A stretch of DNA of 64,000 nucleotides, from the NCBI RefSeq assembly GCF_040939785.1, contig NZ_CP162553.1:6095001-6159000 (forward strand), read 5' to 3'. The notes beneath the pieces were generated by a model. The model ran no database searches. It was not told where the DNA came from and saw nothing but the letters and a program-made list of their open reading frames with translations. Below are positions 1 through 64,000 of this stretch, in pieces (the first letter of the stretch is position 1; each line of letters opens with the position of its first letter). The stretch is from Bradyrhizobium lupini. GTDB lineage: Bacteria; Pseudomonadota; Alphaproteobacteria; Rhizobiales; Xanthobacteraceae. The translations under genes and the position numbers were made by a program.

Positions 1-584
1 GTTGCGCCTGAGCACACTACAATGACCGGCACTCGCAAGTTTCCGGTGCCGCGCACCGCCGCCATCAGCAAGTTGAATGTCCAGATCAGCGTCGCTCCGC
101 CAAAGACCACCGTCGAATATTGCAGGGAGATCTGTAGCGAAGCGCCATGCCCGCCCATCGCACGATAGATCAAGGGCCCCAGCCCATACATGAATGCGGT
201 GGTTGCCAATCCAAGCGGCAGCGCCAACCCGATCGCGTACCAAGGGTAGGAGCTTGCCTCGGCGAATTCGCCGCGTCCTAGCGCCCGCGCCACCGAAGTG
301 ACGATACCACCGCCTGTCGCACCCTGGGAGATCGCTACGGTAAGCGCGAGCAGCGGGAAGACCAGCGTCACTCCGGCGAGAGCGTCGAGCCCGAGCTTTG
401 CGATGAAGTAAACCTCGAGAAGTCCCATCAGCACCTGGACGAGCATCACGGTCGAATTCGGGACCGCCAAGCGGAGGATCGTCAAGGCGACCGGATGGCC
501 TAGCAGCGCGTCAAGTCGGTCATCGCGCAGCGCCATGCGCGCCGTGTGCGGCTTTGAATCGGCGATATTCGCGGGTCCGTTCAC
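1..584 (-). CDS. MATE family efflux transporter, N-terminal part (runs off the window)
   Basis: Reading the minus strand from a GTG at 584 gives an open frame to the window edge (about 194 codons). After about 30 polar residues it shows alternating hydrophobic segments typical of the first half of a MatE exporter, including the family-like stretches RLAVPNSTVMLVQVLMG, GATGGGIVTSVARALGRG and AAVRGTGNLRVP. MATE proteins export cationic drugs or metabolites across the inner membrane using a Na+ or H+ gradient. A strong ribosome site (GAGAGGAAG) sits just before the GTG. It is divergent from the LysR gene, which suggests but does not prove that LysR controls it. Confidence 0.85.
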   Translation of the reverse strand, partial: MNGPANIADSKPHTARMALRDDRLDALLGHPVALTILRLAVPNSTVMLVQVLMGLLEVYFIAKLGLDALAGVTLVFPLLALTVAISQGATGGGIVTSVARALGRGEFAEASSYPWYAIGLALPLGLATTAFMYGLGPLIYRAMGGHGASLQISLQYSTVVFGGATLIWTFNLLMAAVRGTGNLRVPVIVVCSGA

Positions 585-650
585 GATCACTTCCTCTCGT
601 TGCGGAGAGCGACATGACCACGGCCGCCGAACGCGGCCCAACCATATGAA

Positions 651-680
651 TTGACACGCTCTGTTAGCAAAACTAACAAT
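651..680 (+). promoter_or_regulatory. sigma70-like promoter overlapping a LysR-type operator
   Basis: TTGACA (651-656), a 17-bp spacer and TAACAA (674-679) form a near-consensus promoter. The perfect inverted repeat TGTTAG-N5-CTAACA (662-678) overlaps the spacer and -10 and fits the T-N11-A form bound by LysR proteins. The predicted transcript start falls within a base or two of the ATG at 687, so the mRNA would be almost leaderless; no ribosome site is visible. Repression of its own gene by LysR is inferred. Confidence 0.6.
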
Positions 681-686
681 CTAAAA

Positions 687-1580
687 ATGGTCCGTTTACC
701 GCCACTCGAAGCCATGCGCGTGTTTGAAGTCGCCGCTCGTCATGGCAGCTATTCCAGAGCGGCTGAAGAACTTCACATCACTCATGGAGCGGTAAGCCAA
801 AGGATTCGGCAGATCGAAGAGCGGGTCGGGATCAAGCTTTTCGAGCGAATGGGGCACCGAATGGTACCCACGCCGGACGGGCGACGTCTCTATGATCGAG
901 TTGCGCGCTCGTTAGCCGAACTAACCGGGGCACTCACTTCGCTGAGATCTTCCCCCATGGATGCCGAAGTCACGGTGAGCTTGCTACCGGTGATGGCGGC
1001 CCGCTGGCTGTTGCCGCGCTTGCCCCGATTCAACGAGCATTACCCCCACATCCACGTCAACGTGAAGTCGGATCGGCAACTCGCCAATTTCAAGTCGGAC
1101 AAGGTCGATATCGCGTTACGTCTCGGCACCGGAACCTGGAAGGGGCTTCACGCCATCCGGCTGATGGACGAGGAGATCTTCCCGGTCTGCAGCCCGCGCT
1201 ACAACGGAGGGCAGTTCACGCGAGACCCGTCGGCATTCGTGAATGAGCGGTTGTTAATCGATCCGAACGTCCCCTGGTCGACCTGGTTCAAATCGCTCGG
1301 AGTGCAGATCGACCGGAAGATCGTCGGCAACTCCTTCGCCGATGCGAATCTGCTGATGGAGGCGGCGATCGACGGGCAAGGAATTGCGCTCGCGCGCCGC
1401 TCGGTCACTCGCGCCGATCTGCTCAACGGCAAATTGGTCCGGTTGTCCGACCATAACTGCCGCCTGCCATTATCGCACTTCCTCGTTCATCCGCCGTTGC
1501 TAGAGAGCAATGCGCCGGCGATGGCGTTCCGTGATTGGATGCTGGCGGAGGCCATGGAAGGCTTGGGCTTGCAGCACTAG
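687..1580 (+). CDS. LysR family transcriptional regulator (GcvA-like)
   Basis: The protein of about 297 aa starts MVRLPPLEAMRVFEVAARHG. An N-terminal winged helix-turn-helix (about residues 6-65, with AVSQRIRQIEERVGIKLFER) is followed by a substrate-binding domain, the usual length and order for LysR regulators. The GcvA-type signature is the HGSYSRAAEELHITHGAVSQ region. An upstream in-frame TTG at 651 is possible but lies on the -35 box, so the ATG at 687 is preferred. It is divergent from a MATE exporter and probably regulates it. The effector is unknown. Confidence 0.9.
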   Translation: MVRLPPLEAMRVFEVAARHGSYSRAAEELHITHGAVSQRIRQIEERVGIKLFERMGHRMVPTPDGRRLYDRVARSLAELTGALTSLRSSPMDAEVTVSLLPVMAARWLLPRLPRFNEHYPHIHVNVKSDRQLANFKSDKVDIALRLGTGTWKGLHAIRLMDEEIFPVCSPRYNGGQFTRDPSAFVNERLLIDPNVPWSTWFKSLGVQIDRKIVGNSFADANLLMEAAIDGQGIALARRSVTRADLLNGKLVRLSDHNCRLPLSHFLVHPPLLESNAPAMAFRDWMLAEAMEGLGLQH

Positions 1581-1718
1581 GTCCGCATTCGCCTCCAAAT
1601 CGGCCGAGATTGACGGCCGAATCGGCCGAACAGGTGGTACACACCGGTGGTCACAAAACTCGGCCGGGCTTTTTAGGAATCCTTGTTTTCCGCGGATTTT
1701 CGCGCATTGGGGGCATCG

Positions 1719-1744
1719 GGGAGAGATTCCCACTCTCTCCGCCG
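1719..1744 (+). other. tRNA-Ser-like 3' end, possible attachment-site remnant
   Basis: This 26-bp stretch ends in CTCTCTCCGCC, like the 3' end of a bacterial tRNA-Ser, but no complete tRNA precedes it. It matches 21 of 26 positions with 4739-4764 on the other side of the integrase. The pair could be the attachment ends of a 3-kb integrase element. The rest of 1581-1902 shows no gene that I can support. Confidence 0.3.
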
Positions 1745-1902
1745 CCCGAAGCTGTGACACTAGGAGAGGCGTTCCGACCAAACGTGCCCATGCCTTGGTG
1801 GATAGCCACCTGCTAGATCGCGAGCAGACGTCATGGGGTCGTAGACCTCCGGAGCGTCGCAAACGAGCGCCATCGCGGACCACGTGAACAGCCGGAGGCT
1901 GC

Positions 1903-2757
1903 TCAGAACCCGAAGCCGGGCGTTGGTGTATCGGCAAAATATCGTCCGAGGGCGGCCTGATATGAGCCCTGAAAAGCAGGATTGGTAGCCGCGTCGATGA
2001 CCTGATCGACCACCGCCTCCTCGATGGCATGACTGGCTTCGGGTGGGATGACGCAGGTACGACTTGCGCAGCAATTAGTGTGCTCGTCCTGCAGCATCAT
2101 GCGCACCGTACGACCGTGTTCCGCGGTTTCACGAGGCAGCAGATATTTCGTTCCAGCCTCCTGGAGCCCAATATGGAATGGGGTCTCGAACAAGAGGCAT
2201 TTGCCGTCGGCCTGCCGGAGGATGCGCCACGTCAGGATCATTGCGTTTTCTTCCCGCGCGATCGCCACCTGCACCCGGCCTGTCTTGAAGATTTCGATCT
2301 CCTTGAGGGTGGGCCTCGTCAATTCGCACACCGTCATCAAGCTCTGCGGCGCAATGTGCCCTCCAATCAGGATCGCGGACGCTGCGCCTGAAGGGATGAC
2401 AAGACCGGTCGGTTTACCAACTTTGAACTGGCCGTCTGCTACGCCAAAGATCTGAGCGGAGTACCGGATGCGGGCCCTCAGCTCCTCCACAGAAGAGCGA
2501 GCCGGGCCCTCGTCGCCCTCCGGGCCCGAGCTGCCGACGACCACACCGAACCCAGGAAGAGCTTCGCCCTTGCCGAGCGCGAAGTACGCGTCGAAGCGAC
2601 CCAGCGCGTCCTCGTTGACGTACAAGATATCTCCATTGCGAAACCGGGTGACATCCTGGATGCAGCCATGGACGACGTCCTGAATCCCCTTCAAGGTCTT
2701 CGGAATGTCCTTTTCGAAGATATCGCGCCGGTATGGATCGACAACTAGAACTCTCAT
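1903..2757 (-). CDS. DUF3846-like hypothetical protein
   Basis: The 284-aa soluble protein has a first ~110 residues (MRVLVVDPYRRDI, then DIPKTLKGIQDVVHGCIQDV, VNEDALGR and GFGVVVGSS) that resemble the small DUF3846 domain found on phages and mobile elements. The remaining ~170 residues, with a Cys-containing segment NCCASRTCVIPP, are not recognised. No signal peptide or membrane segment is present and no clear ribosome site was found. It lies beside an integrase between two tRNA-Ser-like ends, so it is probably cargo of that element. Function unknown. Confidence 0.65.
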   Translation of the reverse strand: MRVLVVDPYRRDIFEKDIPKTLKGIQDVVHGCIQDVTRFRNGDILYVNEDALGRFDAYFALGKGEALPGFGVVVGSSGPEGDEGPARSSVEELRARIRYSAQIFGVADGQFKVGKPTGLVIPSGAASAILIGGHIAPQSLMTVCELTRPTLKEIEIFKTGRVQVAIAREENAMILTWRILRQADGKCLLFETPFHIGLQEAGTKYLLPRETAEHGRTVRMMLQDEHTNCCASRTCVIPPEASHAIEEAVVDQVIDAATNPAFQGSYQAALGRYFADTPTPGFGF

Positions 2758-3012
2758 TTGAGACTCAATTTATTGTAACGTCCCGCGCAGCGACCTTTGG
2801 ATCGCTGCGAATATCCGGTCCGTCTCCACTTATGCTGTCGCTTCGAACGTCTATCTCCCAGCGCAGCAAGCTCCAACAGTCATCTGATCCGATTCTTTTT
2901 GCCGACGTCGCCTTCCGGCCTTTTCAGCCTTCCGCCGACCTGCGCGCTCGCCCCCGCCGAAGCGTCGCGCTATCGTGGGTCGCTCGCCAAGCATGGCTTC
3001 GTCGCTAGTCCG

Positions 3013-4649
3013 TCAAGCGGCCGTGCGCCGGGCGGCCCGGTCGTCCTTGTCCGCGGCGATCTGCTGCGGTGAGCGCCGCGTGCGCTTGAGAGGCGCCGAC
3101 GGCCGGTTCAAGGCGGGCACTTTGAATCTCGGGAAGAGGGCCATGCGAGCACCGGCACCTTCCGTTTGCCGTACCGCGCCCCGGTGCCGCTCTTGCTTTC
3201 GTGGCCGCACATGTAGTCGCACAACTCCGGCTTCATGTTCGTGCCGCGCACGATCTCGCGCCAGAGGTGGCGCCAGCCGTGGTTGGGTTGCACGTCGGTG
3301 ATTTTGAGCGTATCGCGCACCCATTCTCCCAGCCGCTCGGCGACCTTGTGCCATTGGGGATTGGCTCCCTTTCCTCCGCGAGCGCGGACGGGATCGTAGA
3401 ACAGCGGCTTGCCGAGCTTGCGGCGTGCTTCGACGTAGACAATGAACTTCTGGTCGAGCAGATGCTTGTGCACCGGCACGCGGCGCAGCCGCTTTCCCTT
3501 CGTGATCTCGGGTCTCAGCACGAAGCACCAATGACCGAGAATCTGCTGGACGTCGGACGGCAAAAGCGAGGTGATTTCGTTGACGCGGGCGCCGGTGTAG
3601 GCGCAGATCCAGGGGACCCAACGCCTAGCCGCCCTCGTCTCGGCGGAGATCAGGTGCGACGGCGTCGCGACGGTCGCAGACAGGATCTTCAGCGCCTGCT
3701 CCGGATCGAAGCCCCGCTCGTCGTCCTCTTTCCATGCCTTGACGCCCTCGACCTTGATCCCCGCGAACGGATTGATCTCGAGCCGCAGCGCGTTGAGCAT
3801 GTGGGTGGCAATCGACCGTGGAGCGGCGAGCCAGACGTCGCGCACGGCCTTCGGAGCGATACCCTGGCCGATCATGTAGTCGCGCCAGCGCACCGCGTCC
3901 TGCGGCGTCACCCGCGCGAGGTCCCGATGCTTGATCCATTTTATGAAGCGTTCGATGACCGGACGCCATCGCTTGGCCGTCGGTCCGTCGAGTCCTCCCT
4001 TGATCCGCGGCTGACCGCAGTAGAGCTCGAACGCCTCCATGATATCGATCTTCGGCTTCGATCTGGTCTTGGGTAGCTCAACGAGCTTCTTGTTCTCGCT
4101 GTAGTCGCCCTTGGAGGCCCTCGCGACATCTTTGTATCCCTCGCGCCTGGCCTCCAGCAGCAGCGGCTTGAACTTGGCGATCAAGGCGTCGCTTGGCGGG
4201 TGGCCACCCTCCCGCGTCAGCACCTCGCGCGCCCATTGGTCGAGAGCTTCCTCTTCGTCCGGACCGTCGGGGTCCGCCGCGAGCGCATGCCAGCGCAGCG
4301 CGCCGAAGCCGCTGCCGGGTTCGGCGCTGTGGGCGTCGCGGATTCGGATGTGGGTCTCGCGCTGGATGGCGTAGAGATCCTGGTGGGTCAACCCCACCGC
4401 CGAAGCCTTGGAATCCCGCTTCGCCTCCAGCGCCAGATCCGCCCACTCCCGCTCGAGTTTGATGGACTCGGCGACGATCCGCTCGTTCGCGGTGCGGCGA
4501 TCTTTAGTCTTCAAGGACCGCCACACCTCGGTCTTCCCGACCAGGGCGCGGTACCGGACGGGCACCTTTTTCCGGATCCAGTAGACGTTCTGTTCCTTGC
4601 CGTTGGCCTTCTTGGGCCTGATCGGGGTCGGCATCCTGGTCGTTCCCAT
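3013..4649 (-). CDS. site-specific tyrosine recombinase (phage-type integrase), apparent C-terminal frameshift
   Basis: The N-terminal arm/SAM-like region (YWIRKKVPVRYRALVGKTE, about residues 20-60) is followed by a core-binding domain and a catalytic domain. Active-site candidates are the Arg in YTGARVNEI, the HGWRHLWREI box, the GHESKSG box and the Tyr in GARYGKRK. The unshifted frame stops at 3108 (513 aa). A one-base deletion near 3144 (CGCC to CGC on the coding strand) appears to divert it, because the neighbouring frame continues with a basic tail (FPRFKVPALNRP, KRTRRSPQQ) to 3013, typical of this subfamily. With the base restored it is about 545 aa. It probably integrates an element at a tRNA-Ser gene (see 4739-4764). 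Confidence 0.85.
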
Positions 4650-4738
4650 TGGTGGAGACCCTCGGTGTAGAACCGACGGCTCAAGGAACGCCCAAAAACA
4701 CAGATAAACTTGTATCTACCGGGCCTTTTCGCACGCGC

Positions 4739-4764
4739 GGGAGAGAGCCCCTCCCTCTCCGCCA
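4739..4764 (+). other. tRNA-Ser-like 3' end next to the integrase, possible attachment site
   Basis: The sequence ending CCCTCCCTCTCCGCCA, about 90 bp outside the integrase start, looks like the acceptor and T-stem 3' half of a tRNA-Ser. No body of a tRNA is visible upstream. Many tyrosine recombinases leave such end copies as att sites. It is partly repeated at 1719-1744. Confidence 0.4.
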
Positions 4765-5061
4765 TATTAAAACGGCTTCGAGAAAGCCCCGTAAAATAAG
4801 GATTACTGCACGCCAGAAGGCCCTGGTGTAGCCCCGGGGTGTAGCCCCACGGCACCCCTTATTTGGCATGCGGAGGTCCCGCTGGCAACCTTCGCTCGCC
4901 AAACACGGACGACGCTTCATAGTGGGATATCGAACGCACGGCTCGGTCAGGCGAATCTTCCGACATCCAGAAGCGTTCGGTTGAAGCCGGCCGACTGCCT
5001 GTTCCGCCGCCACCGAATGTCTGTCGTCGAATAGTTCGAGCGACGGCGCACAGACAATTTC

Positions 5062-5378
5062 GGCACATACGCCTTCCTCGGGCAGGGCGAGGACAACGCG
5101 TTCGGCAGCTTCCCGAACCATTGGAGGCACGTCTTCGCGGATTCCCCGCTATCCGATATTACCCCCTTCCTGCGTCACAGCTTTGCATGCATCGCCAACG
5201 ATCTCGGCTTTACCGAGGTGACCATTGCGGCACTGATCGGCCAGACGGTGTTGAATTCAAGCAAACTGTCTACGCATCGGATCGCGACTCACGAAAAGCC
5301 GCCCTGGCCCGCTTCCTCAAGAGGGCTTCGGGCGATGACCCAGGGAAGGCCGAAGCGGAGCGCCGTCTGGCGGCTTAG
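5062..5378 (+). pseudogene. remnant of a second tyrosine recombinase (C-terminal part)
   Basis: One frame reads GTYAFLG, then SDITPFLRHSFACIANDLGF and TEVTIAALIGQ, which is the conserved LRHSFA...GH region of integrase catalytic domains. No start or N-terminal domain precedes it. The expected Tyr segment is scrambled after IGQTVLNSS, and the frame shifts to one reading RKAALARFLKRASG before the stop. It is on the opposite strand to the intact integrase, so two integration events have probably been layered here. Confidence 0.6.
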
Positions 5379-5485
5379 GCCTACGCCGGACCTGTCGCCT
5401 AGCCTCAGCAGCAGCGACAAACTCCCCGAAGGCTGACGGGACGGTCATGATTCCGGCATTCGCGACAATCCAGCGACGGGATGTC

Positions 5486-5519
5486 AAAAACGAAATCGGC
5501 TGCATCGCAGCCTGATTTC
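5486..5519 (-). terminator. intrinsic terminator of the DUF1194 gene
   Basis: Read on the minus strand, a 12-bp GC-rich hairpin with a 3-nt loop (arms 5492-5503 and 5507-5519, one bulged base) is followed by GTTTTTG. It lies about 60 bp beyond the stop codon at 5581. Confidence 0.7.
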
Positions 5520-5580
5520 ATAAAGGGGAGCATTGAAGCCGGGCCAACGCATGAGCCACGATGGGTTGACCATATCCTTC

Positions 5581-6420
5581 TCATCGCCCCCAACGGTCCT
5601 GCCATATTTTCTCGCCGATCAGACAAGACACCCGCGGTTCCTTCTCCGCAACCGGGACGGTTCGATGGTTCGGGGTCTTGCCCGCGACCTCAAGTATGAG
5701 TTTGGCCCGGATCGCCTCTTTGAACTTGTCGCGGTCCTTGATCGACACCACGAACGAGCCCGGGCCCCCGATCACGCAGTCTTCGTAGTACCAATCGAGG
5801 TTGTCGATATCCATGGTGGAATAGGACGGCTCCTTCACCATGATCGGCAGGCCGTTGATGACGATACCCTTCGCCAGCGCGGCGTCCCGCGGGCCGGCGA
5901 CCGGCTCGCCGTTGTTGTTCGGCCCGTCGCCGGAAATATCGATGACGCGTCTCAAACCCCGAAAGGGATTTTCGTCGAATAGCGGCATCGCGAAATTGAT
6001 CGCGCCGGAGATCGACGTGCGCGAGCCTCGGCGAACCGGCGTTTTCATGATCTCATTGGCGACTGCATCCGCCGATTCCGGGCCGTCGATCACCCGCCAG
6101 GGAATGATGATCTTCTGGTCGCTCGATGCCGACCACTCGAAATAGGTCACTGCTATCTTGCTGTGCGGGCCGGACTCCATCGCCTGAAGAAATTCTTTGG
6201 AGACGACCGCCTGGGCATAGCCCTCGCGCTGGACCGCAAGCTCGTCCAGATCCATGGAATAGGATACGTCGACGGCGATGACGAGTTCGACATCGAGGGA
6301 TGGCGAATCCTTGGTATCCGCAAGTTGAGGGGTGGAGCTTGGTGCAGCGACGCCGGCAACGTCACCGCCGGCCAAAGCCGCTGCGATCAGCACAGACCCG
6401 ACCGAGATATACCAGCGCAT
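5581..6420 (-). CDS. DUF1194 / von Willebrand factor A-like secreted protein
   Basis: The ATG at 6420 has a strong AGGAGGG ribosome site and gives 279 aa. A longer frame to 6609 has no support. A signal peptide (MRWYISVGSVLIAAALAGG) leads to a mature VWA-type domain: VELVIAVDVSYSMD carries the MIDAS-type DxSxS motif, and GLRRVIDISGDGPNN is the second conserved strand of DUF1194. The length is usual for the family. VWA domains bind metal and mediate protein contacts; the ligand and pathway are unknown. It is followed by a good intrinsic terminator, so it is probably a single-gene unit. Confidence 0.85.
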   Translation of the reverse strand: MRWYISVGSVLIAAALAGGDVAGVAAPSSTPQLADTKDSPSLDVELVIAVDVSYSMDLDELAVQREGYAQAVVSKEFLQAMESGPHSKIAVTYFEWSASSDQKIIIPWRVIDGPESADAVANEIMKTPVRRGSRTSISGAINFAMPLFDENPFRGLRRVIDISGDGPNNNGEPVAGPRDAALAKGIVINGLPIMVKEPSYSTMDIDNLDWYYEDCVIGGPGSFVVSIKDRDKFKEAIRAKLILEVAGKTPNHRTVPVAEKEPRVSCLIGEKIWQDRWGR

Positions 6421-6987
6421 CGGCTGCCCTCCTGTCGATTCAACATGGAGCAATGGTGACACGCAAAGTGCAGGGCGAAAGCGCAAACATGCACCACCCT
6501 TCACGTTCCGGATAACCAGATCGGATTGGCGAAGTCTGCTCAAATCGGCTTCTCTTGGCGCGGGACGACCCCGAGCGCGAGGCAGTTGCGGCGATGAAGC
6601 TTGCGGCATGGTAGACTAACCCGGCGCGGGGTGCTGCTGAGCAGGCGGCGCTCGCGGCGATGTATCGAGCATGCAGTCTTCATCCCCAGCCTATAGGTCC
6701 GGAGGCACCGGTTAGCTCTTCGGAACAGTCTGATCCAAGTCCCACGCGAGCATCTTCGCGAGCGTGCAGAGGCGGGCAGCTTTGTCCTCCAGACCATAAA
6801 CCCGTCGGTGAGAATGCGTACCGGCGTGCTGCACGCGTCTCTCGCCAAGCTGCCGCAAAGGCGCAGGGCGCTCCGGCAGGATTATCCCACAAGGGCCGGA
6901 ACACGTGGACAAGAAGCCGACCAGCAATTTTCGAATCCCTGGCCTGTGGTAAAGGCGTGGAACGCGAGGCGCGTCACTAAGGATTCG
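6421..6987 (+). other. intergenic stretch, nothing recognised
   Basis: All frames are short or look like antisense noise. No tRNA, repeat or recognisable gene remnant was seen. Confidence 0.5.
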
Positions 6988-7278
6988 TTGGGCGCCAGGA
7001 GCGAACGCGATGCTGATGTTCAAGGAAAGACTTCCCGCGATTCGGACAAGCGCGGCTGGGCCATCTCGGTGCTGCGTGAGGTCGGCGCCATCCGCGAATG
7101 CGAGGAGCACGGCTGGATGCAAGACCGCGCCGACCCGCACGCCTGCGGGCGAGCACTCGAGATTGCACTTCGGGACCCGCCGGCCGGCGTTTCACGGAAA
7201 GCGGCCGTCGCCGAAATCGGCGACGTGCTGGACTCGATCGGCGACAGTTGCCCCGAGTGTCCCTCCGAGGTCGAGTAG
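6988..7278 (+). CDS. small conserved-looking hypothetical protein
   Basis: The downstream part of this frame (GWAISVLREVGAIRECEEHG, then DRADPHACGRALEIALRD and EIGDVLDSIGDSCPECPSE) is acidic, has ordinary soluble-protein composition and ends with a CPEC motif. It resembles short bradyrhizobial proteins of unknown function. No ATG lies nearby; the TTG at 6988, preceded by AAGGA, is the best start and gives 96 aa. It may have lost its original start. Function unknown. Confidence 0.45.
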   Translation: MGARSERDADVQGKTSRDSDKRGWAISVLREVGAIRECEEHGWMQDRADPHACGRALEIALRDPPAGVSRKAAVAEIGDVLDSIGDSCPECPSEVE

Positions 7279-7297
7279 GCGGTGTACTGATAACCTC

Positions 7298-7320
7298 GAG
7301 CGCCGCCAGTCAAGGCGCTC
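7298..7320 (+). terminator. possible hairpin terminator
   Basis: GAGCGCC and GGCGCTC pair perfectly around a 9-nt loop, 20 bp after the stop of the small gene. No run of T follows, so termination is uncertain. Confidence 0.3.
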
Positions 7321-7562
7321 TTGACATCTGCCCTTACGAGCGGCGCAAAAGGCCACATGGCTCGGAGGTCTAACTCGGCCGGAGATTCACTCCCGGCTGA
7401 CGACGTCTTGAAGAGCCAGTCCAGCTAGACACTACGGTGATGTACGGTCACCCGCAGCCGAGTGAGTTCGATCCACGCCAGCGCTACGTTGATCCATCTC
7501 TGCCGTTCGGCGCCATCGGCTTCGGCGGGGGACGTCGCTTATGACGCTCCCGTACATATAGC

Positions 7563-7930
7563 ATCGACGAGGCGCTGCGGGAGTTCGCCAAACAATATCT
7601 CCATTCCTTCATCGATCGAAAGGACGTGGCCTTCGTCCGCATCATCGCCAATGAGAGTGGTCGATTTCCCGCACTCGCCCGCCTGTTCTATGAAAGCGGT
7701 CCCGAGGCAACGATTCGGCGGCTCTCTCAATTTCTCGAAGACGCCAGGGCCGCAAAGCTCCTGGAATTTGGCGACTCGACGGAAGCCGCCAAACAATTCC
7801 AGAGTCTCGTCCGGGGCGAGCTACCGCTGCTGATTGTGCTGGCCTCAATGATCTTACGGATGAGATCATCGAACAGGAAATCGAGGCAGGGCTGAAGTTC
7901 TTTCTGAAGGGCTGTCAGGCTTGTGCCTGA
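7563..7930 (+). pseudogene. TetR-family regulator, C-terminal remnant with a frameshift
   Basis: The frame reads EALREFAKQYLHSF, FVRIIANESGRFPALARLFY and GELPLLIVL, matching the ligand-binding half of AefR-like TetR proteins. The DNA-binding N-terminus is absent. At 7841-7842 a missing G (GGCC instead of GGGCC) throws the frame; the neighbouring frame continues LNDLTDEIIEQEIEAGLKFF to a stop at 7930. The N-terminal loss means it cannot be a working repressor. Confidence 0.7.
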
Positions 7931-8067
7931 ACCGCCAGCGCGGCATGCGCCATTTCCGTTCTCACGTGGACCTAGATGATGCCATTCAGCTGGGTCGACC
8001 TGCTTTAGAATTGCGGTCTAGGCGTCCCAAAGTTGACTCAAGGTCCGTCTGGGCTGCACGAGAGCAC

Positions 8068-8610
8068 TCAGGGCTTCATGCGGGTCAGGAGCCGATCTCG
8101 GAAGCCGTATTGGTGTACTAGTGCGGCAGCTGCATGCAATGCGGCGACCACCACTGTCGTATTGGCTCCAATTCCATGCCAAGCCTGGATGGCACGAAGA
8201 GTCGCCGGATTGTGCGTACCGAACTGCGGGACCGGCCACGTCCCGAAGAGGGTAGCGCCCCTGTAAGATGCATCGAGTGTTCCCAATAGCAACACCAGGG
8301 CGAGGAGGAGGTAAAGGCTACCGTGTGTGAGTTTGGCTATGACTTGTTGCAGTCTGCCCCTGACCGGCGGCAGAGTGCGGCCGAATCGCATCCGCCAAAC
8401 AACTCTTGTGGGCAGCACAACGAGCAGGATAGCTCCGACCACAATATGCACAGACCACATCGCAGCACGATCTGCTCTTGGAAACCAATGGGCAGTCTGC
8501 CCAAGAACCCACAGCATCAAAACGAGGGCGACCGTGATCCAATGCAGCCAGATGGTGATCGGATCATAACGAGCGACGTCATCGAACAGATGTTCTTCTG
8601 TTGCCGTCAT
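8068..8610 (-). CDS. cytochrome b561 (CybB/YceJ family)
   Basis: The 180-aa protein has four predicted membrane helices: IWLHWITVALVLMLWVLG, the HIVVGAILLVVLPTRVVW region, the SLYLLLALVLLLG region and the ANTTVVVAALHAAAALVHQY region. Histidines in WLHWIT, SVHIVVG and ALHAAAALVH are the expected axial ligands of two b hemes. The family oxidises membrane quinol or passes electrons (sometimes from superoxide) at the inner membrane. The length is typical and the gene stands alone. A tandem operator-like element at 8701-8736 lies about 100 bp upstream. Confidence 0.88.
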   Translation of the reverse strand: MTATEEHLFDDVARYDPITIWLHWITVALVLMLWVLGQTAHWFPRADRAAMWSVHIVVGAILLVVLPTRVVWRMRFGRTLPPVRGRLQQVIAKLTHGSLYLLLALVLLLGTLDASYRGATLFGTWPVPQFGTHNPATLRAIQAWHGIGANTTVVVAALHAAAALVHQYGFRDRLLTRMKP

Positions 8611-8700
8611 TGGCCTTCTTACCTCGTGATGCGTCTTTGTTGGTCGGCACTCCGCTGCAGCCGCGATCAGAACGTAGGCCGATTAGTGAAACCCCTCGAC

Positions 8701-8736
8701 TGAAAATCGCTGTTCAGACACTAAATCTGAATTCAT
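8701..8736 (-). promoter_or_regulatory. tandem CTAAAT-type operator upstream of cytochrome b561
   Basis: Two imperfect palindromes, TGAAAATCGCTGTTCA (8701-8716) and CTAAATCTGAATTCAT (8721-8736), are spaced 20 bp centre to centre. The second resembles the best copy at 18681. They lie 91-126 bp before the start codon. The region from 8737 to 9011 holds no gene that I can support. Confidence 0.4.
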
Positions 8737-9011
8737 ACTCCGGTCGGTGAGAATGCCATTGGCAGAGTGTAGCGGCCTTCTATGCTTCGGCTCCTGAGCT
8801 CATCTCACCTGCTCAAGATGCGGCGCATCGCCCGTTCAACGCGGCAAGCAGGGGCGGCGCTTTGCAACAGCCGCACGATGCCTTGCCTAGTTCTCGGGCG
8901 AGCGTTAGCGATGCCGAGGCCGCACATAAATGTTGCCTCCGGCGAACACCGGAGCCGCACCGCCGGCTCGCTCCAGGCCCATTCTGCCTGCAGGTGTCAA
9001 GGCCCCGCCAT

Positions 9012-9146
9012 TCAGCACATCCGGTTGGGATACATCGATGCGAAGGCCGCAGGCTCTTGATCCGCGAAGGACCATGCTGCAAACGCAGATGGAATTGTCG
9101 CCATCGAGATCAGGGCCGCAGCGGTCAGAATCTTGAAAACAGTCAT
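9012..9146 (-). CDS. small secreted peptide (44 aa)
   Basis: The protein begins MTVFKILTAAALISMATIPS, a textbook signal peptide ending in AFA, and leaves a mature tail of about 20 residues (AWSFADQEPAAFASMYPNRM plus Cys). A GGAG ribosome site is properly placed. The gene is similar in design to the short secreted proteins at 15619 and 42873, although the sequences differ. It would be exported to the periplasm; the single C-terminal Cys is notable. Function unknown. Confidence 0.6.
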   Translation of the reverse strand: MTVFKILTAAALISMATIPSAFAAWSFADQEPAAFASMYPNRMC

Positions 9147-9242
9147 ACTCGTCTCCGTTGTCTCACTCGTGCGGAGAGTTCGCGGCTTGCGATGACGGCT
9201 GCTCTGTCAGTGCGTTTCCTTGGAAGTTTCTACGCGAGTGAT

Positions 9243-9367
9243 GTAGGCATTCCTCGCAAGAACCCGGCGTTGTTGCGGATCACTCTTCCGAGAAGGTGAA
9301 ATCAAGTCGGGGCTGCTACGCCATTTATCGACTTATGTTTGCTGCGCGCAGATGCGGGAATGCCTAC
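9243..9367. repeat. inverted repeat pair, possibly a MITE-like remnant
   Basis: GTAGGCATTCC (9243-9253) and its exact reverse complement GGAATGCCTAC (9357-9367) bracket 103 bp with no reading frame. The 125-bp size and terminal inverted repeats fit a miniature mobile element, but no target duplication was established. Confidence 0.3.
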
Positions 9368-9384
9368 GGTACGCAGTGAGAGCC

Positions 9385-9924
9385 TCAATTGTGCGGGACA
9401 TCGTTAGCGTTTGGATCCGATGGGGAAGCCCTGCTCGGTAGGCGGATTTCGACGACGCCGCGGTTAAGAGCCTGATGGCACGAATTGCATGCGTCGGTCA
9501 GGCCGGCGTAGGTCTTGGCGAATGCCGTGCCATCCTTGGCTTGGATCGCATTGTTGAGCTCCCTGAACGGCTGTTCCATGACGGAGGCAATCATCTGCGG
9601 AAGAGAGGTCTGCTGGTCGGTTGGATGGGACCGCCCGAGCCGATCGAATGAGCCACGGAGCGCTCGAAGTTCGTAGGCCGCAAAATCCCAGTTTCCCTCC
9701 TGCTCGGCTCGCCAAAGTCGTTCGTGCCGCGGCTGGATCGTCTCGATCATCAGATCGCTGATGCTCGGCAGATATGGGATAGCAGCAGGCGAGGGCGCTC
9801 CAGGCCCGGCGGCGACGCTGCGCGAGCTCACAAGAGCGATCGCCAGGAAGGCGGCCAGGGCAATTGCGACCATAGCAACCAAGATCGGGCGGCGCCGGAT
9901 GTGTGCTGCTCCTGGCTCTATCAT
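9385..9924 (-). CDS. c-type cytochrome, single heme, membrane-anchored
   Basis: The 179-aa protein has an N-terminal membrane segment (PILVAMVAIALAAFLAIALV) and one heme-binding motif, CNSCH, near residue 145. The overall plan (about 100 helical residues, then CxxCH close to the C-terminus) resembles cytochrome c'-like proteins. It would act in the periplasm as an electron carrier or gas-binding heme protein. It overlaps the upstream cupin gene by ATGA, so the two are translationally coupled. A 48-bp near-copy of its 3' end occurs at 47667. Confidence 0.8.
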   Translation of the reverse strand: MIEPGAAHIRRRPILVAMVAIALAAFLAIALVSSRSVAAGPGAPSPAAIPYLPSISDLMIETIQPRHERLWRAEQEGNWDFAAYELRALRGSFDRLGRSHPTDQQTSLPQMIASVMEQPFRELNNAIQAKDGTAFAKTYAGLTDACNSCHQALNRGVVEIRLPSRASPSDPNANDVPHN

Positions 9925-10343
9925 GAGCGCACCGGAAGTGTGGGCCAGGCCTCGTCAGGGAGGTTAATAACAACGGGCGTCGCGGTGCTGCGCACGACGA
10001 TCCATCGAAACGGTTCCTGCTTCGAAGGATTGATCTCCATGTGCAGCAGGAAGGCGGGCACATGAATGAAATCGCCGGCCCTCGCCTTCGCGACAGTTTC
10101 GCCTCTCTCGCCCCAGCGGATCTCGCAGATGCCCGAAAGAACGTAGGCAATCGTCTCTTGCTCTCCGTGATGAGGAACACCGGTTTGTGATCCCGGTCCC
10201 GCTTCAAACAGTCCACCCCAGATGGCCGAAGCGATATTGAGCTCCGGTGCGATCGCGGCGTGACGCTCGCATCCCGGCGTCTGCGCCGTTCCCCGATCGA
10301 ATTGGGCGGGGCTGACGATGTTGATTGTCGCAGAAGTAATCAT
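9921..10343 (-). CDS. cupin domain protein
   Basis: The single-domain cupin has 140 aa. Motif 1 is HHGEQETIAYVLSGICEIRWG, with the metal ligands in HHxExxxxxYVLxG, and motif 2 is AGDFIHVPAFLLHMEINPS. It is cytoplasmic with no signal peptide. Small cupins bind a metal and either sense or convert a small substrate; the specific job is not visible. It is the first gene of a two-gene operon with the c-type cytochrome (ATGA overlap). An AT-rich element at about 10404-10422 resembles the window's recurrent operator only weakly. Confidence 0.8.
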   Translation of the reverse strand: MITSATINIVSPAQFDRGTAQTPGCERHAAIAPELNIASAIWGGLFEAGPGSQTGVPHHGEQETIAYVLSGICEIRWGERGETVAKARAGDFIHVPAFLLHMEINPSKQEPFRWIVVRSTATPVVINLPDEAWPTLPVRS

Positions 10344-10530
10344 GGCGTCCCGAAGTGATTTTTGATGCTCACTTGGTAAGTTAGCTCGCCTCGACTAGAG
10401 AACCATTATATTCCAGTTTAATGATCTGGCTGGTAGTGGCATACGCAGCTGAGGTGCCAAGCTGATCAACTCCCCAGTGCCGGTCACCGCCGAAGCCGCG
10501 CCGAGCTCTTTGAGCATGCCAACTCTCGCT

Positions 10531-11516
10531 TTAGTAATGCTCAGCTGTCGAACCGATCTTGCCGCGAAATACGAAGTAGTTGATCGCGGTGTAGAGCAGC
10601 ATCAGCGGGAAGACGAACAGGCCGGCGCCCCAGAACATGAAGGCGAGGCTCGCGTGAGGCGCGGCGGCCTCATCGATGGTGATGGCGAACGGGATCATGT
10701 AGGGCCAGAACGAGATCGCGAGCGTGCCGAACGCGGCCACGAAGATGAGTGCCACCATCGGAAACGGTAGTGCATCCTGACGAAGTCGGACGCTTGTAGC
10801 GAGCATGATGGCGGCCAGTGCGCCGGCTATCGGGAAGACAAACAGGGCAGGTCGGTCGAGCCAGCGCGTCATTACCGGAAGGTCCTCCGCCAAGGCGTAG
10901 CCAAATACGATGGCCAGGAAGGCGAACAGGGCCACCGACAAATAGGGAATGAAGCGATAAGACGCCTCGCGAACGTCGGCCTCACACTTCCGTACCAGCC
11001 AGCAAGCGCCCAGCAGTGCGTACCCAAGACAGAGCCCAACGCCGCACAACACCGAAAACGGACTTAGCCAGCCGGAGGCTCCACCGACATAGCGCGCGCC
11101 GACTATCGGAAGACCCTCAACCAGTGCGCCCACCATCAGGCCCTGCATGAATGCCGCGGCCAAGGAGCCGCCCGCGAATGCAGCGTCCCAGATCCACCGC
11201 ATCCGTGCTGCCTTACCACGAAACTCGAACGCGACGCCGCGCAGGATCAGTCCGGCCAGCATCAGCAAGACCGGCAAATAGAACGCCGAAATCAGTGTCG
11301 CATACGCAAGCGGGAACGCTCCCCACAACACGACGCCGGCGCTCACCAGCCAAGTCTCGTTGCCGTCCCAGATCGGCGCGACCGCGTTCACCATCGCGCG
11401 TCGTGGCGCCTCACCAGGGTGATGCCGAACAGAATGCCGACGCCGAGATCAAAGCCGTCCAGCAATACGTAAAGCAGGATGCTGATCGCCAATACCGCGA
11501 CCCAGAACATCACCAT
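10531..11516 (-). CDS. cioB: cytochrome bd-type quinol oxidase subunit II (apparent frameshift)
   Basis: The ATG at 11516, 2 bp after the subunit I stop and with an AGGAGAA site, opens a frame reading FWVAVLAISILLYVLLDGFD and LGVGILFGIT, the conserved CydB N-terminus. The frame is then lost at 11417-11419. The next frame carries MVNAVAPIWDGNETWLV to the end, ISFWPYMIPFAI and FVFRG. Restoring one C (CCC to CCCC) gives GITPGEAPRRAMV and a 328-aa protein of normal length. About eight membrane helices. Subunit II partners CioA in the inner membrane to reduce O2 with quinol. The frameshift may be a sequencing error. Confidence 0.85.
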
Positions 11517-11518
11517 CG

Positions 11519-12925
11519 CTATTCTCCTGCGGTGAGCGGAAGGGCGGGGTTGCCTTGAAGGTCGGCCGCCGACATCGGGCGATTGGGAATGCCGGAGGTC
11601 GCCATCCCGAGGCTGCCTGCGGGGCCTGTCCGCAGCAGGCGGTAGATGTAGTAAATGCCGAACACGAAGATGAAGGTATAGAGTGCGCAGTACACCAGGA
11701 GCGAAATCGCGGCCGTACGAGTCGTCAAAAAGGGTGTCATTGCATCAGCGGTGCGGAGCAGCCCGTAGATGGTCCAGGGCTGGCGTCCGACCTCCGCCGT
11801 GAACCAGCCGGTCAGCGTCGCGATGAAAGGCAGAGGAAAGCTCAGAAAGATCGACCAGAGCAGGAGCGGATTGCGGTGAATCCGGCGCATCCAGCACCGG
11901 TAGGAGCCGAGCCAGCCTAGCGCCAACATCAAGAGGCCGCAGCCTACCATGATGCGGAACGCGAAGAAGGGAATGAGTACCGGTGGCCGGTCCTGAGGCC
12001 GAAAGCTGGTCAGGCCGACTTCCCTGGCATCAAAGCTCATGCTGCCGATCAAGCTGCCGAGAATCGGAATCTTGATTTCGTACCGATTGGTCTGCGAGGC
12101 CGCATCAGGCAGAGCGAACAGAACCTCGCCCGCGGGCTGCTCGTCGTGCCAACGGCCCTCGATCGCCGCGAACTTCGCCGGCTGGTCGTCATGCGCGTAA
12201 TCGCCGACGAGATGGCCAAACAGCAGTTGAATGGGAAGCAGCACGGCAGCTAGATACAGGCCCATCCGAAGCATGATACGGGCTTCCGGGGTGTAGATCC
12301 GTCTCAGCACGTACCACGCTCCCCTGGCAGCCACGCAGAACGCGCCGGTGAGATAGGCGGCGAGCAACATGTGTGGGAAACGCACCCAAACCACCGGGCT
12401 GAAAATGATCTTGAACCAATCGACCGGAATAAAGACGCCGTTTTGCATGGCGTAGCCCACCGGCACCTGCATCCAGCTGTTGTTGACCATGATCCAGAAG
12501 GCTGAGAGCGTCGTGCCCAGGGCCACCATGGCAGTGCAGAAAAGATAAAACCACGGCGGAACGCGCGACCGGCCGAACAGTAGAATTCCAAAGAAGCTCG
12601 CTTCTAGTGCGAAGGCGGTAAAGCTCTCGTAGGAGAGTAGCGGCCCCTGAATCGGCCCCGACATCCGGGAGAGCTCGCTCCAGTTGGTGCCAAACTGAAA
12701 CGCCATCACAATTCCGGAGACGACGCCGAGACCGAAGGCAACGCCAAAGATCTTGAGCCAGAACTCGAAGAGCGCGCGGTAGGCGGGACGTCCGGTCGCG
12801 ATGTGCAATGCCTCGAGAATCGTGAGCCACGCTGCAAGACCGATCGTGAACGATGGAAAAATAATGTGGAAGGAGATGGTGAAAGCGAACTGAAGGCGCG
12901 ACAGAAGCAGCGCTGTGAGTTCCAT
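11519..12925 (-). CDS. cioA: cytochrome bd-type quinol oxidase subunit I (cyanide-insensitive type)
   Basis: The start MELTALLLSRLQFAFTISFH at 12925 is chosen over 12946 because GAGGGAGG lies just before it; this gives 468 aa. The N-terminal HIIFPSFTIG histidine region, the GIVMAFQFGTNW segment (heme b558 Met region) and GWFTAEVGRQPW are the classic subunit I signatures. The periplasmic Q-loop is short, as in CioA rather than enteric CydA. It oxidises quinol and reduces O2 with high affinity without pumping protons, and often resists cyanide or sulfide. It sits between poxB and cioB in one operon. Confidence 0.92.
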   Translation of the reverse strand: MELTALLLSRLQFAFTISFHIIFPSFTIGLAAWLTILEALHIATGRPAYRALFEFWLKIFGVAFGLGVVSGIVMAFQFGTNWSELSRMSGPIQGPLLSYESFTAFALEASFFGILLFGRSRVPPWFYLFCTAMVALGTTLSAFWIMVNNSWMQVPVGYAMQNGVFIPVDWFKIIFSPVVWVRFPHMLLAAYLTGAFCVAARGAWYVLRRIYTPEARIMLRMGLYLAAVLLPIQLLFGHLVGDYAHDDQPAKFAAIEGRWHDEQPAGEVLFALPDAASQTNRYEIKIPILGSLIGSMSFDAREVGLTSFRPQDRPPVLIPFFAFRIMVGCGLLMLALGWLGSYRCWMRRIHRNPLLLWSIFLSFPLPFIATLTGWFTAEVGRQPWTIYGLLRTADAMTPFLTTRTAAISLLVYCALYTFIFVFGIYYIYRLLRTGPAGSLGMATSGIPNRPMSAADLQGNPALPLTAGE

Positions 12926-12936
12926 TGCTGCCTCCC

Positions 12937-14676
12937 TCAGCGCCAAAGATTGGACCGGGCGAGGTCCACGACCTCGTCGCTGCGTCCGCTGATCACGGCC
13001 TTGATCATGTAAAGGGTAAAGCCCTTCGCCATCTCCAGCGTGATCGACGGCGGCATCGCGAGCTCGGTTCGGTTCACAACCGCATCGATGAGAACTGGCC
13101 CGTCGTGCGCGAGCGCCGCAGCGATTCCATCATCGACCTCGGCGGGGTCTTCGAGGCGAATGCCGCGAATCCCGACGGCTTCGGCCATCGCTGCGAAGTT
13201 CGGATTCTTGAGCTCGGTTCCATAGTCAAGAATTCCTGTCGACTTCTGCTCGAGCTCGATGAAGCCCAATGCACTGTTGTTGAACACGACGACCTTCACC
13301 GGAAGGCGCTGCTGAACGAGGGTAAGGAAATCTCCCATCAGCATCGTGAAGCCGCCGTCGCCAGAGAGCGAGATCACTTGCCGACCCGGACACGCCGCTT
13401 GCGCACCGAGGGCTTGCGCCATCGCGTTGGCCATGGAACCGTGCCAGAATGATCCGAGTAGCCAGCGCTTGCCGTTCATCTCGAGATAGCGGGCGGCCCA
13501 CACTGTCGGCAGACCGACATCGCAGGTGAATACCGCATCTTCGGCTGCCTGGTCGCTGATCGCTTTCGCGACCTGCTGAGGGTGGATCAATCCGCCGCCC
13601 GGCCTGCCGACGGCAAGCTCGTCAAGCCCCTTGCGCGCCTTGGCGTAGTGTCGCTGGGCTTGCACGAGATGCGCAGCGTCGGTCTTCTGCGTGAGCAATG
13701 GCAGCAACGCCGCAAGCGTCTCGCTCACGCCGCCAACGACTCCGACATCGACCGAGGCCCGGCGGCTGATATTCTCGGGCCGCAAATCCACCTGCGCAAT
13801 GCGCGCACCGCCCGCCTCCGGATAGAACTGCCTGTAAGGAAAGTCGGTCCCCAGCATCAACAGGACATCGCAATCGCGCATGGCGTAATAGCCGGAAGAA
13901 AAGCCGATCAGCCCTGTCATTCCAACGTCATAGGGATTGCTCCATTCAACATGCTCCTTGCCGCGCAAGGCGTGCACCATTGGTGCTTGGAGCAGTTCAC
14001 CGAGGGCGAGCAGCTCGTCATGGGCGCCCGCGCATCCTGAGCCGCACAAGATCGTCACGCGGCTCGCGTCGTTGAGCAATTTCGCCAGCCGATCGAGATC
14101 GGCGGGAGCGGGTGTGACGACCGGAACAGGTGGTAGCAACATTGCGCGCTTCGGCGGTGGCGCCACTGCAGCGACCTGCAAGGCGACGTCCCCCGGAATG
14201 ACGAGGACTGACGCGCCGCGCTTGCCGACCGCCTCCCGGATCGCGGTCTCCAAGGCGCGCGGCATCTGGTGGGATCCGGACACGAGCTCGCAGTAGTGGC
14301 TGCATTCCCGAAACAGCTCTTGCGGGTGCGTCTCCTGAAAGTACCCGCTGCCGATTTCAGGTGAGGGAATGTGTGCAGCGATCGCAAGAACGGGCACGCG
14401 CGAGCGGTGGCAATCGAATAGTCCATTGATGAGGTGAAGATTGCCGGGTCCGCAACTGCCCGCGCACACAGCGAGTTCGCCCGTCAGATGCGCGTCGGCG
14501 CCGGCGGCAAAGGCCGCCACTTCCTCGTGCCTGACGTGAATCCAATCGATCTTCCCATGGCGGCGAATAGCGTCGGTGAGGCCGTTGAGACTATCGCCGA
14601 CCACGCCATAGATGCGTTTGAGTCCCGCAGCCGCGAGGGTTTCCACGAACTGGTCGGCGACTGTTTTGGTCGGCAT
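12937..14676 (-). CDS. poxB: thiamine-pyrophosphate pyruvate oxidase (quinone-dependent, PoxB-like)
   Basis: The 579-aa protein has the three-domain TPP-enzyme plan. The N-terminal Pyr domain contains [17 protein letters not shown] and the catalytic Glu in [17 protein letters not shown] central FAD/Rossmann-like domain includes [20 protein letters not shown]. The C-terminal PP domain contains [19 protein letters not shown] followed by FNNSALG, the GDG...NN motif for Mg-TPP. PoxB converts pyruvate to acetate and CO2 and passes electrons to membrane quinone. It is first in an operon with the bd oxidase (12 bp to cioA), which forms a short pyruvate-to-quinol-to-O2 chain. A tandem operator lies 110-146 bp upstream. 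A fragment of a second copy is at 17601. Confidence 0.9.
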
Positions 14677-14785
14677 TAACGCCTCCTCTGGAAAAGTGAG
14701 GACGAACCTGGAGGGCAGCCACCGCCGCTCGCAGAATCGCCCAAAGTTCTGTCCAAGAAGATAGCGAGGCTGGCGCGCGGAGTTA

Positions 14786-14822
14786 TTAAATTGGCTTTTA
14801 GGCCGACTAAATTCGAGTTTAC
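14786..14822 (-). promoter_or_regulatory. tandem CTAAAT-type operator upstream of poxB-cioAB
   Basis: TTAAATTGGCTTTTAG (14786-14801) and CTAAATTCGAGTTTAC (14807-14822) are 21 bp apart centre to centre in an AT-rich island inside GC-rich DNA. No other gene or structure was found in the intergenic region 14677-15043. Confidence 0.5.
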
Positions 14823-15043
14823 AAGCTGTGCGGCGGCTTCAATTGGCTCGGCCACCATGGCCCAGAGGTTTGCGACTGTTGAGGCGTCGAGAGATTGCGC
14901 CGTTGTCCCCTGAGGCTTTTGAACGCAGCGCGAAAGGCGTGGCGACGAGCTATGGCGCTATCCTGTGAATGCGCGTTCGCAGCTGGCCACATTTTTGCAA
15001 GCCGACGCGCAGAACGTCGGCTGTGCAATGCTATCAGTGCTCG

Positions 15044-15391
15044 TTAAGCCTGTGCTCGCAGCATCGAGTCAGTTGGTTCGGAAAAACCAGTCGGAGCTTC
15101 GCCGGAGTCAACAGCCCGACAAATGGAATTAATCATCGTATCCACCTTCGCCTCTTCACGGTCGATGGCGGGATTGGTCCCCAGCAAAGAGCCGTTCATG
15201 CGATGGCCGTTGCTCACGGCGTCCGACGACAGCGCTGTACCCAACGAGTTGGTCCCGGGTGTAGCTGCGCTGGAGCCGAAGACGCCGCCTGTCCTGAGCG
15301 TCTGATGCGAGCCCATTCCCCCATGGGCGAATGTCGGGTTGGTTATAAGACCGAGAAAGGGGGCGACTAGGAGAACACAGATCTTCTTCAT
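15044..15391 (-). CDS. secreted hypothetical protein, 115 aa
   Basis: The signal peptide MKKICVLLVAPFLGLITNPT ends at TFA-HG. The mature part is low-complexity, rich in Gly, Ser and Thr (GGMGSHQTLRTGGVFGSSAA), then has a helical, charged C-terminal end (REEAKVDTMINSICRAVDSG). An AAAGGACTTTCGTC context just upstream offers a weak ribosome site. Family not recognised. Its Gly/Ser/Thr character recalls the secreted protein at 24196. Confidence 0.65.
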   Translation of the reverse strand: MKKICVLLVAPFLGLITNPTFAHGGMGSHQTLRTGGVFGSSAATPGTNSLGTALSSDAVSNGHRMNGSLLGTNPAIDREEAKVDTMINSICRAVDSGEAPTGFSEPTDSMLRAQA

Positions 15392-15618
15392 GACGAAAGT
15401 CCTTTCATACAGAGAAGTAGGAAAGGAGCCGCAAGCGCAGAGTAACGATTCGTTGTGTGTAGATTGACCGTCAACCGGGAGCTTGCTTCCCTTGGGCAGT
15501 AACTCACAGCGCGTTGAACGTCCGTGAGCGAATATTGCATTTCGAATCCCGGCATCGACTCCGACCTGTGTGGGTGAAAGCCAAATGGTTTGGCTTCACC
15601 CTTCATAGGAGTAGTTCG

Positions 15619-15846
15619 ATGACCAAAATCAAGCTGTTGTCGGCCGGACTGATCGCGACCGCGATGCTTGCGACGCCCGCCATGGCTCGCGAGCACTACG
15701 TAGCCCAGCGGCATGTGGCGGCGGCTGCCTCCACGGCCGAGCGTGACGTTGATGGGCGTGTGTGCGTTCCTGCCCCCCGCGTGGGCGCATTTGCGACGGC
15801 GCCGTGGACGGGCGACAATGTCCCTTGCGAGCCTCAGCCGTTTTGA
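15619..15846 (+). CDS. small secreted protein, MTKIKL family (75 aa)
   Basis: The ATG at 15619 with AGGAG upstream gives signal peptide MTKIKLLSAGLIATAMLATP followed by AMA-REH. The mature part is about 50 residues with two cysteines (GRVCVPAPRVGAF and NVPCEPQPF), possibly one disulfide. It is a clear paralog of the gene at 42873: both share the MTKIKL leader, LIATAMLATP, a following ARE...RHV motif and two late cysteines. It is exported to the periplasm or outside. Function unknown. Confidence 0.75.
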   Translation: MTKIKLLSAGLIATAMLATPAMAREHYVAQRHVAAAASTAERDVDGRVCVPAPRVGAFATAPWTGDNVPCEPQPF

Positions 15847-15884
15847 GTCGATAAGCCGCGCGTGCCAACGTTGGCTTCCAAGCA

Positions 15885-15920
15885 GCATTGGGCTGATCCA
15901 TCATTCGGTCAGCCCAATGC
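15885..15920. terminator. perfect 12-bp hairpin after the small secreted gene
   Basis: GCATTGGGCTGA (15885-15896) and TCAGCCCAATGC (15909-15920) pair perfectly around a 12-nt loop, 38 bp beyond the stop codon. No T-run follows, so it is either a weak terminator or a protein site. Nothing else was recognised from 15921 to 16379. Confidence 0.4.
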
Positions 15921-16379
15921 CGTCCGACACTGCTCTCCCGACGAGAAATAGGACCGGCAGGAACATTCCAGATCGATCGTTCGATCGATTGCGACACGTT
16001 TGAGCAGACTTGCGGCCCGTGCGGCTGCGGGACCTTCTGCACAGGGTCGAATCACCCGCACTCGATCGCTCAAGCCTCTCTTGACTCCGGGCGACTGCGC
16101 GGATCCGGACAACCGCGTGGAAACGTCATCATGATCCCTCTGTGGATCTCCGGGACGCGGCCATATTCCGGTCTCCAGAATGACATCCAGAACGCCCGAG
16201 ACAGCGTGGGTACCGGAGAAATGAAGCGTCAGGCGATCGCCCCGCTCTCCAGCGTGCGATTACGAACGTCGCATTATCGGCCTCACTCGTGTTGCGTCCA
16301 AGGCGCTCCGGCGAGCTTTACGGTCCCGCGCAACCCCGAACCGGCGGTGATAGGCCCGCCGCCGTTGTCGAAGGAAGCT

Positions 16380-17333
16380 CTATGCCGCTTCCATCTGTTT
16401 ATTGCGCTCCTCCGGCTCGGAATTCGATGCCGACCTGTCCGGCCTGAGGTTCCTCCTGGCGGCCCGCTTGACCTTTTCAAAGGCGCAGGTTTCGATTTGC
16501 CGGACGCGCTCGCTAGAGATCGACAGTTCGCACGCCAGGACTTCAAGCGTGGCAGGGCGGTCGTTTAGCCGGCGCGCCTCGAACACGCGTCGTTCGCGTG
16601 ACGTAAGAGTATCCACTGCGGCGCGCAGCGCGCGTGCTTGCTGCTCAGATTCATCATGTTCGGCCAGGAGCGCCTCCGCCGTCAGCGATGGGTCGACCAG
16701 CCTCGACTGCCAGTCCGCCGTCTCGCTATCTTCGCTAACCAGCCTGTTTAGCGACAGGTCGCCATTCAGTCGGCGGTCCATCTCCAGAACGTCGCGAGGC
16801 GAAACCTCCAGCCGCTTAGCGATGGCATCGGCCACCTCCGGCGTGAGGCTGGACGTCTCGCTGGCAAGCTTCCTCATTTCGCGCCTGAGACAGAAGAACA
16901 GCTTCTTCTGGGCAGCCGTCGTTCCGATCTTGACCAGTGACCAGGATCGAAGAATGTAATCGTGAATCGTAGCCTTGATCCACCAGAGCGCGTAGGTCGA
17001 GAAACGTGAGCCGCGACCCGGCTCGTAACGTGTTGCGGCCATCACCAGACCGAGATTGGCTTCGGAGATGATGTCAGCGAGCGGGAGACCATATCCGCGA
17101 TAGCGCTTCGCCACGCTCGCGGCGAGCCGAAGATGGCTAGTCACGAGGGCGTCGGCAGCGGCTTGATCGCCCAGCTCTTGCCAGCGGCGCGCAAGCTGCT
17201 GCTCTTGCTCGTGTTCAAGCATTTCGAAACGGCGGATGGCGCCAGCGTACCGTCCAAACGGGGATGACTCCGTCCGATTGATCGCCGTGGTTTTCAAACT
17301 GGTTTGCGCGACGGCTACGTTGCAGTCCTGCAT
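16380..17333 (-). CDS. rpoH: RNA polymerase sigma-32 (RpoH-family) factor
   Basis: The 317-aa protein has region 2 signatures LRLAASVAKRYRGYGLPLAD and RFSTYALWWIKATIHDYILR, with the RpoH-box-like QKKLFFCLRREMRKL just after. Region 4 is LTSRERRVFEARRLNDRPAT with the recognition helix ISSERVRQIETCAFEKVK. RpoH-type factors direct heat- and oxidative-stress promoters, and bradyrhizobia carry several paralogs. The N-terminal ~20 residues and the tail are divergent. A decayed copy of the same gene is at 19150. A tandem operator-like element lies 63-98 bp upstream. Confidence 0.9.
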   Translation of the reverse strand: MQDCNVAVAQTSLKTTAINRTESSPFGRYAGAIRRFEMLEHEQEQQLARRWQELGDQAAADALVTSHLRLAASVAKRYRGYGLPLADIISEANLGLVMAATRYEPGRGSRFSTYALWWIKATIHDYILRSWSLVKIGTTAAQKKLFFCLRREMRKLASETSSLTPEVADAIAKRLEVSPRDVLEMDRRLNGDLSLNRLVSEDSETADWQSRLVDPSLTAEALLAEHDESEQQARALRAAVDTLTSRERRVFEARRLNDRPATLEVLACELSISSERVRQIETCAFEKVKRAARRNLRPDRSASNSEPEERNKQMEAA

Positions 17334-17395
17334 GATGCAGCTCCGATGATTGAGCCCAGCATCTATGGATTAAGGAACGACCTACCGATGCGCTA

Positions 17396-17431
17396 TTAAA
17401 AGGCAATTCCGGTGTTTAAATTCGCTGTTAG
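17396..17431 (-). promoter_or_regulatory. tandem CTAAAT-type operator upstream of the sigma factor
   Basis: TTAAAAGGCAATTCCG (17396-17411) and TTAAATTCGCTGTTAG (17416-17431) are 20 bp apart, at the same distance from the start codon as the pair before the HWE kinase. The match to the palindrome is weaker here. A similar half remains before the decayed sigma copy (about 19789-19806). Confidence 0.35.
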
Positions 17432-17600
17432 CTGAACTGGGGCCGACCGAGTGCGCGCTCGGCGCAGGTTGGTGGCGGGAATCTCAAGCCGCGGTGGAGC
17501 TTGACGCAGCCTCCTGCGCCGGCGCGGGCCGGCCCCGGAACTCTGCTGCAGGCGATCAAGATAGAGGTAGACCAAGGCGTGGTGAACAGCGTCAGCAGCT
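17432..17600 (-). pseudogene. duplicated 3' end of the RND efflux pump gene
   Basis: This segment is a close copy of the 3' end and downstream DNA of the RND pump at 19800-20035. It encodes the pump's C-terminal VYLYLDRLQQ segment and shares the following untranslated stretch leading to the sigma gene. The pump body is missing; upstream it is joined directly to a poxB fragment. It is a recombination scar without function. Confidence 0.65.
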
Positions 17601-17928
17601 GCGCCAGCGTTTGCCGTTCTTCGCGAGATAGCGTGCGGCCCACCTGGTTGGCAGGCCGACATCGCAGGTAAAACTCGAATCCTCGGTCGCCTGGTCACTG
17701 ATCGCCTCGGCGATCTGCTGGGGATTGATCAGCCCCTTTCCAGCAAGCTCGTCGATCGCCTTGGCACAGTGGCGCTGGGCCTGCTCGAGATGCGCCGCAT
17801 CGAACCTCTGATTGAGGATTGCGAGCATGCCGCAGGCCACATCCGCCGCGGCCCGGCCGTCGATATTCTCTGGCCTAAGATCCACCTGTGCTATGCGCGT
17901 GCCACCGGCTCGCTTCGCTACGTGTTCA
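17601..17928 (-). pseudogene. fragment of a second poxB-like gene
   Basis: The frame contains [40 protein letters not shown] and [20 protein letters not shown], which align throughout with the central part of the intact poxB at 12937 but are clearly diverged. It lacks both catalytic domains' ends. It is fused at its 3' side to the RND fragment, and its 5' side runs into the end of the HWE kinase gene. Confidence 0.75.
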
Positions 17929-18598
17929 CATCTCGATCCAGGTCGATAAGCATGGAACAAGCAACCCCCGCCGGCCGGAAGTGGAGTTGCACTTCACCGT
18001 AATGATCGAGAGCCTTCGTAATCAGGCGCGAACCGAAACCGCTGCGCTTGGGCTGCTTCACCTCCGGCCCGCCATCCTCGTACCAGACAAGGGCGAGCTT
18101 ACCGGGGGCGCCGAGTGCTTGCTGGATCTCCCAGGTGAGGTTGACAGTCCCGGCTGTTGAACTCAGCGCCCCGTATTTCCTAGCGTTGGTGGCGAGCTCA
18201 TGAATGACCAAGTGCAGCCAAAGTGCCAACTTTGATCCAATTTCCACATCGGGTCCTCCGACAACGACCTGACCGCGTGCGTAACAGGGACGCATCGTCT
18301 GCTCCAGCAATTCAGCGAGCCCAACTTTCGCTATCTCTGATCGGGACATCACTTCATAAAACTCGCTCAAGCCGGAAATTCGGGCCATCACCTTCTCGCG
18401 ATAATCGTGAACGGTCCGTGATCGCGTCTGTCCAAGTATCGCTTCGACCATGGTCAGCAGATTACGAATTCGGTGATTGGCCTCCTGGAGCAAAAGAGGG
18501 AGGCTTTCGCCATTCATTCGAAGTTGCCGACCTCTGTCGCCGGCGGTTGGAGGGAAGCTCAGGATTCCGGAGGTCCCGTCCAGCTGATATCGATCCAT
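17918..18598 (-). CDS. HWE-family sensor histidine kinase, no sensor domain
   Basis: The 226-aa protein has the H-box EANHRIRNLLTMVEAILGQT with phospho-acceptor His near residue 41, the N-box VIHELATNARKYGALS, and the glycine-rich ending GFGSRLITKALDHYGEVQLH with the WYEDGGP segment typical of HWE kinases. No transmembrane or PAS domain precedes it, so a separate partner must deliver the signal. HWE kinases often feed the alphaproteobacterial general stress response. The 3' end abuts a poxB fragment, so the last residues may be altered. A tandem operator lies 63-98 bp upstream. Confidence 0.88.
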   Translation of the reverse strand: MDRYQLDGTSGILSFPPTAGDRGRQLRMNGESLPLLLQEANHRIRNLLTMVEAILGQTRSRTVHDYREKVMARISGLSEFYEVMSRSEIAKVGLAELLEQTMRPCYARGQVVVGGPDVEIGSKLALWLHLVIHELATNARKYGALSSTAGTVNLTWEIQQALGAPGKLALVWYEDGGPEVKQPKRSGFGSRLITKALDHYGEVQLHFRPAGVACSMLIDLDRDVNT

Positions 18599-18660
18599 CT
18601 GATTTCTTCTTGGCTACTGCAGATATGGGGACACAATAGGCCGCCGAAAAACTCAGGCCA

Positions 18661-18696
18661 CTAAACTCGCGTTTCCTGCACTAAATCCAAATTTAG
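18661..18696 (-). promoter_or_regulatory. tandem CTAAAT-type operator upstream of the HWE kinase
   Basis: CTAAACTCGCGTTTCC (18661-18676) and the perfect-armed palindrome CTAAATCCAAATTTAG (18681-18696) are 20 bp apart. The second is identical over 16 bp to the site at 30244. Confidence 0.55.
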
Positions 18697-18699
18697 CGG

Positions 18700-19082
18700 C
18701 GCTTCGCTACTCGCTCGTCATCCGATCTGAGAATCGGGATCGATATTCTGCCGGTAGTCCGGCAGCCGGTCGCGGCTGGCAGATACTCAGTGGACCTGAC
18801 GAGTTCACTCTCGGACATCCCGAGGGCCTCTCCGGCACAGGCTACGATAATCGCCGCCTCGGGATGCGGCGCGAGCCCCCGATCCGTCAAGCGCACGCGG
18901 ACCTGCTGCTCGTCCTCGGGATGACGCGCGCGGGCGATGTGGCCGATGCCTTCGAGCCGCTTCAAGATCGGGGTTAATGTGATTGATTCGAGAAAAAGCA
19001 CGTCACCCATTGCTTTAACTGTGCGGTCATCCTTTAAGCGGAGCACGACCACCATGAGGTACTGGGGATAGGTAAGTCCTAT
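18700..19082 (-). pseudogene. MarR/OhrR-type regulator remnant
   Basis: The frame reads GLTYPQYLMVVVLRLKDDRT, FLESITLTPILKRLEGIGHI and HPEDEQQVRVRLTDRGLA, the helix-turn-helix and wing of OhrR-like MarR proteins. The N-terminal helix with the sensing cysteine is gone (two stops precede GLTYPQ) and the C-terminus degenerates after ACAGEALGMSESELV. It is not expected to function. Confidence 0.65.
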
Positions 19083-19149
19083 TATGGGACGCCTATGCTG
19101 GTTCTTTTTAAAGTTCGAAATCTGACCTAGTGAACGCAGCTCCGAATCC

Positions 19150-19712
19150 GCCGTCGAACGCCTTTTGCAGTCCGCTTGACCTTTACAAAGGCGCTAGTCT
19201 CGATCTGCCGCACGCGCTCGCTGGAAATCGAGAATTTGGGCGCCAATTCATCGAGCGCAGGGAGCTTGTCGCTCAGCTGCCTTGCTTTTAAAGACCCGCC
19301 GCTCCCGCGTTGTCACCGCATCCAGTGCCGCGCGAAGTGCGCCAGAGTTCCGTGCTGCTTCGCGCCCCCCGGCCAGAATCATCTCGGCGTTGGGCGATAG
19401 GTCCGCCAGCATTGATTGCCAATCCGTGTGTCGTCCTCCCGGTTGACGGGCCTCTTCAGCGAGAAGTCGCCACTCACTCGGCAATGCATCTCAATCACCT
19501 CGCGAGACGTCACGTCGATCAGGTGAGCTACTACTTCAGCTTTCACCGGCTGTCTCGGTTGCGAGATTGCTGATTTCGTGCCCTGACGCGGGAGAACGCG
19601 ACCTTGTGGCCCCGTCGTTCCGATGTTGGCCGGGGACCAAGATCGAAGAATGTAATCGTGGATCGTAGCCTTTTCAAACTGGTTTGCGCGACGGCTACGT
19701 TGCAGTCCTCAT
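19150..19712 (-). pseudogene. decayed duplicate of the RpoH-like sigma gene
   Basis: Stretches before, within and after match the intact gene at 16380: the 5' end is about 40 bp nearly identical, then DNA for roughly residues 16-122 is deleted, so the N-terminus joins directly to the ATIHDYILRSW region. Frameshifts and lost codons follow through region 4. The start itself lost two bases. It lies just downstream of the RND pump, as the intact copy lies downstream of the pump fragment. Confidence 0.75.
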
Positions 19713-19900
19713 GATGTAGCTCCGATGATTGAGCCCAGCAATCTCATGGAAAGAGCTGCTGACGCGCCAACAAAGGGCAGTTCCTGTGTTTAAGTCTGCT
19801 GTTAGCTGAACCGGGACCACTCGAGCAGCCAAAGTCAAGGCCGCGCTGATTGGAGCGCGACCGAGTGTGAGATCGAGCGCGCAGGTTGGTGGCGGGAATC

Positions 19901-22900
19901 TCAAGCCGTGGTGGACCGTGACGCAGCTTCCTGCGACGGCGCGGGCCGGCCCCGGAACGTCTGCTGCAGGCGATCAAGATAGAGGTAGACCACAGGCGTG
20001 GTGAACAGCGTCAGCAGTTGCGAAAGTATCAACCCACCGACGATCGTGTATCCGAGCGGCTGTCGTATCTCGGATCCGGTACCGGTGCCCAGCATCAGCG
20101 GCACCCCGCCCAAAAGCGCTGCCATGGTCGTCATCAGAATAGGTCTGAAGCGGAGCACGCAGGCCTGGTAGATCGATTGCTCGGATGTCAGCCCTTCATT
20201 GCGCTCCACCTCGAGGGCGAAGTCGACCAGCATGATGCCGTTCTTCTTGACGATGCCAATCAGCAGAATGATCCCAATGATCGCGATCACGCTAAGATCC
20301 ATATGCACGACGATGAGGAGAAGCAACGCGCCGATGCCGGCGGAGGGCAGGGTGGAGAGGATGGTGATGGGATGAATAAAGCTTTCGTACAGCACGCCGA
20401 GGATGATGTAGATGACGATCAGCGCCGCGAGGACCAGCACTAGCTCGCCGGAAAGCGCTGCCTGGAATGCGTTCGCGTTGCCTTGGAAGGTGGTGGCGAG
20501 CGAGAGCGGCTTGCCGCTCGTGCGCTCGAACTGCTGGATCGCGGCAACCGCGGTGCCCAGCGCCACCCCCGGTTTCAGGTTAAACGAGATCGTGGTCGAG
20601 GGGAACATTCCCTGATGGTTGATGACGATCGGCGCGGCGGTGACGGTGCTTTTGGTGAGCGTGCTCAGCGGGACTTGTTGTCCGTTGGAAGAGTTGAGAT
20701 AGATCTGCTGCAGCACGATTGGGCTGGTTTGGAAGCGCGGAAGGACTTCCAATACGACGTGATACTGGTTGAGCGACGTGAAGATGGTGGAGACGATGCG
20801 CTGGCCAAAGGCGTCGTCGAGCGTATTGTCGATGGCCGAAGGGGAATCCCGAAGCTTGACGCGACCTCCCGGTTAACGGCAACATCAAGGCGCGGCCCGG
20901 CGTTCTCCTGGTCGGTCGTCACGTCGGCAATTTCTGGAATGCTCTTCAGCTTGTCCAGGAAGATGGCCGACCAGTGATTGAGCTCGTTCTGGTCGGAATC
21001 GGTCAGCGTATATTGAAACTGGGTCTTGGCCAGCCGCGCACCGACCGTGATGTCCTGGGCGGCTTGCATGTAAAGCGTGATGCCCTCCACCGAGGCGAGC
21101 CTGGTTCGGAGCCGGTTGATCACTCCGTCTGCACTGGCGTCGCGCTGCTCGCGCGGCTTGAGCGTAATGAAGACGCGTCCCTGATTGACCGTGGCCACCC
21201 CGCCACCGGCGCCGATCGCGGAGCCCACGGACAGGACCGCGGGATCCTCGACCACCTTGGCGATGACGGCATGCATGCGCTGGCTCATTGCGGGGTAGGA
21301 GATATCCTGTGCGGCTTCGGCGACCCCGACGATCAGGCCGGTGTCCTGCTGCGGAAAGAAGCCCTTTGGAATGACGACGTACAGATAGCCGGTTACGGCG
21401 ATGGCCAGGAACATCGTCATCAGTGTGATGAAGCGGTGGCGTAGCGCCAGCTTCAGTCCACGTTCATAGAGCGCAAGCAGCCCGTCAAAGGCGCGTTCGG
21501 ACTGCCGGTAGAGCCATCCATGATTGCCCGTGTCATGCTTGAGCAGGCGTGAGCACATCATTGGGGTCAGTGTCAGCGAGATCACGAGCGAGAGGATCAG
21601 CGACACGCTCACCGTGATCGCGAATTCCTGGAACAGCTTTCCAACGTAGCCGCCCATCAGGAACAGCGGGATAAAGACCGCGATCAGCGACAGCGTGATC
21701 GAGATGATCGTGAAACCGATTTCGCGCGAACCTCTCAAAGCCGCCTCCATCGGACTCAATCCGGCTTCAAGATGGCGGACGATGTTCTCGATCACCACGA
21801 CCGCATCGTCCACCACAAAGCCGATCGCAATCGACAGTGCCATCAGCGAGAGATTGTCCAGGCTGTATCCTAGCGCATAGAGGGCGGCGAAGGTGCCGAT
21901 CAGCGATAGCGGTACGGTGATGGCGGGTATTACCGTGGCCCAGAAATTGCGCAGGAAGACGAAAATGACCATCACCACAAGTGCGACCGTCAAGAGCAGC
22001 GTGAACTGCACGTCGGAAACGGAGGCGCGAATCGTCTGAGTGCGGTCGGACAGAATATCGAGCTTGATGCCCGGCGGCAGCGCGGCCTGTAGCTGAGGCA
22101 GCTGGGACTTGATCAGGTCGACGGTCTGGATGACGTTGGCGCCGGGCTGGCGTTGAATGGCCAGGATGATCGCCGGTTGTTTGTTGACGAAAGCGCCGAT
22201 CTGGTTGTTCTCGGATGCTTCGATGACGTTGCCGACGTCGCTGACGTGCACCGGTGCGCCGTTGCGGTACGCGACGATCAGGTTCTTGTAGGCGTCCGGC
22301 TTGAGCAGTTGATCGTTGGTACCCAGCGTGAATGTCTGGTGCGGACTGTTCAGCGTCCCCTTCGGCTGATCAACATTGGCCTGCATCAGCACGTTGCGAA
22401 CGTCTTCCAGGCCGATGCCGCGATTGGCAAGTGCCTGCGGATCGACCTGGACGCGGATCGCCGGCTTTTGCTGCCCGCCAATACCGATCAGGCCGACGCC
22501 GGAGATCTGGGAGAGTTTCGGCACCAGGATGTTTTCGGTAAAGGCGTCCACCGTCGTGAGCGGCAAGGTGTTGGAGGTCAAGCCGAGCACCAGGATCGGC
22601 GTGTCCGCAGGGTTTACCTTGCGGATGGTCGGAGGGTAGGGAATTCCTGTCGGCAAATATGGCGTCGCCGCATTGATCGCGGCGAGAACGTCGGTCGCCG
22701 CGCTGTCGATATCGCGGCTGAGATCAAATTGCACGGTGAGCTGGGTGTAGCCGAGTGCATTCGCAGAGGTCAGCTGCGTCAAACCGGGGATCTGCGAAAA
22801 TTGCTGCTCAAGGGGTGTCGCAACCGACGAGGCCATGGTCTGCGGATCGGCGCCAGGCAGCCTCGCGGTCACCGAGATCGTCGGGAAGTTGACGTTCGGC

Positions 22901-23010
22901 AGGGAGGCGACGGGAAGTAGGCGATAGGTGACCAGTCCGCCGAGCAACAGCCCGGCCATCAGCAGCACCGTCGCGATCGGCCGGTGAATGAACGTCGCGG
23001 ATATGTTCAT
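19901..23010 (-). CDS. RND efflux pump inner-membrane transporter (MdtB/MdtC-like), apparent frameshift
   Basis: The start MNISATFIHRPIATVLLMAG at 23010 overlaps the adaptor stop. The protein has the full HAE-RND plan of about 1036 aa: twelve membrane helices, two large periplasmic loops, and the proton-relay region GFVVDDAVVVIENIVRHLE in helix 4. One missing C at 20841-20844 (CCCC for CCCCC on the coding strand) splits it into frames 20665-23010 and 19901-20752; restoring it gives FGIPPSAIDNTLDDAFGQR. It exports drugs or metabolites in exchange for protons, with the adaptor at 23007 and an outer-membrane channel encoded elsewhere. The break may be a sequencing error. The 3' end is duplicated at 17432. 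Confidence 0.9.
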
Positions 23011-24176
23011 GGGATTTCCTGCTCGACGGAGTTCTGGAGATCTGCTTCCTGCGCTGCGCTGCCCTGGAGCTCCTGCACGCGGGTACCAGGCTGAAGCCTG
23101 TATTGCCCATCGACCACAATCTTCTCGTTGGCCTGAAGCCCTGAATCGATCAGCGCGCTGCCATCGCTGATCTCGGCGACCCTCACTGGCCGCGTCGTCA
23201 CGGTTTCGTCTGCGCCGATCATCCAGACGAAGGGCCCGTGTGGTCCCTGCTGAATGGCTGAGGCGGCAATGGTCAACCCGTTGTGGCGGGTTTCGAGAAA
23301 GAGCCGCGCATTGATGAGTTCGCCCGGCCAAAGCATCCGTTTCGCATTAGGAAAGCTCGCCCGTAGCTTGATCGTGCCGGTGGTCTGGACGATCTGGTTG
23401 TCCAGCAGATCGAGCTTGCCCTCGTCGAGCTGGGTCTTGTCATCCTGACTGTAGGCGAGCACCTTCAATGGTCCCTTGGCCATCTCCCGATTGATCTCCA
23501 CAAAGTCGGTCTGGGGAAGCGAGAACAGCAATGAGATTGGCTGGATCTGGGTCACATCCACTAGGCCAGCTGTATCGGTCGGATGGATGATGTTGCCGAT
23601 ATCGACCTGGCGAAGGCCGGTCACGCCGTCGATTGGAGATGTCAGCTGCGTATAGCTCAAGTTCGTCTTCGCTTGCTCGATGACGCCCTCATCGGACTTC
23701 ACCATCGCCTGAAGCTGGGCCAATTGGGCCTTCGTGGTATCGACGAGCTGCGTGCTTGCCCAACCGTTCTTGGCCAGCGGCACGTACCGGTTCAGATTGG
23801 CCTGTGCATTGTTGACTTGCGCCTGATCGCGATCGCGATTGGCGATCGCCTGATCGAGCTGCGCTTGATAAGGGCGCGGGTCGATCTCGGCGAGGAGATC
23901 GCCTTTTTTGACGGTCTGTCCCTGCGTGAAGGCGATCTTGATGAGCTGGCCGGTGATCTGGCTGCGCACGATGACGTTGTTATAGGCAATCACCGTGCCT
24001 ACGCCACGCCGGTAGATCGGCACGTCGTGACGAACCACCGTTCCCGCCACGACCGGCACCGAGTCCGGCGCAACGCTTACCATGTTTGGTTTGGACGGGC
24101 GGATTTGCCGAGCGGCCAATGCAGCTCCTCCGGCAACGACCACGCCAGCGAGAATAATGAGCCATAGTTTGCGCAT
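23007..24176 (-). CDS. RND efflux periplasmic adaptor (membrane fusion protein, MdtA-like)
   Basis: The start MRKLWLIILAGVVVAGGAAL at 24176 with GGGGAGCG upstream gives 389 aa. An N-terminal anchor is followed by the biotinyl-lipoyl strands (VIVRSQITGQLIKIAFTQGQ, KKGDLLAEIDPRPYQAQLDQ), an alpha-helical hairpin rich in Gln and Ala, then YTQLTSPIDGVTGLRQVDIG closing the lipoyl domain, and beta-barrel domains. It bridges the RND pump to an outer-membrane channel. Its stop overlaps the pump start by ATGA. Confidence 0.92.
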   Translation of the reverse strand: MRKLWLIILAGVVVAGGAALAARQIRPSKPNMVSVAPDSVPVVAGTVVRHDVPIYRRGVGTVIAYNNVIVRSQITGQLIKIAFTQGQTVKKGDLLAEIDPRPYQAQLDQAIANRDRDQAQVNNAQANLNRYVPLAKNGWASTQLVDTTKAQLAQLQAMVKSDEGVIEQAKTNLSYTQLTSPIDGVTGLRQVDIGNIIHPTDTAGLVDVTQIQPISLLFSLPQTDFVEINREMAKGPLKVLAYSQDDKTQLDEGKLDLLDNQIVQTTGTIKLRASFPNAKRMLWPGELINARLFLETRHNGLTIAASAIQQGPHGPFVWMIGADETVTTRPVRVAEISDGSALIDSGLQANEKIVVDGQYRLQPGTRVQELQGSAAQEADLQNSVEQEIP

Positions 24177-24195
24177 GCAACGCTCCCCGAAGCAA

Positions 24196-24801
24196 TCAGC
24201 AGCCTGATGAAGATGAAAAGGTGTTCGTGCCGGTAGCACCGGTCACCGTGGAGGCGATGGAGGCGGACGTGCATGACGTCGCGGTCGACATGTTAGTGCC
24301 GTACGCAACGCCCGAAGTGTTAGGTAGAGGTACCGTTGTCATCGGGCTTTCGCCGCTGGTATCGGCCTCCGTTGCACCCAGCGGGATCGTGCTGCCAACC
24401 ACGCCCGCCGTCGAAGCCGCAGGCTGGCTTGAAGAGGCTGTGCTGCTTGATGTCGTGGCGCAGCTTGAATTCGGTGTCATGCCGCCGCCGTCGAAGGTCG
24501 ATGACGAGGATGAAGCGCTGCTCGTTGCACCCGTAGAAGATGTCAGCGACGTGCCCATTGCGCCCGTCGAGCCAGTCGCATTGCAGGACGCGCCGATTGT
24601 CGGACCTAGACCGCCGGAATCGATTTCGGTTGCCCCAAGCGGGACGCCGGCGCCAGTAAAGCTGCTACTCGTTCCGTTGGAGCCCAGTGTGCCCATCGGG
24701 GAAGTCGCACCCATTGCTGAGGGGCCGGTGGTCGTTTGCGCGTCGCTGGCTGCGCTGGCGCAAAGCAGCGCAAGCGCTGCCACGAACAATCGTCGCCGCA
24801 T
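24196..24801 (-). CDS. Ser/Thr/Gly-rich secreted protein in the RND operon
   Basis: The ATG at 24801 with AGGAG gives 201 aa. The signal peptide MRRRLFVAALALLCASAASD ends before AQT. The mature protein is low complexity (over half Ser, Thr, Gly and Ala) with two PLGATE motifs, the motif GATSPMGTLGSNGT and a few cysteines, and no recognised fold. It probably lies in the periplasm or at the surface. It is the first gene of the RND operon (19 bp before the adaptor). A broken relative with GATSPLGTLGSNGS is at 62689. Function unknown. Confidence 0.7.
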   Translation of the reverse strand: MRRRLFVAALALLCASAASDAQTTTGPSAMGATSPMGTLGSNGTSSSFTGAGVPLGATEIDSGGLGPTIGASCNATGSTGAMGTSLTSSTGATSSASSSSSTFDGGGMTPNSSCATTSSSTASSSQPAASTAGVVGSTIPLGATEADTSGESPMTTVPLPNTSGVAYGTNMSTATSCTSASIASTVTGATGTNTFSSSSGC

Positions 24802-24940
24802 CGGCATCTCCTGATCATCGATTTGCAAAGCGCCGTCTGAACCAACGAAAGTTCCGTTGAACCGATAGGAGCGGTTCGACGCGTCGGCTTCCAGGCGCCT
24901 TAGGTACGAGTAAAAGTACGCGGCCGGCGGATTGGGGCCA

Positions 24941-24976
24941 CTAAATTCTCTGCGGCAAAGTTAAACTTGAATTTAG
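24941..24976 (-). promoter_or_regulatory. tandem CTAAAT-type operator upstream of the RND operon
   Basis: CTAAATTCTCTGCGGC (24941-24956) and TTAAACTTGAATTTAG (24961-24976) are 20 bp apart, 140-175 bp before the first gene of the operon and just after the end of the sensor kinase gene. Confidence 0.5.
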
Positions 24977-25034
24977 GGCCGGCTATCGCCAGGCGCCTGG
25001 GCAGATCTGCTCGTACAGACGCGTCGCGATGCTC

Positions 25035-26429
25035 TCAGCTGACTTGCGGTGGAACGCGCTCGAAGACGATCTCCGCAACGCAACCCCGTCCGGTTGGCGC
25101 TGGCGACAGCCCGAACTGAACTCCGTGCAATTTTGCGATCGCAACCACCAGGCTCAGACCCAATCCAAGCCCAGGCTCTCCGCGGCTTTTGTCGGATCGA
25201 TAGAAGCGTCTGGTGACGAGGTCACGCTCGCTCGGTGCGATTCCGCGCCCGGTGTCGCTGACGTGCACGATGCTCTTTTCTCCGATGCAGCAGAGCTTGA
25301 GCTCGATATGCCCGCATTCCGGCGTGAATTTCACGGCATTGTCGACGAGATTTGCAATGGCCTCGAACAGCAGGTCGCGATCGCCCTGAACCACCATCTT
25401 CTCTTTGGCTTCTACGACTAGCATTACGCCTTTATCTTTGGCCATAGGCTCGTAGAGCTCTCCAACGTCGCGTACCAACTCCGCCAGGTCGACCTCCCGG
25501 AACCCCTCCAAACGCCGACTATGCTCGATTTCGGTGATGCGGAGCAGGGCAGTGACCATCGTTAATGATTGGTCGAGCCCGCCGATGGCGCGATCGACAG
25601 CCTCCTTCAGCTCGTCAAGAGTCTTCGCTTTGTGCCGTCCGCTCTCCAGGGTCATCCGCACATTCGTGAGCGGCGTTCGCAGGTCGTGAGCGATGTCGTC
25701 GCCCACTCCGGCAACACTACGCAGAAGCTCCTCCGTTTCATCCAGCATTGCATTGATAAGCCGCGCCAGCTCGGTGAAGGGAGCCCCACCTTGTTCCGGC
25801 AAGCGTTCGCGCAATTCGCCCGCCACGATGCGTTGGATCTGCCGGTTGTACTGGTCGAGCCGTTGTTGCGTCCTGATGCTCAGGAATGCTCCAAACAGCG
25901 AACCAAGGCACAGCGCCGGAATAAGCCCCCATGCGACTGCTCGCTCTATCGTGCTGCCGATTTCAGACAGCTCGTCGGTGTTCCGGCCGATGAGGAGGAT
26001 CGCTCCATCATCAAGCTTGCGTGCGACAACGCGCGCCAACTGTTGCTCGCGGCCGGCGGCGTCGATCCGCACCACTGAAAGCGGCTGTGGTGGGGTGTCT
26101 GGCTGTAGGTTGCGCGGCAGACTTTCAATGTTTCCGATCACACGGTTTCCATGTGCGTCGAAGAGGCCGCCGAGCTTCACCCGCCGCGGATCCCCGTCGA
26201 GGTGTTGCTGGAGGGCTTGGTGCCGCTGCTGTGGAGGAAGGCTGGAGAACGTATTTGCGCGATCGATAATCAGTCGATCGACACTCGCGGTCACGTATCT
26301 GGAAGTCGGCCAGTAGATGAAGGCTATGATCAGGAAGACGCAGATCGCGAACGCGCCGATTGCGACCATGGTCCCGCGAAGAATGGTCGATCGGAAGGCT
26401 CTCGTTCGAATAATCTTAGGAAGGGGCAC
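25035..26429 (-). CDS. two-component sensor histidine kinase (EnvZ/QseC type)
   Basis: The 464-aa protein has membrane helix 1 (MVAIGAFAICVFLIIAFIYW), a periplasmic domain of about 130 residues, helix 2 (VAWGLIPALCLGSLFGAFLS), then HAMP, HisKA and HATPase. The phospho-acceptor is in DDIAHDLRTPLTNVRMTLES; the N-box is NLVDNAVKFTP, G1 is DTGRGIAPSE and G2 is GLGLGLSLVVAIAKLHG. It senses an unknown periplasmic signal and phosphorylates the response regulator whose gene overlaps it by 14 bp upstream. Its position next to the RND operon suggests control of efflux. Confidence 0.93.
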   Translation of the reverse strand: MPLPKIIRTRAFRSTILRGTMVAIGAFAICVFLIIAFIYWPTSRYVTASVDRLIIDRANTFSSLPPQQRHQALQQHLDGDPRRVKLGGLFDAHGNRVIGNIESLPRNLQPDTPPQPLSVVRIDAAGREQQLARVVARKLDDGAILLIGRNTDELSEIGSTIERAVAWGLIPALCLGSLFGAFLSIRTQQRLDQYNRQIQRIVAGELRERLPEQGGAPFTELARLINAMLDETEELLRSVAGVGDDIAHDLRTPLTNVRMTLESGRHKAKTLDELKEAVDRAIGGLDQSLTMVTALLRITEIEHSRRLEGFREVDLAELVRDVGELYEPMAKDKGVMLVVEAKEKMVVQGDRDLLFEAIANLVDNAVKFTPECGHIELKLCCIGEKSIVHVSDTGRGIAPSERDLVTRRFYRSDKSRGEPGLGLGLSLVVAIAKLHGVQFGLSPAPTGRGCVAEIVFERVPPQVS

Positions 26430-27093
26430 GCAACATAAATCCTTCCCCCCGGATATTGAGGATCATCGGCGGCTGGCCGGCCGGATCGACCTTGCGGCGG
26501 AGCCGGCCCATATGCACGTCGACGAGATTGCTCTGCGGCACGAACTTGTAGTTCCAGACTTCTTCAAACAGCATCGCTCGGGTGAGCAGTTGGTCGACCC
26601 GGCGCATCATGTATTCGAGCAGCCGGAACTCGCGCGGCAAAAGATCAAGCGGGCGACCCCCGCGCGCGGCGGTACGCTCCAGCAGATCGACTTCAAGTGG
26701 TCCGACCCGCAGCACGGTGTCGCGGCTTTCACCAGGCCTTCGCAGCAGGGCCTCAATCCTCGCAATCAGCTCCAGGATCGCAAATGGTTTGGTCAGATAG
26801 TCGTCACCGCCGGCCCGCAACCCACGAATTCTGTCATCCACCGCTCCGAGGGCGCTCAAGACCAGAACGGGGGTGCGCACCTGCTCCTGCCTGGCAACCT
26901 CGATGATGGTCAAGCCGTCGATTCCGGGAAGCAGACGGTCGACGATCATGACATCGGACCCGCCTGCGCGCGCTTTGTCGAGTCCCTCAATGCCCGTCGC
27001 CGCCCGGTCGACCTCATATCCACGGCCGGCGAGTTCAGCCGCGATCTGCTGGGCGGTCTCGTCGTGATCCTCGATCAGCAGCACCTTCGGCAT
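26416..27093 (-). CDS. OmpR-family response regulator
   Basis: The start MPKVLLIEDHDETAQQIAAE at 27093 with AAGGAAG gives 225 aa; upstream in-frame codons lack support. The receiver domain has the acidic pair ED, the phospho-Asp in VMIVDRLLPGIDG and the Lys in DYLTKPFAILEL. The C-terminal winged helix includes LPREFRLLEYMMRR and NLVDVHMGRLRRKVDP. It binds tandem DNA sites as a dimer when phosphorylated by the adjacent kinase. A tandem operator-like element lies 126-160 bp upstream, consistent with autoregulation, which is not shown. Confidence 0.93.
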   Translation of the reverse strand: MPKVLLIEDHDETAQQIAAELAGRGYEVDRAATGIEGLDKARAGGSDVMIVDRLLPGIDGLTIIEVARQEQVRTPVLVLSALGAVDDRIRGLRAGGDDYLTKPFAILELIARIEALLRRPGESRDTVLRVGPLEVDLLERTAARGGRPLDLLPREFRLLEYMMRRVDQLLTRAMLFEEVWNYKFVPQSNLVDVHMGRLRRKVDPAGQPPMILNIRGEGFMLRAPS

Positions 27094-27218
27094 TGCGACT
27101 TCCTTTGCACCACGGCCGCTCGCATGGCAGGAGCCTGCCCAATCGCCACAGACAAGGCTGACCGTCTGTTGCGAAATTGTACAATAATCACATAGCCCTA
27201 GCACGAAGCCGAGCTTCA

Positions 27219-27253
27219 TTAAATCCAGTTTAGTCTTGTAAATTCGACTTTAT
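27219..27253 (-). promoter_or_regulatory. tandem CTAAAT-type operator upstream of the two-component operon
   Basis: TTAAATCCAGTTTAG (27219-27233) and GTAAATTCGACTTTAT (27238-27253) are about 19-20 bp apart. The first is one base shorter than the other copies. They lie in the leader of the response regulator gene. Confidence 0.5.
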
Positions 27254-27365
27254 GGCGCGCGCCTGCATGGACGAGGCCGCTCGTGTCTCGCAGAGGCTTT
27301 CAGGTGAGGCTCGCCACTCTGGTCAGGGCGGACGTTGGCGAACTCACAAGCGCGCTGTGGCGTGT

Positions 27366-29552
27366 TCAGCTGGCGCGGAGGGCCGCCAACACTTTGGGCG
27401 GCGTGAACGGCACCGAGCGCAGGCGTACGCCAGTAGCTTCGAACACGGCCCCGGCAATGGCCGAAGGGACGACGGCGCAGGTAGGCTCCCCGCCGCCCCA
27501 GGGGACCTCTTGCGGGCGATCGATCAGATCGATCACGACCTCTGGGATCTCAGGGAAGGTCAGAATAGGATAGCTGGCCCAATCAAGGCTGGTGACCATG
27601 GAGCGATCGAAGGTCACTTCCTCCTTCAGGATTCGGCTCACGGTTTGGACAACGCAGCCCTCGATCTGATTGCGCAGTCCGTCAGGGTTGATGATCTGGC
27701 CGCAATCATGCGCCACGTAGAAGCGTTTCACCGCAACGGCGCCAGACTTGCGGTTGATTTCCACATCGGCGACGGCGCCGACATAGGTGCGCATCAGCTC
27801 GTATTTCACATAGGCAAGCCCGCGTCCCGTGACGACCTCGGCATTGCGATCCGGTTTTCGTCGCTCACGCCATTTGCTGAGCTTAGCCAGTCGCTCCAGC
27901 AGTTCCTTGCCGCGCGCGTCCGCGAGATGTTGAAGCCGAATGTCAAGTGGATCCGCGCCAACGCTCGCCGCAATCTCGTCAAGGAAGGATTCGTTGGCAA
28001 AGGTATTTTGCAGGCGCCCGGGCGAGCGGATCCAGGCAGGTCGCAGGGGTGTCGACTGCAATCGGTGGGCGGTGGTCGTGACGTTTGGAATGTCATACGG
28101 AATCGAGAGATCGTTGAGCACGCCGCCAGGGCTGAGCTTGCCGAGACTGTTGAGCCCGGCAAGGTCAGCGCCGGTGAGCGGCACAAAGGTCGCCGATCCG
28201 TCAGGCACGAACAGTTCGGATTCCCACGCCGCCAGATTTCCCTGCGGATCGACCCCGGCTCGCATGTCGAGTAGTGTCGGCGGTCCCTTGGGATCCCAGC
28301 CGTGCTCGTCCGCGCGCATCCATTGCACCCTGACCGGCGTGCCGACCGCACGCGCCAGCAGCGCCGCGTCGGCCGCGGCGTCCTCGTGCCCATTGCGGCC
28401 ATAGCAGCCCGCGCCCTCGACATAGACGCAGCGAACGTCCGCGTCGGATAATGCCAGCATCGCAGCCAGTTGCTTGCGCAAATCGTGTGTCGCCTGCGAG
28501 GCGGTCCAGCAGGTGAGCTTGCCATCGGTAAAGGTCGCCACGGCACAGGACGGGCCGATCGAGCCGTGGGTGTGGATCGCGAAATCATAGGTCGACCGAA
28601 GCTTGCGTGGCACGGCACCAAGGACCGCACGCGAGCTGCCGAGGCGGCTGGTGACCTCGTCATGCACGACACGCGTATTGCGTACGTGCTCCCAGATCTT
28701 GCTCTGGTCCGGGAGGTCACTCCAGCTCGACCAGGTCACCTTCAGCTGTTGCGCGGCCTTGATTGCGCTCCATTCGCTTTTGGCGACGACGCCAAGAAAG
28801 TTGCTGATGCGGACGATCTTCATAATTCCAGGTATGTCGGCGATTGAAGACTCGTCATAGGAGACGAGTGTCGCACCGAACCCCGATGGACGCACCACTC
28901 GGCCGTGCAGCATCCCGGGGATTGTGAAATCCTGCACGAAAGTGAAGCGGCCATCCACCTTGTCCGGAATATCCAGGCGGCGCACCGGCTTGCCGACGAC
29001 GGTGTAATCGCCAGGCGCCTTCTGCGGCGCGTCCTTTTCGATGTCGAGAGCAAGGCTCGTCGGTTCAACGAGACTCCCAATCGGCAGCCGTTCGCCGCCT
29101 GCGGCAGTGACGACACCGTTTCGGATCGAAAGCGTGGAAATGTCGCGATCCATCTGCGCGGCCGCGCGGCGCAGGAGGGCTCGACGCGCCGTGGCCGCAG
29201 CGCGGCGCAGCTGCATGCCGCCGTTCTGAATCGAAAAGCTTCCGCTGGTCGTGCCCTGGTCCGGCGTGAGCGCGGTGTCGCCTTCGATGAGCGTGATCTG
29301 ATTGATGGAGACGTCAAGCTCCTCCGCGACGATCTGGGTCAATGCGGTCCGCACGCCGGTGCCGAGATCGACCTTTCCGGAATAGACCGTCACTGTTCCG
29401 TCGTGTGCGACAGCAAGGAAGCCGTCGACCCGATCGGTCGACAGGGATCTTCCGGCGGCGGGCGTAGCGGCGCGTGCCATCGGTAGGCTGAAGGCCACAA
29501 TGAGCGCGCCACCTGCCTGCAACAGCTTGCGCCGATTGATCATCTCGTCCAT
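27366..29552 (-). CDS. molybdopterin-binding hydroxylase large subunit (isoquinoline 1-oxidoreductase beta / aldehyde oxidase type)
   Basis: The ATG at 29552 with AAGGAGA gives 728 aa. A Tat signal (MINRRKLLQAGGALIVAFSL) directs it to the periplasm. The body is the xanthine-dehydrogenase-family molybdenum subunit: GKVDLGTGVRTALTQIVAEE, TTSGSFSIQNGGMQLRRAA, GAGCYGRNGHEDAAADAALL, and near the C-terminus VPWGGGEPTCAVVPSAIAGA with the likely catalytic Glu. It oxidises an aromatic N-heterocycle or aldehyde, adding oxygen from water; the substrate is unknown. The [2Fe-2S] subunit lies 11 bp upstream. The FAD subunit is absent, as in iorAB-type enzymes. Confidence 0.9.
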   Translation of the reverse strand: MDEMINRRKLLQAGGALIVAFSLPMARAATPAAGRSLSTDRVDGFLAVAHDGTVTVYSGKVDLGTGVRTALTQIVAEELDVSINQITLIEGDTALTPDQGTTSGSFSIQNGGMQLRRAAATARRALLRRAAAQMDRDISTLSIRNGVVTAAGGERLPIGSLVEPTSLALDIEKDAPQKAPGDYTVVGKPVRRLDIPDKVDGRFTFVQDFTIPGMLHGRVVRPSGFGATLVSYDESSIADIPGIMKIVRISNFLGVVAKSEWSAIKAAQQLKVTWSSWSDLPDQSKIWEHVRNTRVVHDEVTSRLGSSRAVLGAVPRKLRSTYDFAIHTHGSIGPSCAVATFTDGKLTCWTASQATHDLRKQLAAMLALSDADVRCVYVEGAGCYGRNGHEDAAADAALLARAVGTPVRVQWMRADEHGWDPKGPPTLLDMRAGVDPQGNLAAWESELFVPDGSATFVPLTGADLAGLNSLGKLSPGGVLNDLSIPYDIPNVTTTAHRLQSTPLRPAWIRSPGRLQNTFANESFLDEIAASVGADPLDIRLQHLADARGKELLERLAKLSKWRERRKPDRNAEVVTGRGLAYVKYELMRTYVGAVADVEINRKSGAVAVKRFYVAHDCGQIINPDGLRNQIEGCVVQTVSRILKEEVTFDRSMVTSLDWASYPILTFPEIPEVVIDLIDRPQEVPWGGGEPTCAVVPSAIAGAVFEATGVRLRSVPFTPPKVLAALRAS

Positions 29553-29563
29553 GGCGTGTCTCC

Positions 29564-30025
29564 TTACGAGCTTGCCGCAGCGCGCATGACCGCGCGCAGA
29601 ATCCGCAGATGCGTTCCGCAACGGCAAAGATTGCTCGCCAGTTCTGTCTTGATGTCTTGCTCGCTCGGTTTCGGATTGCGCGCCAAAAGGTCCGCCGACT
29701 GCATGATCATGCCGTTGATGCAGTAGCCGCACTGGACTGCCTGCTCTTCGATGAACGCGCTTTGCAGCGGATGGGGATTGCTGGCCGTGCCGAGGCCTTC
29801 GAGCGTCACGATGCGGCCGGACACTGCGGACAGCGGTGTAACGCAGGACCGAACTGCCGTTCCATCGACGTGGACGGTGCAGGCGCCGCATTGGCCGAGG
29901 CCGCAACCGAAGCGCGGTCCATGCAGACCAAGCTCATTTCTCAACACGTAAAGCAGGGGAGTATCAGGATCGTCGACGGTTATTGAAGCGACTTTACCGT
30001 TCACGTTCAAGGAAGTCGTTGCCAT
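29564..30025 (-). CDS. [2Fe-2S] subunit of the molybdenum hydroxylase (isoquinoline 1-oxidoreductase alpha type)
   Basis: The start MATTSLNVNGKVASITVDDP at 30025 gives 153 aa. Two iron-sulfur clusters are encoded: a plant-type one with GCGLGQCGACTVHVDG plus a downstream Cys (VRSCVTPL), and a C-terminal four-helix one with QCGYCINGMIMQ and NLCRCGTHLRI. It carries electrons from the molybdenum subunit to a cytochrome or other acceptor. It has no signal peptide and is probably exported bound to its Tat-bearing partner. Confidence 0.92.
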   Translation of the reverse strand: MATTSLNVNGKVASITVDDPDTPLLYVLRNELGLHGPRFGCGLGQCGACTVHVDGTAVRSCVTPLSAVSGRIVTLEGLGTASNPHPLQSAFIEEQAVQCGYCINGMIMQSADLLARNPKPSEQDIKTELASNLCRCGTHLRILRAVMRAAASS

Positions 30026-30243
30026 CGTACAATTCCTGCCTTGCGCTCCGATCGCCAAGCCTCTTGCCGGGTTGGAGCGCGATGACGCCGCGATGAAAGA
30101 GCCGTAAGTGCCGTGCACCGAGCGGGTTAATGACAGGAGCGAAGTAGGGAGGTGGCGCACTCGCCCCAAGCAAAAACTTTAAGCATCAATTTGAATTGAG
30201 CGCTCGGTAGCTCTGCGTCCGACTGGAGCCCCGCTCATCAAAC

Positions 30244-30259
30244 CTAAATCCAAATTTAG
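30244..30259. promoter_or_regulatory. CTAAAT-type palindrome between the hydroxylase pair and DUF305
   Basis: CTAAATCCAAATTTAG is identical to the site at 18681-18696. It is placed 96-111 bp before the DUF305 gene and about 220 bp before the hydroxylase operon. No second copy was seen at 20 bp. Confidence 0.5.
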
Positions 30260-30354
30260 TTGAATGCGCCATCTGGTGCGCCGACTTCGAGAAATCGAGA
30301 GCCTGGCATTTCATCAGTCCGGCTGGGCAACGGGTCATCCCTTTGGAGGTCAAC

Positions 30355-30816
30355 ATGGCACTTTCCTCGCGCACAATCTTGCTCTGCACGATGCTGCTAA
30401 CGGCTGCAGCTTCGCCTTCGTGGGCACAGAATTCAACAAGCGCGAACCCTGGCACAGGCAGCGCCGGTCGCAGCGAGCAGCAATTCATGGTCGACAATGA
30501 CCTGGCGATGAGTGACATGACCAGAGCGATGCTTGTCAAACCAACTGGTGACGTGGACCGTGACTTTGCTGCAATGATGATTCCTCACCATCAAGGCGCG
30601 ATTGATATGGCGCGCGCCGAGCTGAAATACGGTCACAACGAAGACCTTCGGCGGCTGGCGCAGAACATCATCGCGCAACAGCAGCAGGAGATATCAATCA
30701 TGCGCCGCGCCACCGGGGAAGCTTCGCAGGCAAGCGACAAGCCGTTGCCGCCATCGAGGCCAAAGCCCGATGCTGCGAATCGTCCAACCGCAATGAACGC
30801 GATGCACATGAAGTGA
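30355..30816 (+). CDS. DUF305 family secreted protein
   Basis: The start MALSSRTILLCTMLLTAAAS at 30355 with GGAGG gives 153 aa. After the signal peptide (cut after SWA) comes a four-helix-like DUF305 domain with the hallmark DFAAMMIPHHQGAIDMARAE and AQNIIAQQQQEISIMRR. The family is related to ferritin-like helical bundles and some members are periplasmic copper-binding proteins; the His pair and Met residues fit. The C-terminal MNAMHMK adds possible metal ligands. Divergent from the hydroxylase pair. Confidence 0.85.
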   Translation: MALSSRTILLCTMLLTAAASPSWAQNSTSANPGTGSAGRSEQQFMVDNDLAMSDMTRAMLVKPTGDVDRDFAAMMIPHHQGAIDMARAELKYGHNEDLRRLAQNIIAQQQQEISIMRRATGEASQASDKPLPPSRPKPDAANRPTAMNAMHMK

Positions 30817-30931
30817 ATTCGAGCAAATCCCGCTGTGGAGCAAAGGCGAGCAGCCTGCACAACGCGCCACTGAAGGAGATCGCCGGATCGGTAACCAAGA
30901 GAAATGACGGCTAAGCTAAAGGAGCTTTGCG

Positions 30932-32002
30932 ATGAGCGAGAATACTCGCGATGAATTCCAACCTAACGGCAATGGTGTTCGACGGCGCGCGGTGCTGGTC
31001 GGCGCGGGGCTGGCAGCAACCGGGTTGGCGCTATCAGGCGGCGTTGCAGCAGCTGAGCCAGTAAAGCATGCATCGGTAGCCGAGCCGGTCAGCGGGCCCT
31101 ATCCGAAACCTCCTGCCGGAAGAACCGCCGGGCCGATCCTGCCAGGGCGCGGCTCGGCGCTGGTCGGCAAGATCGCGGTGGTGACCGGTGCGGCCCGCGG
31201 AATTGGCCGTGCGATTGCCATCGAATTCGCTGCCAACGGTGCTGATATCGTTGCCCTCGACATTGCAGGACCGGTCAGCCCCACTGCCGATGCAATTCCG
31301 GCCACGGAGGCTCAACTCGCCGGGACAGTATCGGAGATCGAGAAATATGGCCGGCGCGCCACCGCAGTCAAAGCGGACATTCGTGACATGAAGGCTTTGC
31401 GAGCAGTTGCCGAGAAAGTGGAGCGTGAACACGGAAAGATCGACATCGTTGTCGCCAATGCCGCCATTCAGGGGTGGAAACCGCTGATGGAAATGGACGA
31501 CATGGACTGGCGCGACCAGATCGAGAATAATCTCAATGGGACTGCGAATACCGTTCGCGCCTTTGGACCCAAGCTGGTCGCCCGCAATCAGGGTCGCATC
31601 ATTCTGCTCTCTTCGATGCAAGGCAGAATGGGCACGATGGATGGGGCAAGCTATTCCGCGTCAAAATGGGGCATCTTGGGGCTGATGAAATCGGCGGCCC
31701 TGGAGCTCGGTCGGCACAACGTCACCGTCAATGCAATCTTGCCGGGACTGGTCGGCACGCCTTTGACCTACAATGAGCAGCGGTTCCGGGCGGCAATGGC
31801 ACAATCTAACCGCCAACCCCCGGCGCACCCGACCGCGCAGGAAACCTGGGACGCTCGCGCTCCGACTGTGCCGCTTCAGGTGGGATGGCTGCAGCCCGAA
31901 GACATCTCGCCGGTAGCGGTCTTCCTGGCATCCGACGCCGCTGCGCTGGTAACCGGCAGCGAATTTGCAGTTACCGGTGGAGACGCGGCCAAGGTCAGCT
32001 GA
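30932..32002 (+). CDS. Tat-exported short-chain dehydrogenase/reductase
   Basis: The start has AAAGGAGCTTTGCG before ATG; the protein is 356 aa. The N-terminus has an RRR motif and hydrophobic core (VRRRAVLVGAGLAATGLALS), a likely Tat signal. Then a classical SDR: VVTGAARGIGRAIAIEFAAN (cofactor loop), VVANAAIQGW (NNAG-like), catalytic Ser in LLSSMQGR and YSASKWG. The 30-residue insert after GADIVALDIAGP is typical of mycofactocin-type SDRs. Tat export of a folded, cofactor-loaded SDR would place the reaction in the periplasm. The substrate is unknown. Confidence 0.85.
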   Translation: MSENTRDEFQPNGNGVRRRAVLVGAGLAATGLALSGGVAAAEPVKHASVAEPVSGPYPKPPAGRTAGPILPGRGSALVGKIAVVTGAARGIGRAIAIEFAANGADIVALDIAGPVSPTADAIPATEAQLAGTVSEIEKYGRRATAVKADIRDMKALRAVAEKVEREHGKIDIVVANAAIQGWKPLMEMDDMDWRDQIENNLNGTANTVRAFGPKLVARNQGRIILLSSMQGRMGTMDGASYSASKWGILGLMKSAALELGRHNVTVNAILPGLVGTPLTYNEQRFRAAMAQSNRQPPAHPTAQETWDARAPTVPLQVGWLQPEDISPVAVFLASDAAALVTGSEFAVTGGDAAKVS

Positions 32003-32226
32003 TCGACACGCGCGAATACGCGTGCTGCTCGTGTGGTCGGGCGGCACGTGCCGAAGCGCTCCACAGTCTTCTGCACATCACCCGAATCTGTAGCGCGGTC
32101 GCGGTGGCGCGAAACAACTGCCAACGTGCACGTGCACATCAGCGCGTTTTCATTCGCCACCGAAAGCGGGGATGCGCATCGAGCGCAGCAAATGCCGCTT
32201 CAACGCGTCCCAAGCTATGAAGGAAA

Positions 32227-32252
32227 GTTTAGTCACCTTAAGGTCTATTTAA
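32227..32252 (+). promoter_or_regulatory. CTAAAT-type half-site pair upstream of the citrate-lyase cluster
   Basis: GTTTAG (32227-32232) and ATTTAA (32247-32252) are right-hand half-sites exactly 20 bp apart, 101-126 bp before the first gene. The left arms are not conserved, so this is a weak match. The rest of 32003-32352 holds nothing recognised. Confidence 0.25.
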
Positions 32253-32352
32253 TGGTGCCGCCACGCGGTCTGCTTACCTCCGTTGCATCAATAATCGAGT
32301 GAAGTCTCCCCGCGGGAGAGTTGCTCATCCTGGCGACGAAAGGCGGACGATA

Positions 32353-33294
32353 ATGGCGAACATCGATGAAGTGAATTCCGGCTCCCGCATTGAAATACAG
32401 TCGGGGAATGGCGCCCGCCGGCCGACTGTTTCGCTCCGCAGCCGCCTTCGTGCATGCCGAAGTTTCCTGCTCACGCCAGGCTCCAGGCCCGAGCGTTTTG
32501 CCAGCACCCGGGCGTTCGGGGGCGATGCTATCATCGTCGATCTCGAGTCGACCGTCGCTCCTGACGACAAGCGCCACGCGCAAGACGCGGCGCTGGCCTT
32601 CTTTCGTGAACCGCCTGCAGCCGATTTCATGCGCATCCTTCGCGTCAACAGTCCGCGCTCTGCGATCGGGCTGCGTGACCTGCTGGCCCTGCTCGAAGCC
32701 GGCAGCCAGCCCGATGCAGTCATACTTCCCAAGTGTCAATCGGCGGACGAAATCCGTGTCGTGGTCGATATCCTGGATGGCTCCACGATCGGCATCATCC
32801 CCATGGTCGAACTCGCCCGGGCGGTGTTCGTTGCCGAGCTTATGGCCGATGCCCATGAGCGTGTTTGCGGCCTGTTCTTGGGTGGCGGCGATCTCGCTGC
32901 CGACCTCGGCGTGGAAGGCACATGGGAAAACCTGCTGTATGCGCGATCCAAGTTCGTGGCGGCGGCGGCCAGCACCGGCCTTGCTGCTATCGACGTGCCC
33001 TACTTCAAAGCGGACGAGGCCGGGCTCAGACAGGAAGCGATGGCGAGCCGCAAACTCGGCATGACAGGAAAGGCAGCACTTCACGCCGAGCAACTCGCCG
33101 TCATTAACACCGTCTTCACGCCCTCGCCGGACGCCGTGAGCCACGCACGTTCTGTCGTCGCTGCCTGCGATACCGCCGGCCGTAGCGCGCCGGTTCTAGC
33201 CGGCCATGTCTTGGAGCCGGCAATGTTGCGCGAAGCCGAGCGCATCCTGGCGATCGCGAGGAAGTCGCATAGCGTCTTGCAGAAACCTCACTGA
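32353..33294 (+). CDS. CitE-like HpcH/HpaI aldolase/lyase family protein
   Basis: The start MANIDEVNSGSRIEIQSGNG at 32353, with AGGCGGA upstream, gives 313 aa; upstream in-frame codons look non-coding. The TIM-barrel CitE fold shows in RSFLLTPGSRPERFASTRAF, DAIIVDLESTVAPDDKRHAQ (metal-binding acidic residue), MRILRVNSPRSAIGLRDL, and LPKCQSADEIRVVVDILDG. It is diverged from the true CitE at 35676 and may cleave a different 2-hydroxyacyl-CoA such as citramalyl- or malyl-CoA. It is first in the citrate-lyase cluster. Confidence 0.8.
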   Translation: MANIDEVNSGSRIEIQSGNGARRPTVSLRSRLRACRSFLLTPGSRPERFASTRAFGGDAIIVDLESTVAPDDKRHAQDAALAFFREPPAADFMRILRVNSPRSAIGLRDLLALLEAGSQPDAVILPKCQSADEIRVVVDILDGSTIGIIPMVELARAVFVAELMADAHERVCGLFLGGGDLAADLGVEGTWENLLYARSKFVAAAASTGLAAIDVPYFKADEAGLRQEAMASRKLGMTGKAALHAEQLAVINTVFTPSPDAVSHARSVVAACDTAGRSAPVLAGHVLEPAMLREAERILAIARKSHSVLQKPH

Positions 33295-33370
33295 GGTAGT
33301 TCGCGAGATCACGCCGAGAATACGCCGCGCAAGACGAATCCGACTTCAATCCGACTGGCGACATGAACCC

Positions 33371-34318
33371 ATGCTCAACACCATCGCAACGACTCTCGTG
33401 CCGGTCGCGTTCGTCATTTATCTCGGCTATCGCGCCGGAAGCCATGACGCCTTTGCGCGGACGGACCGAGCCCTGCTGACCCGGCTGGTTCTCACTTGGC
33501 TTTTGCCCCCATTGCTGCTTGCCGGAATTCTGCAGACGCCGCGCGCGGATCTGACCAACTACAGAATACCGCTGCTCTTCGTGGTGGGGCTTATGGTCCC
33601 ATATCTCACGGTGCTACTCGGCTGCCGTTTCGTGCTGCGCTACGACCTGCGAACCTCCACGCTGAGAGCGAGCCTGCTCGCCTTCCCAGACATGGTGTTC
33701 ATGGGAATTCCGATCCTCGGACAGTTGTTTGGACCCTCGAGCCTGTATCCTATTCTCATTGCCAATCTTGTCCCGTCCCTTCTCATTCTTCCCCTTACGA
33801 CTGTGTTGCTCGAGGTTGGCTCGGAAAGGCAACAACGCGCCGGACCGCGAGCGTTCTTCAAAACGGTCACCAAGGCATTACGCGAACCACGGGTCTGGGT
33901 GCCATTCATCGGCATTGTCCTCGTGCTTCTCGATCTGCGTATACCCGAATTCGTCATCAGCTCGTTGAATCTCGTCGGCAGCGCGACCACCGGGATTTCC
34001 CTGTTCGTCGCCGGTCTCATCATTGCCGAGGAAAGGGTTGAGCTGACGAGGGCGGTGGCCGTCGACGTTCTTATCAAGAATCTGGTGCATCCCGCCGCGA
34101 TGCTGGCCGCCGTATTGGCCTTCGGAGTGAATGGCGTGCTCGCGCGGGAGGCTATCCTCCTGGCGGCGCTTCCTTCCGCCGTTATCACGACCATGTTTGC
34201 GGAACAGCACGGCATTCTTGAGTCCGAGTCCTCGACCACAATCCTCGCGACGCGGGTGCTCGCCTTCGCCACTATCCCGATCATGATCGCGGCAACGCAT
34301 CATCTGGCGGACGTCTGA
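33371..34318 (+). CDS. AEC family transporter (MdcF / auxin efflux carrier type)
   Basis: The start MLNTIATTLVPVAFVIYLGY at 33371 gives 315 aa; a longer frame to 33206 overlaps the previous gene. About ten membrane helices in two five-helix halves, with AFPDMVFMGIPILGQLFGPS and ILPLTTVLLEVG in the first half, typical of MdcF-like malonate/dicarboxylate carriers. It sits between the CitE-like gene and citC and probably brings in the acid cleaved by the pathway. This would replace the CitS or CitT carriers of enteric clusters. Confidence 0.85.
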   Translation: MLNTIATTLVPVAFVIYLGYRAGSHDAFARTDRALLTRLVLTWLLPPLLLAGILQTPRADLTNYRIPLLFVVGLMVPYLTVLLGCRFVLRYDLRTSTLRASLLAFPDMVFMGIPILGQLFGPSSLYPILIANLVPSLLILPLTTVLLEVGSERQQRAGPRAFFKTVTKALREPRVWVPFIGIVLVLLDLRIPEFVISSLNLVGSATTGISLFVAGLIIAEERVELTRAVAVDVLIKNLVHPAAMLAAVLAFGVNGVLAREAILLAALPSAVITTMFAEQHGILESESSTTILATRVLAFATIPIMIAATHHLADV

Positions 34319-34331
34319 AAACAGGTGCGCC

Positions 34332-35386
34332 ATGATTGTAGTTGATGAGTTCGCCACGATCCGTCCGGATGACGCCTCCGACGAAATGGTCGAAGTCAGA
34401 AGCTTGCTGGCTGCCAATCATCTCGGGCTGGATAGCCAGGTCGAGGCATTCGTTGTGTGCCGCCGTGACGGAAGGATCGTCGCGTGCGCCGGCCTCGATC
34501 ACAACGTCATCAAGTGCGTCGCCGTGGCAGATGAGTTTCGCGGTGAGTCGCTCAGCCTGCGCCTCGGCAGCGAGACGGTCAAACTGGCGGCCGAGTGCGG
34601 CCAGTTTCATCTGTTCTTGTACTCGCCCCCGCATAACCTGCCGTTTTTTCGCGGTTGGGGTTTCTATCCGTTGGTTGAGGTTCCCCAACTCGTGGTTCTG
34701 ATGGAGAACAGCCCGATCGCGATCCAGGCCTACTGCGACAGGCTGCGTCAACAGCGCCGGCCGGGACGCAAGATCGGCGGCATTGTCCTGAATGCGAATC
34801 CTTTTACGCTCGGCCACCAATACTTGGTGGAGCGGGCCGCTCACGTCTGCGATTGGCTCCATGTATTCGTGGTCAGGGAAGACGCGTCGTTGTTCTCGTA
34901 CGCCGATCGCTTTCGGCTCGTGGAGGCAGGCGTAAAGCATCTCGAAAGAGTCAGCCTGCATCCAGGCTCCGAGTACATCATTTCGCGCGCGACATTTCCT
35001 GGCTATTTTCTGAAAGATCAGGCGCTTGTCGATCATAGCTGGGCCGCAATCGATCTGCTGCTGTTTCGCGAATACATCGCGCCGGCGCTGGGCATCAGCC
35101 ATCGCTATGTGGGTACAGAGCCGCTCGACACCGTTACCGAGAAATACAACGCCGACATGAAGCATTGGCTGCAGTATGCAGCCTCCTCGGCCGCTTCAGT
35201 CACGGTGATCGAAATACCCCGGGCCTCCGTCCGCGATGTCCCCATTTCCGCATCCCAGGTCAGGCGATTGTTGGCGCGGGGGAGTTCCCCGCCATGCAGG
35301 ACCTGGTCCCCGCACCGACTTTGCAATTTCTTGAGCGGACATTTTCCGCATCCCGCAACGTCACTAAGGAGACCGAAAGACAATGA
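34332..35386 (+). CDS. citC: [citrate (pro-3S)-lyase] ligase (apparent frameshift)
   Basis: An N-terminal GNAT-like part (VVCRRDGRIVACAGLDHNVI) is followed by a nucleotidyltransferase domain: GGIVLNANPFTLGHQYLVER contains the ATP-binding NPFTLGH, and ISASQVRRLLA is the ISxSxVR motif. CitC acetylates the lyase's prosthetic group, switching the enzyme on. A missing base at about 35274-35280 sends the frame to a long false tail (to 35543); the correct frame continues GEFPAMQDLVPAPTLQFLER to a stop at 35386 that overlaps citD. Restored length is 351 aa, normal for the family. Confidence 0.88.
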
Positions 35387-35679
35387 AAATCGTCAAGGAA
35401 GCTATTTCCGGCACTCTGGAATCCGGCGACGTGCTGGTCAGGGTTGCTCCAAGCGAAAACGGCACGCGCGATATCGTGCTCAGGAGCGAGGTAATCAAGC
35501 AATTCGGCAAGCAGATCAGGCTTGTCGTCGCCGACACGCTTGACAAACTTTCGGTCAGCGCTGGCTCTATCGTCATCGAGGACAAGGGCGCACTTGACTG
35601 CGTGATCCGGGCGCGTGTCCAGGCGGCGGCGTTGCGCGGCTGCAGCGTGGAAGAGCTGGACTGGCGGAGGCTCGCATGA
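35383..35679 (+). CDS. citD: citrate lyase acyl carrier protein (gamma subunit)
   Basis: The 98-aa protein [20 protein letters not shown] contains the Ser in ESGD (residue 14) that carries the 2'-(5''-triphosphoribosyl)-3'-dephospho-CoA group. The length and fold signature ([20 protein letters not shown]) match CitD. It overlaps citC and citE by ATGA at both ends, so the three are tightly coupled. Confidence 0.95.
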
Positions 35680-36539
35680 AGCTGCGCCGCAGTATGCTCT
35701 TCGTCCCCGGTGACAACGCCGCAATGCTGAGCACATCCTTTGTCTACAGGCCGGATTCGATCATGTTCGACCTGGAGGACGCCGTGTCGCCACGCGAGAA
35801 GGACTCGGCGCGGCTTTTGGTGTTTCAGGCGCTGCAGCATCCAGCTTATCGCGACATCGAGACTGTCGTGCGGGTCAATTCGCTCGAGACCGGGTTCGGA
35901 CTGAAGGATCTGGAGGTCGCCGTTAGGGGCGGGGCCGACGTGGTGCGTCTCCCCAAGACGGAGAACGCTCAGGCGATTGGTGAACTCGAAGCGCACGTGG
36001 TGCGGATTGAGCAGGCGTGCGGCCGCGCGGTCGGCGATACCAAGATCATGGCCGCAATCGAGTCGGCGAGCGGTGTAGTCAATGCTGTGTCGATCGCGAC
36101 GGCATCGCCTCGCATGATCGCAATCGCAGCGGGCTTCGATTACCTCGTCGACATGCACACCAAGCGCAGCAACGGGTGGCAGCCTGAGTTGTTCTACGCC
36201 CGAGCCGCGGTGCTCCATGCCGCCCGCGCTGCGCGGATCGATGCCTTCGATGTGGTCTACGGCAACGTCAGCGATGACGATGGCTTCCTCCGCGAGGTCA
36301 GGATCGCGAAGCGGCTCGGGTTCAACGGCAAGTCGCTGATCCACCCTAAGCAGGTCGAGCTTCTGCACAAGGCCTATGCGCCGACTACAGACGAAGTGAG
36401 CCGTGCGAAACGCGTCATCGCGGCGGCGGACGAGGCCCACCGAAAAGGGCTTGGGGTCGTTTCGCTGGACGGCAAGATGATCGATCCGCCCGTCATCGAA
36501 GAGGCCGAGATGACCTTGCAGCTTGCCGATGCATCCTGA
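35676..36539 (+). CDS. citE: citrate lyase beta subunit (citryl-CoA lyase)
   Basis: The 287-aa TIM barrel begins [20 protein letters not shown]. Hallmarks are [20 protein letters not shown] (metal-binding ED), [40 protein letters not shown] and [20 protein letters not shown]. CitE cleaves the citryl thioester carried on CitD to oxaloacetate and acetyl-thioester. It is intact and overlaps citD; citF follows after 14 bp. Confidence 0.95.
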
Positions 36540-36553
36540 AGGAAACCACGATC

Positions 36554-38088
36554 ATGAAAGACGATGCTATGACGACCGCCATCGCGTGCCTGGCAGCGCA
36601 GGAGTCCGCGTTACCCAAGCTGCAGCCGTTCACGAGCGCGAACGCCCAGACGCCGTTTCTCGCAACCAAGGAGACGAAGTGGCACCGAAAGATCTGCGGA
36701 TCGCTCGAGGAGGCGATCCAGCGGTCAGGACTGCAGGATGGGATGACCATTTCGTTTCACCATGCGTTCCGCGAAGGCGACAAGGTGGTCAACACGGTTA
36801 TCGATACGCTCGCCCGGCTCGGCTTCAAGAACCTGACGCTCGCCTCGAGTTCGCTCCTGAACTGCCACGATCCGCTGGTGGAGCACATTAAGACCGGAGT
36901 CATCACGCAGATCTATACCTCCGGCATGCGCGGCAAGCTGGCCGAAGCCGTCTCGAACGGGTTGATGAGGAATCCCGTTCAGATCCATTCGCATGGTGGC
37001 AGGGTTCACCTCCTGCAAACCGGGGAGCTGAAGATTGACGTCGCATTCCTCGGCGTCGCCTGCTGTGACGAGTTCGGCAACGCCAATGGATCGCATGGCA
37101 AGCTGAGTTGCGGGTCACTCGGCTATGCCAAGGTCGACGCCGACTACGCGCGGCAGGTCCTTTTGCTCACTGAAGAGCTGGTCGACTTTCCGAACCGCCC
37201 GGTCAGCATCTCGCAGGATCGCGTCGACCTGATCGTCAAGCTCGATCAGGTCGGGGACCCCTCGCTGATCAGCGTCGGTGCTGCCCGGGTCACAAACAAT
37301 CCGCGGGAGCTGCTGATCGCGCGTCGGGCAACGGATGTCATCGAGCATTCCGGGTATTTCATTGACGGTTTTTCGCTGCAGACCGGCTCCGGGGCGGCAT
37401 CGACGGCCGCCACCCGTTTTCTCGAAGAGCGCATGAATTGCAAAGCCATCAAGGCGAGCTTCGCGCTCGGCGGCATCACGGGAGGCATTGCCGATCTTCA
37501 CAAGAAGGGCCTGATCAAGGCTGTCGTCGACGTGCAGTCGTTCGATAAGGATGCGGCGGAATCGCTTCGTACGTCCAGCGCGCATCTTGAGATCTCTGCC
37601 AATGAATACGCCAATCCGACCTCCAAGGCGGCCTATGTGGATCGCGTCAATGTGGTGATCCTGAGCGCGTTGGAGATCGATGTCGACTTCAATGTCAACG
37701 TGATCACCGGCTCCGATGGCGTCATGCGCGGCGCTTCCGGCGGCCATTGCGACGTCGCTGCTGCCGCGGATTTGACCATCGTGGTGGCCCCCTGGTGCGT
37801 AGCCGCATTCCAACGGTGGTCCGCCATGTGACGACACGGCTCACACCTGGCGAGTCGATCGATGTCTTGGTCACGGATCATGGGATTGCGGTGAACCCGA
37901 CGCGTCCGGAAGTCGAGAAGCGGCTACGGGATGCTCGCCTGCCGATCATGACGATCGATGAGTTGCGCGAGAAGGCTGTCGCACTGACCGGCGAGCCGGA
38001 GCCGCTTGAATTCACTGAGCGCATTGTCGGCATCGTCCGTTACCGGGACGGCAGCGTGATCGATGTGGTTCGGCAGGTGAAAGGCTGA
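36554..38088 (+). CDS. citF: citrate lyase alpha subunit (citrate:acetyl-ACP transferase), apparent frameshift
   Basis: The first frame has KWHRKICGSLEEAIQRSGLQ, GMTISFHHAFREGD, VQIHSHGGRVHLLQTGELKI, ITGGIADLHKKGLIKAVVDV and MRGASGGHCDVAAAADLTIV, all CitF-specific. At 37788-37792 a run of five C should be six; the frame is lost and continues with RSRIPTVVRHVTTRLTPGES and DVLVTDHGIAVNPTRPEV to a stop at 38088. Restored length is 511 aa, normal. CitF swaps acetyl for citrate on the acyl carrier. Probably a sequencing error. Confidence 0.92.
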
Positions 38089-38090
38089 CC

Positions 38091-38641
38091 ATGCGCGCGC
38101 AGGTTCGGACGGTCAACGCGGCCGAAGTTGGTCTTGAGGAGATGCTGGCGGCCAGAGAGGAGCGGGCAACTCGCCAGGCCGCTGCTCTGGCGCGGTTTGG
38201 CAAGCCGCTGGTGTCCATGACCATGGTGATGCCGGGGCCGGTCAAGGACGGCCTATTGCCGCGGCGAGTGCTCGCAGTGGCCGTTCAGGACATGGAGACT
38301 GCGTGTCGCGCGAAGGGCTGGCGCATCTTGTCCCGCAAGGTCTTGTGGCAAAAGGCCGGCCCCGAGGCGCTCTCCGTCATCGATGCGGACGCGCTGTTGC
38401 TAAAATCGGCGATGATCAAACTAGAAGACCATCACCCGCTGGGACGGCTCTGGGATCTCGACGTGATCGCGCCCGGGCAAGGCCAGCTGTCGCGTCAAAG
38501 TTTGGGGGGTCGCCGCGCCGGTGCCTGGTATGCGGCCAGCCGGCCCGTGTTTGCGGCCGCTCGCGCCGGCATCCGCTCGGGCAACTCCTAAGCACGATAG
38601 GCAGGATCGTTCATGAATATGATCTTCGCGCAGTCACTTAG
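38091..38641 (+). CDS. citX: apo-citrate lyase phosphoribosyl-dephospho-CoA transferase (apparent frameshift)
   Basis: CitX transfers the prosthetic group precursor to CitD. The conserved core is LEEMLAAREERATRQAAALA, KPLVSMTMVMPGPVKDGLLP, LLKSAMIKLEDHHPLGRLWD and LDVIAPGQGQLSR. In a G-run at 38504-38509 one G appears to be missing; the right frame continues PRRCLVCGQPARVCGRSRRH, a characteristic CitX C-terminus, to a stop at 38641. Restored length is about 183 aa. Its 3' end overlaps citG by about 29 bp. Confidence 0.9.
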
Positions 38642-39518
38642 TGCACCCTCCTATTCGGGCCGGCGTGGACGTGAGGCGTGCATTGGCGATGCCATTGCCG
38701 AATATGCCGATCAGGCGCTGCTCACAGAGCTTATGCTCACGCCAAAGCCCGGCTTGGTTGATCGCCGCAATTCCGGTGCTCACCGTGACATGAATATCGA
38801 CACATTCCTGGCCAGCGCACGGGCCATTGCTCCCTGGTGGTCGCGGTTCGTGGCGCTAGGTTATTCGAGCGCGCATGTCAGCGCGGGCGCCGCGTTGCCT
38901 CTGGTGCGTCCCACGGGCGTGGTGTGCGAGCAAGCGATGTTTCGAGCAACGAGCGGAGTCAACACGCACAAGGGGGCGATCTTTTCGCTCGGCCTGCTCT
39001 GCTTTTCGGCCGGCCGTCTCCAAGCCCGCGGTACAGAAGTGAGCAGAGAGCGCTTGTGCGGTGAGGTTGCCAATATCTGCGTCGGTCTGGTCGATCGAGA
39101 GCTCAACCGCGCCGCTCCGACGCAAACGGCAGGCGAGCGTGTCTTCCGACGTTTTGGATTCGCGGGGGCCAGGGGTGAAGCGGCCTCCGGTTTTGCCACG
39201 GTGCGCACGGCCGCACTGCCGGTCTATGACCGCGTGCGGGAGGACGGTCTCGACGAGGGCACGGCGCTTTTGCATGTGCTGCTGCACCTGCTCGCGGTCA
39301 ACAATGACACCAATCTTATATCACGCGGAGGTCTCGCCGGCCTTGACTATGTCCAGGCTTACGCCAGACGGCTTCTGCGAGACGGAGGCGTTCTAGCGCC
39401 CGGCGGGGTGGAGAAGATGGCGTTATTTGATGATGCACTGATCGCGGGTCACCTCAGCCCGGGCGGGACCGCAGATCTGCTGGGTCTGACCTGGTTCCTG
39501 GCTCAATTTCCCAAATGA
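38613..39518 (+). CDS. citG: triphosphoribosyl-dephospho-CoA synthase
   Basis: The 301-aa protein has ALLTELMLTPKPGLVDRRNS (ATP-binding/CitG signature), MNIDTFLASARAI, RATSGVNTHKGAIFSLGLLC and LLAVNNDTNLISRGGLAGLD, all conserved in CitG/MdcB. It makes the 2'-(5''-triphosphoribosyl)-3'-dephospho-CoA precursor from ATP and dephospho-CoA, which CitX then loads on CitD. It is the last gene of the cluster. The same chemistry serves malonate decarboxylase, whose mdcH lies at 63016. Confidence 0.93.
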   Translation: MNMIFAQSLSAPSYSGRRGREACIGDAIAEYADQALLTELMLTPKPGLVDRRNSGAHRDMNIDTFLASARAIAPWWSRFVALGYSSAHVSAGAALPLVRPTGVVCEQAMFRATSGVNTHKGAIFSLGLLCFSAGRLQARGTEVSRERLCGEVANICVGLVDRELNRAAPTQTAGERVFRRFGFAGARGEAASGFATVRTAALPVYDRVREDGLDEGTALLHVLLHLLAVNNDTNLISRGGLAGLDYVQAYARRLLRDGGVLAPGGVEKMALFDDALIAGHLSPGGTADLLGLTWFLAQFPK

Positions 39519-39660
39519 AGGCAGGGGTTGCGCGAGCTGCTTGCGGTCTCTGCTCTCGAGGGCCATTCTCGACCGCCTGGCCAACATCAATAAGGCGGTG
39601 CCGTTGACGTGCAGGTAGGCGAGGAGCGTTGGATCGAGCGCGACGTCGCTCCTTTGTCGG

Positions 39661-40655
39661 TTAGGCCGCCCTATTGCGGGCCGGCGGTGACATGAATTCG
39701 GGCCCGACTGGATCGCGGATGGTGGCTTCGAGGATGCGATCGATCTCCGCTTTCGTCGCGGCGTCGATATGCCATCCGCTTATCTGGTCCACCGGTTGCA
39801 ACTGGTCTGGATGGCGGGCGCCCCATAGCGAGCTCGTAATTCCCTGGTCAAGCATCCAGCGGATCGCCAAATGGATGACACGCTTGCCGAACCGTTTTTG
39901 AGCGAGGTCGTCAAGTTGTCCGACGGCGGCAAGATATTGTGCAAAACGAGGCTGCCCGAATTTCGGATCGCTGCCGCGAAGGTCATCGCCTGTAAACGCT
40001 ACTTCAGCGCGCATGCGGCCGGACAGGAGGCCACGGCACAGCGCGCCATAACCGAAGGTCGCAATGTTGTTTTCGCGACAGTAGGGCAAGATTTCTGCCT
40101 CGATGCCGCGCTCGAAGAGATTGTAAGGGGGCTGCACGACATGCAGTGGCGCAACCCTACGGAAGCGCTCCATCTGCATCACCGAAAAATTGCTGACGCC
40201 GATTGCGCGGATCTTGCCCTGCCGCAGCAAACTGTCCATCGCCTCGGCAGTCTCTTCGATCTCCACAAGGGGATCCGGCCAGTGCACCTGGTAGACGTCG
40301 ATATAATCGGTTCGAAGCCGTCCCAAGGAGTCGGCGACCTCCTTCAGGATGCGTGCTCGGGAGGCGTGCGGGACACGCGTCCCTGGCTCCACTCAAGACC
40401 GACCTTGGTTGCAATGACCACGCGTGTGCGTAGATTGCCTTCTGCGGGCGCCTGGCCGACGAGCTCCTCGGAGTGCCCAAATCCGTAGGCGGGAGCGGTG
40501 TCGATCACGTTGACGCCGCGATTGATGGCGGTCCGGATCGTTGCGATCGATTCGGTCTCGTCGGTCCCGCCCCACATCCAACCGCCGATCGCCCAGGTGC
40601 CAAGTGCCACGCGTGACACGTTGATGGTAGTGCCGGGAATGTTGACACGTTCCAT
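39661..40655 (-). CDS. aldo/keto reductase (apparent frameshift)
   Basis: The start MERVNIPGTTINVSRVALGT at 40655, with AAGGGTGAG, gives the AKR N-terminus including GVNVIDTAPAYGFGHSEELV (catalytic Asp and Tyr) and VVIATKVGLEW (Lys). At 40367 a base is missing in the Asn codon of RNASRAR; the downstream frame has SRARILKEVADSLGRLRTDY, YQVHWPDP (His) and KIRAIGVSNFSVMQM. Restored length is 331 aa. It is an NADPH-dependent carbonyl reductase of unknown substrate. Preceded by, and overlapped in transcription with, the dehydrogenase at 40669. Confidence 0.88.
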
Positions 40656-40668
40656 TTGCAGCTCACCC

Positions 40669-41696
40669 TTATAGGTTCGATCGAGCATGAAGCGGCTCCT
40701 GTTGTGTTGGGCTTTCGAACTTTGTGTTTGCAGGAGATTTCCCGGGCGCGACGCTCAGTCCGGCCTCCTCGGAGGCCAGCAAGCCAAGCGCAGACCAATC
40801 CAGCTCAGAATATCCGCGCGCTATCACGGTGATGAAGCGGTCGCGAACGACACTGAGAGTAGGCATTGGTACGCCTGCCTGCTCCGCCTCCTGGAGCACC
40901 AGCCGCATGTCTTTGAGCGCGAGTGGGAAGACGAGGCCGCCGGTGCGGTATTGTTGTCCTGCGATCTTGCTGCCATAAATTTGATGGAAACGGCTTCCGA
41001 ACATTGTGCCGGTCATAATGGCCAGCAGTTCCTCGGCATCGAGCCCGCGTTTGCGGACGAGCGCACAGATCTCCCCCAGGATTTCCAGATTGGCCGCGAT
41101 CATGGCGTTGCCGGCCAGTTTGATCAAGTTGGCCGTCGCCGGAGTGCTGCCCACGACAAACGTATGCTGGCCGAGCAGATCGAACATCGGCTGGCAGCGC
41201 GCGAGCTCCGGCGGCGCGCCGGCTGCAATGACAAACAGTTGGCGGGCCTTCGCGGCATCAGGATTTCCAAACACCGGGGCTGCAACATAGCTCTGACCAT
41301 TTCGTGCATGTTCGCTTGCCAGCTGGGACGCCGTTGTGGGGCTGATCGTGCTCATCGAGAGATGGATTGCACGCGGCATCAAGCCCATGAGCAGGCCGGC
41401 AACGCCGAGATCCTTTCGACCAAACGCGATCTGTTGAACGGCTGCATCGTCAGGCAGCATGCTGATGACCAGCTCGCACTCGAACAGGTCGCAAAAGGTT
41501 GTCGTCGGCTCAAGGCCGAGCGCCGCGAGGATTCTTTTTGCTCCGGGCGCCGGACATAGGCGACCACGTCTTGACCGGCAGCAGCGAGATTTGCCGCCAT
41601 CGCGGTCCCCATTCGTCCGAGACCGATAAAACCGATCCGGCCTGCGTACAGCCCGCGTCGTCGGCTGGCCCCCGAATTCGCCTCTGCATTGGCCAT
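40669..41696 (-). CDS. 3-hydroxyisobutyrate dehydrogenase-family NAD(P)-dependent oxidoreductase (apparent frameshift)
   Basis: The start MANAEANSGASRRRGLYAGR at 41696 leads to the Rossmann motif RIGFIGLGRMGTAMAANLAA. A T-run at 41535-41539 (A-run on the coding strand, five for six) shifts the frame; the next frame has ILAALGLEPTTTFCDLFECE, HLSMSTISPTTASQLASEHA and KLAGNAMIAANLEILGEICA (catalytic Lys region). Restored length is about 342 aa. The family oxidises beta-hydroxyacids. Followed after 13 bp by the aldo/keto reductase, so one operon. A decayed relative is at 43245. Confidence 0.87.
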
Positions 41697-41969
41697 TGAC
41701 CGCTCTTCCTAATGTTTGTTCGTGAGACCGGATCGTCACGCCGTCGAGCACATTCAGGGTCGACGTCCCGAACACCGAGTTGGTGGCGCCGGAGGCAAAT
41801 CCAATTAAAAAAGAGTTCAGGTGGGGGGAGGCCGTTTGATCCTGACGAGAGCGAGTGCGACGCCTTGATCTTTGCTCTGCATTCGAGGAGCCTGCCCCCG
41901 AGCGAGGCGGCGAGGGATCGGCACGGCAGCGGAAACCCTCCACCCGATACAGGTAGCTCGTTCTCGCCG

Positions 41970-42332
41970 TCAGCCGCAGTATGCTGGCCAGAGATTGCGC
42001 GGACGGCCATAGTAGAGATCGTAGCAGTCAAGGCCGTTGTCGAAGATGGCACCGTACCTCGGCCAGACGCCGCCGAAACGGTGCATGGAATCATGGTGTA
42101 AACCCGAACCATAGGCGCCCACATGATTACCCGGGCCGATGCGGCCGCCGCCAAAACCACCCATGTGCGTGCCACCGATTGCACCCATATGGACACTTCC
42201 ACCGAAACCGCCCATATGACCACCTCCAAAGCCGCCCATGTGGCCGCCACCACCACGTGCCTCTGCCGTCGCCGTAAGCAGGCTTGCCGCAAATGTCGCC
42301 GCAACCAGCATTGTCAACAGTCGTTTCACCAC
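41970..42332 (-). CDS. Gly/His/Met-rich secreted protein, 120 aa
   Basis: The signal peptide MVKRLLTMLVAATFAASLLT is cut after AEA. The mature protein starts with repeats of the type GHMGGFGGG (at least four HMGxxGG units), then a Tyr/Asp/Cys-containing tail (NGLDCYDLYYGRPRNLWPAY). Such Gly-rich His/Met repeat proteins are common in rhizobia and may bind metal; function is not established. Stands alone between the oxidoreductases and a gene-poor area. Confidence 0.7.
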   Translation of the reverse strand: MVKRLLTMLVAATFAASLLTATAEARGGGGHMGGFGGGHMGGFGGSVHMGAIGGTHMGGFGGGRIGPGNHVGAYGSGLHHDSMHRFGGVWPRYGAIFDNGLDCYDLYYGRPRNLWPAYCG

Positions 42333-42872
42333 GTCATTCCCTTTCCAGTTGGGCGAACCTCAGATTTTCAGCGTTTCGAGATCAGATCGAATGTTCTCTC
42401 TCCGAAATCACCGCCGGTATTGGCTTCTCTGTCAGCAAGTGCGAACCCCGGCAGGCCGTTCAAAGGAACATCTTCTCACGCCGCTTCAAAACGACGAGAG
42501 GATTTCCATAGAACGAGGGATCACCGGACTTGTTAGCTTTCTCCTTTCTTAGTGCCGCACGCCTGCATGAGCGTCTGCCGATTTTCCCGTGGCGCACCCG
42601 ACGCGATGTCGATCGGCCGACGCACAGCCGGTCTACGCAAGCAACCGACTGACGAATCAGCTGCATGTCGAGAAGCGCTCGACGCCGCGCGTGGCTCAAC
42701 GGTCGACAGGCCGTTTTGTCCCTCCGCCGATTGAGTGGATGGTCGACGCGAGCGGCTCACAACGCGTTGAATGGTCGCGAGCAAGTGTGCGTTTAGAAGC
42801 CAGGTATCTGCTCGCATCTCGTCTGAAGCGGCTCAAACGTCTTGGGCCGCTTGCATCCAGTGGAGAAGTTCG
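42333..42872 (+). other. intergenic stretch, nothing recognised
   Basis: Only short overlapping frames on both strands with unusual composition; no RNA gene, repeat or remnant was recognised. It presumably contains the promoter of the small secreted gene at 42873. Confidence 0.45.
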
Positions 42873-43112
42873 ATGACCAAAATCAAGCTAATGGCGGGTG
42901 CATTGATCGCTACCGCGATGCTCGCAACCCCCGGCGCGGCTCGCGAGAGCAACATTGCTGAGCGGCACGTCACGCGTGAAGCCAATCCAAGCGCTTTCAA
43001 TCCCTTCCCATCTATCGACAGCCGGGCCGGCATTCCAACGCACCACGTCGACGCACCTGAGAGAGCCCCCGGGGGCGTTTGCGACTTCGGCGATAACCCG
43101 ATGATATGCTGA
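42873..43112 (+). CDS. small secreted protein, MTKIKL family (79 aa)
   Basis: The ATG at 42873 has GTGGAGAAGTTCG before it. The signal peptide is MTKIKLMAGALIATAMLATP, then GAARESNIAERHVTRE. The mature protein ends GGVCDFGDNPMIC, with two cysteines. It is a paralog of the protein at 15619: identical leader design, ARE...RHV at the start of the mature part and paired cysteines near the end. The DNA around both starts (GAAGTTCGATGACC / GTAGTTCGATGACC) is also alike. Function unknown. Confidence 0.75.
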   Translation: MTKIKLMAGALIATAMLATPGAARESNIAERHVTREANPSAFNPFPSIDSRAGIPTHHVDAPERAPGGVCDFGDNPMIC

Positions 43113-43244
43113 TATCGGCGTACTGCGGCATGGGGACGACTCTCAAGGTCGGTTAGGAGGTCACCGTTACAACCGGACGCTCGTTCACGGCGGACGAGCT
43201 GGTGAGAGGCGCCATCCAGCCAAACACGCATCGGATGCGTGCGC

Positions 43245-43510
43245 CGAAGAAGTGATCATGACAATGTTGGCCAATGATGCAGCGATCGAGAGTGTCGCCC
43301 TTGGATATCCGGGCTGCGCACCGACCTCCGCAAGCACGCAATCCGCATTTCATCGAGTACCATCGGCGTGGCTCTTTGCGGACGTCTCGCCGACCATGTG
43401 GCCATCGGTCAGCGCTTCGTTGCGGCTCCGGTGATTGGGCGTCCATTGTCGCGGCGGCCGGAGAACCGGCCGTGGTTGGCGACTGCGGTCAGGGCACCAT
43501 CGCGAGGTGA
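43245..43510 (+). pseudogene. remnant of a 3-hydroxyisobutyrate dehydrogenase-like gene
   Basis: Successive frames read VIMTMLANDAAIESVALGYP, then ISSSTIGVALCGRLADH and AIGQRFVAAPVIGRP, then IVAAAGEPAVVGDCG, in the order seen in the family (compare the gene at 40669). There is no Rossmann start and no C-terminal half, and at least two frameshifts occur. On the opposite strand to the intact relative. Confidence 0.6.
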
Positions 43511-43802
43511 ATCCGCTGTTGGATGGAAGCGGCCCACCGGCGTTCGTGAGGACCGATCGGCCAAAGGCGGCGAGCCTCGTTAGGCGCAGTTGAATTTTCT
43601 GATTACCGCGGCAAGCGAAGCGCGCGGCAATCAATCGGGCTTATCGGCAACCGAAGACGCCGACGGTCCCCTCCCGAAGGGGGCGAAGAGGGGAGTGCTG
43701 CAGCATGGCGAAGGCCTACCAGATTGCAGGAACGTATCAGCCATCGCCACAAGATGGGCACATTTCTCCCTTCTCCAGTTCCCCTATCTGGAGCCAATCA
43801 CT

Positions 43803-44201
43803 GTGAAATCATTCCTTCTTTTGTCTGTCGCCCTCGCCGCGATGACCTTGGTCTCGTCACAAGCGGTTGGGCGAACCATTTCCGATGAGCAAATGATGAA
43901 GCTGGATCTCGGGGCCCGCGTCGAACAACGCTGCAACAGGCGCGCGATGGGTCTTGTTGGACGCGAGCACCGCGGCTTTCACCCGGACGAACTCGTTGCC
44001 TACGCTTACGGCGATCCTCGAAGCTCAGGCACCGTCGTTGATGCGTCAGGAGCGGCTGTCCGGAGCGGCAACGCCTGGTATCACCTCGCCTATTCGTGCC
44101 AGACCTCAGCCGATGGCCTCAACATCGAACAGTTCAAATACTCGCTCGGCGGCGCCATCCCCAAAGGCGATTGGGCCGAACATTACCTCGTTGCACCTTG
44201 A
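43803..44201 (+). CDS. DUF930 domain secreted protein
   Basis: A GTG at 43803 (GGAG 9 nt upstream) gives 132 aa starting with a signal peptide (VKSFLLLSVALAAMTLVSSQ). The mature part fits DUF930: MMKLDLGARVEQRCNRRAMG, HPDELVAYAYGDPRSSGTVV, SGNAWYHLAYSCQTSADGLN and IPKGDWAEHYLVAP, with the two conserved cysteines. These are periplasmic proteins of unknown role in Rhizobiales. The longer upstream frame is judged non-coding. Confidence 0.8.
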   Translation: MKSFLLLSVALAAMTLVSSQAVGRTISDEQMMKLDLGARVEQRCNRRAMGLVGREHRGFHPDELVAYAYGDPRSSGTVVDASGAAVRSGNAWYHLAYSCQTSADGLNIEQFKYSLGGAIPKGDWAEHYLVAP

Positions 44202-44649
44202 GCCTACGTTGGCAAGGTTGCCACTTAATCGCACCACTGGATGGGTTAGAAGTCATGACTTATCGTGCGCGTACTTCTCCAAAGCAACCGACTACATCAC
44301 TTTCTCAGGGCCCCCGCGAAATATGCCCAGCGACCAGCACGCACACACCGTAGGACCAGTCAGCGACACTGACTTGCGTATTCAGTCGGGCGCCGTGTGA
44401 AGGTGCCGAAAGCGAGTACGATTCTCCGGGCCCTACGCAAGCTGAGGCATTATGCCTCTTGAACGAGCGTGTCGAGATTAGCTTTGGACCCGCAGCAATC
44501 GGCCATCGCAATGCCGCCAATTCCCAAATTGACTTGGACTATCGTTCTACGGGCGAGCCGTGCAGGTCAGCTAATGGAATGGTCCGGCCGTGCTCCCGCC
44601 CTGCCAGTACGAGAAGCTGGCAAGGGGCGCCCAAGACAAGGAGCACACC

Positions 44650-44783
44650 ATGTCTCAGAAACTCGACGCTTCGCCCCGCCGTCATCGGCATCGATATCGG
44701 CAAGAACTCGTTCCACATCCAAGAACTCGTTCCACATCATTGTCCAGAATCAGCGCGGCGGCATCGTGCTGCGGCAGAAGTGA
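44650..44783 (+). pseudogene. IS110-family transposase N-terminal remnant with a 19-bp tandem duplication
   Basis: The sequence encodes AVIGIDIGKNSFHI, the start of the DEDD transposase domain of IS110-type elements, and then VQNQRGGIVLRQK. In between, CAAGAACTCGTTCCACATC (44701-44719) is repeated exactly at 44720-44738, which breaks the frame; without one copy it reads through. A stop follows and no further transposase is present. Only a scar remains. Confidence 0.7.
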
Positions 44784-46626
44784 AAGCGGGCACTGCGCGC
44801 GATGGCTTACTTCGGAGATTGTAGGCCAGGAGAGGTCAGCCAATCGCTGATGTGCGCGCCAGTATTGGCTAACCGTGCTTTTCTAAGAAGGGCCTCGCGT
44901 TCCGCACCTGCCGGTAATGCGCTGGCCTGCTCCTTTTACCTTGTTGCCAGTTCGCCCAATCGCTCATCAAGGGAGTGGGTTTGCTTCACTGTGCGGCGGC
45001 GCTCCGTCATGGCGCTTTCCTCGGGCGGTTAGCAACTGACTCCAAAACGAGAAAACGTAAGTTCAGTTCCAGCGCCGGAACGAACTTAGGCCACGGCCAA
45101 GATCAAACCACGCTGAATGCCACGACCCAAGCGAGGCAGCTAGTGTGACGAAGCAATCTGCGATCTCTTTCAGCGGCGCCTCAACTCCCCTTCTTGGCAA
45201 TTGAGAGGCGGACTTGGTCTGTTCTTTATAGTTAAGTTCTTTGACGTATCTCATCGGTCGGCTCCAACTAGGCCGCTCCCCATTCGACTTGGGCCAGCAA
45301 GGGCTAAAAAGACAGCGCCGGTGAGTGGCAAGAGAACAGATCGGCAACGCGGGCACCCGCGCGGTGGAGTCGCACCTAGCGACACCGTTTTTATCAGTTG
45401 GAGGATATGCACTCGTCCTGTTTGTGCACGACATTAATGGACCTGTTTTGACCGGGCTGGCGCTCCCGCTGAATCCGAAACTTAGATGAGCCTTGTTTTG
45501 GAGCGGATGGACAAAAGCTTGCTCGGAGATCCCGCAGGTGCCGACATCAACCGGACCTGCTCCTGCCCCCATCTGCGCGGTTGACGAAGAACGGCCCCAT
45601 CTCGAATTCCCTCAAGCCCTGCCATCTCGGCGAGACACTCGAGATTTCCCGGCGGGCTTCTCAAGGAAGACAGAGGATGGCCAAGAGACTGGCCGGAACG
45701 AAGGCACGTGCGATTGCCCGTAGAGAACCGAGGCAATTGCCTTGCCTCGAATTATAACAGCCCCAGCTTACCGTACCTCGGCCCCGACGATCCGTGCGTG
45801 GACATATGCCGCGGATGAGCTGATGCTGATCAATGCTCGGGTGCAATCTACCGTCGTGTCCGAACAGCTCTTGCTCTGCTGCCTGCTCGCCGTCTTCTGC
45901 CGGTCGTTCTCGCCTGGGTGTTTAGAAGGCGATTTCGAAGCTTCTCTACCTCTCTAAGCTCGGCGATGAGCGCTTGGAGTCGTGCGTGCAGAACTGCACA
46001 GCTATAAACTTGGCTAATATTCGTCATTACCTGCCCCGGAACATGACTGAAATAATGAGCCACGATAAAACAGGATAATTGAGCAATCGCTACTTGGTAC
46101 GCTTAGTGAGCTACAACTGTAGCCGCCAGATGCTCCCAGTACTCTGCCTCTGCGAGCAGCTTCCAGCTTCTCTCAGGATGAAGCGCGGCAGTCTGTCGGC
46201 AAAGCGACGCCATTGCCCGAAGGCGGCGGACAGTTTCCATTTCCAACCTCCCGTGTTTTCCCCAAGCTTATTTTTCAATTTTGCGAAGGAGTCATCATGA
46301 TTATTAGATATAACTAAATTTGGCTTTCACGGCAGCGAGTTTAGTTCCGTCAGAGCATCAAAGCGGAACTACTTTCGCTTTAGGCTTCACATTATTTTCG
46401 AATGCTATTTGGTGCGCATTCTCGCGCGCGGATTTCGCAGCTCGACGTTATCGATCGTGCGAAGTCGTGCAGCAAGATTGGTCGTTGCTCAGCACCTGAA
46501 CCTTACTAGCGATCAGCCCGGCGCAAATGCCGGGCCCATTCTCAAGCTCATCCCGCGGATACGCGGATATAGCTTGGACGAACGACCAAGTGCGGTCAGA
46601 GGCTGGACCAGCGGTCTCGCTCGGGA
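44784..46626. other. gene-poor stretch of about 1.8 kb
   Basis: No convincing gene on either strand. Base composition looks lower in GC than the surroundings. Contents noted: a short hairpin (GAGGCAA 45730-45736 with TTGCCTC 45742-45748) and an orphan copy of the recurrent operator at 46314-46344. The frame at 45063-45572 on the minus strand lacks protein-like composition. Probably degraded mobile DNA together with 44202-44649, which is also empty. Confidence 0.45.
46314..46344. promoter_or_regulatory. orphan CTAAAT-type operator-like element
   Basis: CTAAATTTGGCTTTCA (46314-46329) is followed by the right half-site GAGTTTAG ending at 46344, about 20 bp on. No intact gene starts nearby, so this may be left over from a deleted gene. 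Confidence 0.3.
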
Positions 46627-47251
46627 TTACTCTTCGAGAACGCTATCATTTCTGTTCGGTCCCGCGATGGTCTGACGCTCTGCGGTCTGCTGCGGGCGAT
46701 AGCGCGACTCGCGCTGAACCGGGCGTTCGGATGGATTTCGACCGATCTTAGCTTGGAGCTCGATCAGATCGGTGAACACGTCCTCCTGGCGGCGCAGCTC
46801 GTCGGCGATCATCGGCGGCTGGCTCGCGATCGTCGAAACGACGGTGACCCGGACGCCACGGCGCTGCACCGCCTCGACCAGGGGCCGGAAGTCTCCGTCA
46901 CCGGAGACCAGCACCATCTCCTCAATATGCGCGGCGAGCTCCATGGCGTTGACAGCGAGCTCGATGTTCATGTTGCCCTTGAGCTGCGCCGGCCGCCAGC
47001 GTCGATGAACTCCTTGGTCGGCTTGGTCACGACGGTGTAGCCGTTATAGCGAAGCCAGTCGATCAGCGGACGGATCGAGGAGAACTCTTGGTCCTCGATA
47101 ACCGCCGTGTAATAGAACGCGCGCAGAAGCGTACCGCGGCTCTGGAATTCGGTCAGAAGGCGCTTGTAGGCGATATCGAAGCCGAGCTTTTCGCTGTGGC
47201 GTACAGATTTGCTCCGTGGACGAAGAGCGCAATCCTGGTGGAGGCTGACAT
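46627..47251 (-). pseudogene. NYN-domain (LabA/DUF88) protein, two frameshifts and a changed active-site residue
   Basis: From an ATG at 47251 the frames give TRIALFVHGANLYAT, then GFDIAYKRLLTEFQSRGTLL and EFSSIRPLIDWLRYNGYTVV, then NIELAVNAMELAAHIEEMVL and VSGDGDFRPLVEAVQRRGVR, covering a whole NYN protein. Single-base losses lie near 47191 and 46986. NYN proteins normally have Asp in the DGANL motif; here it is His (HGANL), so nuclease activity would be doubtful even if the frame were restored. Later Asp residues (SGDGDF) remain. Confidence 0.75.
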
Positions 47252-47666
47252 GATAGTCTCTAGCCGCACAGTGCCGCGCTGCGGGTCCGTGCAAGTGAAC
47301 CCGCCAATGAAGTGGGAGCTGGCGCGTGTGCGCCAGCGAAGGCGCGATCGCGATCTCTGGTTGGGCGAACAGCCGAGCCGCGGCCAGATACAAGGCGGCC
47401 AGAGCGCTTTTCCTCATTCTGCTCCCGGCTCCGTGGTCTGCTGCGATCGCGGTGCGCGGATGCGTGAAACCGCATGCACAGTCGCAATGCCCTCCCGCGA
47501 TTGTGCCGGGTCGGAGCGCACCGTTGCCTACATAGAAGACCAGGTCGCCAGAGCGCGTGGAGCGAAATCGTGATGCACTCCCGTGATCCGGACCTGCGGT
47601 CCTGAGATGAAAGCTCCGCTGCGCGCAACGAAAAGCGCCATCCCTTAACGAAATGTTCGTACCCAC
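47252..47666. other. intergenic stretch, no supported gene
   Basis: Both strands show short signal-peptide-like frames (minus: RKSALAALYLAAARLFAQ; plus: ARALFLILLPAPWSAAIAV) that mirror each other, and neither has a good start site. I do not call a gene here. Confidence 0.4.
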
Positions 47667-47714
47667 TGAGAGCTTCAATTGTGCGGGACATCCTTAGCAT
47701 TTAGATCCGATGGG
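47667..47714 (-). repeat. 48-bp near-copy of the c-type cytochrome gene's 3' end
   Basis: Forty-four of 48 bases match 9377-9424, the last codons and stop region of the cytochrome gene (encoding a DVPHN end in both). Nothing more of that gene is present. It marks a recombination or insertion junction immediately before the TetR gene. Confidence 0.7.
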
Positions 47715-47729
47715 AACGTCCTGCTTAGC

Positions 47730-48468
47730 GTGAAGGCCAAACGGAGCAAACCCGCTGCCAAGCCACGGCCTTCCAAGGCACGCCCTTCCAAGGCACGCCC
47801 TTCAAGGAGTCGCGCCGGTCGCACTGGGCGGCCGCCGCGAGAGCTCGCCGGGGAAGTAGAGAACCGCGTCCTGGATGCAGCGCGTGAGGTCTTCCTGGAA
47901 AACGGCCTGGCCGGCGACAACGGTCGACGAAATGGCCGCTCGCGGCCGGGCGGGCAAGCGGACGATCTATGCCCGATTTCCGAGCAAGCAGGCGCTCTTT
48001 ACGGCCGTCGTCATGCGCAACGTGGCGGCCAACGTCGCGAGGTTTCAGACGCATGTGCCAAGCGGGGCAAACATCCAGGAGCGTCTTGCAAGCGTCGGCG
48101 CGGCCATCCTGCACTGGGCTTTGGCAAGTGATACTGTTGAATTGATGCGCCTCGGTATCTCGGAGGCGCGACACTTTCCGGATCTGGCGAGCCGTGTCCA
48201 TCGAATGGCGAGAGACCGGGGCACAGAAGCGGTGGCAAAGCTGTTGACTGAGGTAGCAGGGGAGGACGAACTCGGCACCGCGCCGGCGTTCGCTCCCGAA
48301 CGCCTCCCGACCACAACCCGGTTCTTCCTCCATTTGGCGCTACTGCCCCTGCTGATGCGGGCGCTGTCCGGAGAGAAAGCCAAGACGCTGCAGCACGAGG
48401 TCGGGCCACATGTTGCGCGCAGCGTCTCATTCTTTCTCGCCGCGTGTCGGGTGGTGGTGGTGGACTGA
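47730..48468 (+). CDS. TetR family regulator (apparent frameshift)
   Basis: A GTG at 47730 opens a basic N-terminal tail with PSKAR repeats (15-bp units at 47769-47798 plus a partial third), then RTGRPPRELAGEVENRVLDA and REVFLENGLA, the first helices of a TetR helix-turn-helix. At 47911-47920 the frame shifts (two bases lost or one gained); it continues TTVDEMAARGRAGKRTIYAR with the recognition helix, FPSKQALFTAVVMR, and a C-terminal ligand domain to 48468. Restored length is about 245 aa. Its target is unknown; 48469-48911 downstream has no recognisable gene. Confidence 0.75.
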
Positions 48469-48911
48469 GTTTCTACCGATCGGCTCGGCGCTCCCAGCGG
48501 CGAAGCCACCGCTTAACTCCGAGAGATCAGCCGCGTCGCGCGGAGTTAGGGTGCGGGAGCCATCTCGAAGCGGCGGGCTGGCGCGTCACGAGGCGTGACC
48601 TCGAGCGAGACAAGCTAAAGTACTCCATTTCGCTGGAAGACCATTTGGGCGCGCGTCGTGAGATTGCCACATCAGAGATAGCGAACGGAACGTCAGGTGG
48701 TGTTGGCCTGCAGGCGTGCATCGAGGATGGCAACTCAATGGATTAGGACAGGTCCGGTCGGCGGTGCCGCGGGGGACGATTCTGAGCGCCCCGTTCGATC
48801 TGCACGCTGAGCTGAAGCCGGACACCCGTCGAGCGCTGAGATTTACGACGTTCCGGGTGCATCCGCCCAAATCGCTTTGGAGGCGCGCACGTAGCCAAGG
48901 CGAGGAAGGGT

Positions 48912-49310
48912 ATGCCCAATAGAAGGGTTGCCAAACACCAAGGCCAACTCGACCGCATCTCAGACGACATGTCCAGGAACGACCGCGAGGCCTGGATCTT
49001 CGGGCGCAAGTCGATCTTCAAGTACATCCTGTATTTTCTAGAAATCGCCGCCTTGGGTTTGGGTATCTTCCACCTGACGCATGGCCTCGCACTGCAAGCC
49101 GCCGCCGCGTGGTTCGGTATCGAATTGATGCTGATTATCATCCACTTCTTCGCATCGGCGCACGAGAAGCAGCTGCACAACAATCATGAAGAGCGTGTGC
49201 GAGAGCTGCGCGACGAGCTCTGGTTTAAGAGGAGGATATGTACGGTACCGATCGAGGCGTTCAATTTACGCGTTCGTCGTTCGTGCTGGCGAGTACGGCG
49301 TGGTCACTGA
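48912..49310 (+). CDS. small hypothetical membrane protein
   Basis: The start MPNRRVAKHQGQLDRISDDM has GAGGAAGGGT upstream. Two probable membrane helices (IFKYILYFLEIAALGLGIF and LQAAAAWFGIELMLIIIHFF) are followed by a charged helix (EERVRELRDELWFKRR). The last 20 residues look less protein-like, so the end may be altered. No family recognised. Confidence 0.5.
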   Translation: MPNRRVAKHQGQLDRISDDMSRNDREAWIFGRKSIFKYILYFLEIAALGLGIFHLTHGLALQAAAAWFGIELMLIIIHFFASAHEKQLHNNHEERVRELRDELWFKRRICTVPIEAFNLRVRRSCWRVRRGH

Positions 49311-49617
49311 ACACACCCCGGACGTAAGCACGGGCACTCGCAGATCTGGGAGCATGGCCGCACTCCGTACGGGCAGCGTGTTGGCCAGAATCCATATCGA
49401 ACTCAACCGAAGTCCGCCACTAAGGCTAACCTCTTGATGGGGCCATTTCTGTCGCGGCGCGTCTCGCCGTAAAAGCCGTTCGCTTCCGTGCTTTGCATGT
49501 GCAGCTCGCGCCCCCTGGGGCCCCCACGGTCCGCTTTGCTCCGCTTGATCGCCGAGATCGAGGGCGGCCATCGAGGCCGCCATTGGGGCGGGCTCGGAAA
49601 TCGATAAGGAGCTTTCC

Positions 49618-49827
49618 ATGACCAATCAAGCCTCTTCATTCCGCCCGACGCGCCGCATCTATGCCGTCACCAAGAACGGCGATAAAAAGATCTGGCGATC
49701 GATAGGTGCCTTGTGGCCGCACCGCGACGGGAAGGGTTTTAATCACAAGCTCGACTGCCTTCCGCTCAATGACGCCGAGATCGTGGTCCGCCAAATCGAC
49801 GATGAGGCGGAGGAGGGCGCCCGTTAG
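49618..49827 (+). CDS. small conserved-type hypothetical protein, 69 aa
   Basis: A strong AAGGAG site precedes the ATG. The sequence (RPTRRIYAVTKNGDKKIWRS, IGALWPHRDGKGFNHKLDCL, PLNDAEIVVRQ) reads like a single small beta-rich domain and resembles short proteins found repeatedly in bradyrhizobial accessory DNA. No signal peptide. Function unknown. The 307 bp before it hold nothing recognised. Confidence 0.65.
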   Translation: MTNQASSFRPTRRIYAVTKNGDKKIWRSIGALWPHRDGKGFNHKLDCLPLNDAEIVVRQIDDEAEEGAR

Positions 49828-50074
49828 CGCCCACTTCAGGTAGGCAAATCTTTGGTGGTTGACGCTCGCGCTGGCGCCCGCAAGAGGCATCCCTCTGCCA
49901 TTCCTCGGCGACAAGAACCGTTTGCCGCGTTGGAGACCAAGCGACCAAGAAGCAGATGTGATTGGGCTTTTAAGGCAGCTTAGATGATGAACTTGGGCCG
50001 CACCTCCGTGTCGGGTCTCGCAATTGCCGAGCGGCGCTTGCGGGCCATGAACGGACTCTTGCGATGAGATAGCT

Positions 50075-50446
50075 CTATTCAATCACCTCGTCAGCGCGAA
50101 TGAGTAGTGGGGACGGCACTGTTAAGCCGAGCGCCTTGGCCGTCTTCATGTTGATCACCAATTCGAATTTGGTCGGCTGCTCGACCGACAACTCGGGAGG
50201 CTTGATGCCTTTGAGGATCTTATCGACGTAGCTGCCAGCACGACGCAATAGATCGAATATATCAGGGCCGTAGACGACCAAGCCGCCATCCGCGAATTGT
50301 CGGAAGAAATGCATTGCGGGCAGATGATGTTTCGCCGCGAGCGCGATAACTCTTGGGGCTTGGCGAATGATCAGAACATCGCCCAAAACAATCATTGCAT
50401 CGGCGTGCTGGGCGGCGGCCGAAGCAAAGGCGATATCAAGTTCCTC
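50075..50446 (-). pseudogene. ABC transporter substrate-binding protein (ABC_sub_bind type), C-terminal fragment
   Basis: The frame reads LDIAFASAAAQHADAMIVLG, FFRQFADGGLVVYGPDIFDL, RRAGSYVDKILKGIKPPELS, and ends PSPLLIRADEVIE, the usual end of this bradyrhizobial family. Upstream it joins a SRAP fragment in another frame, so the signal peptide and first ~200 residues are gone. Confidence 0.75.
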
Positions 50447-50499
50447 GTCCGTGGTCGCTCAACTATCGGCAGAGCCACGCCCAGCTTCCGCGCTGCGCT

Positions 50500-50817
50500 T
50501 GGTTCGGCGTAGTCGTCACGAAAGACAAGGTGAGGTCCGGGGATCGGCTTGGACTTCGTGCCGCGATCACCGTTGAACGTCGTCCAGATACCAGCGAAGG
50601 CGAACAGGGGCCGGTCATCATTGAGCGCGATCCACACCACGTCCTTTTTCTTCGTCTCCGGGTGCGGCTCCGGCGCCTACTCGGCGAAGCTGTTGGCCGG
50701 CACCAAGCATCCGTACTGGGGCTTCAGCCAGCCGCGCCAGTGCGGCGATAACGTATTGCGGATGTTGGTGACAGGCGGCCCGCCGGTCCGGGGCGGTGGC
50801 GGCATGCCCCAATACAT
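50500..50817 (-). pseudogene. SOS response-associated peptidase (SRAP/YedK), middle fragment
   Basis: The frame reads MYWGMPPPPRTGGPPVTNIR, PHWRGWLKPQYGCLVPANSF, AE then an in-frame TAG, then KKKDVVWIALNDDRPLFAFA and GDRGTKSKPIPGPHL. These are core SRAP segments, but the catalytic Cys2 start lies elsewhere and the end is frameshifted into an ABC_sub_bind fragment. SRAP proteins normally crosslink to abasic sites in single-stranded DNA. Confidence 0.75.
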
Positions 50818-50820
50818 CAG

Positions 50821-50979
50821 TTATCGCCCCTCGGTAGCTTCGCGAACGGCCCGACGGAGCTTGACTTCGATGCACCGAGCGCAGATCAGTTCGCCGTCAC
50901 CGGCTGGCGGCGCAAGAACGGTTAGCTCTTCAGGTGCGAACTTTTCTTCGCAGTGATCACAGCGGGGGATTTCAAGCAT
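50821..50979 (-). CDS. zinc-ribbon microprotein (52 aa)
   Basis: The open frame is [20 protein letters not shown] and onward, with two CxxC pairs (CDHC and CARC) about 24 residues apart and a basic C-terminal helix ([16 protein letters not shown]). This spacing fits a single zinc ribbon. It ends 4 bp before the SRAP fragment's start, so it once headed that operon. DNA or RNA binding is only a guess. Confidence 0.55.
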
Positions 50980-51068
50980 CCCCGCATTTGCTCACGCAGT
51001 TGTGGCCGAAATCAGCAGCGTCTTCACCGGACCGCTCGCAAGAGCTTGATCAATACCCACGGCTGAGC

Positions 51069-51410
51069 TTGCACAAAAATTCGTTCCCAATCCGGAACGC
51101 CGCTGAAGAAATCCCGGACGTTGCAGATTTACAACCCGCGCTGCCATTCGAGATACTAAGCTCGTCATTCTTAGTTCTATATGATCAGCGGGGGCGCAAG
51201 GTGTTTGATGTCTATCGCAATGACAAGCGCGACTTGCTCGTTCTAAGTACGGGCTCTCCCGTACCCGTGCTTTACTCTGCACATAAGTGGCGCAAGAGCA
51301 GGAAACGAGTTCTCAAGGTCAGCCACGAAATCAAGTCAGCCGTTCAGGCACAAGGGTATTACGTCCGCAGACTGCGGGTCACCAAGGACCGGATGATCGA
51401 AGTCGAGTAG
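51069..51410 (+). CDS. hypothetical protein, start uncertain
   Basis: The frame stays open from 50934, but composition is protein-like only in the second half: [40 protein letters not shown] and [21 protein letters not shown] at 51069 is a possible start; no good ribosome site was found. No family recognised; basic and probably cytoplasmic. It could be the surviving end of a longer gene. Confidence 0.4.
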
Positions 51411-51431
51411 ATCGCCGGCCGGTGTTCTCGT

Positions 51432-51535
51432 TTGCGCAATCTCTGTTCGATCACCAGCAACCAAGCCGCCATTATCGCGCTGTTCCGCGTCGTCAACCGC
51501 TATGTCGGCAACCTCGCACCGATGCCGGGTGTTTC
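51432..51535 (+). pseudogene. SRAP N-terminal fragment
   Basis: The sequence encodes LCSITSNQAAIIALFRVVNR and YVGNLAPMPGV, the SRAP N-terminus; the initiator Met-Cys is replaced by MRNLC-like codons. It is on the opposite strand to the middle fragment at 50500, implying an inversion or separate copies. It breaks off into unrelated sequence. Confidence 0.65.
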
Positions 51536-51727
51536 AGAACTTTCGCGTTTTTCGGAGGATGTAGGGTGCGAGATGGTCTGCGGGTGGGCATGCCACCCAG
51601 CACGGGCAGGCCGCCCTTACGTCTCAACGGAACTCCACGAGCGGGCACGTACGAGATTTTGGCTTGTTCCATTGAACCTTTAAGCGAACTGTCTGACGAA
51701 CCTTCAATCGGAAACCGGAGGTTTCCC

Positions 51728-51904
51728 ATGAAGCATCTGATCTCATCTGCATTCGCGGCCGTTGCCTTCCTCATTGTTGCAACCACTATGCTGTGGTCTT
51801 ACACACCTTCGATTGAGCGCCATGTCACCCGTACAGCCATAGGTCATTGCAAGAATTTCCACAGCTTGGCCGGGACAAAAGCGTCCGAACTATTGCCTTA
51901 CTAA
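51728..51904 (+). CDS. small membrane-anchored or secreted peptide (58 aa)
   Basis: GGAGG lies before the ATG. The N-terminus MKHLISSAFAAVAFLIVATT is a signal peptide or anchor; the rest (SYTPSIERHVTRTAIGHCKN, FHSLAGTKASELLPY) is short and polar with one Cys. The ERHVTR motif recalls the ERHVTRE of the secreted protein at 42873, which may be a distant link. Function unknown. Confidence 0.6.
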   Translation: MKHLISSAFAAVAFLIVATTMLWSYTPSIERHVTRTAIGHCKNFHSLAGTKASELLPY

Positions 51905-51952
51905 GCGGCGGTAATCCGTGGAGACGATGTTGACCTGCAGGTGCTGGATGCG

Positions 51953-52058
51953 CACCCCCACATGGGAGTAGGCGAAGGCGCTGCAATGGCCCGTTGCCGG
52001 ATGATGTGCTCAAGATCGTTATGCGTGGGGCCGAGAAAGAAGGTAATCGGGCGGCTTG
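51953..52058 (+). pseudogene. SRAP C-terminal fragment (first copy)
   Basis: Frames give MRTPTWE, a stop, AKALQWP, then PDDVLKIVMRGAEKEGNRAA and a stop, matching the usual SRAP ending. A nonsense codon and a frameshift are present. Confidence 0.6.
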
Positions 52059-52080
52059 AACCGCGTACTGCTTTGGCAGC

Positions 52081-52299
52081 TTAGCTCGTAGCCGCCTCAT
52101 CCAACCGCGCCAGCCCAGCCTCGATCACGATGATATCTTCCTCGATCTGCTGGACGGTTGCCCGAACATCAAAATCTGTACGTGCCTTTAGGTCCACGGC
52201 CAGCTTCCGGCGCTGCATGCGCAGATCATCCAGAGCCCTCCGATTGTTCAAGCGAACGTAACCGTCCACAATCAGCTCGATTGCGTTTGGCATTCCCAT
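52081..52299 (-). CDS. small helical hypothetical protein (72 aa)
   Basis: The sequence MGMPNAIELIVDGYVRLNNR, RALDDLRMQRRKLAVDLKAR and TVQQIEEDIIVIEAGLARLD predicts two amphipathic helices, a possible coiled coil. A GGGG-rich site precedes the start (MGMPN or MPN). Similar small proteins occur in bradyrhizobia. No known function. Confidence 0.6.
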   Translation of the reverse strand: MGMPNAIELIVDGYVRLNNRRALDDLRMQRRKLAVDLKARTDFDVRATVQQIEEDIIVIEAGLARLDEAATS

Positions 52300-52331
52300 C
52301 CCCCTGTCGTGATCGACCGATACCGAACCGC

Positions 52332-52532
52332 TTAACTAGCGACACCCTTCAAAACGGCATCTCGTCGCAAGGCGTCTCCAGCAACCGTCAAATGCGACCC
52401 TATGGCCAACCCGAGGCGAGCCAACGTCAGGAGGGCAAGCGGCTCACACAGTTCAATGGAAAGACCGGCTCCCAATATCGCAATTGCGCGTTGTTCATCC
52501 CTATCGAGATCGGCCCATGAGATGCCGTCCAT
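52332..52532 (-). CDS. small hypothetical protein (66 aa)
   Basis: From MDGISWADLDRDEQRAIAIL at 52532 the protein is a compact helical domain (ELCEPLALLTLARLGLAIGS, LTVAGDALRRDAVLKGVAS) reminiscent of a winged-helix without clear DNA-binding features. The upstream MRRRRI extension is less likely. No signal peptide. Function unknown. Confidence 0.6.
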   Translation of the reverse strand: MDGISWADLDRDEQRAIAILGAGLSIELCEPLALLTLARLGLAIGSHLTVAGDALRRDAVLKGVAS

Positions 52533-52558
52533 GATGCGTCTCCGTCGCAAAGAACTAT

Positions 52559-52693
52559 CTAAAATCCAAACGCATGACGAATTTGCCGCAGCATAGCCAT
52601 CGCCGCGTCGGTGTACCGACCGTGGGTTAGGTATTGATCGATCTGCGCTGTACTGATCAGCGCCACAACTGCCACCATGAAGCCCTTAAACAT
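52559..52693 (-). CDS. very small membrane protein (44 aa)
   Basis: AGGAGAGG precedes the ATG at 52693. MFKGFMVAVVALISTAQIDQ gives one short hydrophobic helix; the tail YLTHGRYTDAAMAMLRQIRH plus AFGF is amphipathic and basic. Similar tiny proteins are often overlooked in rhizobial genomes. Function unknown. Confidence 0.6.
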   Translation of the reverse strand: MFKGFMVAVVALISTAQIDQYLTHGRYTDAAMAMLRQIRHAFGF

Positions 52694-52825
52694 TGGGCCT
52701 CTCCTACAAGAGACCGCCAACCGGGCGTGTCGAAGTATTGAACCGTTCTCGGAATGCGCTGCTGTATGTGACGACCTAATACAGCAAATGGTGACAGTCA
52801 CTAGTAACCAGTTCCTTAACGGCGC

Positions 52826-52933
52826 GATGTCTGGATGGGAGCGCCATGGAAAGAGGCGAAGGCATTGCAACGGCCTTTGCGAGATGATGCGCTCAACTCG
52901 TGATCGTGGCGATGAAGGAAAGATCGAGCGATA
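52826..52933 (+). pseudogene. SRAP C-terminal fragment (second copy)
   Basis: The frame reads VWMGAPWKEAKALQRPLRDD, matching the SRAP segment that precedes its C-terminus, then is lost. This is a different copy from 51953, so at least two SRAP genes have decayed here. Confidence 0.6.
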
Positions 52934-52985
52934 GTACGAGGGTCTGAACACTTGCCCCGGTGTCCTCCGCCCCCATATCCGACGT

Positions 52986-53246
52986 ATGCAGCTCACCGAA
53001 ATCCAAGACCAAGCAATCCAAGCCCGCATAGCTCTAATCGTCGGCGCAAGGACGTTCGACCGTCTGTTCGCAGGCGTGCGGTTCGATGAAGTCGATGGGG
53101 ACATCCTGTTCGTCTACGCCAAGGACGAGGACACCGCCGCCAAGATCGAAGATGAATTCGCGCTGCACATATCGATCATTGCCTCAAAGATATTGGAGCG
53201 CGAGATCAACATCGTGATGGTATTGCCGAGACAGCTCGTCAGTTGA
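52986..53246 (+). CDS. stand-alone DnaA N-terminal-domain-like small protein (86 aa)
   Basis: The protein reads IQARIALIVGARTFDRLFAG, VRFDEVDGDILFVYAKDEDT and AAKIEDEFALHISIIASKIL, then INIVMVLPRQLVS. The helix-strand-helix order and the FxxxFxxVxFxEVDGD pattern resemble domain I of DnaA, which binds DnaB and regulators. No AAA+ or DNA-binding domain follows. The upstream ribosome site is poor. It could be a modulator of replication initiation or a remnant; the fold assignment is by eye. Confidence 0.5.
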   Translation: MQLTEIQDQAIQARIALIVGARTFDRLFAGVRFDEVDGDILFVYAKDEDTAAKIEDEFALHISIIASKILEREINIVMVLPRQLVS

Positions 53247-53501
53247 GCTTGCGAGTGAGACCGGGGGAGCGGCGGTGGCGTGCCGATGTCCGATCTTTTG
53301 CGAAAGCCGGTCTCGCGCGCCAGGCAGCGGTTGGTGTTGACGAGGTTGCCTGAGCGTTCAACGGCCCTCACGCAGCGCGCGATCACACGCGAACAAAGTA
53401 GATTGTGGCGACGCATTTCGACCCAATGGGCAGAGGGGCCATTAAGGCTTCCTTGACCAAGTTGTTCATATAACGAGGCATATTATTCCTCCGAGGAGCC
53501 G

Positions 53502-54527
53502 ATGAAGGTCTGGGTCAGCCTGGCTTTGCTTGCGGTGCTTGTGCCGCTGGGGCTGCGCTTTGGCTCGACGGTGGCGGAGGAATCAAAGGAGGCGGCAGAG
53601 ATCCGCGCCAAGTACAGTCGGCCGGCGGCGATTCCTTTCCCGGACCGCAATCCCTACTCGGCACCAAAAGCGGCTCTCGGGAAGATGTTGTTCTTCGATC
53701 CGTTGCTCTCGAGGTCCGGTACCATTTCCTGTGCGACTTGCCACAATCCGTCGCTGTCGTGGGGAGATGGCCTTGCGCGTGCGGTCGGGGAGGATCCGAA
53801 AGGCCTGCCGCTTCGTTCGCCCACTCTGATCGATGTGGCGTTCACCCAGCCGTTGGGCTGGGACGGGAAGTTCAGGGATATCGAATCCGTCACGTTTGGT
53901 CCGATCACGGGTCGGGCAAACATGAATCTGACAGAATCGGAGTTGATTGACCGTCTGTCCACCAGCTCGGCCTATGTCGATGCCTTCGCAAGCGCCTACG
54001 GGGATAGTGCGATCACCCGGCCCAGGATCGAAGCTGCCTTGGCGACCTTTGAACGCACCATTGTCGCGGAGGAGTCCCCGTTCGACCGCTGGATCGCTGG
54101 GGATGAAACCGCGATCAGCGCGGCGGCCAAACGCGGCTTTGCGCTCTTCAACGGCAAAGCGCGTTGCTCAGACTGCCACAGTGGGCCATCTTTTACCGAT
54201 GGATCGTTTCAGGATATCGGCACGGCTAAAGACGGTGATATTGGCCGCGGCCGGCTGTTTCCGACGTCACAAAAGCTCCGATACGCATTCAAGACGCCGA
54301 CATTGCGCAACGTTGCGCAGCGTGCGCCCTACATGCATGATGGATCGGTCGCAACGCTAGAAGAGGTCATCGAACTCTATGACCAGGGTGGGATTGACCG
54401 TGCAAGCCGGTCCCCTTCGATAAAACCTTTATCTTTGGCAGCAGAGGAAAAGACCGAGCTAGTCGCCTTTCTTCAAACGCTAACTGCGTCGTGCCAGGCC
54501 ACGCCTTTTCACAACTTGTCGCGCTGA
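53502..54527 (+). CDS. di-heme cytochrome c peroxidase (CcpA/MauG family)
   Basis: The 341-aa protein has GAGGAG before the ATG and a signal peptide (VSLALLAVLVPLGLRFGSTV). Two heme motifs are present: CATCH near residue 78 and CSDCH near residue 224. The conserved TPTLRNVAQRAPYMHDGSVA segment near the C-terminus is family-typical. It works in the periplasm, reducing H2O2 with electrons from a small cytochrome or cupredoxin, or modifying a partner protein in the MauG sense. A cupredoxin gene lies at 56016. Confidence 0.9.
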   Translation: MKVWVSLALLAVLVPLGLRFGSTVAEESKEAAEIRAKYSRPAAIPFPDRNPYSAPKAALGKMLFFDPLLSRSGTISCATCHNPSLSWGDGLARAVGEDPKGLPLRSPTLIDVAFTQPLGWDGKFRDIESVTFGPITGRANMNLTESELIDRLSTSSAYVDAFASAYGDSAITRPRIEAALATFERTIVAEESPFDRWIAGDETAISAAAKRGFALFNGKARCSDCHSGPSFTDGSFQDIGTAKDGDIGRGRLFPTSQKLRYAFKTPTLRNVAQRAPYMHDGSVATLEEVIELYDQGGIDRASRSPSIKPLSLAAEEKTELVAFLQTLTASCQATPFHNLSR

Positions 54528-54559
54528 CGAACTACCGCCATCGGGTCGTCGATATGAAG

Positions 54560-54721
54560 TTAGTGAACGTGCGGCAATGCCGACCCCAGCAGGCCAAAGC
54601 CGAGGATAACAAGCGCGCCTGCCCAAGCCTCCACGGTCTCAGTTCGCGTAGCGTAGCGCTTTGCTCCGCGGACCAGCACCGAGCCTACCGCCACACGCGC
54701 CGCACCTAACGCTTCCAACAT
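54560..54721 (-). CDS. small membrane protein (53 aa)
   Basis: The open frame starts MLEALGAARVAVGSVLVRGA and ends with a hydrophobic helix (WAGALVILGFGLLGSALPHV). A GGAG site lies about 9 bp before the ATG. It is convergent with the peroxidase gene. No family recognised. Confidence 0.45.
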   Translation of the reverse strand: MLEALGAARVAVGSVLVRGAKRYATRTETVEAWAGALVILGFGLLGSALPHVH

Positions 54722-54949
54722 GGATTGCTCCAACTATCCCGTTTTGTCTGACGTTCAGTACGACAGCCGGATTGAAGGCTCGTCCTCGAAATCTATCAAA
54801 TTTGAAAGGACTTGCGGCGGCGCCCGCCCAAATCGGCCCCATTAACCACCCGTCAATCACCGGCTGTGCGGACGGTACAAACCCCAAAATTTATGCTAAG
54901 GTGAATAGATCGTTAAGCCGTGCCTTCCACGACGGGCGGATTTCTTAAA

Positions 54950-56011
54950 ATGTTGAGGTCTTTGGGGCGGGATGCCACATCGGTGTCTCGGGGAGTTGCC
55001 CTGGTTGCCAGGTTTATCGCGGTGTTCTCCGTCTGGGTCTTGGGGACCCGAGCTGCCAGCGCTCATGTCAAATGGTTTTGCGCTTATGACGCTGCCGGCC
55101 AGCCGCGGGGCCTTGAACACGTTCTGTGCCAGGATTTTGAACTGCTCCTAGGGGTTGCGGTGCTCTGGTTCTTTTCCGGCTGTGTGGTGGAGCGCACGTC
55201 TCTGGGCGAGCTGACGGCCCGCTCACTCAACAGGTTCACGGAAGGCTTGCGCCTGCACACCGAGGTGATGATCCGCGCGGTGTGCGGCTTTTTCTTCATC
55301 TCGCTCTGGGCGGTCGGAGGTATCATCTTGACCCCAGAACTGAAGACGACGTCCGCATGGGTGGGACCTTTGCAGCTCGCCATCGCCGCCGGCCTGCTGT
55401 CGCGCCACACCGTGCCGCTCTCTGGGGCGGGGATAGTGGTGTTGTTTGGCCTCGCCGTGCGCGACTACGGCACGTTTCATCTGGCCGACTATCCGATCTT
55501 TCTGGGCCTTGCGGCCTATCTCGCTCTCACGGGGTTGCAAAAGAATTTGTTCGGTTTTCCGGCGCTCGACGTGGTGCGCTGTGCGACCGCCGTGACCTTG
55601 ATGTGGGCCTCGATAGAGAAGTGGGCCTATCCGGAATGGAGCTTCCCGCTTCTGATCGAGCACCCCGGTATCACCCTTGGGTTCAACAACGAGTTCTACA
55701 TGCGGGCTGCGGGCATGGTCGAGTTCACACTCGCCTTTGCCCTGGCTTGGACGCCGCTGGTTCGGCGCATCGCGGCGGCAGTGCTGCTCGGAATGTTCAT
55801 CAGCGCGTGCTTCGAATTCGGCAAGCTTGATGTCATCGGACATTCGGCGATTATCGTCGTCCTGGTCGCGATCCTTTCCGATAATCGGCCGACAGAGGCC
55901 GACGATCGCGCTCCGTGGCTCGCCCCGGCCGGATTGTGTGCGGCGCTGACGGTTACGCTCTTCGCCTACTATGTTGGCCATGCCGCGATCTTCAACACGG
56001 CGGTACTTTAG
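54950..56011 (+). CDS. DoxX-like multi-pass membrane protein
   Basis: Start MLRSLGRDATSVSRGVALVA (353 aa) is favoured over the codon at 54920. About eight or nine hydrophobic helices; an extracytoplasmic segment early on holds HVKWFCAYDAAGQPRGLEHV with two nearby cysteines, and a later stretch reads MWASIEKWAYPEWSFPLLIE. The HVKWF start and overall plan resemble DoxX-related proteins of unknown function found near copper and cytochrome genes. It sits between the peroxidase and the cupredoxin. Confidence 0.6.
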   Translation: MLRSLGRDATSVSRGVALVARFIAVFSVWVLGTRAASAHVKWFCAYDAAGQPRGLEHVLCQDFELLLGVAVLWFFSGCVVERTSLGELTARSLNRFTEGLRLHTEVMIRAVCGFFFISLWAVGGIILTPELKTTSAWVGPLQLAIAAGLLSRHTVPLSGAGIVVLFGLAVRDYGTFHLADYPIFLGLAAYLALTGLQKNLFGFPALDVVRCATAVTLMWASIEKWAYPEWSFPLLIEHPGITLGFNNEFYMRAAGMVEFTLAFALAWTPLVRRIAAAVLLGMFISACFEFGKLDVIGHSAIIVVLVAILSDNRPTEADDRAPWLAPAGLCAALTVTLFAYYVGHAAIFNTAVL

Positions 56012-56015
56012 AATC

Positions 56016-56375
56016 CTACTTTGTGACGTGCACGCCAAGCTTCATCTTGGGATGAATGCCACACATGACCGTGTAGTCACCAGCCACCGAAAAGACGACG
56101 TCGAATTGGCTGCCCGGCTGCTGATCGCCGGTGTCGAAGTCAAAGGTCTCCGCGCTCAAATAGGCGTGGTGCAAGAGCTCACCATCGTCGTTAACAAACC
56201 GTAAAGTCTCGCCGCGCTTGATGATGATCTCTCGCGGCCTGAATTCTCGATCCTTTTGCGAGATCGTATAGGAAGTTGCGCCAAGAGCGGCGCCTGCCAG
56301 CAGTCCCCCGGTGACCACGGCAGTGATCTGGAGCCCGAACCTGCCTTCGCGCAAAGGTAAAAGTCTTGCCACCAT
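56016..56375 (-). CDS. cupredoxin (plastocyanin-like copper protein)
   Basis: The 119-aa protein has a membrane/signal segment (FGLQITAVVTGGLLAGAALG) and a cupredoxin fold: EFRPREIIIKRGETLRFVND, the first His in LLHHAYLS, and the type-1 copper loop CGIHPKM supplying Cys, His and Met. It would carry electrons in the periplasm, plausibly to the di-heme peroxidase at 53502. Convergent with the DoxX-like gene (4 bp apart). Confidence 0.85.
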   Translation of the reverse strand: MVARLLPLREGRFGLQITAVVTGGLLAGAALGATSYTISQKDREFRPREIIIKRGETLRFVNDDGELLHHAYLSAETFDFDTGDQQPGSQFDVVFSVAGDYTVMCGIHPKMKLGVHVTK

Positions 56376-56582
56376 TTCAACCCCGCTGAAACTTCAACTT
56401 TATTAAATGTCCGGCTTGGCTCAAATCGTCCGAGCGCGTGAGTACTCCGTACTTTATCACAGCTTGATCTTAACGATTTCCGCATCCCTTCTAGTCATTA
56501 CTAGGGAAATTTGAGGCGGAGGCAGCCGGCTGCGTCCGCGCCCTATGTTTGCAATTGTTTGTTTACAGCGAAAGACATCGCG

Positions 56583-56693
56583 ATGAGTCTTTTCGTCGGC
56601 AGGGCTGTGCGTCAACCGAAAGCGGTTTTTGACACGCTTCGGTCCACAAGCGCCTATCTGCCACGGCTGCTTGAAGCGCGCGGCTCGATCTGA
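56583..56693 (+). pseudogene. 5' coding piece of the GGDEF-EAL gene, cut off by an in-frame TGA
   Basis: ATG at 56583 gives MSLFVGRAVRQPKAVFDTLR and LEARGSI, then TGA at 56691. The same frame runs on without a gap into the membrane helix of the GGDEF-EAL protein (IGILLFCLAMSAIAAALGGY). So the natural start is probably here and one codon has become a stop, by mutation or by error. Confidence 0.6.
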
Positions 56694-56702
56694 ATAGGCA
56701 TT

Positions 56703-59531
56703 TTGCTCTTTTGTCTCGCGATGAGCGCCATTGCAGCAGCCCTCGGAGGCTATGCCACCCTTGGTATCCGGCATGCCGGCGACCTGGTGGCCAAAACCTT
56801 CGACGAGTCACTGATGTCGATCAATTACGCACGCGCGGCTGGCGCCGATTTCGCCGCAATGCGCGTGGCGTCGGCACAACGCCTCCTCACCAAGGATCCG
56901 TCGGTCCGTGCACGACTTGAAGCCGAAATCAACGAGCTGGCGAAATCGCTGTCGGAGGATGTGACCATCGCGGCGGAACGGTCGCAATCCGCGCGGGCCG
57001 CAAAAGCGGCGGCCAAAGTCCAGGAGGCCGCAAAAGCCTGGACCGCGCTTCATCGTCGTTCACTTCAACCGCTTGCTGGCGAGCATGGGAGCGTTGAAGC
57101 GAATGCGCGTGAGATCGCCGATCTCGATCAGTACTCCAACGCCGTCAATCAGCAGATTGAACTGCTTGTGAACTATACGGCCGGTGATGGCTTTCTATTC
57201 CGTCAACGTGCGCTGGCTGCAATCAGGCGGGATGTGCAACTCAATGTGGCGGGGCTGACTGTTGCCCTTCTTCTGTCCGGGTTGTTCTCGTGGATGTTGG
57301 CACGCCGCATCATCGGCCCAGTCGCGATTGCCTCCAAACTGGCAAGGAGTATTGCCGATGGTGACTTGAACACAGACATTCCGGAGGGCGGCGGTGATGA
57401 GCTGGGTACCCTCCTGAGCGCAATGGGAAGGATGCGGGACAACATCAGGACGATGGTGGACCGGGAGGTGGCGCAGCGGCGTTCGGCCCAGGTGAGGCTT
57501 TCCGATGCACTCGAGAACTCCCGCGAGGGCGTCGTCCTCCTCGATAATGATGGTCAGATCGCCCTATCCAATTCTAGGGCCAGCGAGTTCATTCATTGCT
57601 TGCCACAGCTCGTTCACCCGGGCTGGTTGCGGGGAACGCGGGCGTCCAGCGAGGACAGCTCACCAGCACTCATTCTCCGAGACAACTTTAGCGATGTGGA
57701 TAGCGAGGAAGGTGAAGCCCAGCTCCCTGACGGTAGGTGGCTGCGGGTCAGCCGCAGCGCGACCCAGGAAGGCGGCGTGATGCTCGTCTACAGCGACATT
57801 ACCGGTTTAAAGCAGCAGAAAGCTGAGCTGCACGCGACGAATCTGAGACTGGACGCGGCGCTGACGCACATGTCGCAAGGCCTCTGTCTCTATGACAGGG
57901 AGGGACGGCTGCAGGTGGTTAACCGTCGCTTCTGCGAGATCTTTGATATCTCCCCGGAGCTTGTGCGTCCAGGCATGACGTTCGAAGACGTCCTCCGCCT
58001 GAGTGTTGCCGCCGGCACTCATGGCAGTCAGACCGTAGCCGATCTTCTGGCGGAATGCGAGGAGTTCCAGGCTCGCCGCAGGAGCGGCAACTACCTCCAG
58101 CGGCTCAGTGAGGGACGCATCGTCTCGATCGCTCATCGCCCCACATCCGACGGCGGCTGGCTCATCAGTTGCGAAGACGTGACCGAACAACAAAGGGCGC
58201 AATCTCAAATCGCGTTCATGGCGCGCCACGACGCTCTGACCAGATTACCCAACCGGTCTCTCTTCGGCGAGCGAATCGAGCAGGCCGTCGCGGAGGCCGG
58301 CCGGGGGGCGGGGTTTGCCGTATTTTGTATCGATCTGGATAACTTCAAGCAGATCAACGATACCCTGGGACATCCGGTGGGCGACGCGCTGCTTTGCGCG
58401 GTTTCCGAGCGGTTAAGCGGGTGCGTCCGAGATGTTGATACCGTTGCGCGTTTGGGTGGCGACGAGTTTGCGGTCATTCAATTTGACGTCCGAAACGCTG
58501 AAGAGGCCGAGAGCCTCGCCCAGCGCATCGTTGAGAGTGTCGGAGCGCCCTATGAACTGCTCGGGCATCGCATCATCGTCGGGTGCAGCGTCGGAATTTC
58601 GCTCGCGCCAGCGGACGGTGCGACGCGAGAAAAGCTACTGAAAAATGCGGACATGGCGCTGTACCGGTCCAAAATGGACGGTAGGGGAACATGGCGATTC
58701 TTCGAGCCAGCAATGGATGCAAGCCTGCAAAGCCGCCGAGCGCTCGAAATCGACCTGCGCGAGGCTATGGACAAGCAAGAGTTCGCGCTGTTCTACCAGC
58801 CGATTTATGACTTGCGAAGGGATCGGATTAGCGGCTTCGAAGCATTGTTGCGCTGGCAGCACCCGAATAGGGGGTTCGTGCCGCCCGACCAATTCATTCC
58901 GCTCGCCGAAGAAATCGGTCTCATTGCTCCGCTCGGTGAATGGGTTCTCAACCGCGCGTGCGAACAAGCGGCCAATTGGCCCGACGAGCTCAAGATTGCG
59001 GTCAATGTCTCGGCGAGTCAGTTTCGTGACCCGAAGTTTGCAGACGTCATCGCCAACGCGATCGACGCATCAGCGCTTTCACCGCACCGCCTTGAGCTCG
59101 AAATAACGGAATCAGTTCTCCTTGGCAACAGCTCCGAAACCATCGCGACGCTGCACGAGCTCAAGGCGCGTGGGCTGCGCATCGCTTTGGACGATTTTGG
59201 GACCGGCTATTCGTCACTGAGTTACCTCCGCAGTTTTCCCTTTGACAAAATTAAGATCGATCAGTCCTTCGTCCGCGACGCAACGGCGACAAAGGGATCG
59301 AAATTGATCGTCAGGGCCATTACCAGCCTCGGAAGGAGCCTTGGTATGACAACAACAGCGGAGGGGGTGGAGACGGTTGAGCAGTTGAACCAGATGAAGG
59401 CGGAAGGTTGCAACGAGGCGCAAGGGTTCTTGTTCAGCCGCCCGGTCCCTGCAACCGAACTCGCCTCAACGATCCTGAGCTTGCGAAACGGCCTTAAGGA
59501 AAGGGACCGGAGCAGGGCGTTAGCCAGCTAG
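56703..59531 (+). CDS. membrane GGDEF-EAL protein with HAMP and PAS domains
   Basis: The 942-aa protein (TTG at 56703; the ATG at 56721 is an alternative) has two membrane helices around a periplasmic helical sensor of about 160 residues, then HAMP, two PAS-like regions (including LYDREGRLQVVNRRFCEIFD), GGDEF and EAL domains. The cyclase site is RLGGDEFAVI, intact; the phosphodiesterase site has EALLRW and DDFGTGYSSLSYL, also intact. It makes and/or breaks cyclic di-GMP, linking an outside signal to motility or surface growth. The true N-terminus is probably at 56583 but is interrupted by a stop. Confidence 0.9.
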   Translation: MLFCLAMSAIAAALGGYATLGIRHAGDLVAKTFDESLMSINYARAAGADFAAMRVASAQRLLTKDPSVRARLEAEINELAKSLSEDVTIAAERSQSARAAKAAAKVQEAAKAWTALHRRSLQPLAGEHGSVEANAREIADLDQYSNAVNQQIELLVNYTAGDGFLFRQRALAAIRRDVQLNVAGLTVALLLSGLFSWMLARRIIGPVAIASKLARSIADGDLNTDIPEGGGDELGTLLSAMGRMRDNIRTMVDREVAQRRSAQVRLSDALENSREGVVLLDNDGQIALSNSRASEFIHCLPQLVHPGWLRGTRASSEDSSPALILRDNFSDVDSEEGEAQLPDGRWLRVSRSATQEGGVMLVYSDITGLKQQKAELHATNLRLDAALTHMSQGLCLYDREGRLQVVNRRFCEIFDISPELVRPGMTFEDVLRLSVAAGTHGSQTVADLLAECEEFQARRRSGNYLQRLSEGRIVSIAHRPTSDGGWLISCEDVTEQQRAQSQIAFMARHDALTRLPNRSLFGERIEQAVAEAGRGAGFAVFCIDLDNFKQINDTLGHPVGDALLCAVSERLSGCVRDVDTVARLGGDEFAVIQFDVRNAEEAESLAQRIVESVGAPYELLGHRIIVGCSVGISLAPADGATREKLLKNADMALYRSKMDGRGTWRFFEPAMDASLQSRRALEIDLREAMDKQEFALFYQPIYDLRRDRISGFEALLRWQHPNRGFVPPDQFIPLAEEIGLIAPLGEWVLNRACEQAANWPDELKIAVNVSASQFRDPKFADVIANAIDASALSPHRLELEITESVLLGNSSETIATLHELKARGLRIALDDFGTGYSSLSYLRSFPFDKIKIDQSFVRDATATKGSKLIVRAITSLGRSLGMTTTAEGVETVEQLNQMKAEGCNEAQGFLFSRPVPATELASTILSLRNGLKERDRSRALAS

Positions 59532-59925
59532 GACTACGGGATGTCACGGCCTTGACTTCAGCGCGGTCATTTCCTTGCGAGTATATATTGCGGGCCGACG
59601 CTATCGCGTCCCGAACTGGCTCGGATGCAAAACAACGCTCCAATATGGAACAAACATCCGTCAATGCAGCAATACCAGTTCCATCTAGCAGTTTTAATTT
59701 GCAGCTCTGGCTAGGCGGGCTGTTTTCATTTCCGCCAGACTAGCAGCCATTGACTACGCTCGGAAGCTTCCGTCGAGGCTTCAGCGTGCGTTGACGTCAG
59801 CGTCGACGATCCAGTGACTTGCAGAAACCACCTTCGTCAAACAAGCTGGCCAGACTTCATTTCCTATTAACCGATTCAGCGAAAGGTTGCATCATTGGGA
59901 TTGAGCGCATTTAAGGGGAATCATT
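59532..59925 (+). other. intergenic stretch before the chemoreceptor, nothing recognised
   Basis: About 390 bp with only short frames and no clear terminator or promoter that I can defend. Confidence 0.4.
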
Positions 59926-62029
59926 GTGCCATTCCTTCGTTTGAGGATCCGGGGACGTTTGATTGCGGGATTCGCGGTGCTGTGCGCAGTTTTGATGGCC
60001 GCGGTTGGGTGCACGATCATTGCGGTCGGCACTCTTTCTCACGCCGTCGATCGGATGGTGACTTTGCGTACTCCAGTCGCCATCAGCAGCACTGAGCTGG
60101 TTGGCAATCTTTACTCTACTCTTGCGGCCCTGCGCGCCTATCTCCTCACCGGCGATCCAGAAGCCAAAGCTGAGCGCGCCGCAGTGTGGAAAGAGCTCGA
60201 CGCGACCGTCAGTGCCTTCGACAAAATGGCGATGCGCTTCACCAATTCGGAAAACCTTCGCAATTGGGCAGACGCCAAGGTCAAGTTAGAGGAGTTCCGC
60301 GTCACGCAAAGTCGGGCCGAGAGCATTGCATTCACGTCCGACGCGTTTCCGGCCACCAAGCTCCTGCTGACGGAAGCGGCGCCGCGAGCGGATATAATGT
60401 TCGCCCAGATCAGCCGCATGATCAACGAAGAGGAGGGGCTTGAGGCGACGGCCGACCGCAAACGACTATTGAAGGCAATGGCCGACACGCGCGGCAACTT
60501 CGCCGCAGCCATGGCGCAGATTCGAACTTACTTGCTCTCCGGGGACAAGGCCGAGAAGGACAAGTTCACGCGGCCATGGGAGAATTTCAAACAAGGGCTT
60601 GCCGGAGTCGCGGCCCGCGAATCACTGCTCACTTCCGCGCAGCGAACAGCCTTCGATGCCTTTACCAAGGCCTATGGCGAACTGGAGCCCATGCCCGAAC
60701 GAATGTTTGCGATTCGCGATTCGGCGGGTTGGAACGTGCCGGTCCTGATTCTGGCCACCGACGCCGCACCAAAGGCGCGCGCAATCCTAGACCTGATCGA
60801 CGGCCCCAAAGGGGGAGATGGAACGCGCTCAGGAGGCATCAAGACCAACCAGAATCTGATGCTGCAGCAGGAAGCCCGCAACGTACAGGACGATACCGCG
60901 TTCCTGATCTGGATCGAATGGGCGCTCTTGACAACGGGGCTGGTCGCCGGCGGAGCCATTGCGTTCTTTACCGTGCGTTCAATTACGAAGCCAATTCGGG
61001 CCATGACGGGCGCCATGGGCCAGTTGGCAAACGGCGAAATGTCGCTCGTTGTCCCCGGCCTTGGCCGGTCCGACGAGATCGGCGAAATGGCGGGTGCGGT
61101 GCAGGTGTTCAAGGACCATATGGTAGAGGCTGAACGCCTGCGTGCCCGAGGCTTGGAAAACGATAAGCGCGCGGCCGAGCAGCGCCGGGTGGATATGCAT
61201 AGTCTGGCCGATGACTTTGACGCGGCGATCGGCGAAGTCGTCGAAACCGTCTCATCGGCCTCGACCGAATTGGAAGCTTCAGCGAGTACGCTGACCGCAA
61301 CGGCGGGACAAGCCCAGGAGCTGACGGTGATGGTGGCCGCGGCGTCGGAACAAGCTTCCACCAATGTCAATTCGGTGGCCTCAGCGGCGAAGGAGATGGC
61401 GTCATCGGTCAACAAGATCGGCCGCCATGTCCAGGAATCTGCACGCATCGCCAGCGATGCGGTGAAGCAGGCTCAGAAGACCAACGATCAGATCGGACAT
61501 CTCGCTCACGCCGCGAGTCGGATCGGTGCCGTCGTAGACCTGATCAACACGATCGCCGGCCAGACCAATCTTTTGGCGCTGAACGCCACCATCGAGGCAG
61601 CGCGGGCTGGCGAAGCCGGACGGGGTTTTGCCGTGGTTGCTTCCGAGGTGAAGGCCCTGGCCGAGCAAACAGCCAAGGCAACTGACGAGATCAGCCAGCA
61701 GATCGACGGAACAGTCGGTGACCGGCCAATCAGTCGCCGCGATCAAGGAGATCGGCGACACAATAGCGAAGATGTCGGAAATTGCCTCCATCATCGCATC
61801 TGCGGTCGAGGAGCAGGGCGCCGCGACACAGGAAATCTCCCGCAACGTTCAGCAGGCCGCCCAGGGAACGCAGCAGGTGAGCTCAAATATCACTGACGTG
61901 CAGCGCGGCGCTACCGAAACTGGATCGGCATCGACCCAGGTTCTCGCGGCGGCCCAATCGCTGTCGCGCGATAGCAATCGGCTCAAGGATCAAGTCAGCA
62001 AGTTCCTAGAGTCGGTCCGTGCCGCTTAG
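59926..62029 (+). CDS. methyl-accepting chemotaxis protein (apparent frameshift)
   Basis: From a GTG at 59926: helix 1 ([20 protein letters not shown]), a periplasmic helical-bundle sensor of about 290 residues, helix 2 ([19 protein letters not shown]), HAMP, and the signalling domain with tip [17 protein letters not shown]. At 61711 the frame is lost; the next frame continues [40 protein letters not shown] to a stop at 62029. Adding two bases gives DGMQSVTGQS and a 701-aa protein. It controls CheA through CheW. Confidence 0.88.
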
Positions 62030-62092
62030 TGCTTGAAAGCAAGCCGGCTCCCCAAAACGGGCTTCGACATGTGCGAATGGAGAGGACCGAAA

Positions 62093-62452
62093 ATGGCCCA
62101 GATTCTAGAGTTTTCGAGGGCCTTGCGAGTTGAGCCTTTTTCGACTCAGAGCAAGAGTGCAGACAAAAACAAATTGCAGGCGGATTGGGAAACGCTTCAA
62201 CATGCCTTGGCCGAGATTAAAAATTCCAGCGAAATCGTACTTCAAAGAACGCCAGCGCTGCTGGAACACCTCGACCAACTTGATATGATCCTCGATAAAG
62301 CTCTCGATCGGCCGACGACCCAGTGGATGCGCGCAAAGGTTGCCGATGCCCGCACCGTGCTGTTGAAGGAAAGCCACGAGTTCTCCACTCGAATTGAGGA
62401 AATGGTGTCCTGCGCTGCACAGCTTGAAAATAGCGTCAATCTCAAGCGATAA
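62093..62452 (+). CDS. small hypothetical protein downstream of the chemoreceptor
   Basis: Start MAQILEFSRALRVEPFSTQS at 62093 with GAGAGGACC gives 119 aa. Mostly helical and charged (LQADWETLQHALAEIKNSSE, QLDMILDKALDRPTTQW), probably cytoplasmic and possibly coiled-coil. It is 63 bp after the chemoreceptor, so it may share its transcript. No family recognised. The bases from 62453 to 62688 hold only a short frame with one hydrophobic helix and no start. Confidence 0.55.
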   Translation: MAQILEFSRALRVEPFSTQSKSADKNKLQADWETLQHALAEIKNSSEIVLQRTPALLEHLDQLDMILDKALDRPTTQWMRAKVADARTVLLKESHEFSTRIEEMVSCAAQLENSVNLKR

Positions 62453-62688
62453 ACGCAGCTTGCCATCCACGCGAACGACAAGTTGCCCCCGAAAAACCCC
62501 ACGCTAGGCGTGGCCGTCGGCGTCGGCGGCGTCCTAGTGTTGGCGAACATAATGTCATCGTGGCTCACGGTCGACAAGACTAAGCATGACCTGCAAGGCA
62601 CGCCTGTACGGCGGCAAGCACACGTGAGTCCTCGAAGAGCAGTGCCGGAACACTAACCAGCCCTGATCAACGTCGGAGTCTTGCCGTA

Positions 62689-62922
62689 TCAGGTACTGCC
62701 GTGACGGTCGGTGCCGTCCGGGGTCTGCTCAGAATGAGGCCGAGCCCCTCGCTGAAAGAAGCTGCGCGACCCGTTCGAGCCGAGGGTGCCGAGCGGAGAG
62801 GTGGCTCCCAAGCCCGGCGACATGAGTGCGGTCTGCGCGCTCGCCGGGTCCGAGCAGAGCATCGCGAGTGCAGCTAACGCCAACAGGGATCGCGTCCAAG
62901 GCTCCTGTCTTTCTTTCCGCAC
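62689..62922 (-). pseudogene. truncated relative of the Ser/Thr/Gly-rich secreted protein
   Basis: The signal peptide region (WTRSLLALAALAMLCSDPAS) is followed by LGATSPLGTLGSNGS, matching MGATSPMGTLGSNGT of the RND-operon protein at 24196. After that the sequence turns into an unrelated basic tail and stops, so most of the mature protein is missing. Whether the short form is made is unknown. Confidence 0.55.
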
Positions 62923-63015
62923 GACGGGGGCCGCCGTGGCTCTCGCGGGAGTGCGCGGGTACGGAATCCTTCTCCATTGCTGAAGGACGAGATAGGCTTG
63001 CCGAGCAGCGCAAGA

Positions 63016-63957
63016 TCAGCGTGCCTGATGAGGGGATCGCCTGTTGGCGATCCAGTTTCGGAGCCCGTCCAAGGTGTGAAACCCGTCGACCCCGTAGCAT
63101 GGCGTGGACGGAAAAGCAGTCTGCGCCATCTCGGCCAATGCGTGTCCCGGACCAAGGTCCAGTATCGTGCTGGCGCCGAGCTCGGAGAGGGCGTCCAGCG
63201 TTGCCGACCAGTTGATGGGACGCGCGACTTGATGAGCGAGCTTTGCCCCTGCAGCGCGCGCTGAGAATATGCGCTCTCCTTCGCTTCCCGCCAGCAGGGT
63301 CCGCTGGCTTGCGATCGGGGAGCGTTTGCTCTCGTCGATCGCCTGCTGCAGCGGTTTGCAGGCTTGCTCTAGTTGCCGCGTGTGGGATGCGATTCTGACG
63401 GCGAGAAGACCGGCGCGCCCGGCACCCTGTTTTCTTGCGTCTCGGCAGAGCTCGATCACGTCTTGCTCGGCGCCTCCGACGACGAAAAGCTGGGCGGGGT
63501 TTTGAATGGCGATTTCGCAGCGGTGCTCTTCAAGCAGAGCTTCCAGCGCGGTCCGATCAAGCCCGCGGACATAGGCGAGGCGACCGGGCTGCGCTGCCGC
63601 GCCTTCCATGAGGCGGGCTCGAACGTCCGTGAGCCGCAAGGCCTCCTGGGCGGTCCATATCCCCGCGATGCTCCAGGCCGCCATTTCCCCGACGCTGTAG
63701 CCCGTGACGGCGGTCTGCTCGGTCAGGAGGTCGGCGATGCAGGCGTGGATCGCGAGAGCCGATGTGACGGCCAGGATCTGGCTGGGGTGATTGACGGCAA
63801 GCTCGTCCGCGCTCCGCGTCCTGACGAATTCGCGCGGATCCGCGCCGAGCAAAGCCGTCGCTGCGGTGAAGACTGGCTCCGCGGCGGGCTGGTCCGCGAC
63901 AAGATCAAACATCTTGTCCGAGAGCGTACCTTGTCCGCCGCAAAGCTGGGCCAGCAT
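63016..63957 (-). CDS. mdcH: malonate decarboxylase acyltransferase (epsilon subunit)
   Basis: The start MLAQLCGGQGTLSDKMFDLV at 63957 gives 313 aa. The MCAT fold is shown by LCGGQGTLSDKMFDLVADQP, the nucleophile motif GYSVGEMAAWSIAG (Ser in GYSVGE), and the His region SHTRQLEQACKPL. MdcH loads malonyl groups from malonyl-CoA onto the acetyl-ACP of malonate decarboxylase, which uses the same CoA-derived arm as citrate lyase. It overlaps the preceding gene by TGATG, as in mdc operons. Confidence 0.85.
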   Translation of the reverse strand: MLAQLCGGQGTLSDKMFDLVADQPAAEPVFTAATALLGADPREFVRTRSADELAVNHPSQILAVTSALAIHACIADLLTEQTAVTGYSVGEMAAWSIAGIWTAQEALRLTDVRARLMEGAAAQPGRLAYVRGLDRTALEALLEEHRCEIAIQNPAQLFVVGGAEQDVIELCRDARKQGAGRAGLLAVRIASHTRQLEQACKPLQQAIDESKRSPIASQRTLLAGSEGERIFSARAAGAKLAHQVARPINWSATLDALSELGASTILDLGPGHALAEMAQTAFPSTPCYGVDGFHTLDGLRNWIANRRSPHQAR

Positions 63958-64000
63958 CAGAGCTCCACCCAATCGACGAACAGGGTCATCGCGAGCAGAT
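63957..64000 (-). CDS. 3' end of the gene preceding mdcH (partial)
   Basis: The frame reads LLAMTLFVDWVEL and stops at a TGA that overlaps the mdcH start. In malonate decarboxylase operons this place is usually mdcG, but the 14 codons here do not allow identification. Confidence 0.4.
   Translation of the reverse strand, partial: LLAMTLFVDWVEL

Follow-up and report, generated by a model that had tools for sequence, protein, structure and literature searches.

About ten neighbouring stress and respiration operons of Bradyrhizobium lupini are probably switched on together by one locally encoded sensor-regulator pair

Proteins of the OmpR family are best known for binding direct repeats, and palindromic boxes are known for some members. 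In PhoB/OmpR-type regulons (Pho-box), a regulator composed of a receiver and a winged helix acts from sites just upstream of the -35 region, with its own operon and neighbouring genes among the targets. The locus analysed here, within 64 kb of the B. lupini genome (the whole stretch analysed, herein referred to as the window), shares these traits but differs in two respects: the element conserved here, CTAAA-N6-TTTAR, is built as an inverted instead of a direct repeat (with a further, directly ordered copy at a minority of sites), and the regulon is packed around the regulator gene. Metal and redox regulators of the CusR/HprR/CopR type likewise belong to the OmpR family, recognize a palindrome of similar size and have RND efflux as a target; the half-site here, however, is CTAAA, and the targets include respiration genes, organic-acid genes and a sigma factor. 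By sequence, the best solved full-length relative of the response regulator is PrrA (E 3e-49). The rpoH3-ragCD/ragAB locus of Bradyrhizobium japonicum, on whose rag genes Krummenacher and Narberhaus have reportedly worked, is alike in gene content, its two-component genes lying next to a sigma gene of the RpoH type and an RND pump. The general stress response (PhyR, EcfG and HWE kinases) also combines stress-type genes with an alternative sigma factor and an HWE kinase, but EcfG promoters read GGAAC...GTT, whereas the element here is different and lies upstream of -35. A box of the FNR/FixK type (TTGAT-N4-ATCAA) was set aside, the half-site here being CTAAA; a Crp domain was found in none of the 40 window ORFs scanned. 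Among the papers listed in our literature search, none gave an account of this operator.

We propose, with a probability of about 0.8, that the element is the operator of a local, autoregulated two-component system that activates an organic-acid, redox and envelope stress island. The histidine kinase and response regulator encoded side by side (table 1) would act as a pair through the element: the phosphorylated regulator, presumably dimeric, would bind the inverted repeat of 16 bp (CTAAA-N6-TTTAA/G), together with another copy 20 bp upstream in some promoters, and would contact RNA polymerase at promoters in which the repeat is followed immediately by the -35 and, after 22–24 nt, by the -10. 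The pair would thus activate its own operon and the clustered operons for efflux, the RpoH-like sigma factor and PoxB with a bd-type quinol oxidase, as well as the molybdenum hydroxylase, DUF305, cupin and citrate-lyase genes, joined in relatives by formate-dehydrogenase-type and oxalate-decarboxylase-like genes. Our computations show where the sites are, that they are conserved in front of several orthologs and lie outside genes, what geometry the promoters have and that the motif co-occurs with the regulator. Going by these, the regulator probably binds the sites physically and activates rather than represses, and the signal may be a stress of the organic-acid, redox or envelope kind. The results supply a candidate operator, a promoter architecture and a list of predicted targets for a two-component system whose targets we did not find described, in a major group of legume symbionts. 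They also join genes usually studied apart (PoxB-cioAB, RND efflux and the extra RpoH-like sigma factor) in one likely response that takes in citrate lyase and molybdenum hydroxylase as well and, in relatives, proteins of the formate-dehydrogenase type and others like oxalate decarboxylase.

Table 1. Candidate operator sites and genes of the island (positions in the window).
Feature	Position	Strand	Remarks
Weak tandem site ahead of cytochrome b561	8701..8736	-	-10-like TACGTT ~8671-8676; 10.7 bits
Site ahead of cupin and p9385 genes	10406..10421	-	-10-like TAACTT 22 nt off; 20.9 bits, 27.1 with -10
Tandem site ahead of poxB-cioAB	14786..14822	-	-10-like TATCTT 14758-14763; 27.4 bits with -10
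Degenerate tandem site ahead of RpoH-like sigma gene	17396..17431	-	-10-like TTAATC 17368-17373
Tandem site ahead of HWE kinase gene	18661..18696	-	Exact copy 18681-18696; -10-like TATTGT 18633-18638
Tandem site ahead of operon of ORF 24196-24828, MFP and RND	24941..24976	-	-10-like TACTTT 24913-24918
Tandem site ahead of response regulator	27219..27253	-	-10-like CTATGT 27190-27195, 23 nt off
Exact palindrome between divergent DUF305 (+) and 2Fe-2S/Mo-hydroxylase (-) genes	30244..30259	.	25.3 bits, + direction
Site ahead of citrate-lyase cluster	32237..32252	+	TACCTC 32275-32280, 22 nt off; 27.5 bits with -10
Site ahead of or within 5' end of 3-hydroxyisobutyrate-dehydrogenase-like ORF	41805..41820	-	21.2 bits, 23.0 with -10
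cioA/cioB, cytochrome bd-type quinol oxidase	10531..12946	-	No own site (cioA 1.5 bits)
PoxB-like TPP enzyme	12937..14676	-	Opens poxB-cioAB; predicted target
RpoH-like sigma factor, predicted target	16380..17333	-	Sigma70_r2 2e-18, r4 2.2e-11
HWE histidine kinase, predicted target	17918..18598	-	PF07536 5.6e-15
MFP and RND permease	19901..24239	-	Permease split across two overlapping frames
Partner sensor histidine kinase	25035..26429	-	HAMP, HisKA, HATPase_c domains
OmpR/PhoB-type response regulator, candidate regulator	26416..27219	-	Response_reg 7.5e-22, Trans_reg_C 6.5e-22
Molybdenum hydroxylase subunits	27366..30169	-	Predicted target
DUF305 protein, predicted target	30343..30816	+	PF03713 1.8e-19
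Citrate-lyase cluster, predicted target	32299..39518	+	2x HpcH/HpaI, membrane transporter, ligase, CitF, CitX, CitG

The element CTAAAT-N4-ATTTAG, which a first-pass annotation had described as recurrent, does recur: the window holds seven matches with at most two mismatches against 0.54 expected (sd 0.72; largest count 3 in 100 shuffles of the window), and the exact copies at 18681 and 30244 are the sole exact ones in the 7,826,318-base genome. The genome scan proposed in the same annotation gave a divided answer. At up to two mismatches the whole genome contains 39 matches against 36 for the reversed pattern used as control, and hence no genome-wide excess, but seven of the 39 fall inside the window, where about 0.32 would be expected by length (Poisson ~5e-8, computed by hand). 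A global regulon in this genome was rejected on the same comparison, the excess being confined to the window. All three genomic matches to a pattern learned from relatives lie within the window (control 1), and 12 places in it are picked up by a matrix whose training sites came from other species, against 0.9 expected by chance. That the copies are AT-rich chance matches or were spread by local duplication, as the decayed poxB, RND and sigma pieces at 17.3–20 kb and a copy of the sigma leader near 19.8 kb might suggest, we consider a negligible prospect: shuffles, simulations and reversed-pattern controls all speak against it, the flanks of the sites are unlike and the sites are conserved across species.

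Taking the best matrix score within 350 nt ahead of each gene start, the genes listed in the first-pass annotation reach 10.7 (b561), 19.4 (poxB), 11.9 (sigma), 19.1 (HWE kinase), 14.1 (RND operon), 11.8 (response regulator), 24.3 (DUF305), 13.3 (Mo-hydroxylase) and 21.9 bits (citrate lyase), against at most 1.5 for all eight comparison starts (HK, cioA, SDR, Memtr, HpcH2, DUF1194, AKR and LysR; cioA 1.5). The b561, sigma and response-regulator sites are weak when scored as single sites; a match at 27216 ahead of the response regulator, whose probable start is near 27093-27099, attains 17.8 bits including the -10. The citrate-lyase site, previously called weak, has the top matrix score of the window when the -10 is included and is retained in the relative G078, in which the orthologous HWE-kinase site scores 29.9 and the cupin-type site has an equivalent place (also found in loci L245 and L279). 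Several orthologous sigma genes in relatives are preceded by clean tandem sites. Conservation of the b561 site was not seen, the two distant b561 matches in the fetched loci scoring -1.1 and 11.9.

The sites at 10406-10421 and 41805-41820 were absent from the earlier list. The latter has a similar counterpart in G071; the start of its gene near 41700 is an assumption, and the NAD_binding_2 match starts only at residue 155. An orphan copy at 46314 is weak (12.4 bits) and has no gene seen behind it, and a match at 12216 inside cioA is regarded as chance. At 17.3–20 kb there are decayed duplicates of parts of the poxB, RND and sigma genes; near 19.8 kb, a second and further decayed copy is similar to the sigma leader and its degenerate site.

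The geometry of the sites resembles that of promoters which depend on an activator. Across 87 non-redundant sites, a TAnnnT hexamer starts 22–24 nt past TTTAA in 27, and in no more than four at any other offset; a -10-like hexamer at this distance, also recognized on inspection by eye, puts the site right next to the -35, where an activator would sit, and such a fixed-distance site just upstream of -35/-10 is a feature of class II-like promoters. The TGG/TTG that follows the repeat is partly imposed by the search pattern used, and an early look for -10 hexamers at 20 sites of G053 was too small a sample to judge. Promoter-near operators can serve either sign and autoregulation fits both, and the regulator might therefore repress from these operators until the signal relieves repression; we hold this to be improbable, as the repeat does not overlap the predicted -35/-10 but precedes them at a preferred distance, in the position typical of an activator. 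More improbable still is that the element constitutes the -35 region of promoters read by the island's RpoH-like sigma factor. The sigma gene does co-occur with the regulator, and hence with the motif, but a gap of 22–24 nt from repeat to -10 is long for a two-part sigma site (spacings between the two promoter parts are 13–18), the dyad symmetry and the second copy at -20 suit a dimeric factor, and the sigma gene is itself preceded by a site.

Pairing of the element, which had been reported as usual, holds in part. By eye, the copies are 20–21 bp apart at the poxB, HWE, RND, b561 and sigma sites of the window and 19–20 at the response regulator, whereas the citrate-lyase site has only a distal TTTAG in place of a full second copy and the DUF305/Mo-hydroxylase and cupin sites appear single. 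In relatives, only 11 of the 87 sites have a second copy (at least 7/12) at exactly -20, with at most two at every other offset from -44 to -15.

Conservation ahead of orthologs and a location outside genes, on which the idea of a shared regulon had been made to depend, are both found. Of 28 loci from the genus (L087-L114), 20 have a site ahead of the regulator gene by the untrained window consensus (at least 10/12), the 28 being the best-scoring loci opened and chosen for presence of the regulator; the site of the window's own regulator and that of the near-identical G071 fall below this threshold. When these loci were opened wider, the trained matrix placed a site ahead of the regulator gene in 19/19 (L116-L134), a count that is partly circular since some of its sites served in training. 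At 12 bits or more, a site lies ahead of 11 of 12 distinct DUF305 starts in relatives, 22 of 33 sigma starts, three of six cupin starts and 14 of 31 RND-type starts, most of the last belonging to genes only 26–28% identical to the window RND (a gene common to L119 and L203 of G103 was counted once in the sigma and RND counts). Such a site is lacking at 11/33 sigma, 17/31 RND-type and 3/6 cupin starts, and at all cioA (0/3) and 2Fe-2S (0/4) starts; random placement yields 11.6% at this threshold, a high rate because the loci are small and site-rich. Window-type MFP starts (58–66% identity) have no site within 350 nt (0/4), with same-direction sites ~1.5 kb upstream in G001 and G099, and HK starts have one in 2/21 (seven locus-end rows of 28 were left out as slicing artefacts). 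Sites lie outside genes in 16/17, 27/29 and 49/52 cases in three partly overlapping sets that are 67–74% coding; for the islands of two relatives the count is 43 of 46. A shared regulon is hence supported by ortholog conservation, extragenic location, the fixed -10 distance and the other-species matrix.

The element also tracks the regulator. Among 146 genomes surveyed at up to one mismatch, the 67 with a regulator ortholog hold 340 motif matches against 124 for the reversed pattern, whereas the 79 without it hold 27 against 136 (Mann-Whitney for motif count against regulator presence, 7e-11). All 21 genomes with at least four matches encode the regulator, two of them at or barely above control (G032, 4 vs. 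3; G125, 4 vs. 4), and 20 of the 67 regulator-bearing genomes have no match at this threshold. Sigma and regulator orthologs occur together in 58 genomes, regulator only in nine, sigma only in two and neither in 77 (Fisher 2e-28). Of the two sigma-only exceptions, G078 has a regulator gene broken over three frames, and G089 has a paralog only, with no site ahead of its sigma gene and a 12.1-bit match ahead of an RND gene. Within the genus, regulator orthologs share 70–77% identity and a near-invariant C-terminal DNA-binding segment; this segment is different in a ~52% paralog that genomes lacking the regulator encode as well. The kinase gene adjoins the regulator (within ~120 bases) in 19 of 20 loci (L115-L134) and is ~2.6 kb off in L119. 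In other genera of the family, a 65–83% ortholog occurs in 5/7 genomes with an exact site and 1/10 without; the distance from the site to the regulator gene downstream of it is 78 nt in G340 and ~290 nt in G357 (own genus). Of the nine genomes opened that contain an exact site, three (G054, which belongs to the genus, G255 and G379) carry no close ortholog; in G187 the ortholog occurs and an exact site does not. Outside the family, conservation of the element is weak: in distant loci L005-L029 the regulator gene is closely preceded by a match of at least 10/12 in L009 and L015 only (2/25), Methylorubrum extorquens AM1 shows a single matrix match (17.5), which lies ~90 nt ahead of the regulator and points away from it, Mesorhizobium sp. 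131-3-5 has one (18.1) 104 nt ahead of an RND adaptor, and Beijerinckiaceae RH AL1 has none.

A different transcription factor travelling with the island could bind the element, the two-component genes being mere targets. Candidates are an AraC-type gene that stands behind a site in G138 and is present on plasmid p184_1, and a MarR-like ORF beside the HWE site in the window. We regard this as unlikely: the regulator's own gene is preceded by a site in most of the regulator-chosen loci, both untrained and with the matrix, no AraC domain was found in 40 window ORFs scanned, and the HWE and MarR genes are present in G078 but in 0/20 loci L115-L134. The OmpR-type regulator, named as one candidate in the first-pass annotation, is supported on three grounds: in relatives its own gene is preceded by sites, motif numbers track its presence across 146 genomes, and its DNA-binding segment sets it apart from its paralog; the caution that it is not established still holds.

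In three relatives the operator is concentrated in islands of 60–130 kb, sites are more dispersed in G053 and G025, with roughly 40 predicted for the G053 type, and the island is plasmid-borne in two strains. On plasmid p184_1 of Bradyrhizobium sp. 184, sites of at least 12 bits precede an AKR operon, DUF305 and rpoH, and the regulator and a divergent NAD(P)-dependent oxidoreductase share one such palindrome; two matches, at 769 and, within the kinase gene, at 20892, are not followed by a start, and one lies inside the oxidoreductase gene. The fdhD, bd oxidase, FdhF and RND genes of the plasmid have no site at this threshold, and the target set therefore differs between species. It is possible, at somewhat less than even odds, that the regulon forms a self-contained island, with an autoregulated two-component system, a dedicated operator at 10 to 40 promoters, its own RpoH-like sigma factor and, in some species, two-hairpin small RNAs of ~78 nt behind the same operator, the whole being inherited as one unit and passed in this form between the chromosomes and plasmids of Bradyrhizobium and of related genera. 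The small-RNA model R1 was built from six copies with L214 added by eye, an automatic filter having passed 6/202 sites and missed L214. Among the matches listed, R1 also fits terminator-like stretches in genomes without the regulator. Of 30 R1 loci opened, five have a site (28.0, 28.2, 26.0, 23.9 and only 11.8 bits); three of these are training copies, and all five belong to regulator-bearing genomes.

An AT-rich palindrome repeated ahead of at least eight unlike genes had been proposed in the first-pass annotation as the operator of a shared regulon, and the repetition is confirmed: CTAAATNNNNATTTAG has seven matches at no more than two mismatches in the 64-kb window (0.54 expected; maximum of three in 100 shuffles). 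The one-contig genome of 7,826,318 bases holds only two exact copies, both inside the window, and at up to two mismatches it holds 39 places versus 36 for the backwards pattern. Because this genome-wide count is close to its control while 7 of the 39 places fall in the window, the element is local rather than global in its own genome. Among the 40 window ORFs scanned with Pfam, the site-linked genes include cytochrome b561, an RpoH-like sigma factor, an HWE kinase, an MFP/RND pump, DUF305, a PoxB-like enzyme followed by a bd-type quinol oxidase (cioAB) behind one site, a response regulator with its kinase, the 2Fe-2S and molybdopterin subunits of a hydroxylase, and a citrate-lyase cluster. The shared-regulon interpretation is supported and can be sharpened to a putative autoregulated two-component regulon whose operator and promoter geometry are now defined, conserved in part of Bradyrhizobium and in neighbouring genera. 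Among the open-access papers listed by literature searches, none described the operator or regulon; a B. japonicum locus that carries rpoH3, ragCD and ragAB appears to resemble the window locus.

A matrix trained on relatives (excluding the own genome and the near-identical G071 and G078), with the -10 included and both strands scanned, gave 15 window matches of at least 12 bits at 12 distinct places, against 0.9 expected in simulated sequence; the match at 18658 is the tandem partner of that at 18681. The citrate-lyase site, previously described as weak, ranks first (27.5), and two sites are additional (see table). Within 350 nt ahead of starts, 11 predicted targets score 10.7–24.3 bits, and eight operon-internal or unrelated starts score no more than 1.5; the b561 site (10.7 bits) is the least certain. 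A match at 12216 lies inside cioA and is probably due to chance. Around the HWE kinase (window 17300–20000) there are decayed, duplicated fragments of poxB, RND and RpoH-like genes, and the G078 counterpart of this stretch holds an extra histidine kinase, at 50% to the local kinase. The RND permease is split over two overlapping frames, and its reading frame is either broken or unlike the usual single gene.

By eye and in gene direction, several window sites carry two copies 20–21 bp apart and a -10-like hexamer 22–23 nt past the last TTTAA/G. In a window-free set of 87 non-redundant sites of relatives, picked solely by CTAAANNNNNWTTTAATKG at no more than one mismatch, TAnnnT starts 22–24 nt downstream in 27 (every other offset, at most four). 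Of the relatives' 87 sites, 11 have a second upstream copy (at least 7/12) at exactly -20, with at most two at every other offset from -44 to -15; in several species a clean tandem, CTAACAGCGAATTTAG-N4-CTCAATTCCAATTTAATGG, is retained in the sigma promoters. The repeat therefore lies directly upstream of the -35 position, centred at about -42 to -45, and any second copy is 20 bp farther upstream, which is the layout of an activator. The TGG/TTG after the repeat is partly forced by the search pattern.

Both outcomes that the first-pass annotation named as counting against a shared regulon were looked for, and neither is seen. The element is not equally frequent inside genes. Relatives' DNA was examined as three sets of 69.5, 134 and 380 kb, the last two of which share locus L122; although 67–74% of it is coding by a simple gene caller, 16/17, 27/29 and 49/52 sites fall outside predicted coding sequence, and the backwards pattern occurs 0, 0 and 1 times. 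Conservation upstream of orthologs is likewise evident: using the window consensus with no training, a match of at least 10/12 lies upstream of the regulator in 20 of the 28 best-scoring opened loci (L087–L114), seven of these loci have none, and L092 has downstream matches only. The own regulator locus and the near-identical L086 fall below 10/12 with this consensus. A matrix survey (at least 12 bits within 350 nt ahead of a start) covered wider stretches of 19 of these loci, together with 27 loci selected by their sigma gene, and found sites ahead of 19/19 regulator, 11/12 DUF305, 22/33 distinct sigma, 14/31 RND (most 26–28% identical to the window's) and 3/6 cupin genes, and ahead of none of those for cioA (0/3), cioB (0/2), MFP (0/4), 2Fe-2S (0/4) or AKR (0/3); random placement in these small, site-rich loci gave 11.6%. 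Since the matrix had met some surveyed sites in training, the training-free 20/28 is the figure to prefer. Conservation is good for the regulator, DUF305 and sigma sites; support for the cioAB, MFP and hydroxylase connections is confined to the window and its near relatives.

Of the 146 genus genomes, 67 have a response-regulator ortholog (best E values of 1e-95 or lower, against 1e-73 or weaker in the next genomes). Homologs reach 84% in several Bradyrhizobium strains (among 120 proteins listed) and 75% on plasmids of Bradyrhizobium sp. 183 and 184, and the named close homologs are mostly Bradyrhizobium among the matches listed, which makes this the very probable genus of the window. At no more than one mismatch, CTAAANNNNNWTTTAATKG has 340 matches versus 124 for the backwards control in the 67 genomes with the regulator, and 27 versus 136 in the 79 without it. 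All 21 genomes with at least four matches carry the regulator; 20 of the 67 carriers have no match at this threshold, and in G032 and G125 the count is barely above or only equal to control. The RpoH-like gene is distributed almost identically (58 genomes with both, nine regulator only, two sigma only, 77 neither). One sigma-only genome, G078, has a regulator gene broken over three frames and keeps the target sites; the other, G089, has the paralog only; no site precedes its sigma gene, but a 12.1-bit match precedes an RND gene. The C-terminal DNA-binding segment shows almost no variation among opened orthologs and is different in the ~52% paralog, a protein that genomes lacking the regulator also carry. 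Elsewhere in the family, outside the genus, a 65–83% ortholog is found in five of the seven exact-site genomes versus one of the ten that lack an exact site; within the genus, exact-site genome G357 has the ortholog and G054 has none (9 of the 11 exact-site genomes were checked). The site precedes the regulator gene by 78 nt in G340 and about 290 nt in G357. Taken together, motif–regulator co-occurrence, the near-invariant DNA-binding segment and the orthologs in other genera make the local two-component system, whose OmpR-type regulator had been suggested as a candidate, the likely regulator of the element. A second histidine kinase, at 50% to the local one, has its own operator copy and adjoins the sigma gene in two opened loci.

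Sites are clustered in G019 (25/26 inside 132 kb), G138 (15/15 inside 60 kb) and G031 (23/28 inside 126 kb), and are more scattered in G053 (41) and G025 (34). Plasmid p184_1 of Bradyrhizobium sp. 184 has a similar gene set, in which sites of at least 12 bits precede the starts of AKR, regulator/oxidoreductase, DUF305 and rpoH only. Ten of the proteins behind 17 G138 sites were scanned; these include molybdopterin oxidoreductase, FdhD, di-haem peroxidase, ferritin-like and DUF2231 proteins, and a two-domain cupin that we read as oxalate-decarboxylase-like. The gene content, which combines the consumption of four organic acids (oxalate, formate, citrate, pyruvate) with an alternative quinol oxidase, peroxide handling and efflux, suggests that the regulon may answer organic-acid, redox or envelope stress. 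In a root-nodule Bradyrhizobium a plasmid carries a similar set that includes the regulator and rpoH, and a family of small, secreted-looking peptides (start like MKLTTIALAIAFALPS) lies behind the operator in several loci.

At six sites in G053, G025 and G015, a small-RNA-like stretch of ~78 nt directly past the -10 contains a hairpin and a terminator-like hairpin. Rfam gave no match in the window, or up to E 0.1 at the four G053 places. The stretches are reminiscent of the two-hairpin CcsR/cuckoo RNAs of other alphaproteobacteria, of which they may be candidates. A covariance model built from the six copies found new copies behind four sites outside its training; it also matches the own genome twice, and the better match (6041854) lies beyond the window and lacks a site.

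Positions and composition of features (L, opened loci; G, compared genomes)
Feature	Position	Details	Basis
Additional site	window 10406-10421	ahead of cupin gene	matrix scan
Additional site	window 41805-41820	ahead of 3-hydroxyisobutyrate-dehydrogenase-like ORF	matrix scan
-10-like hexamers	window	poxB TATCTT, HWE TATTGT, RND TACTTT, sigma TTAATC	by eye
-10-like hexamers	window	response regulator CTATGT, citrate lyase TACCTC, cupin TAACTT	by eye
RND permease	window 19901-23331	frames 20665-23331 and 19901-20752	
Broken regulator gene	L226 2547-3227 of G078:C1		
Second histidine kinase	L122 14657-16265; L124 3783-5391		
p184_1 genes, first part		catalase, RND genes, xanthine-dehydrogenase-type hydroxylase, cupin, AKR, regulator + kinase	
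p184_1 genes, second part		fdhD, bd oxidase, second cupin protein, FdhF, AraC, DUF305, rpoH	
Plasmid-borne similar set	NZ_CP064696.1 142448-185014 (L324)		
Peptide family	L210 (G053); L228, L229, L234 (G025); L280 13925-14161 (G138)		
Two-hairpin stretches	L214, L215, L219, L220 (G053); L242 (G025); L243/L150 (G015)	C-rich loops	
New two-hairpin copies	G015:6775149; G025:5940285; G028:C188:32088; G022:C37:1988		covariance model
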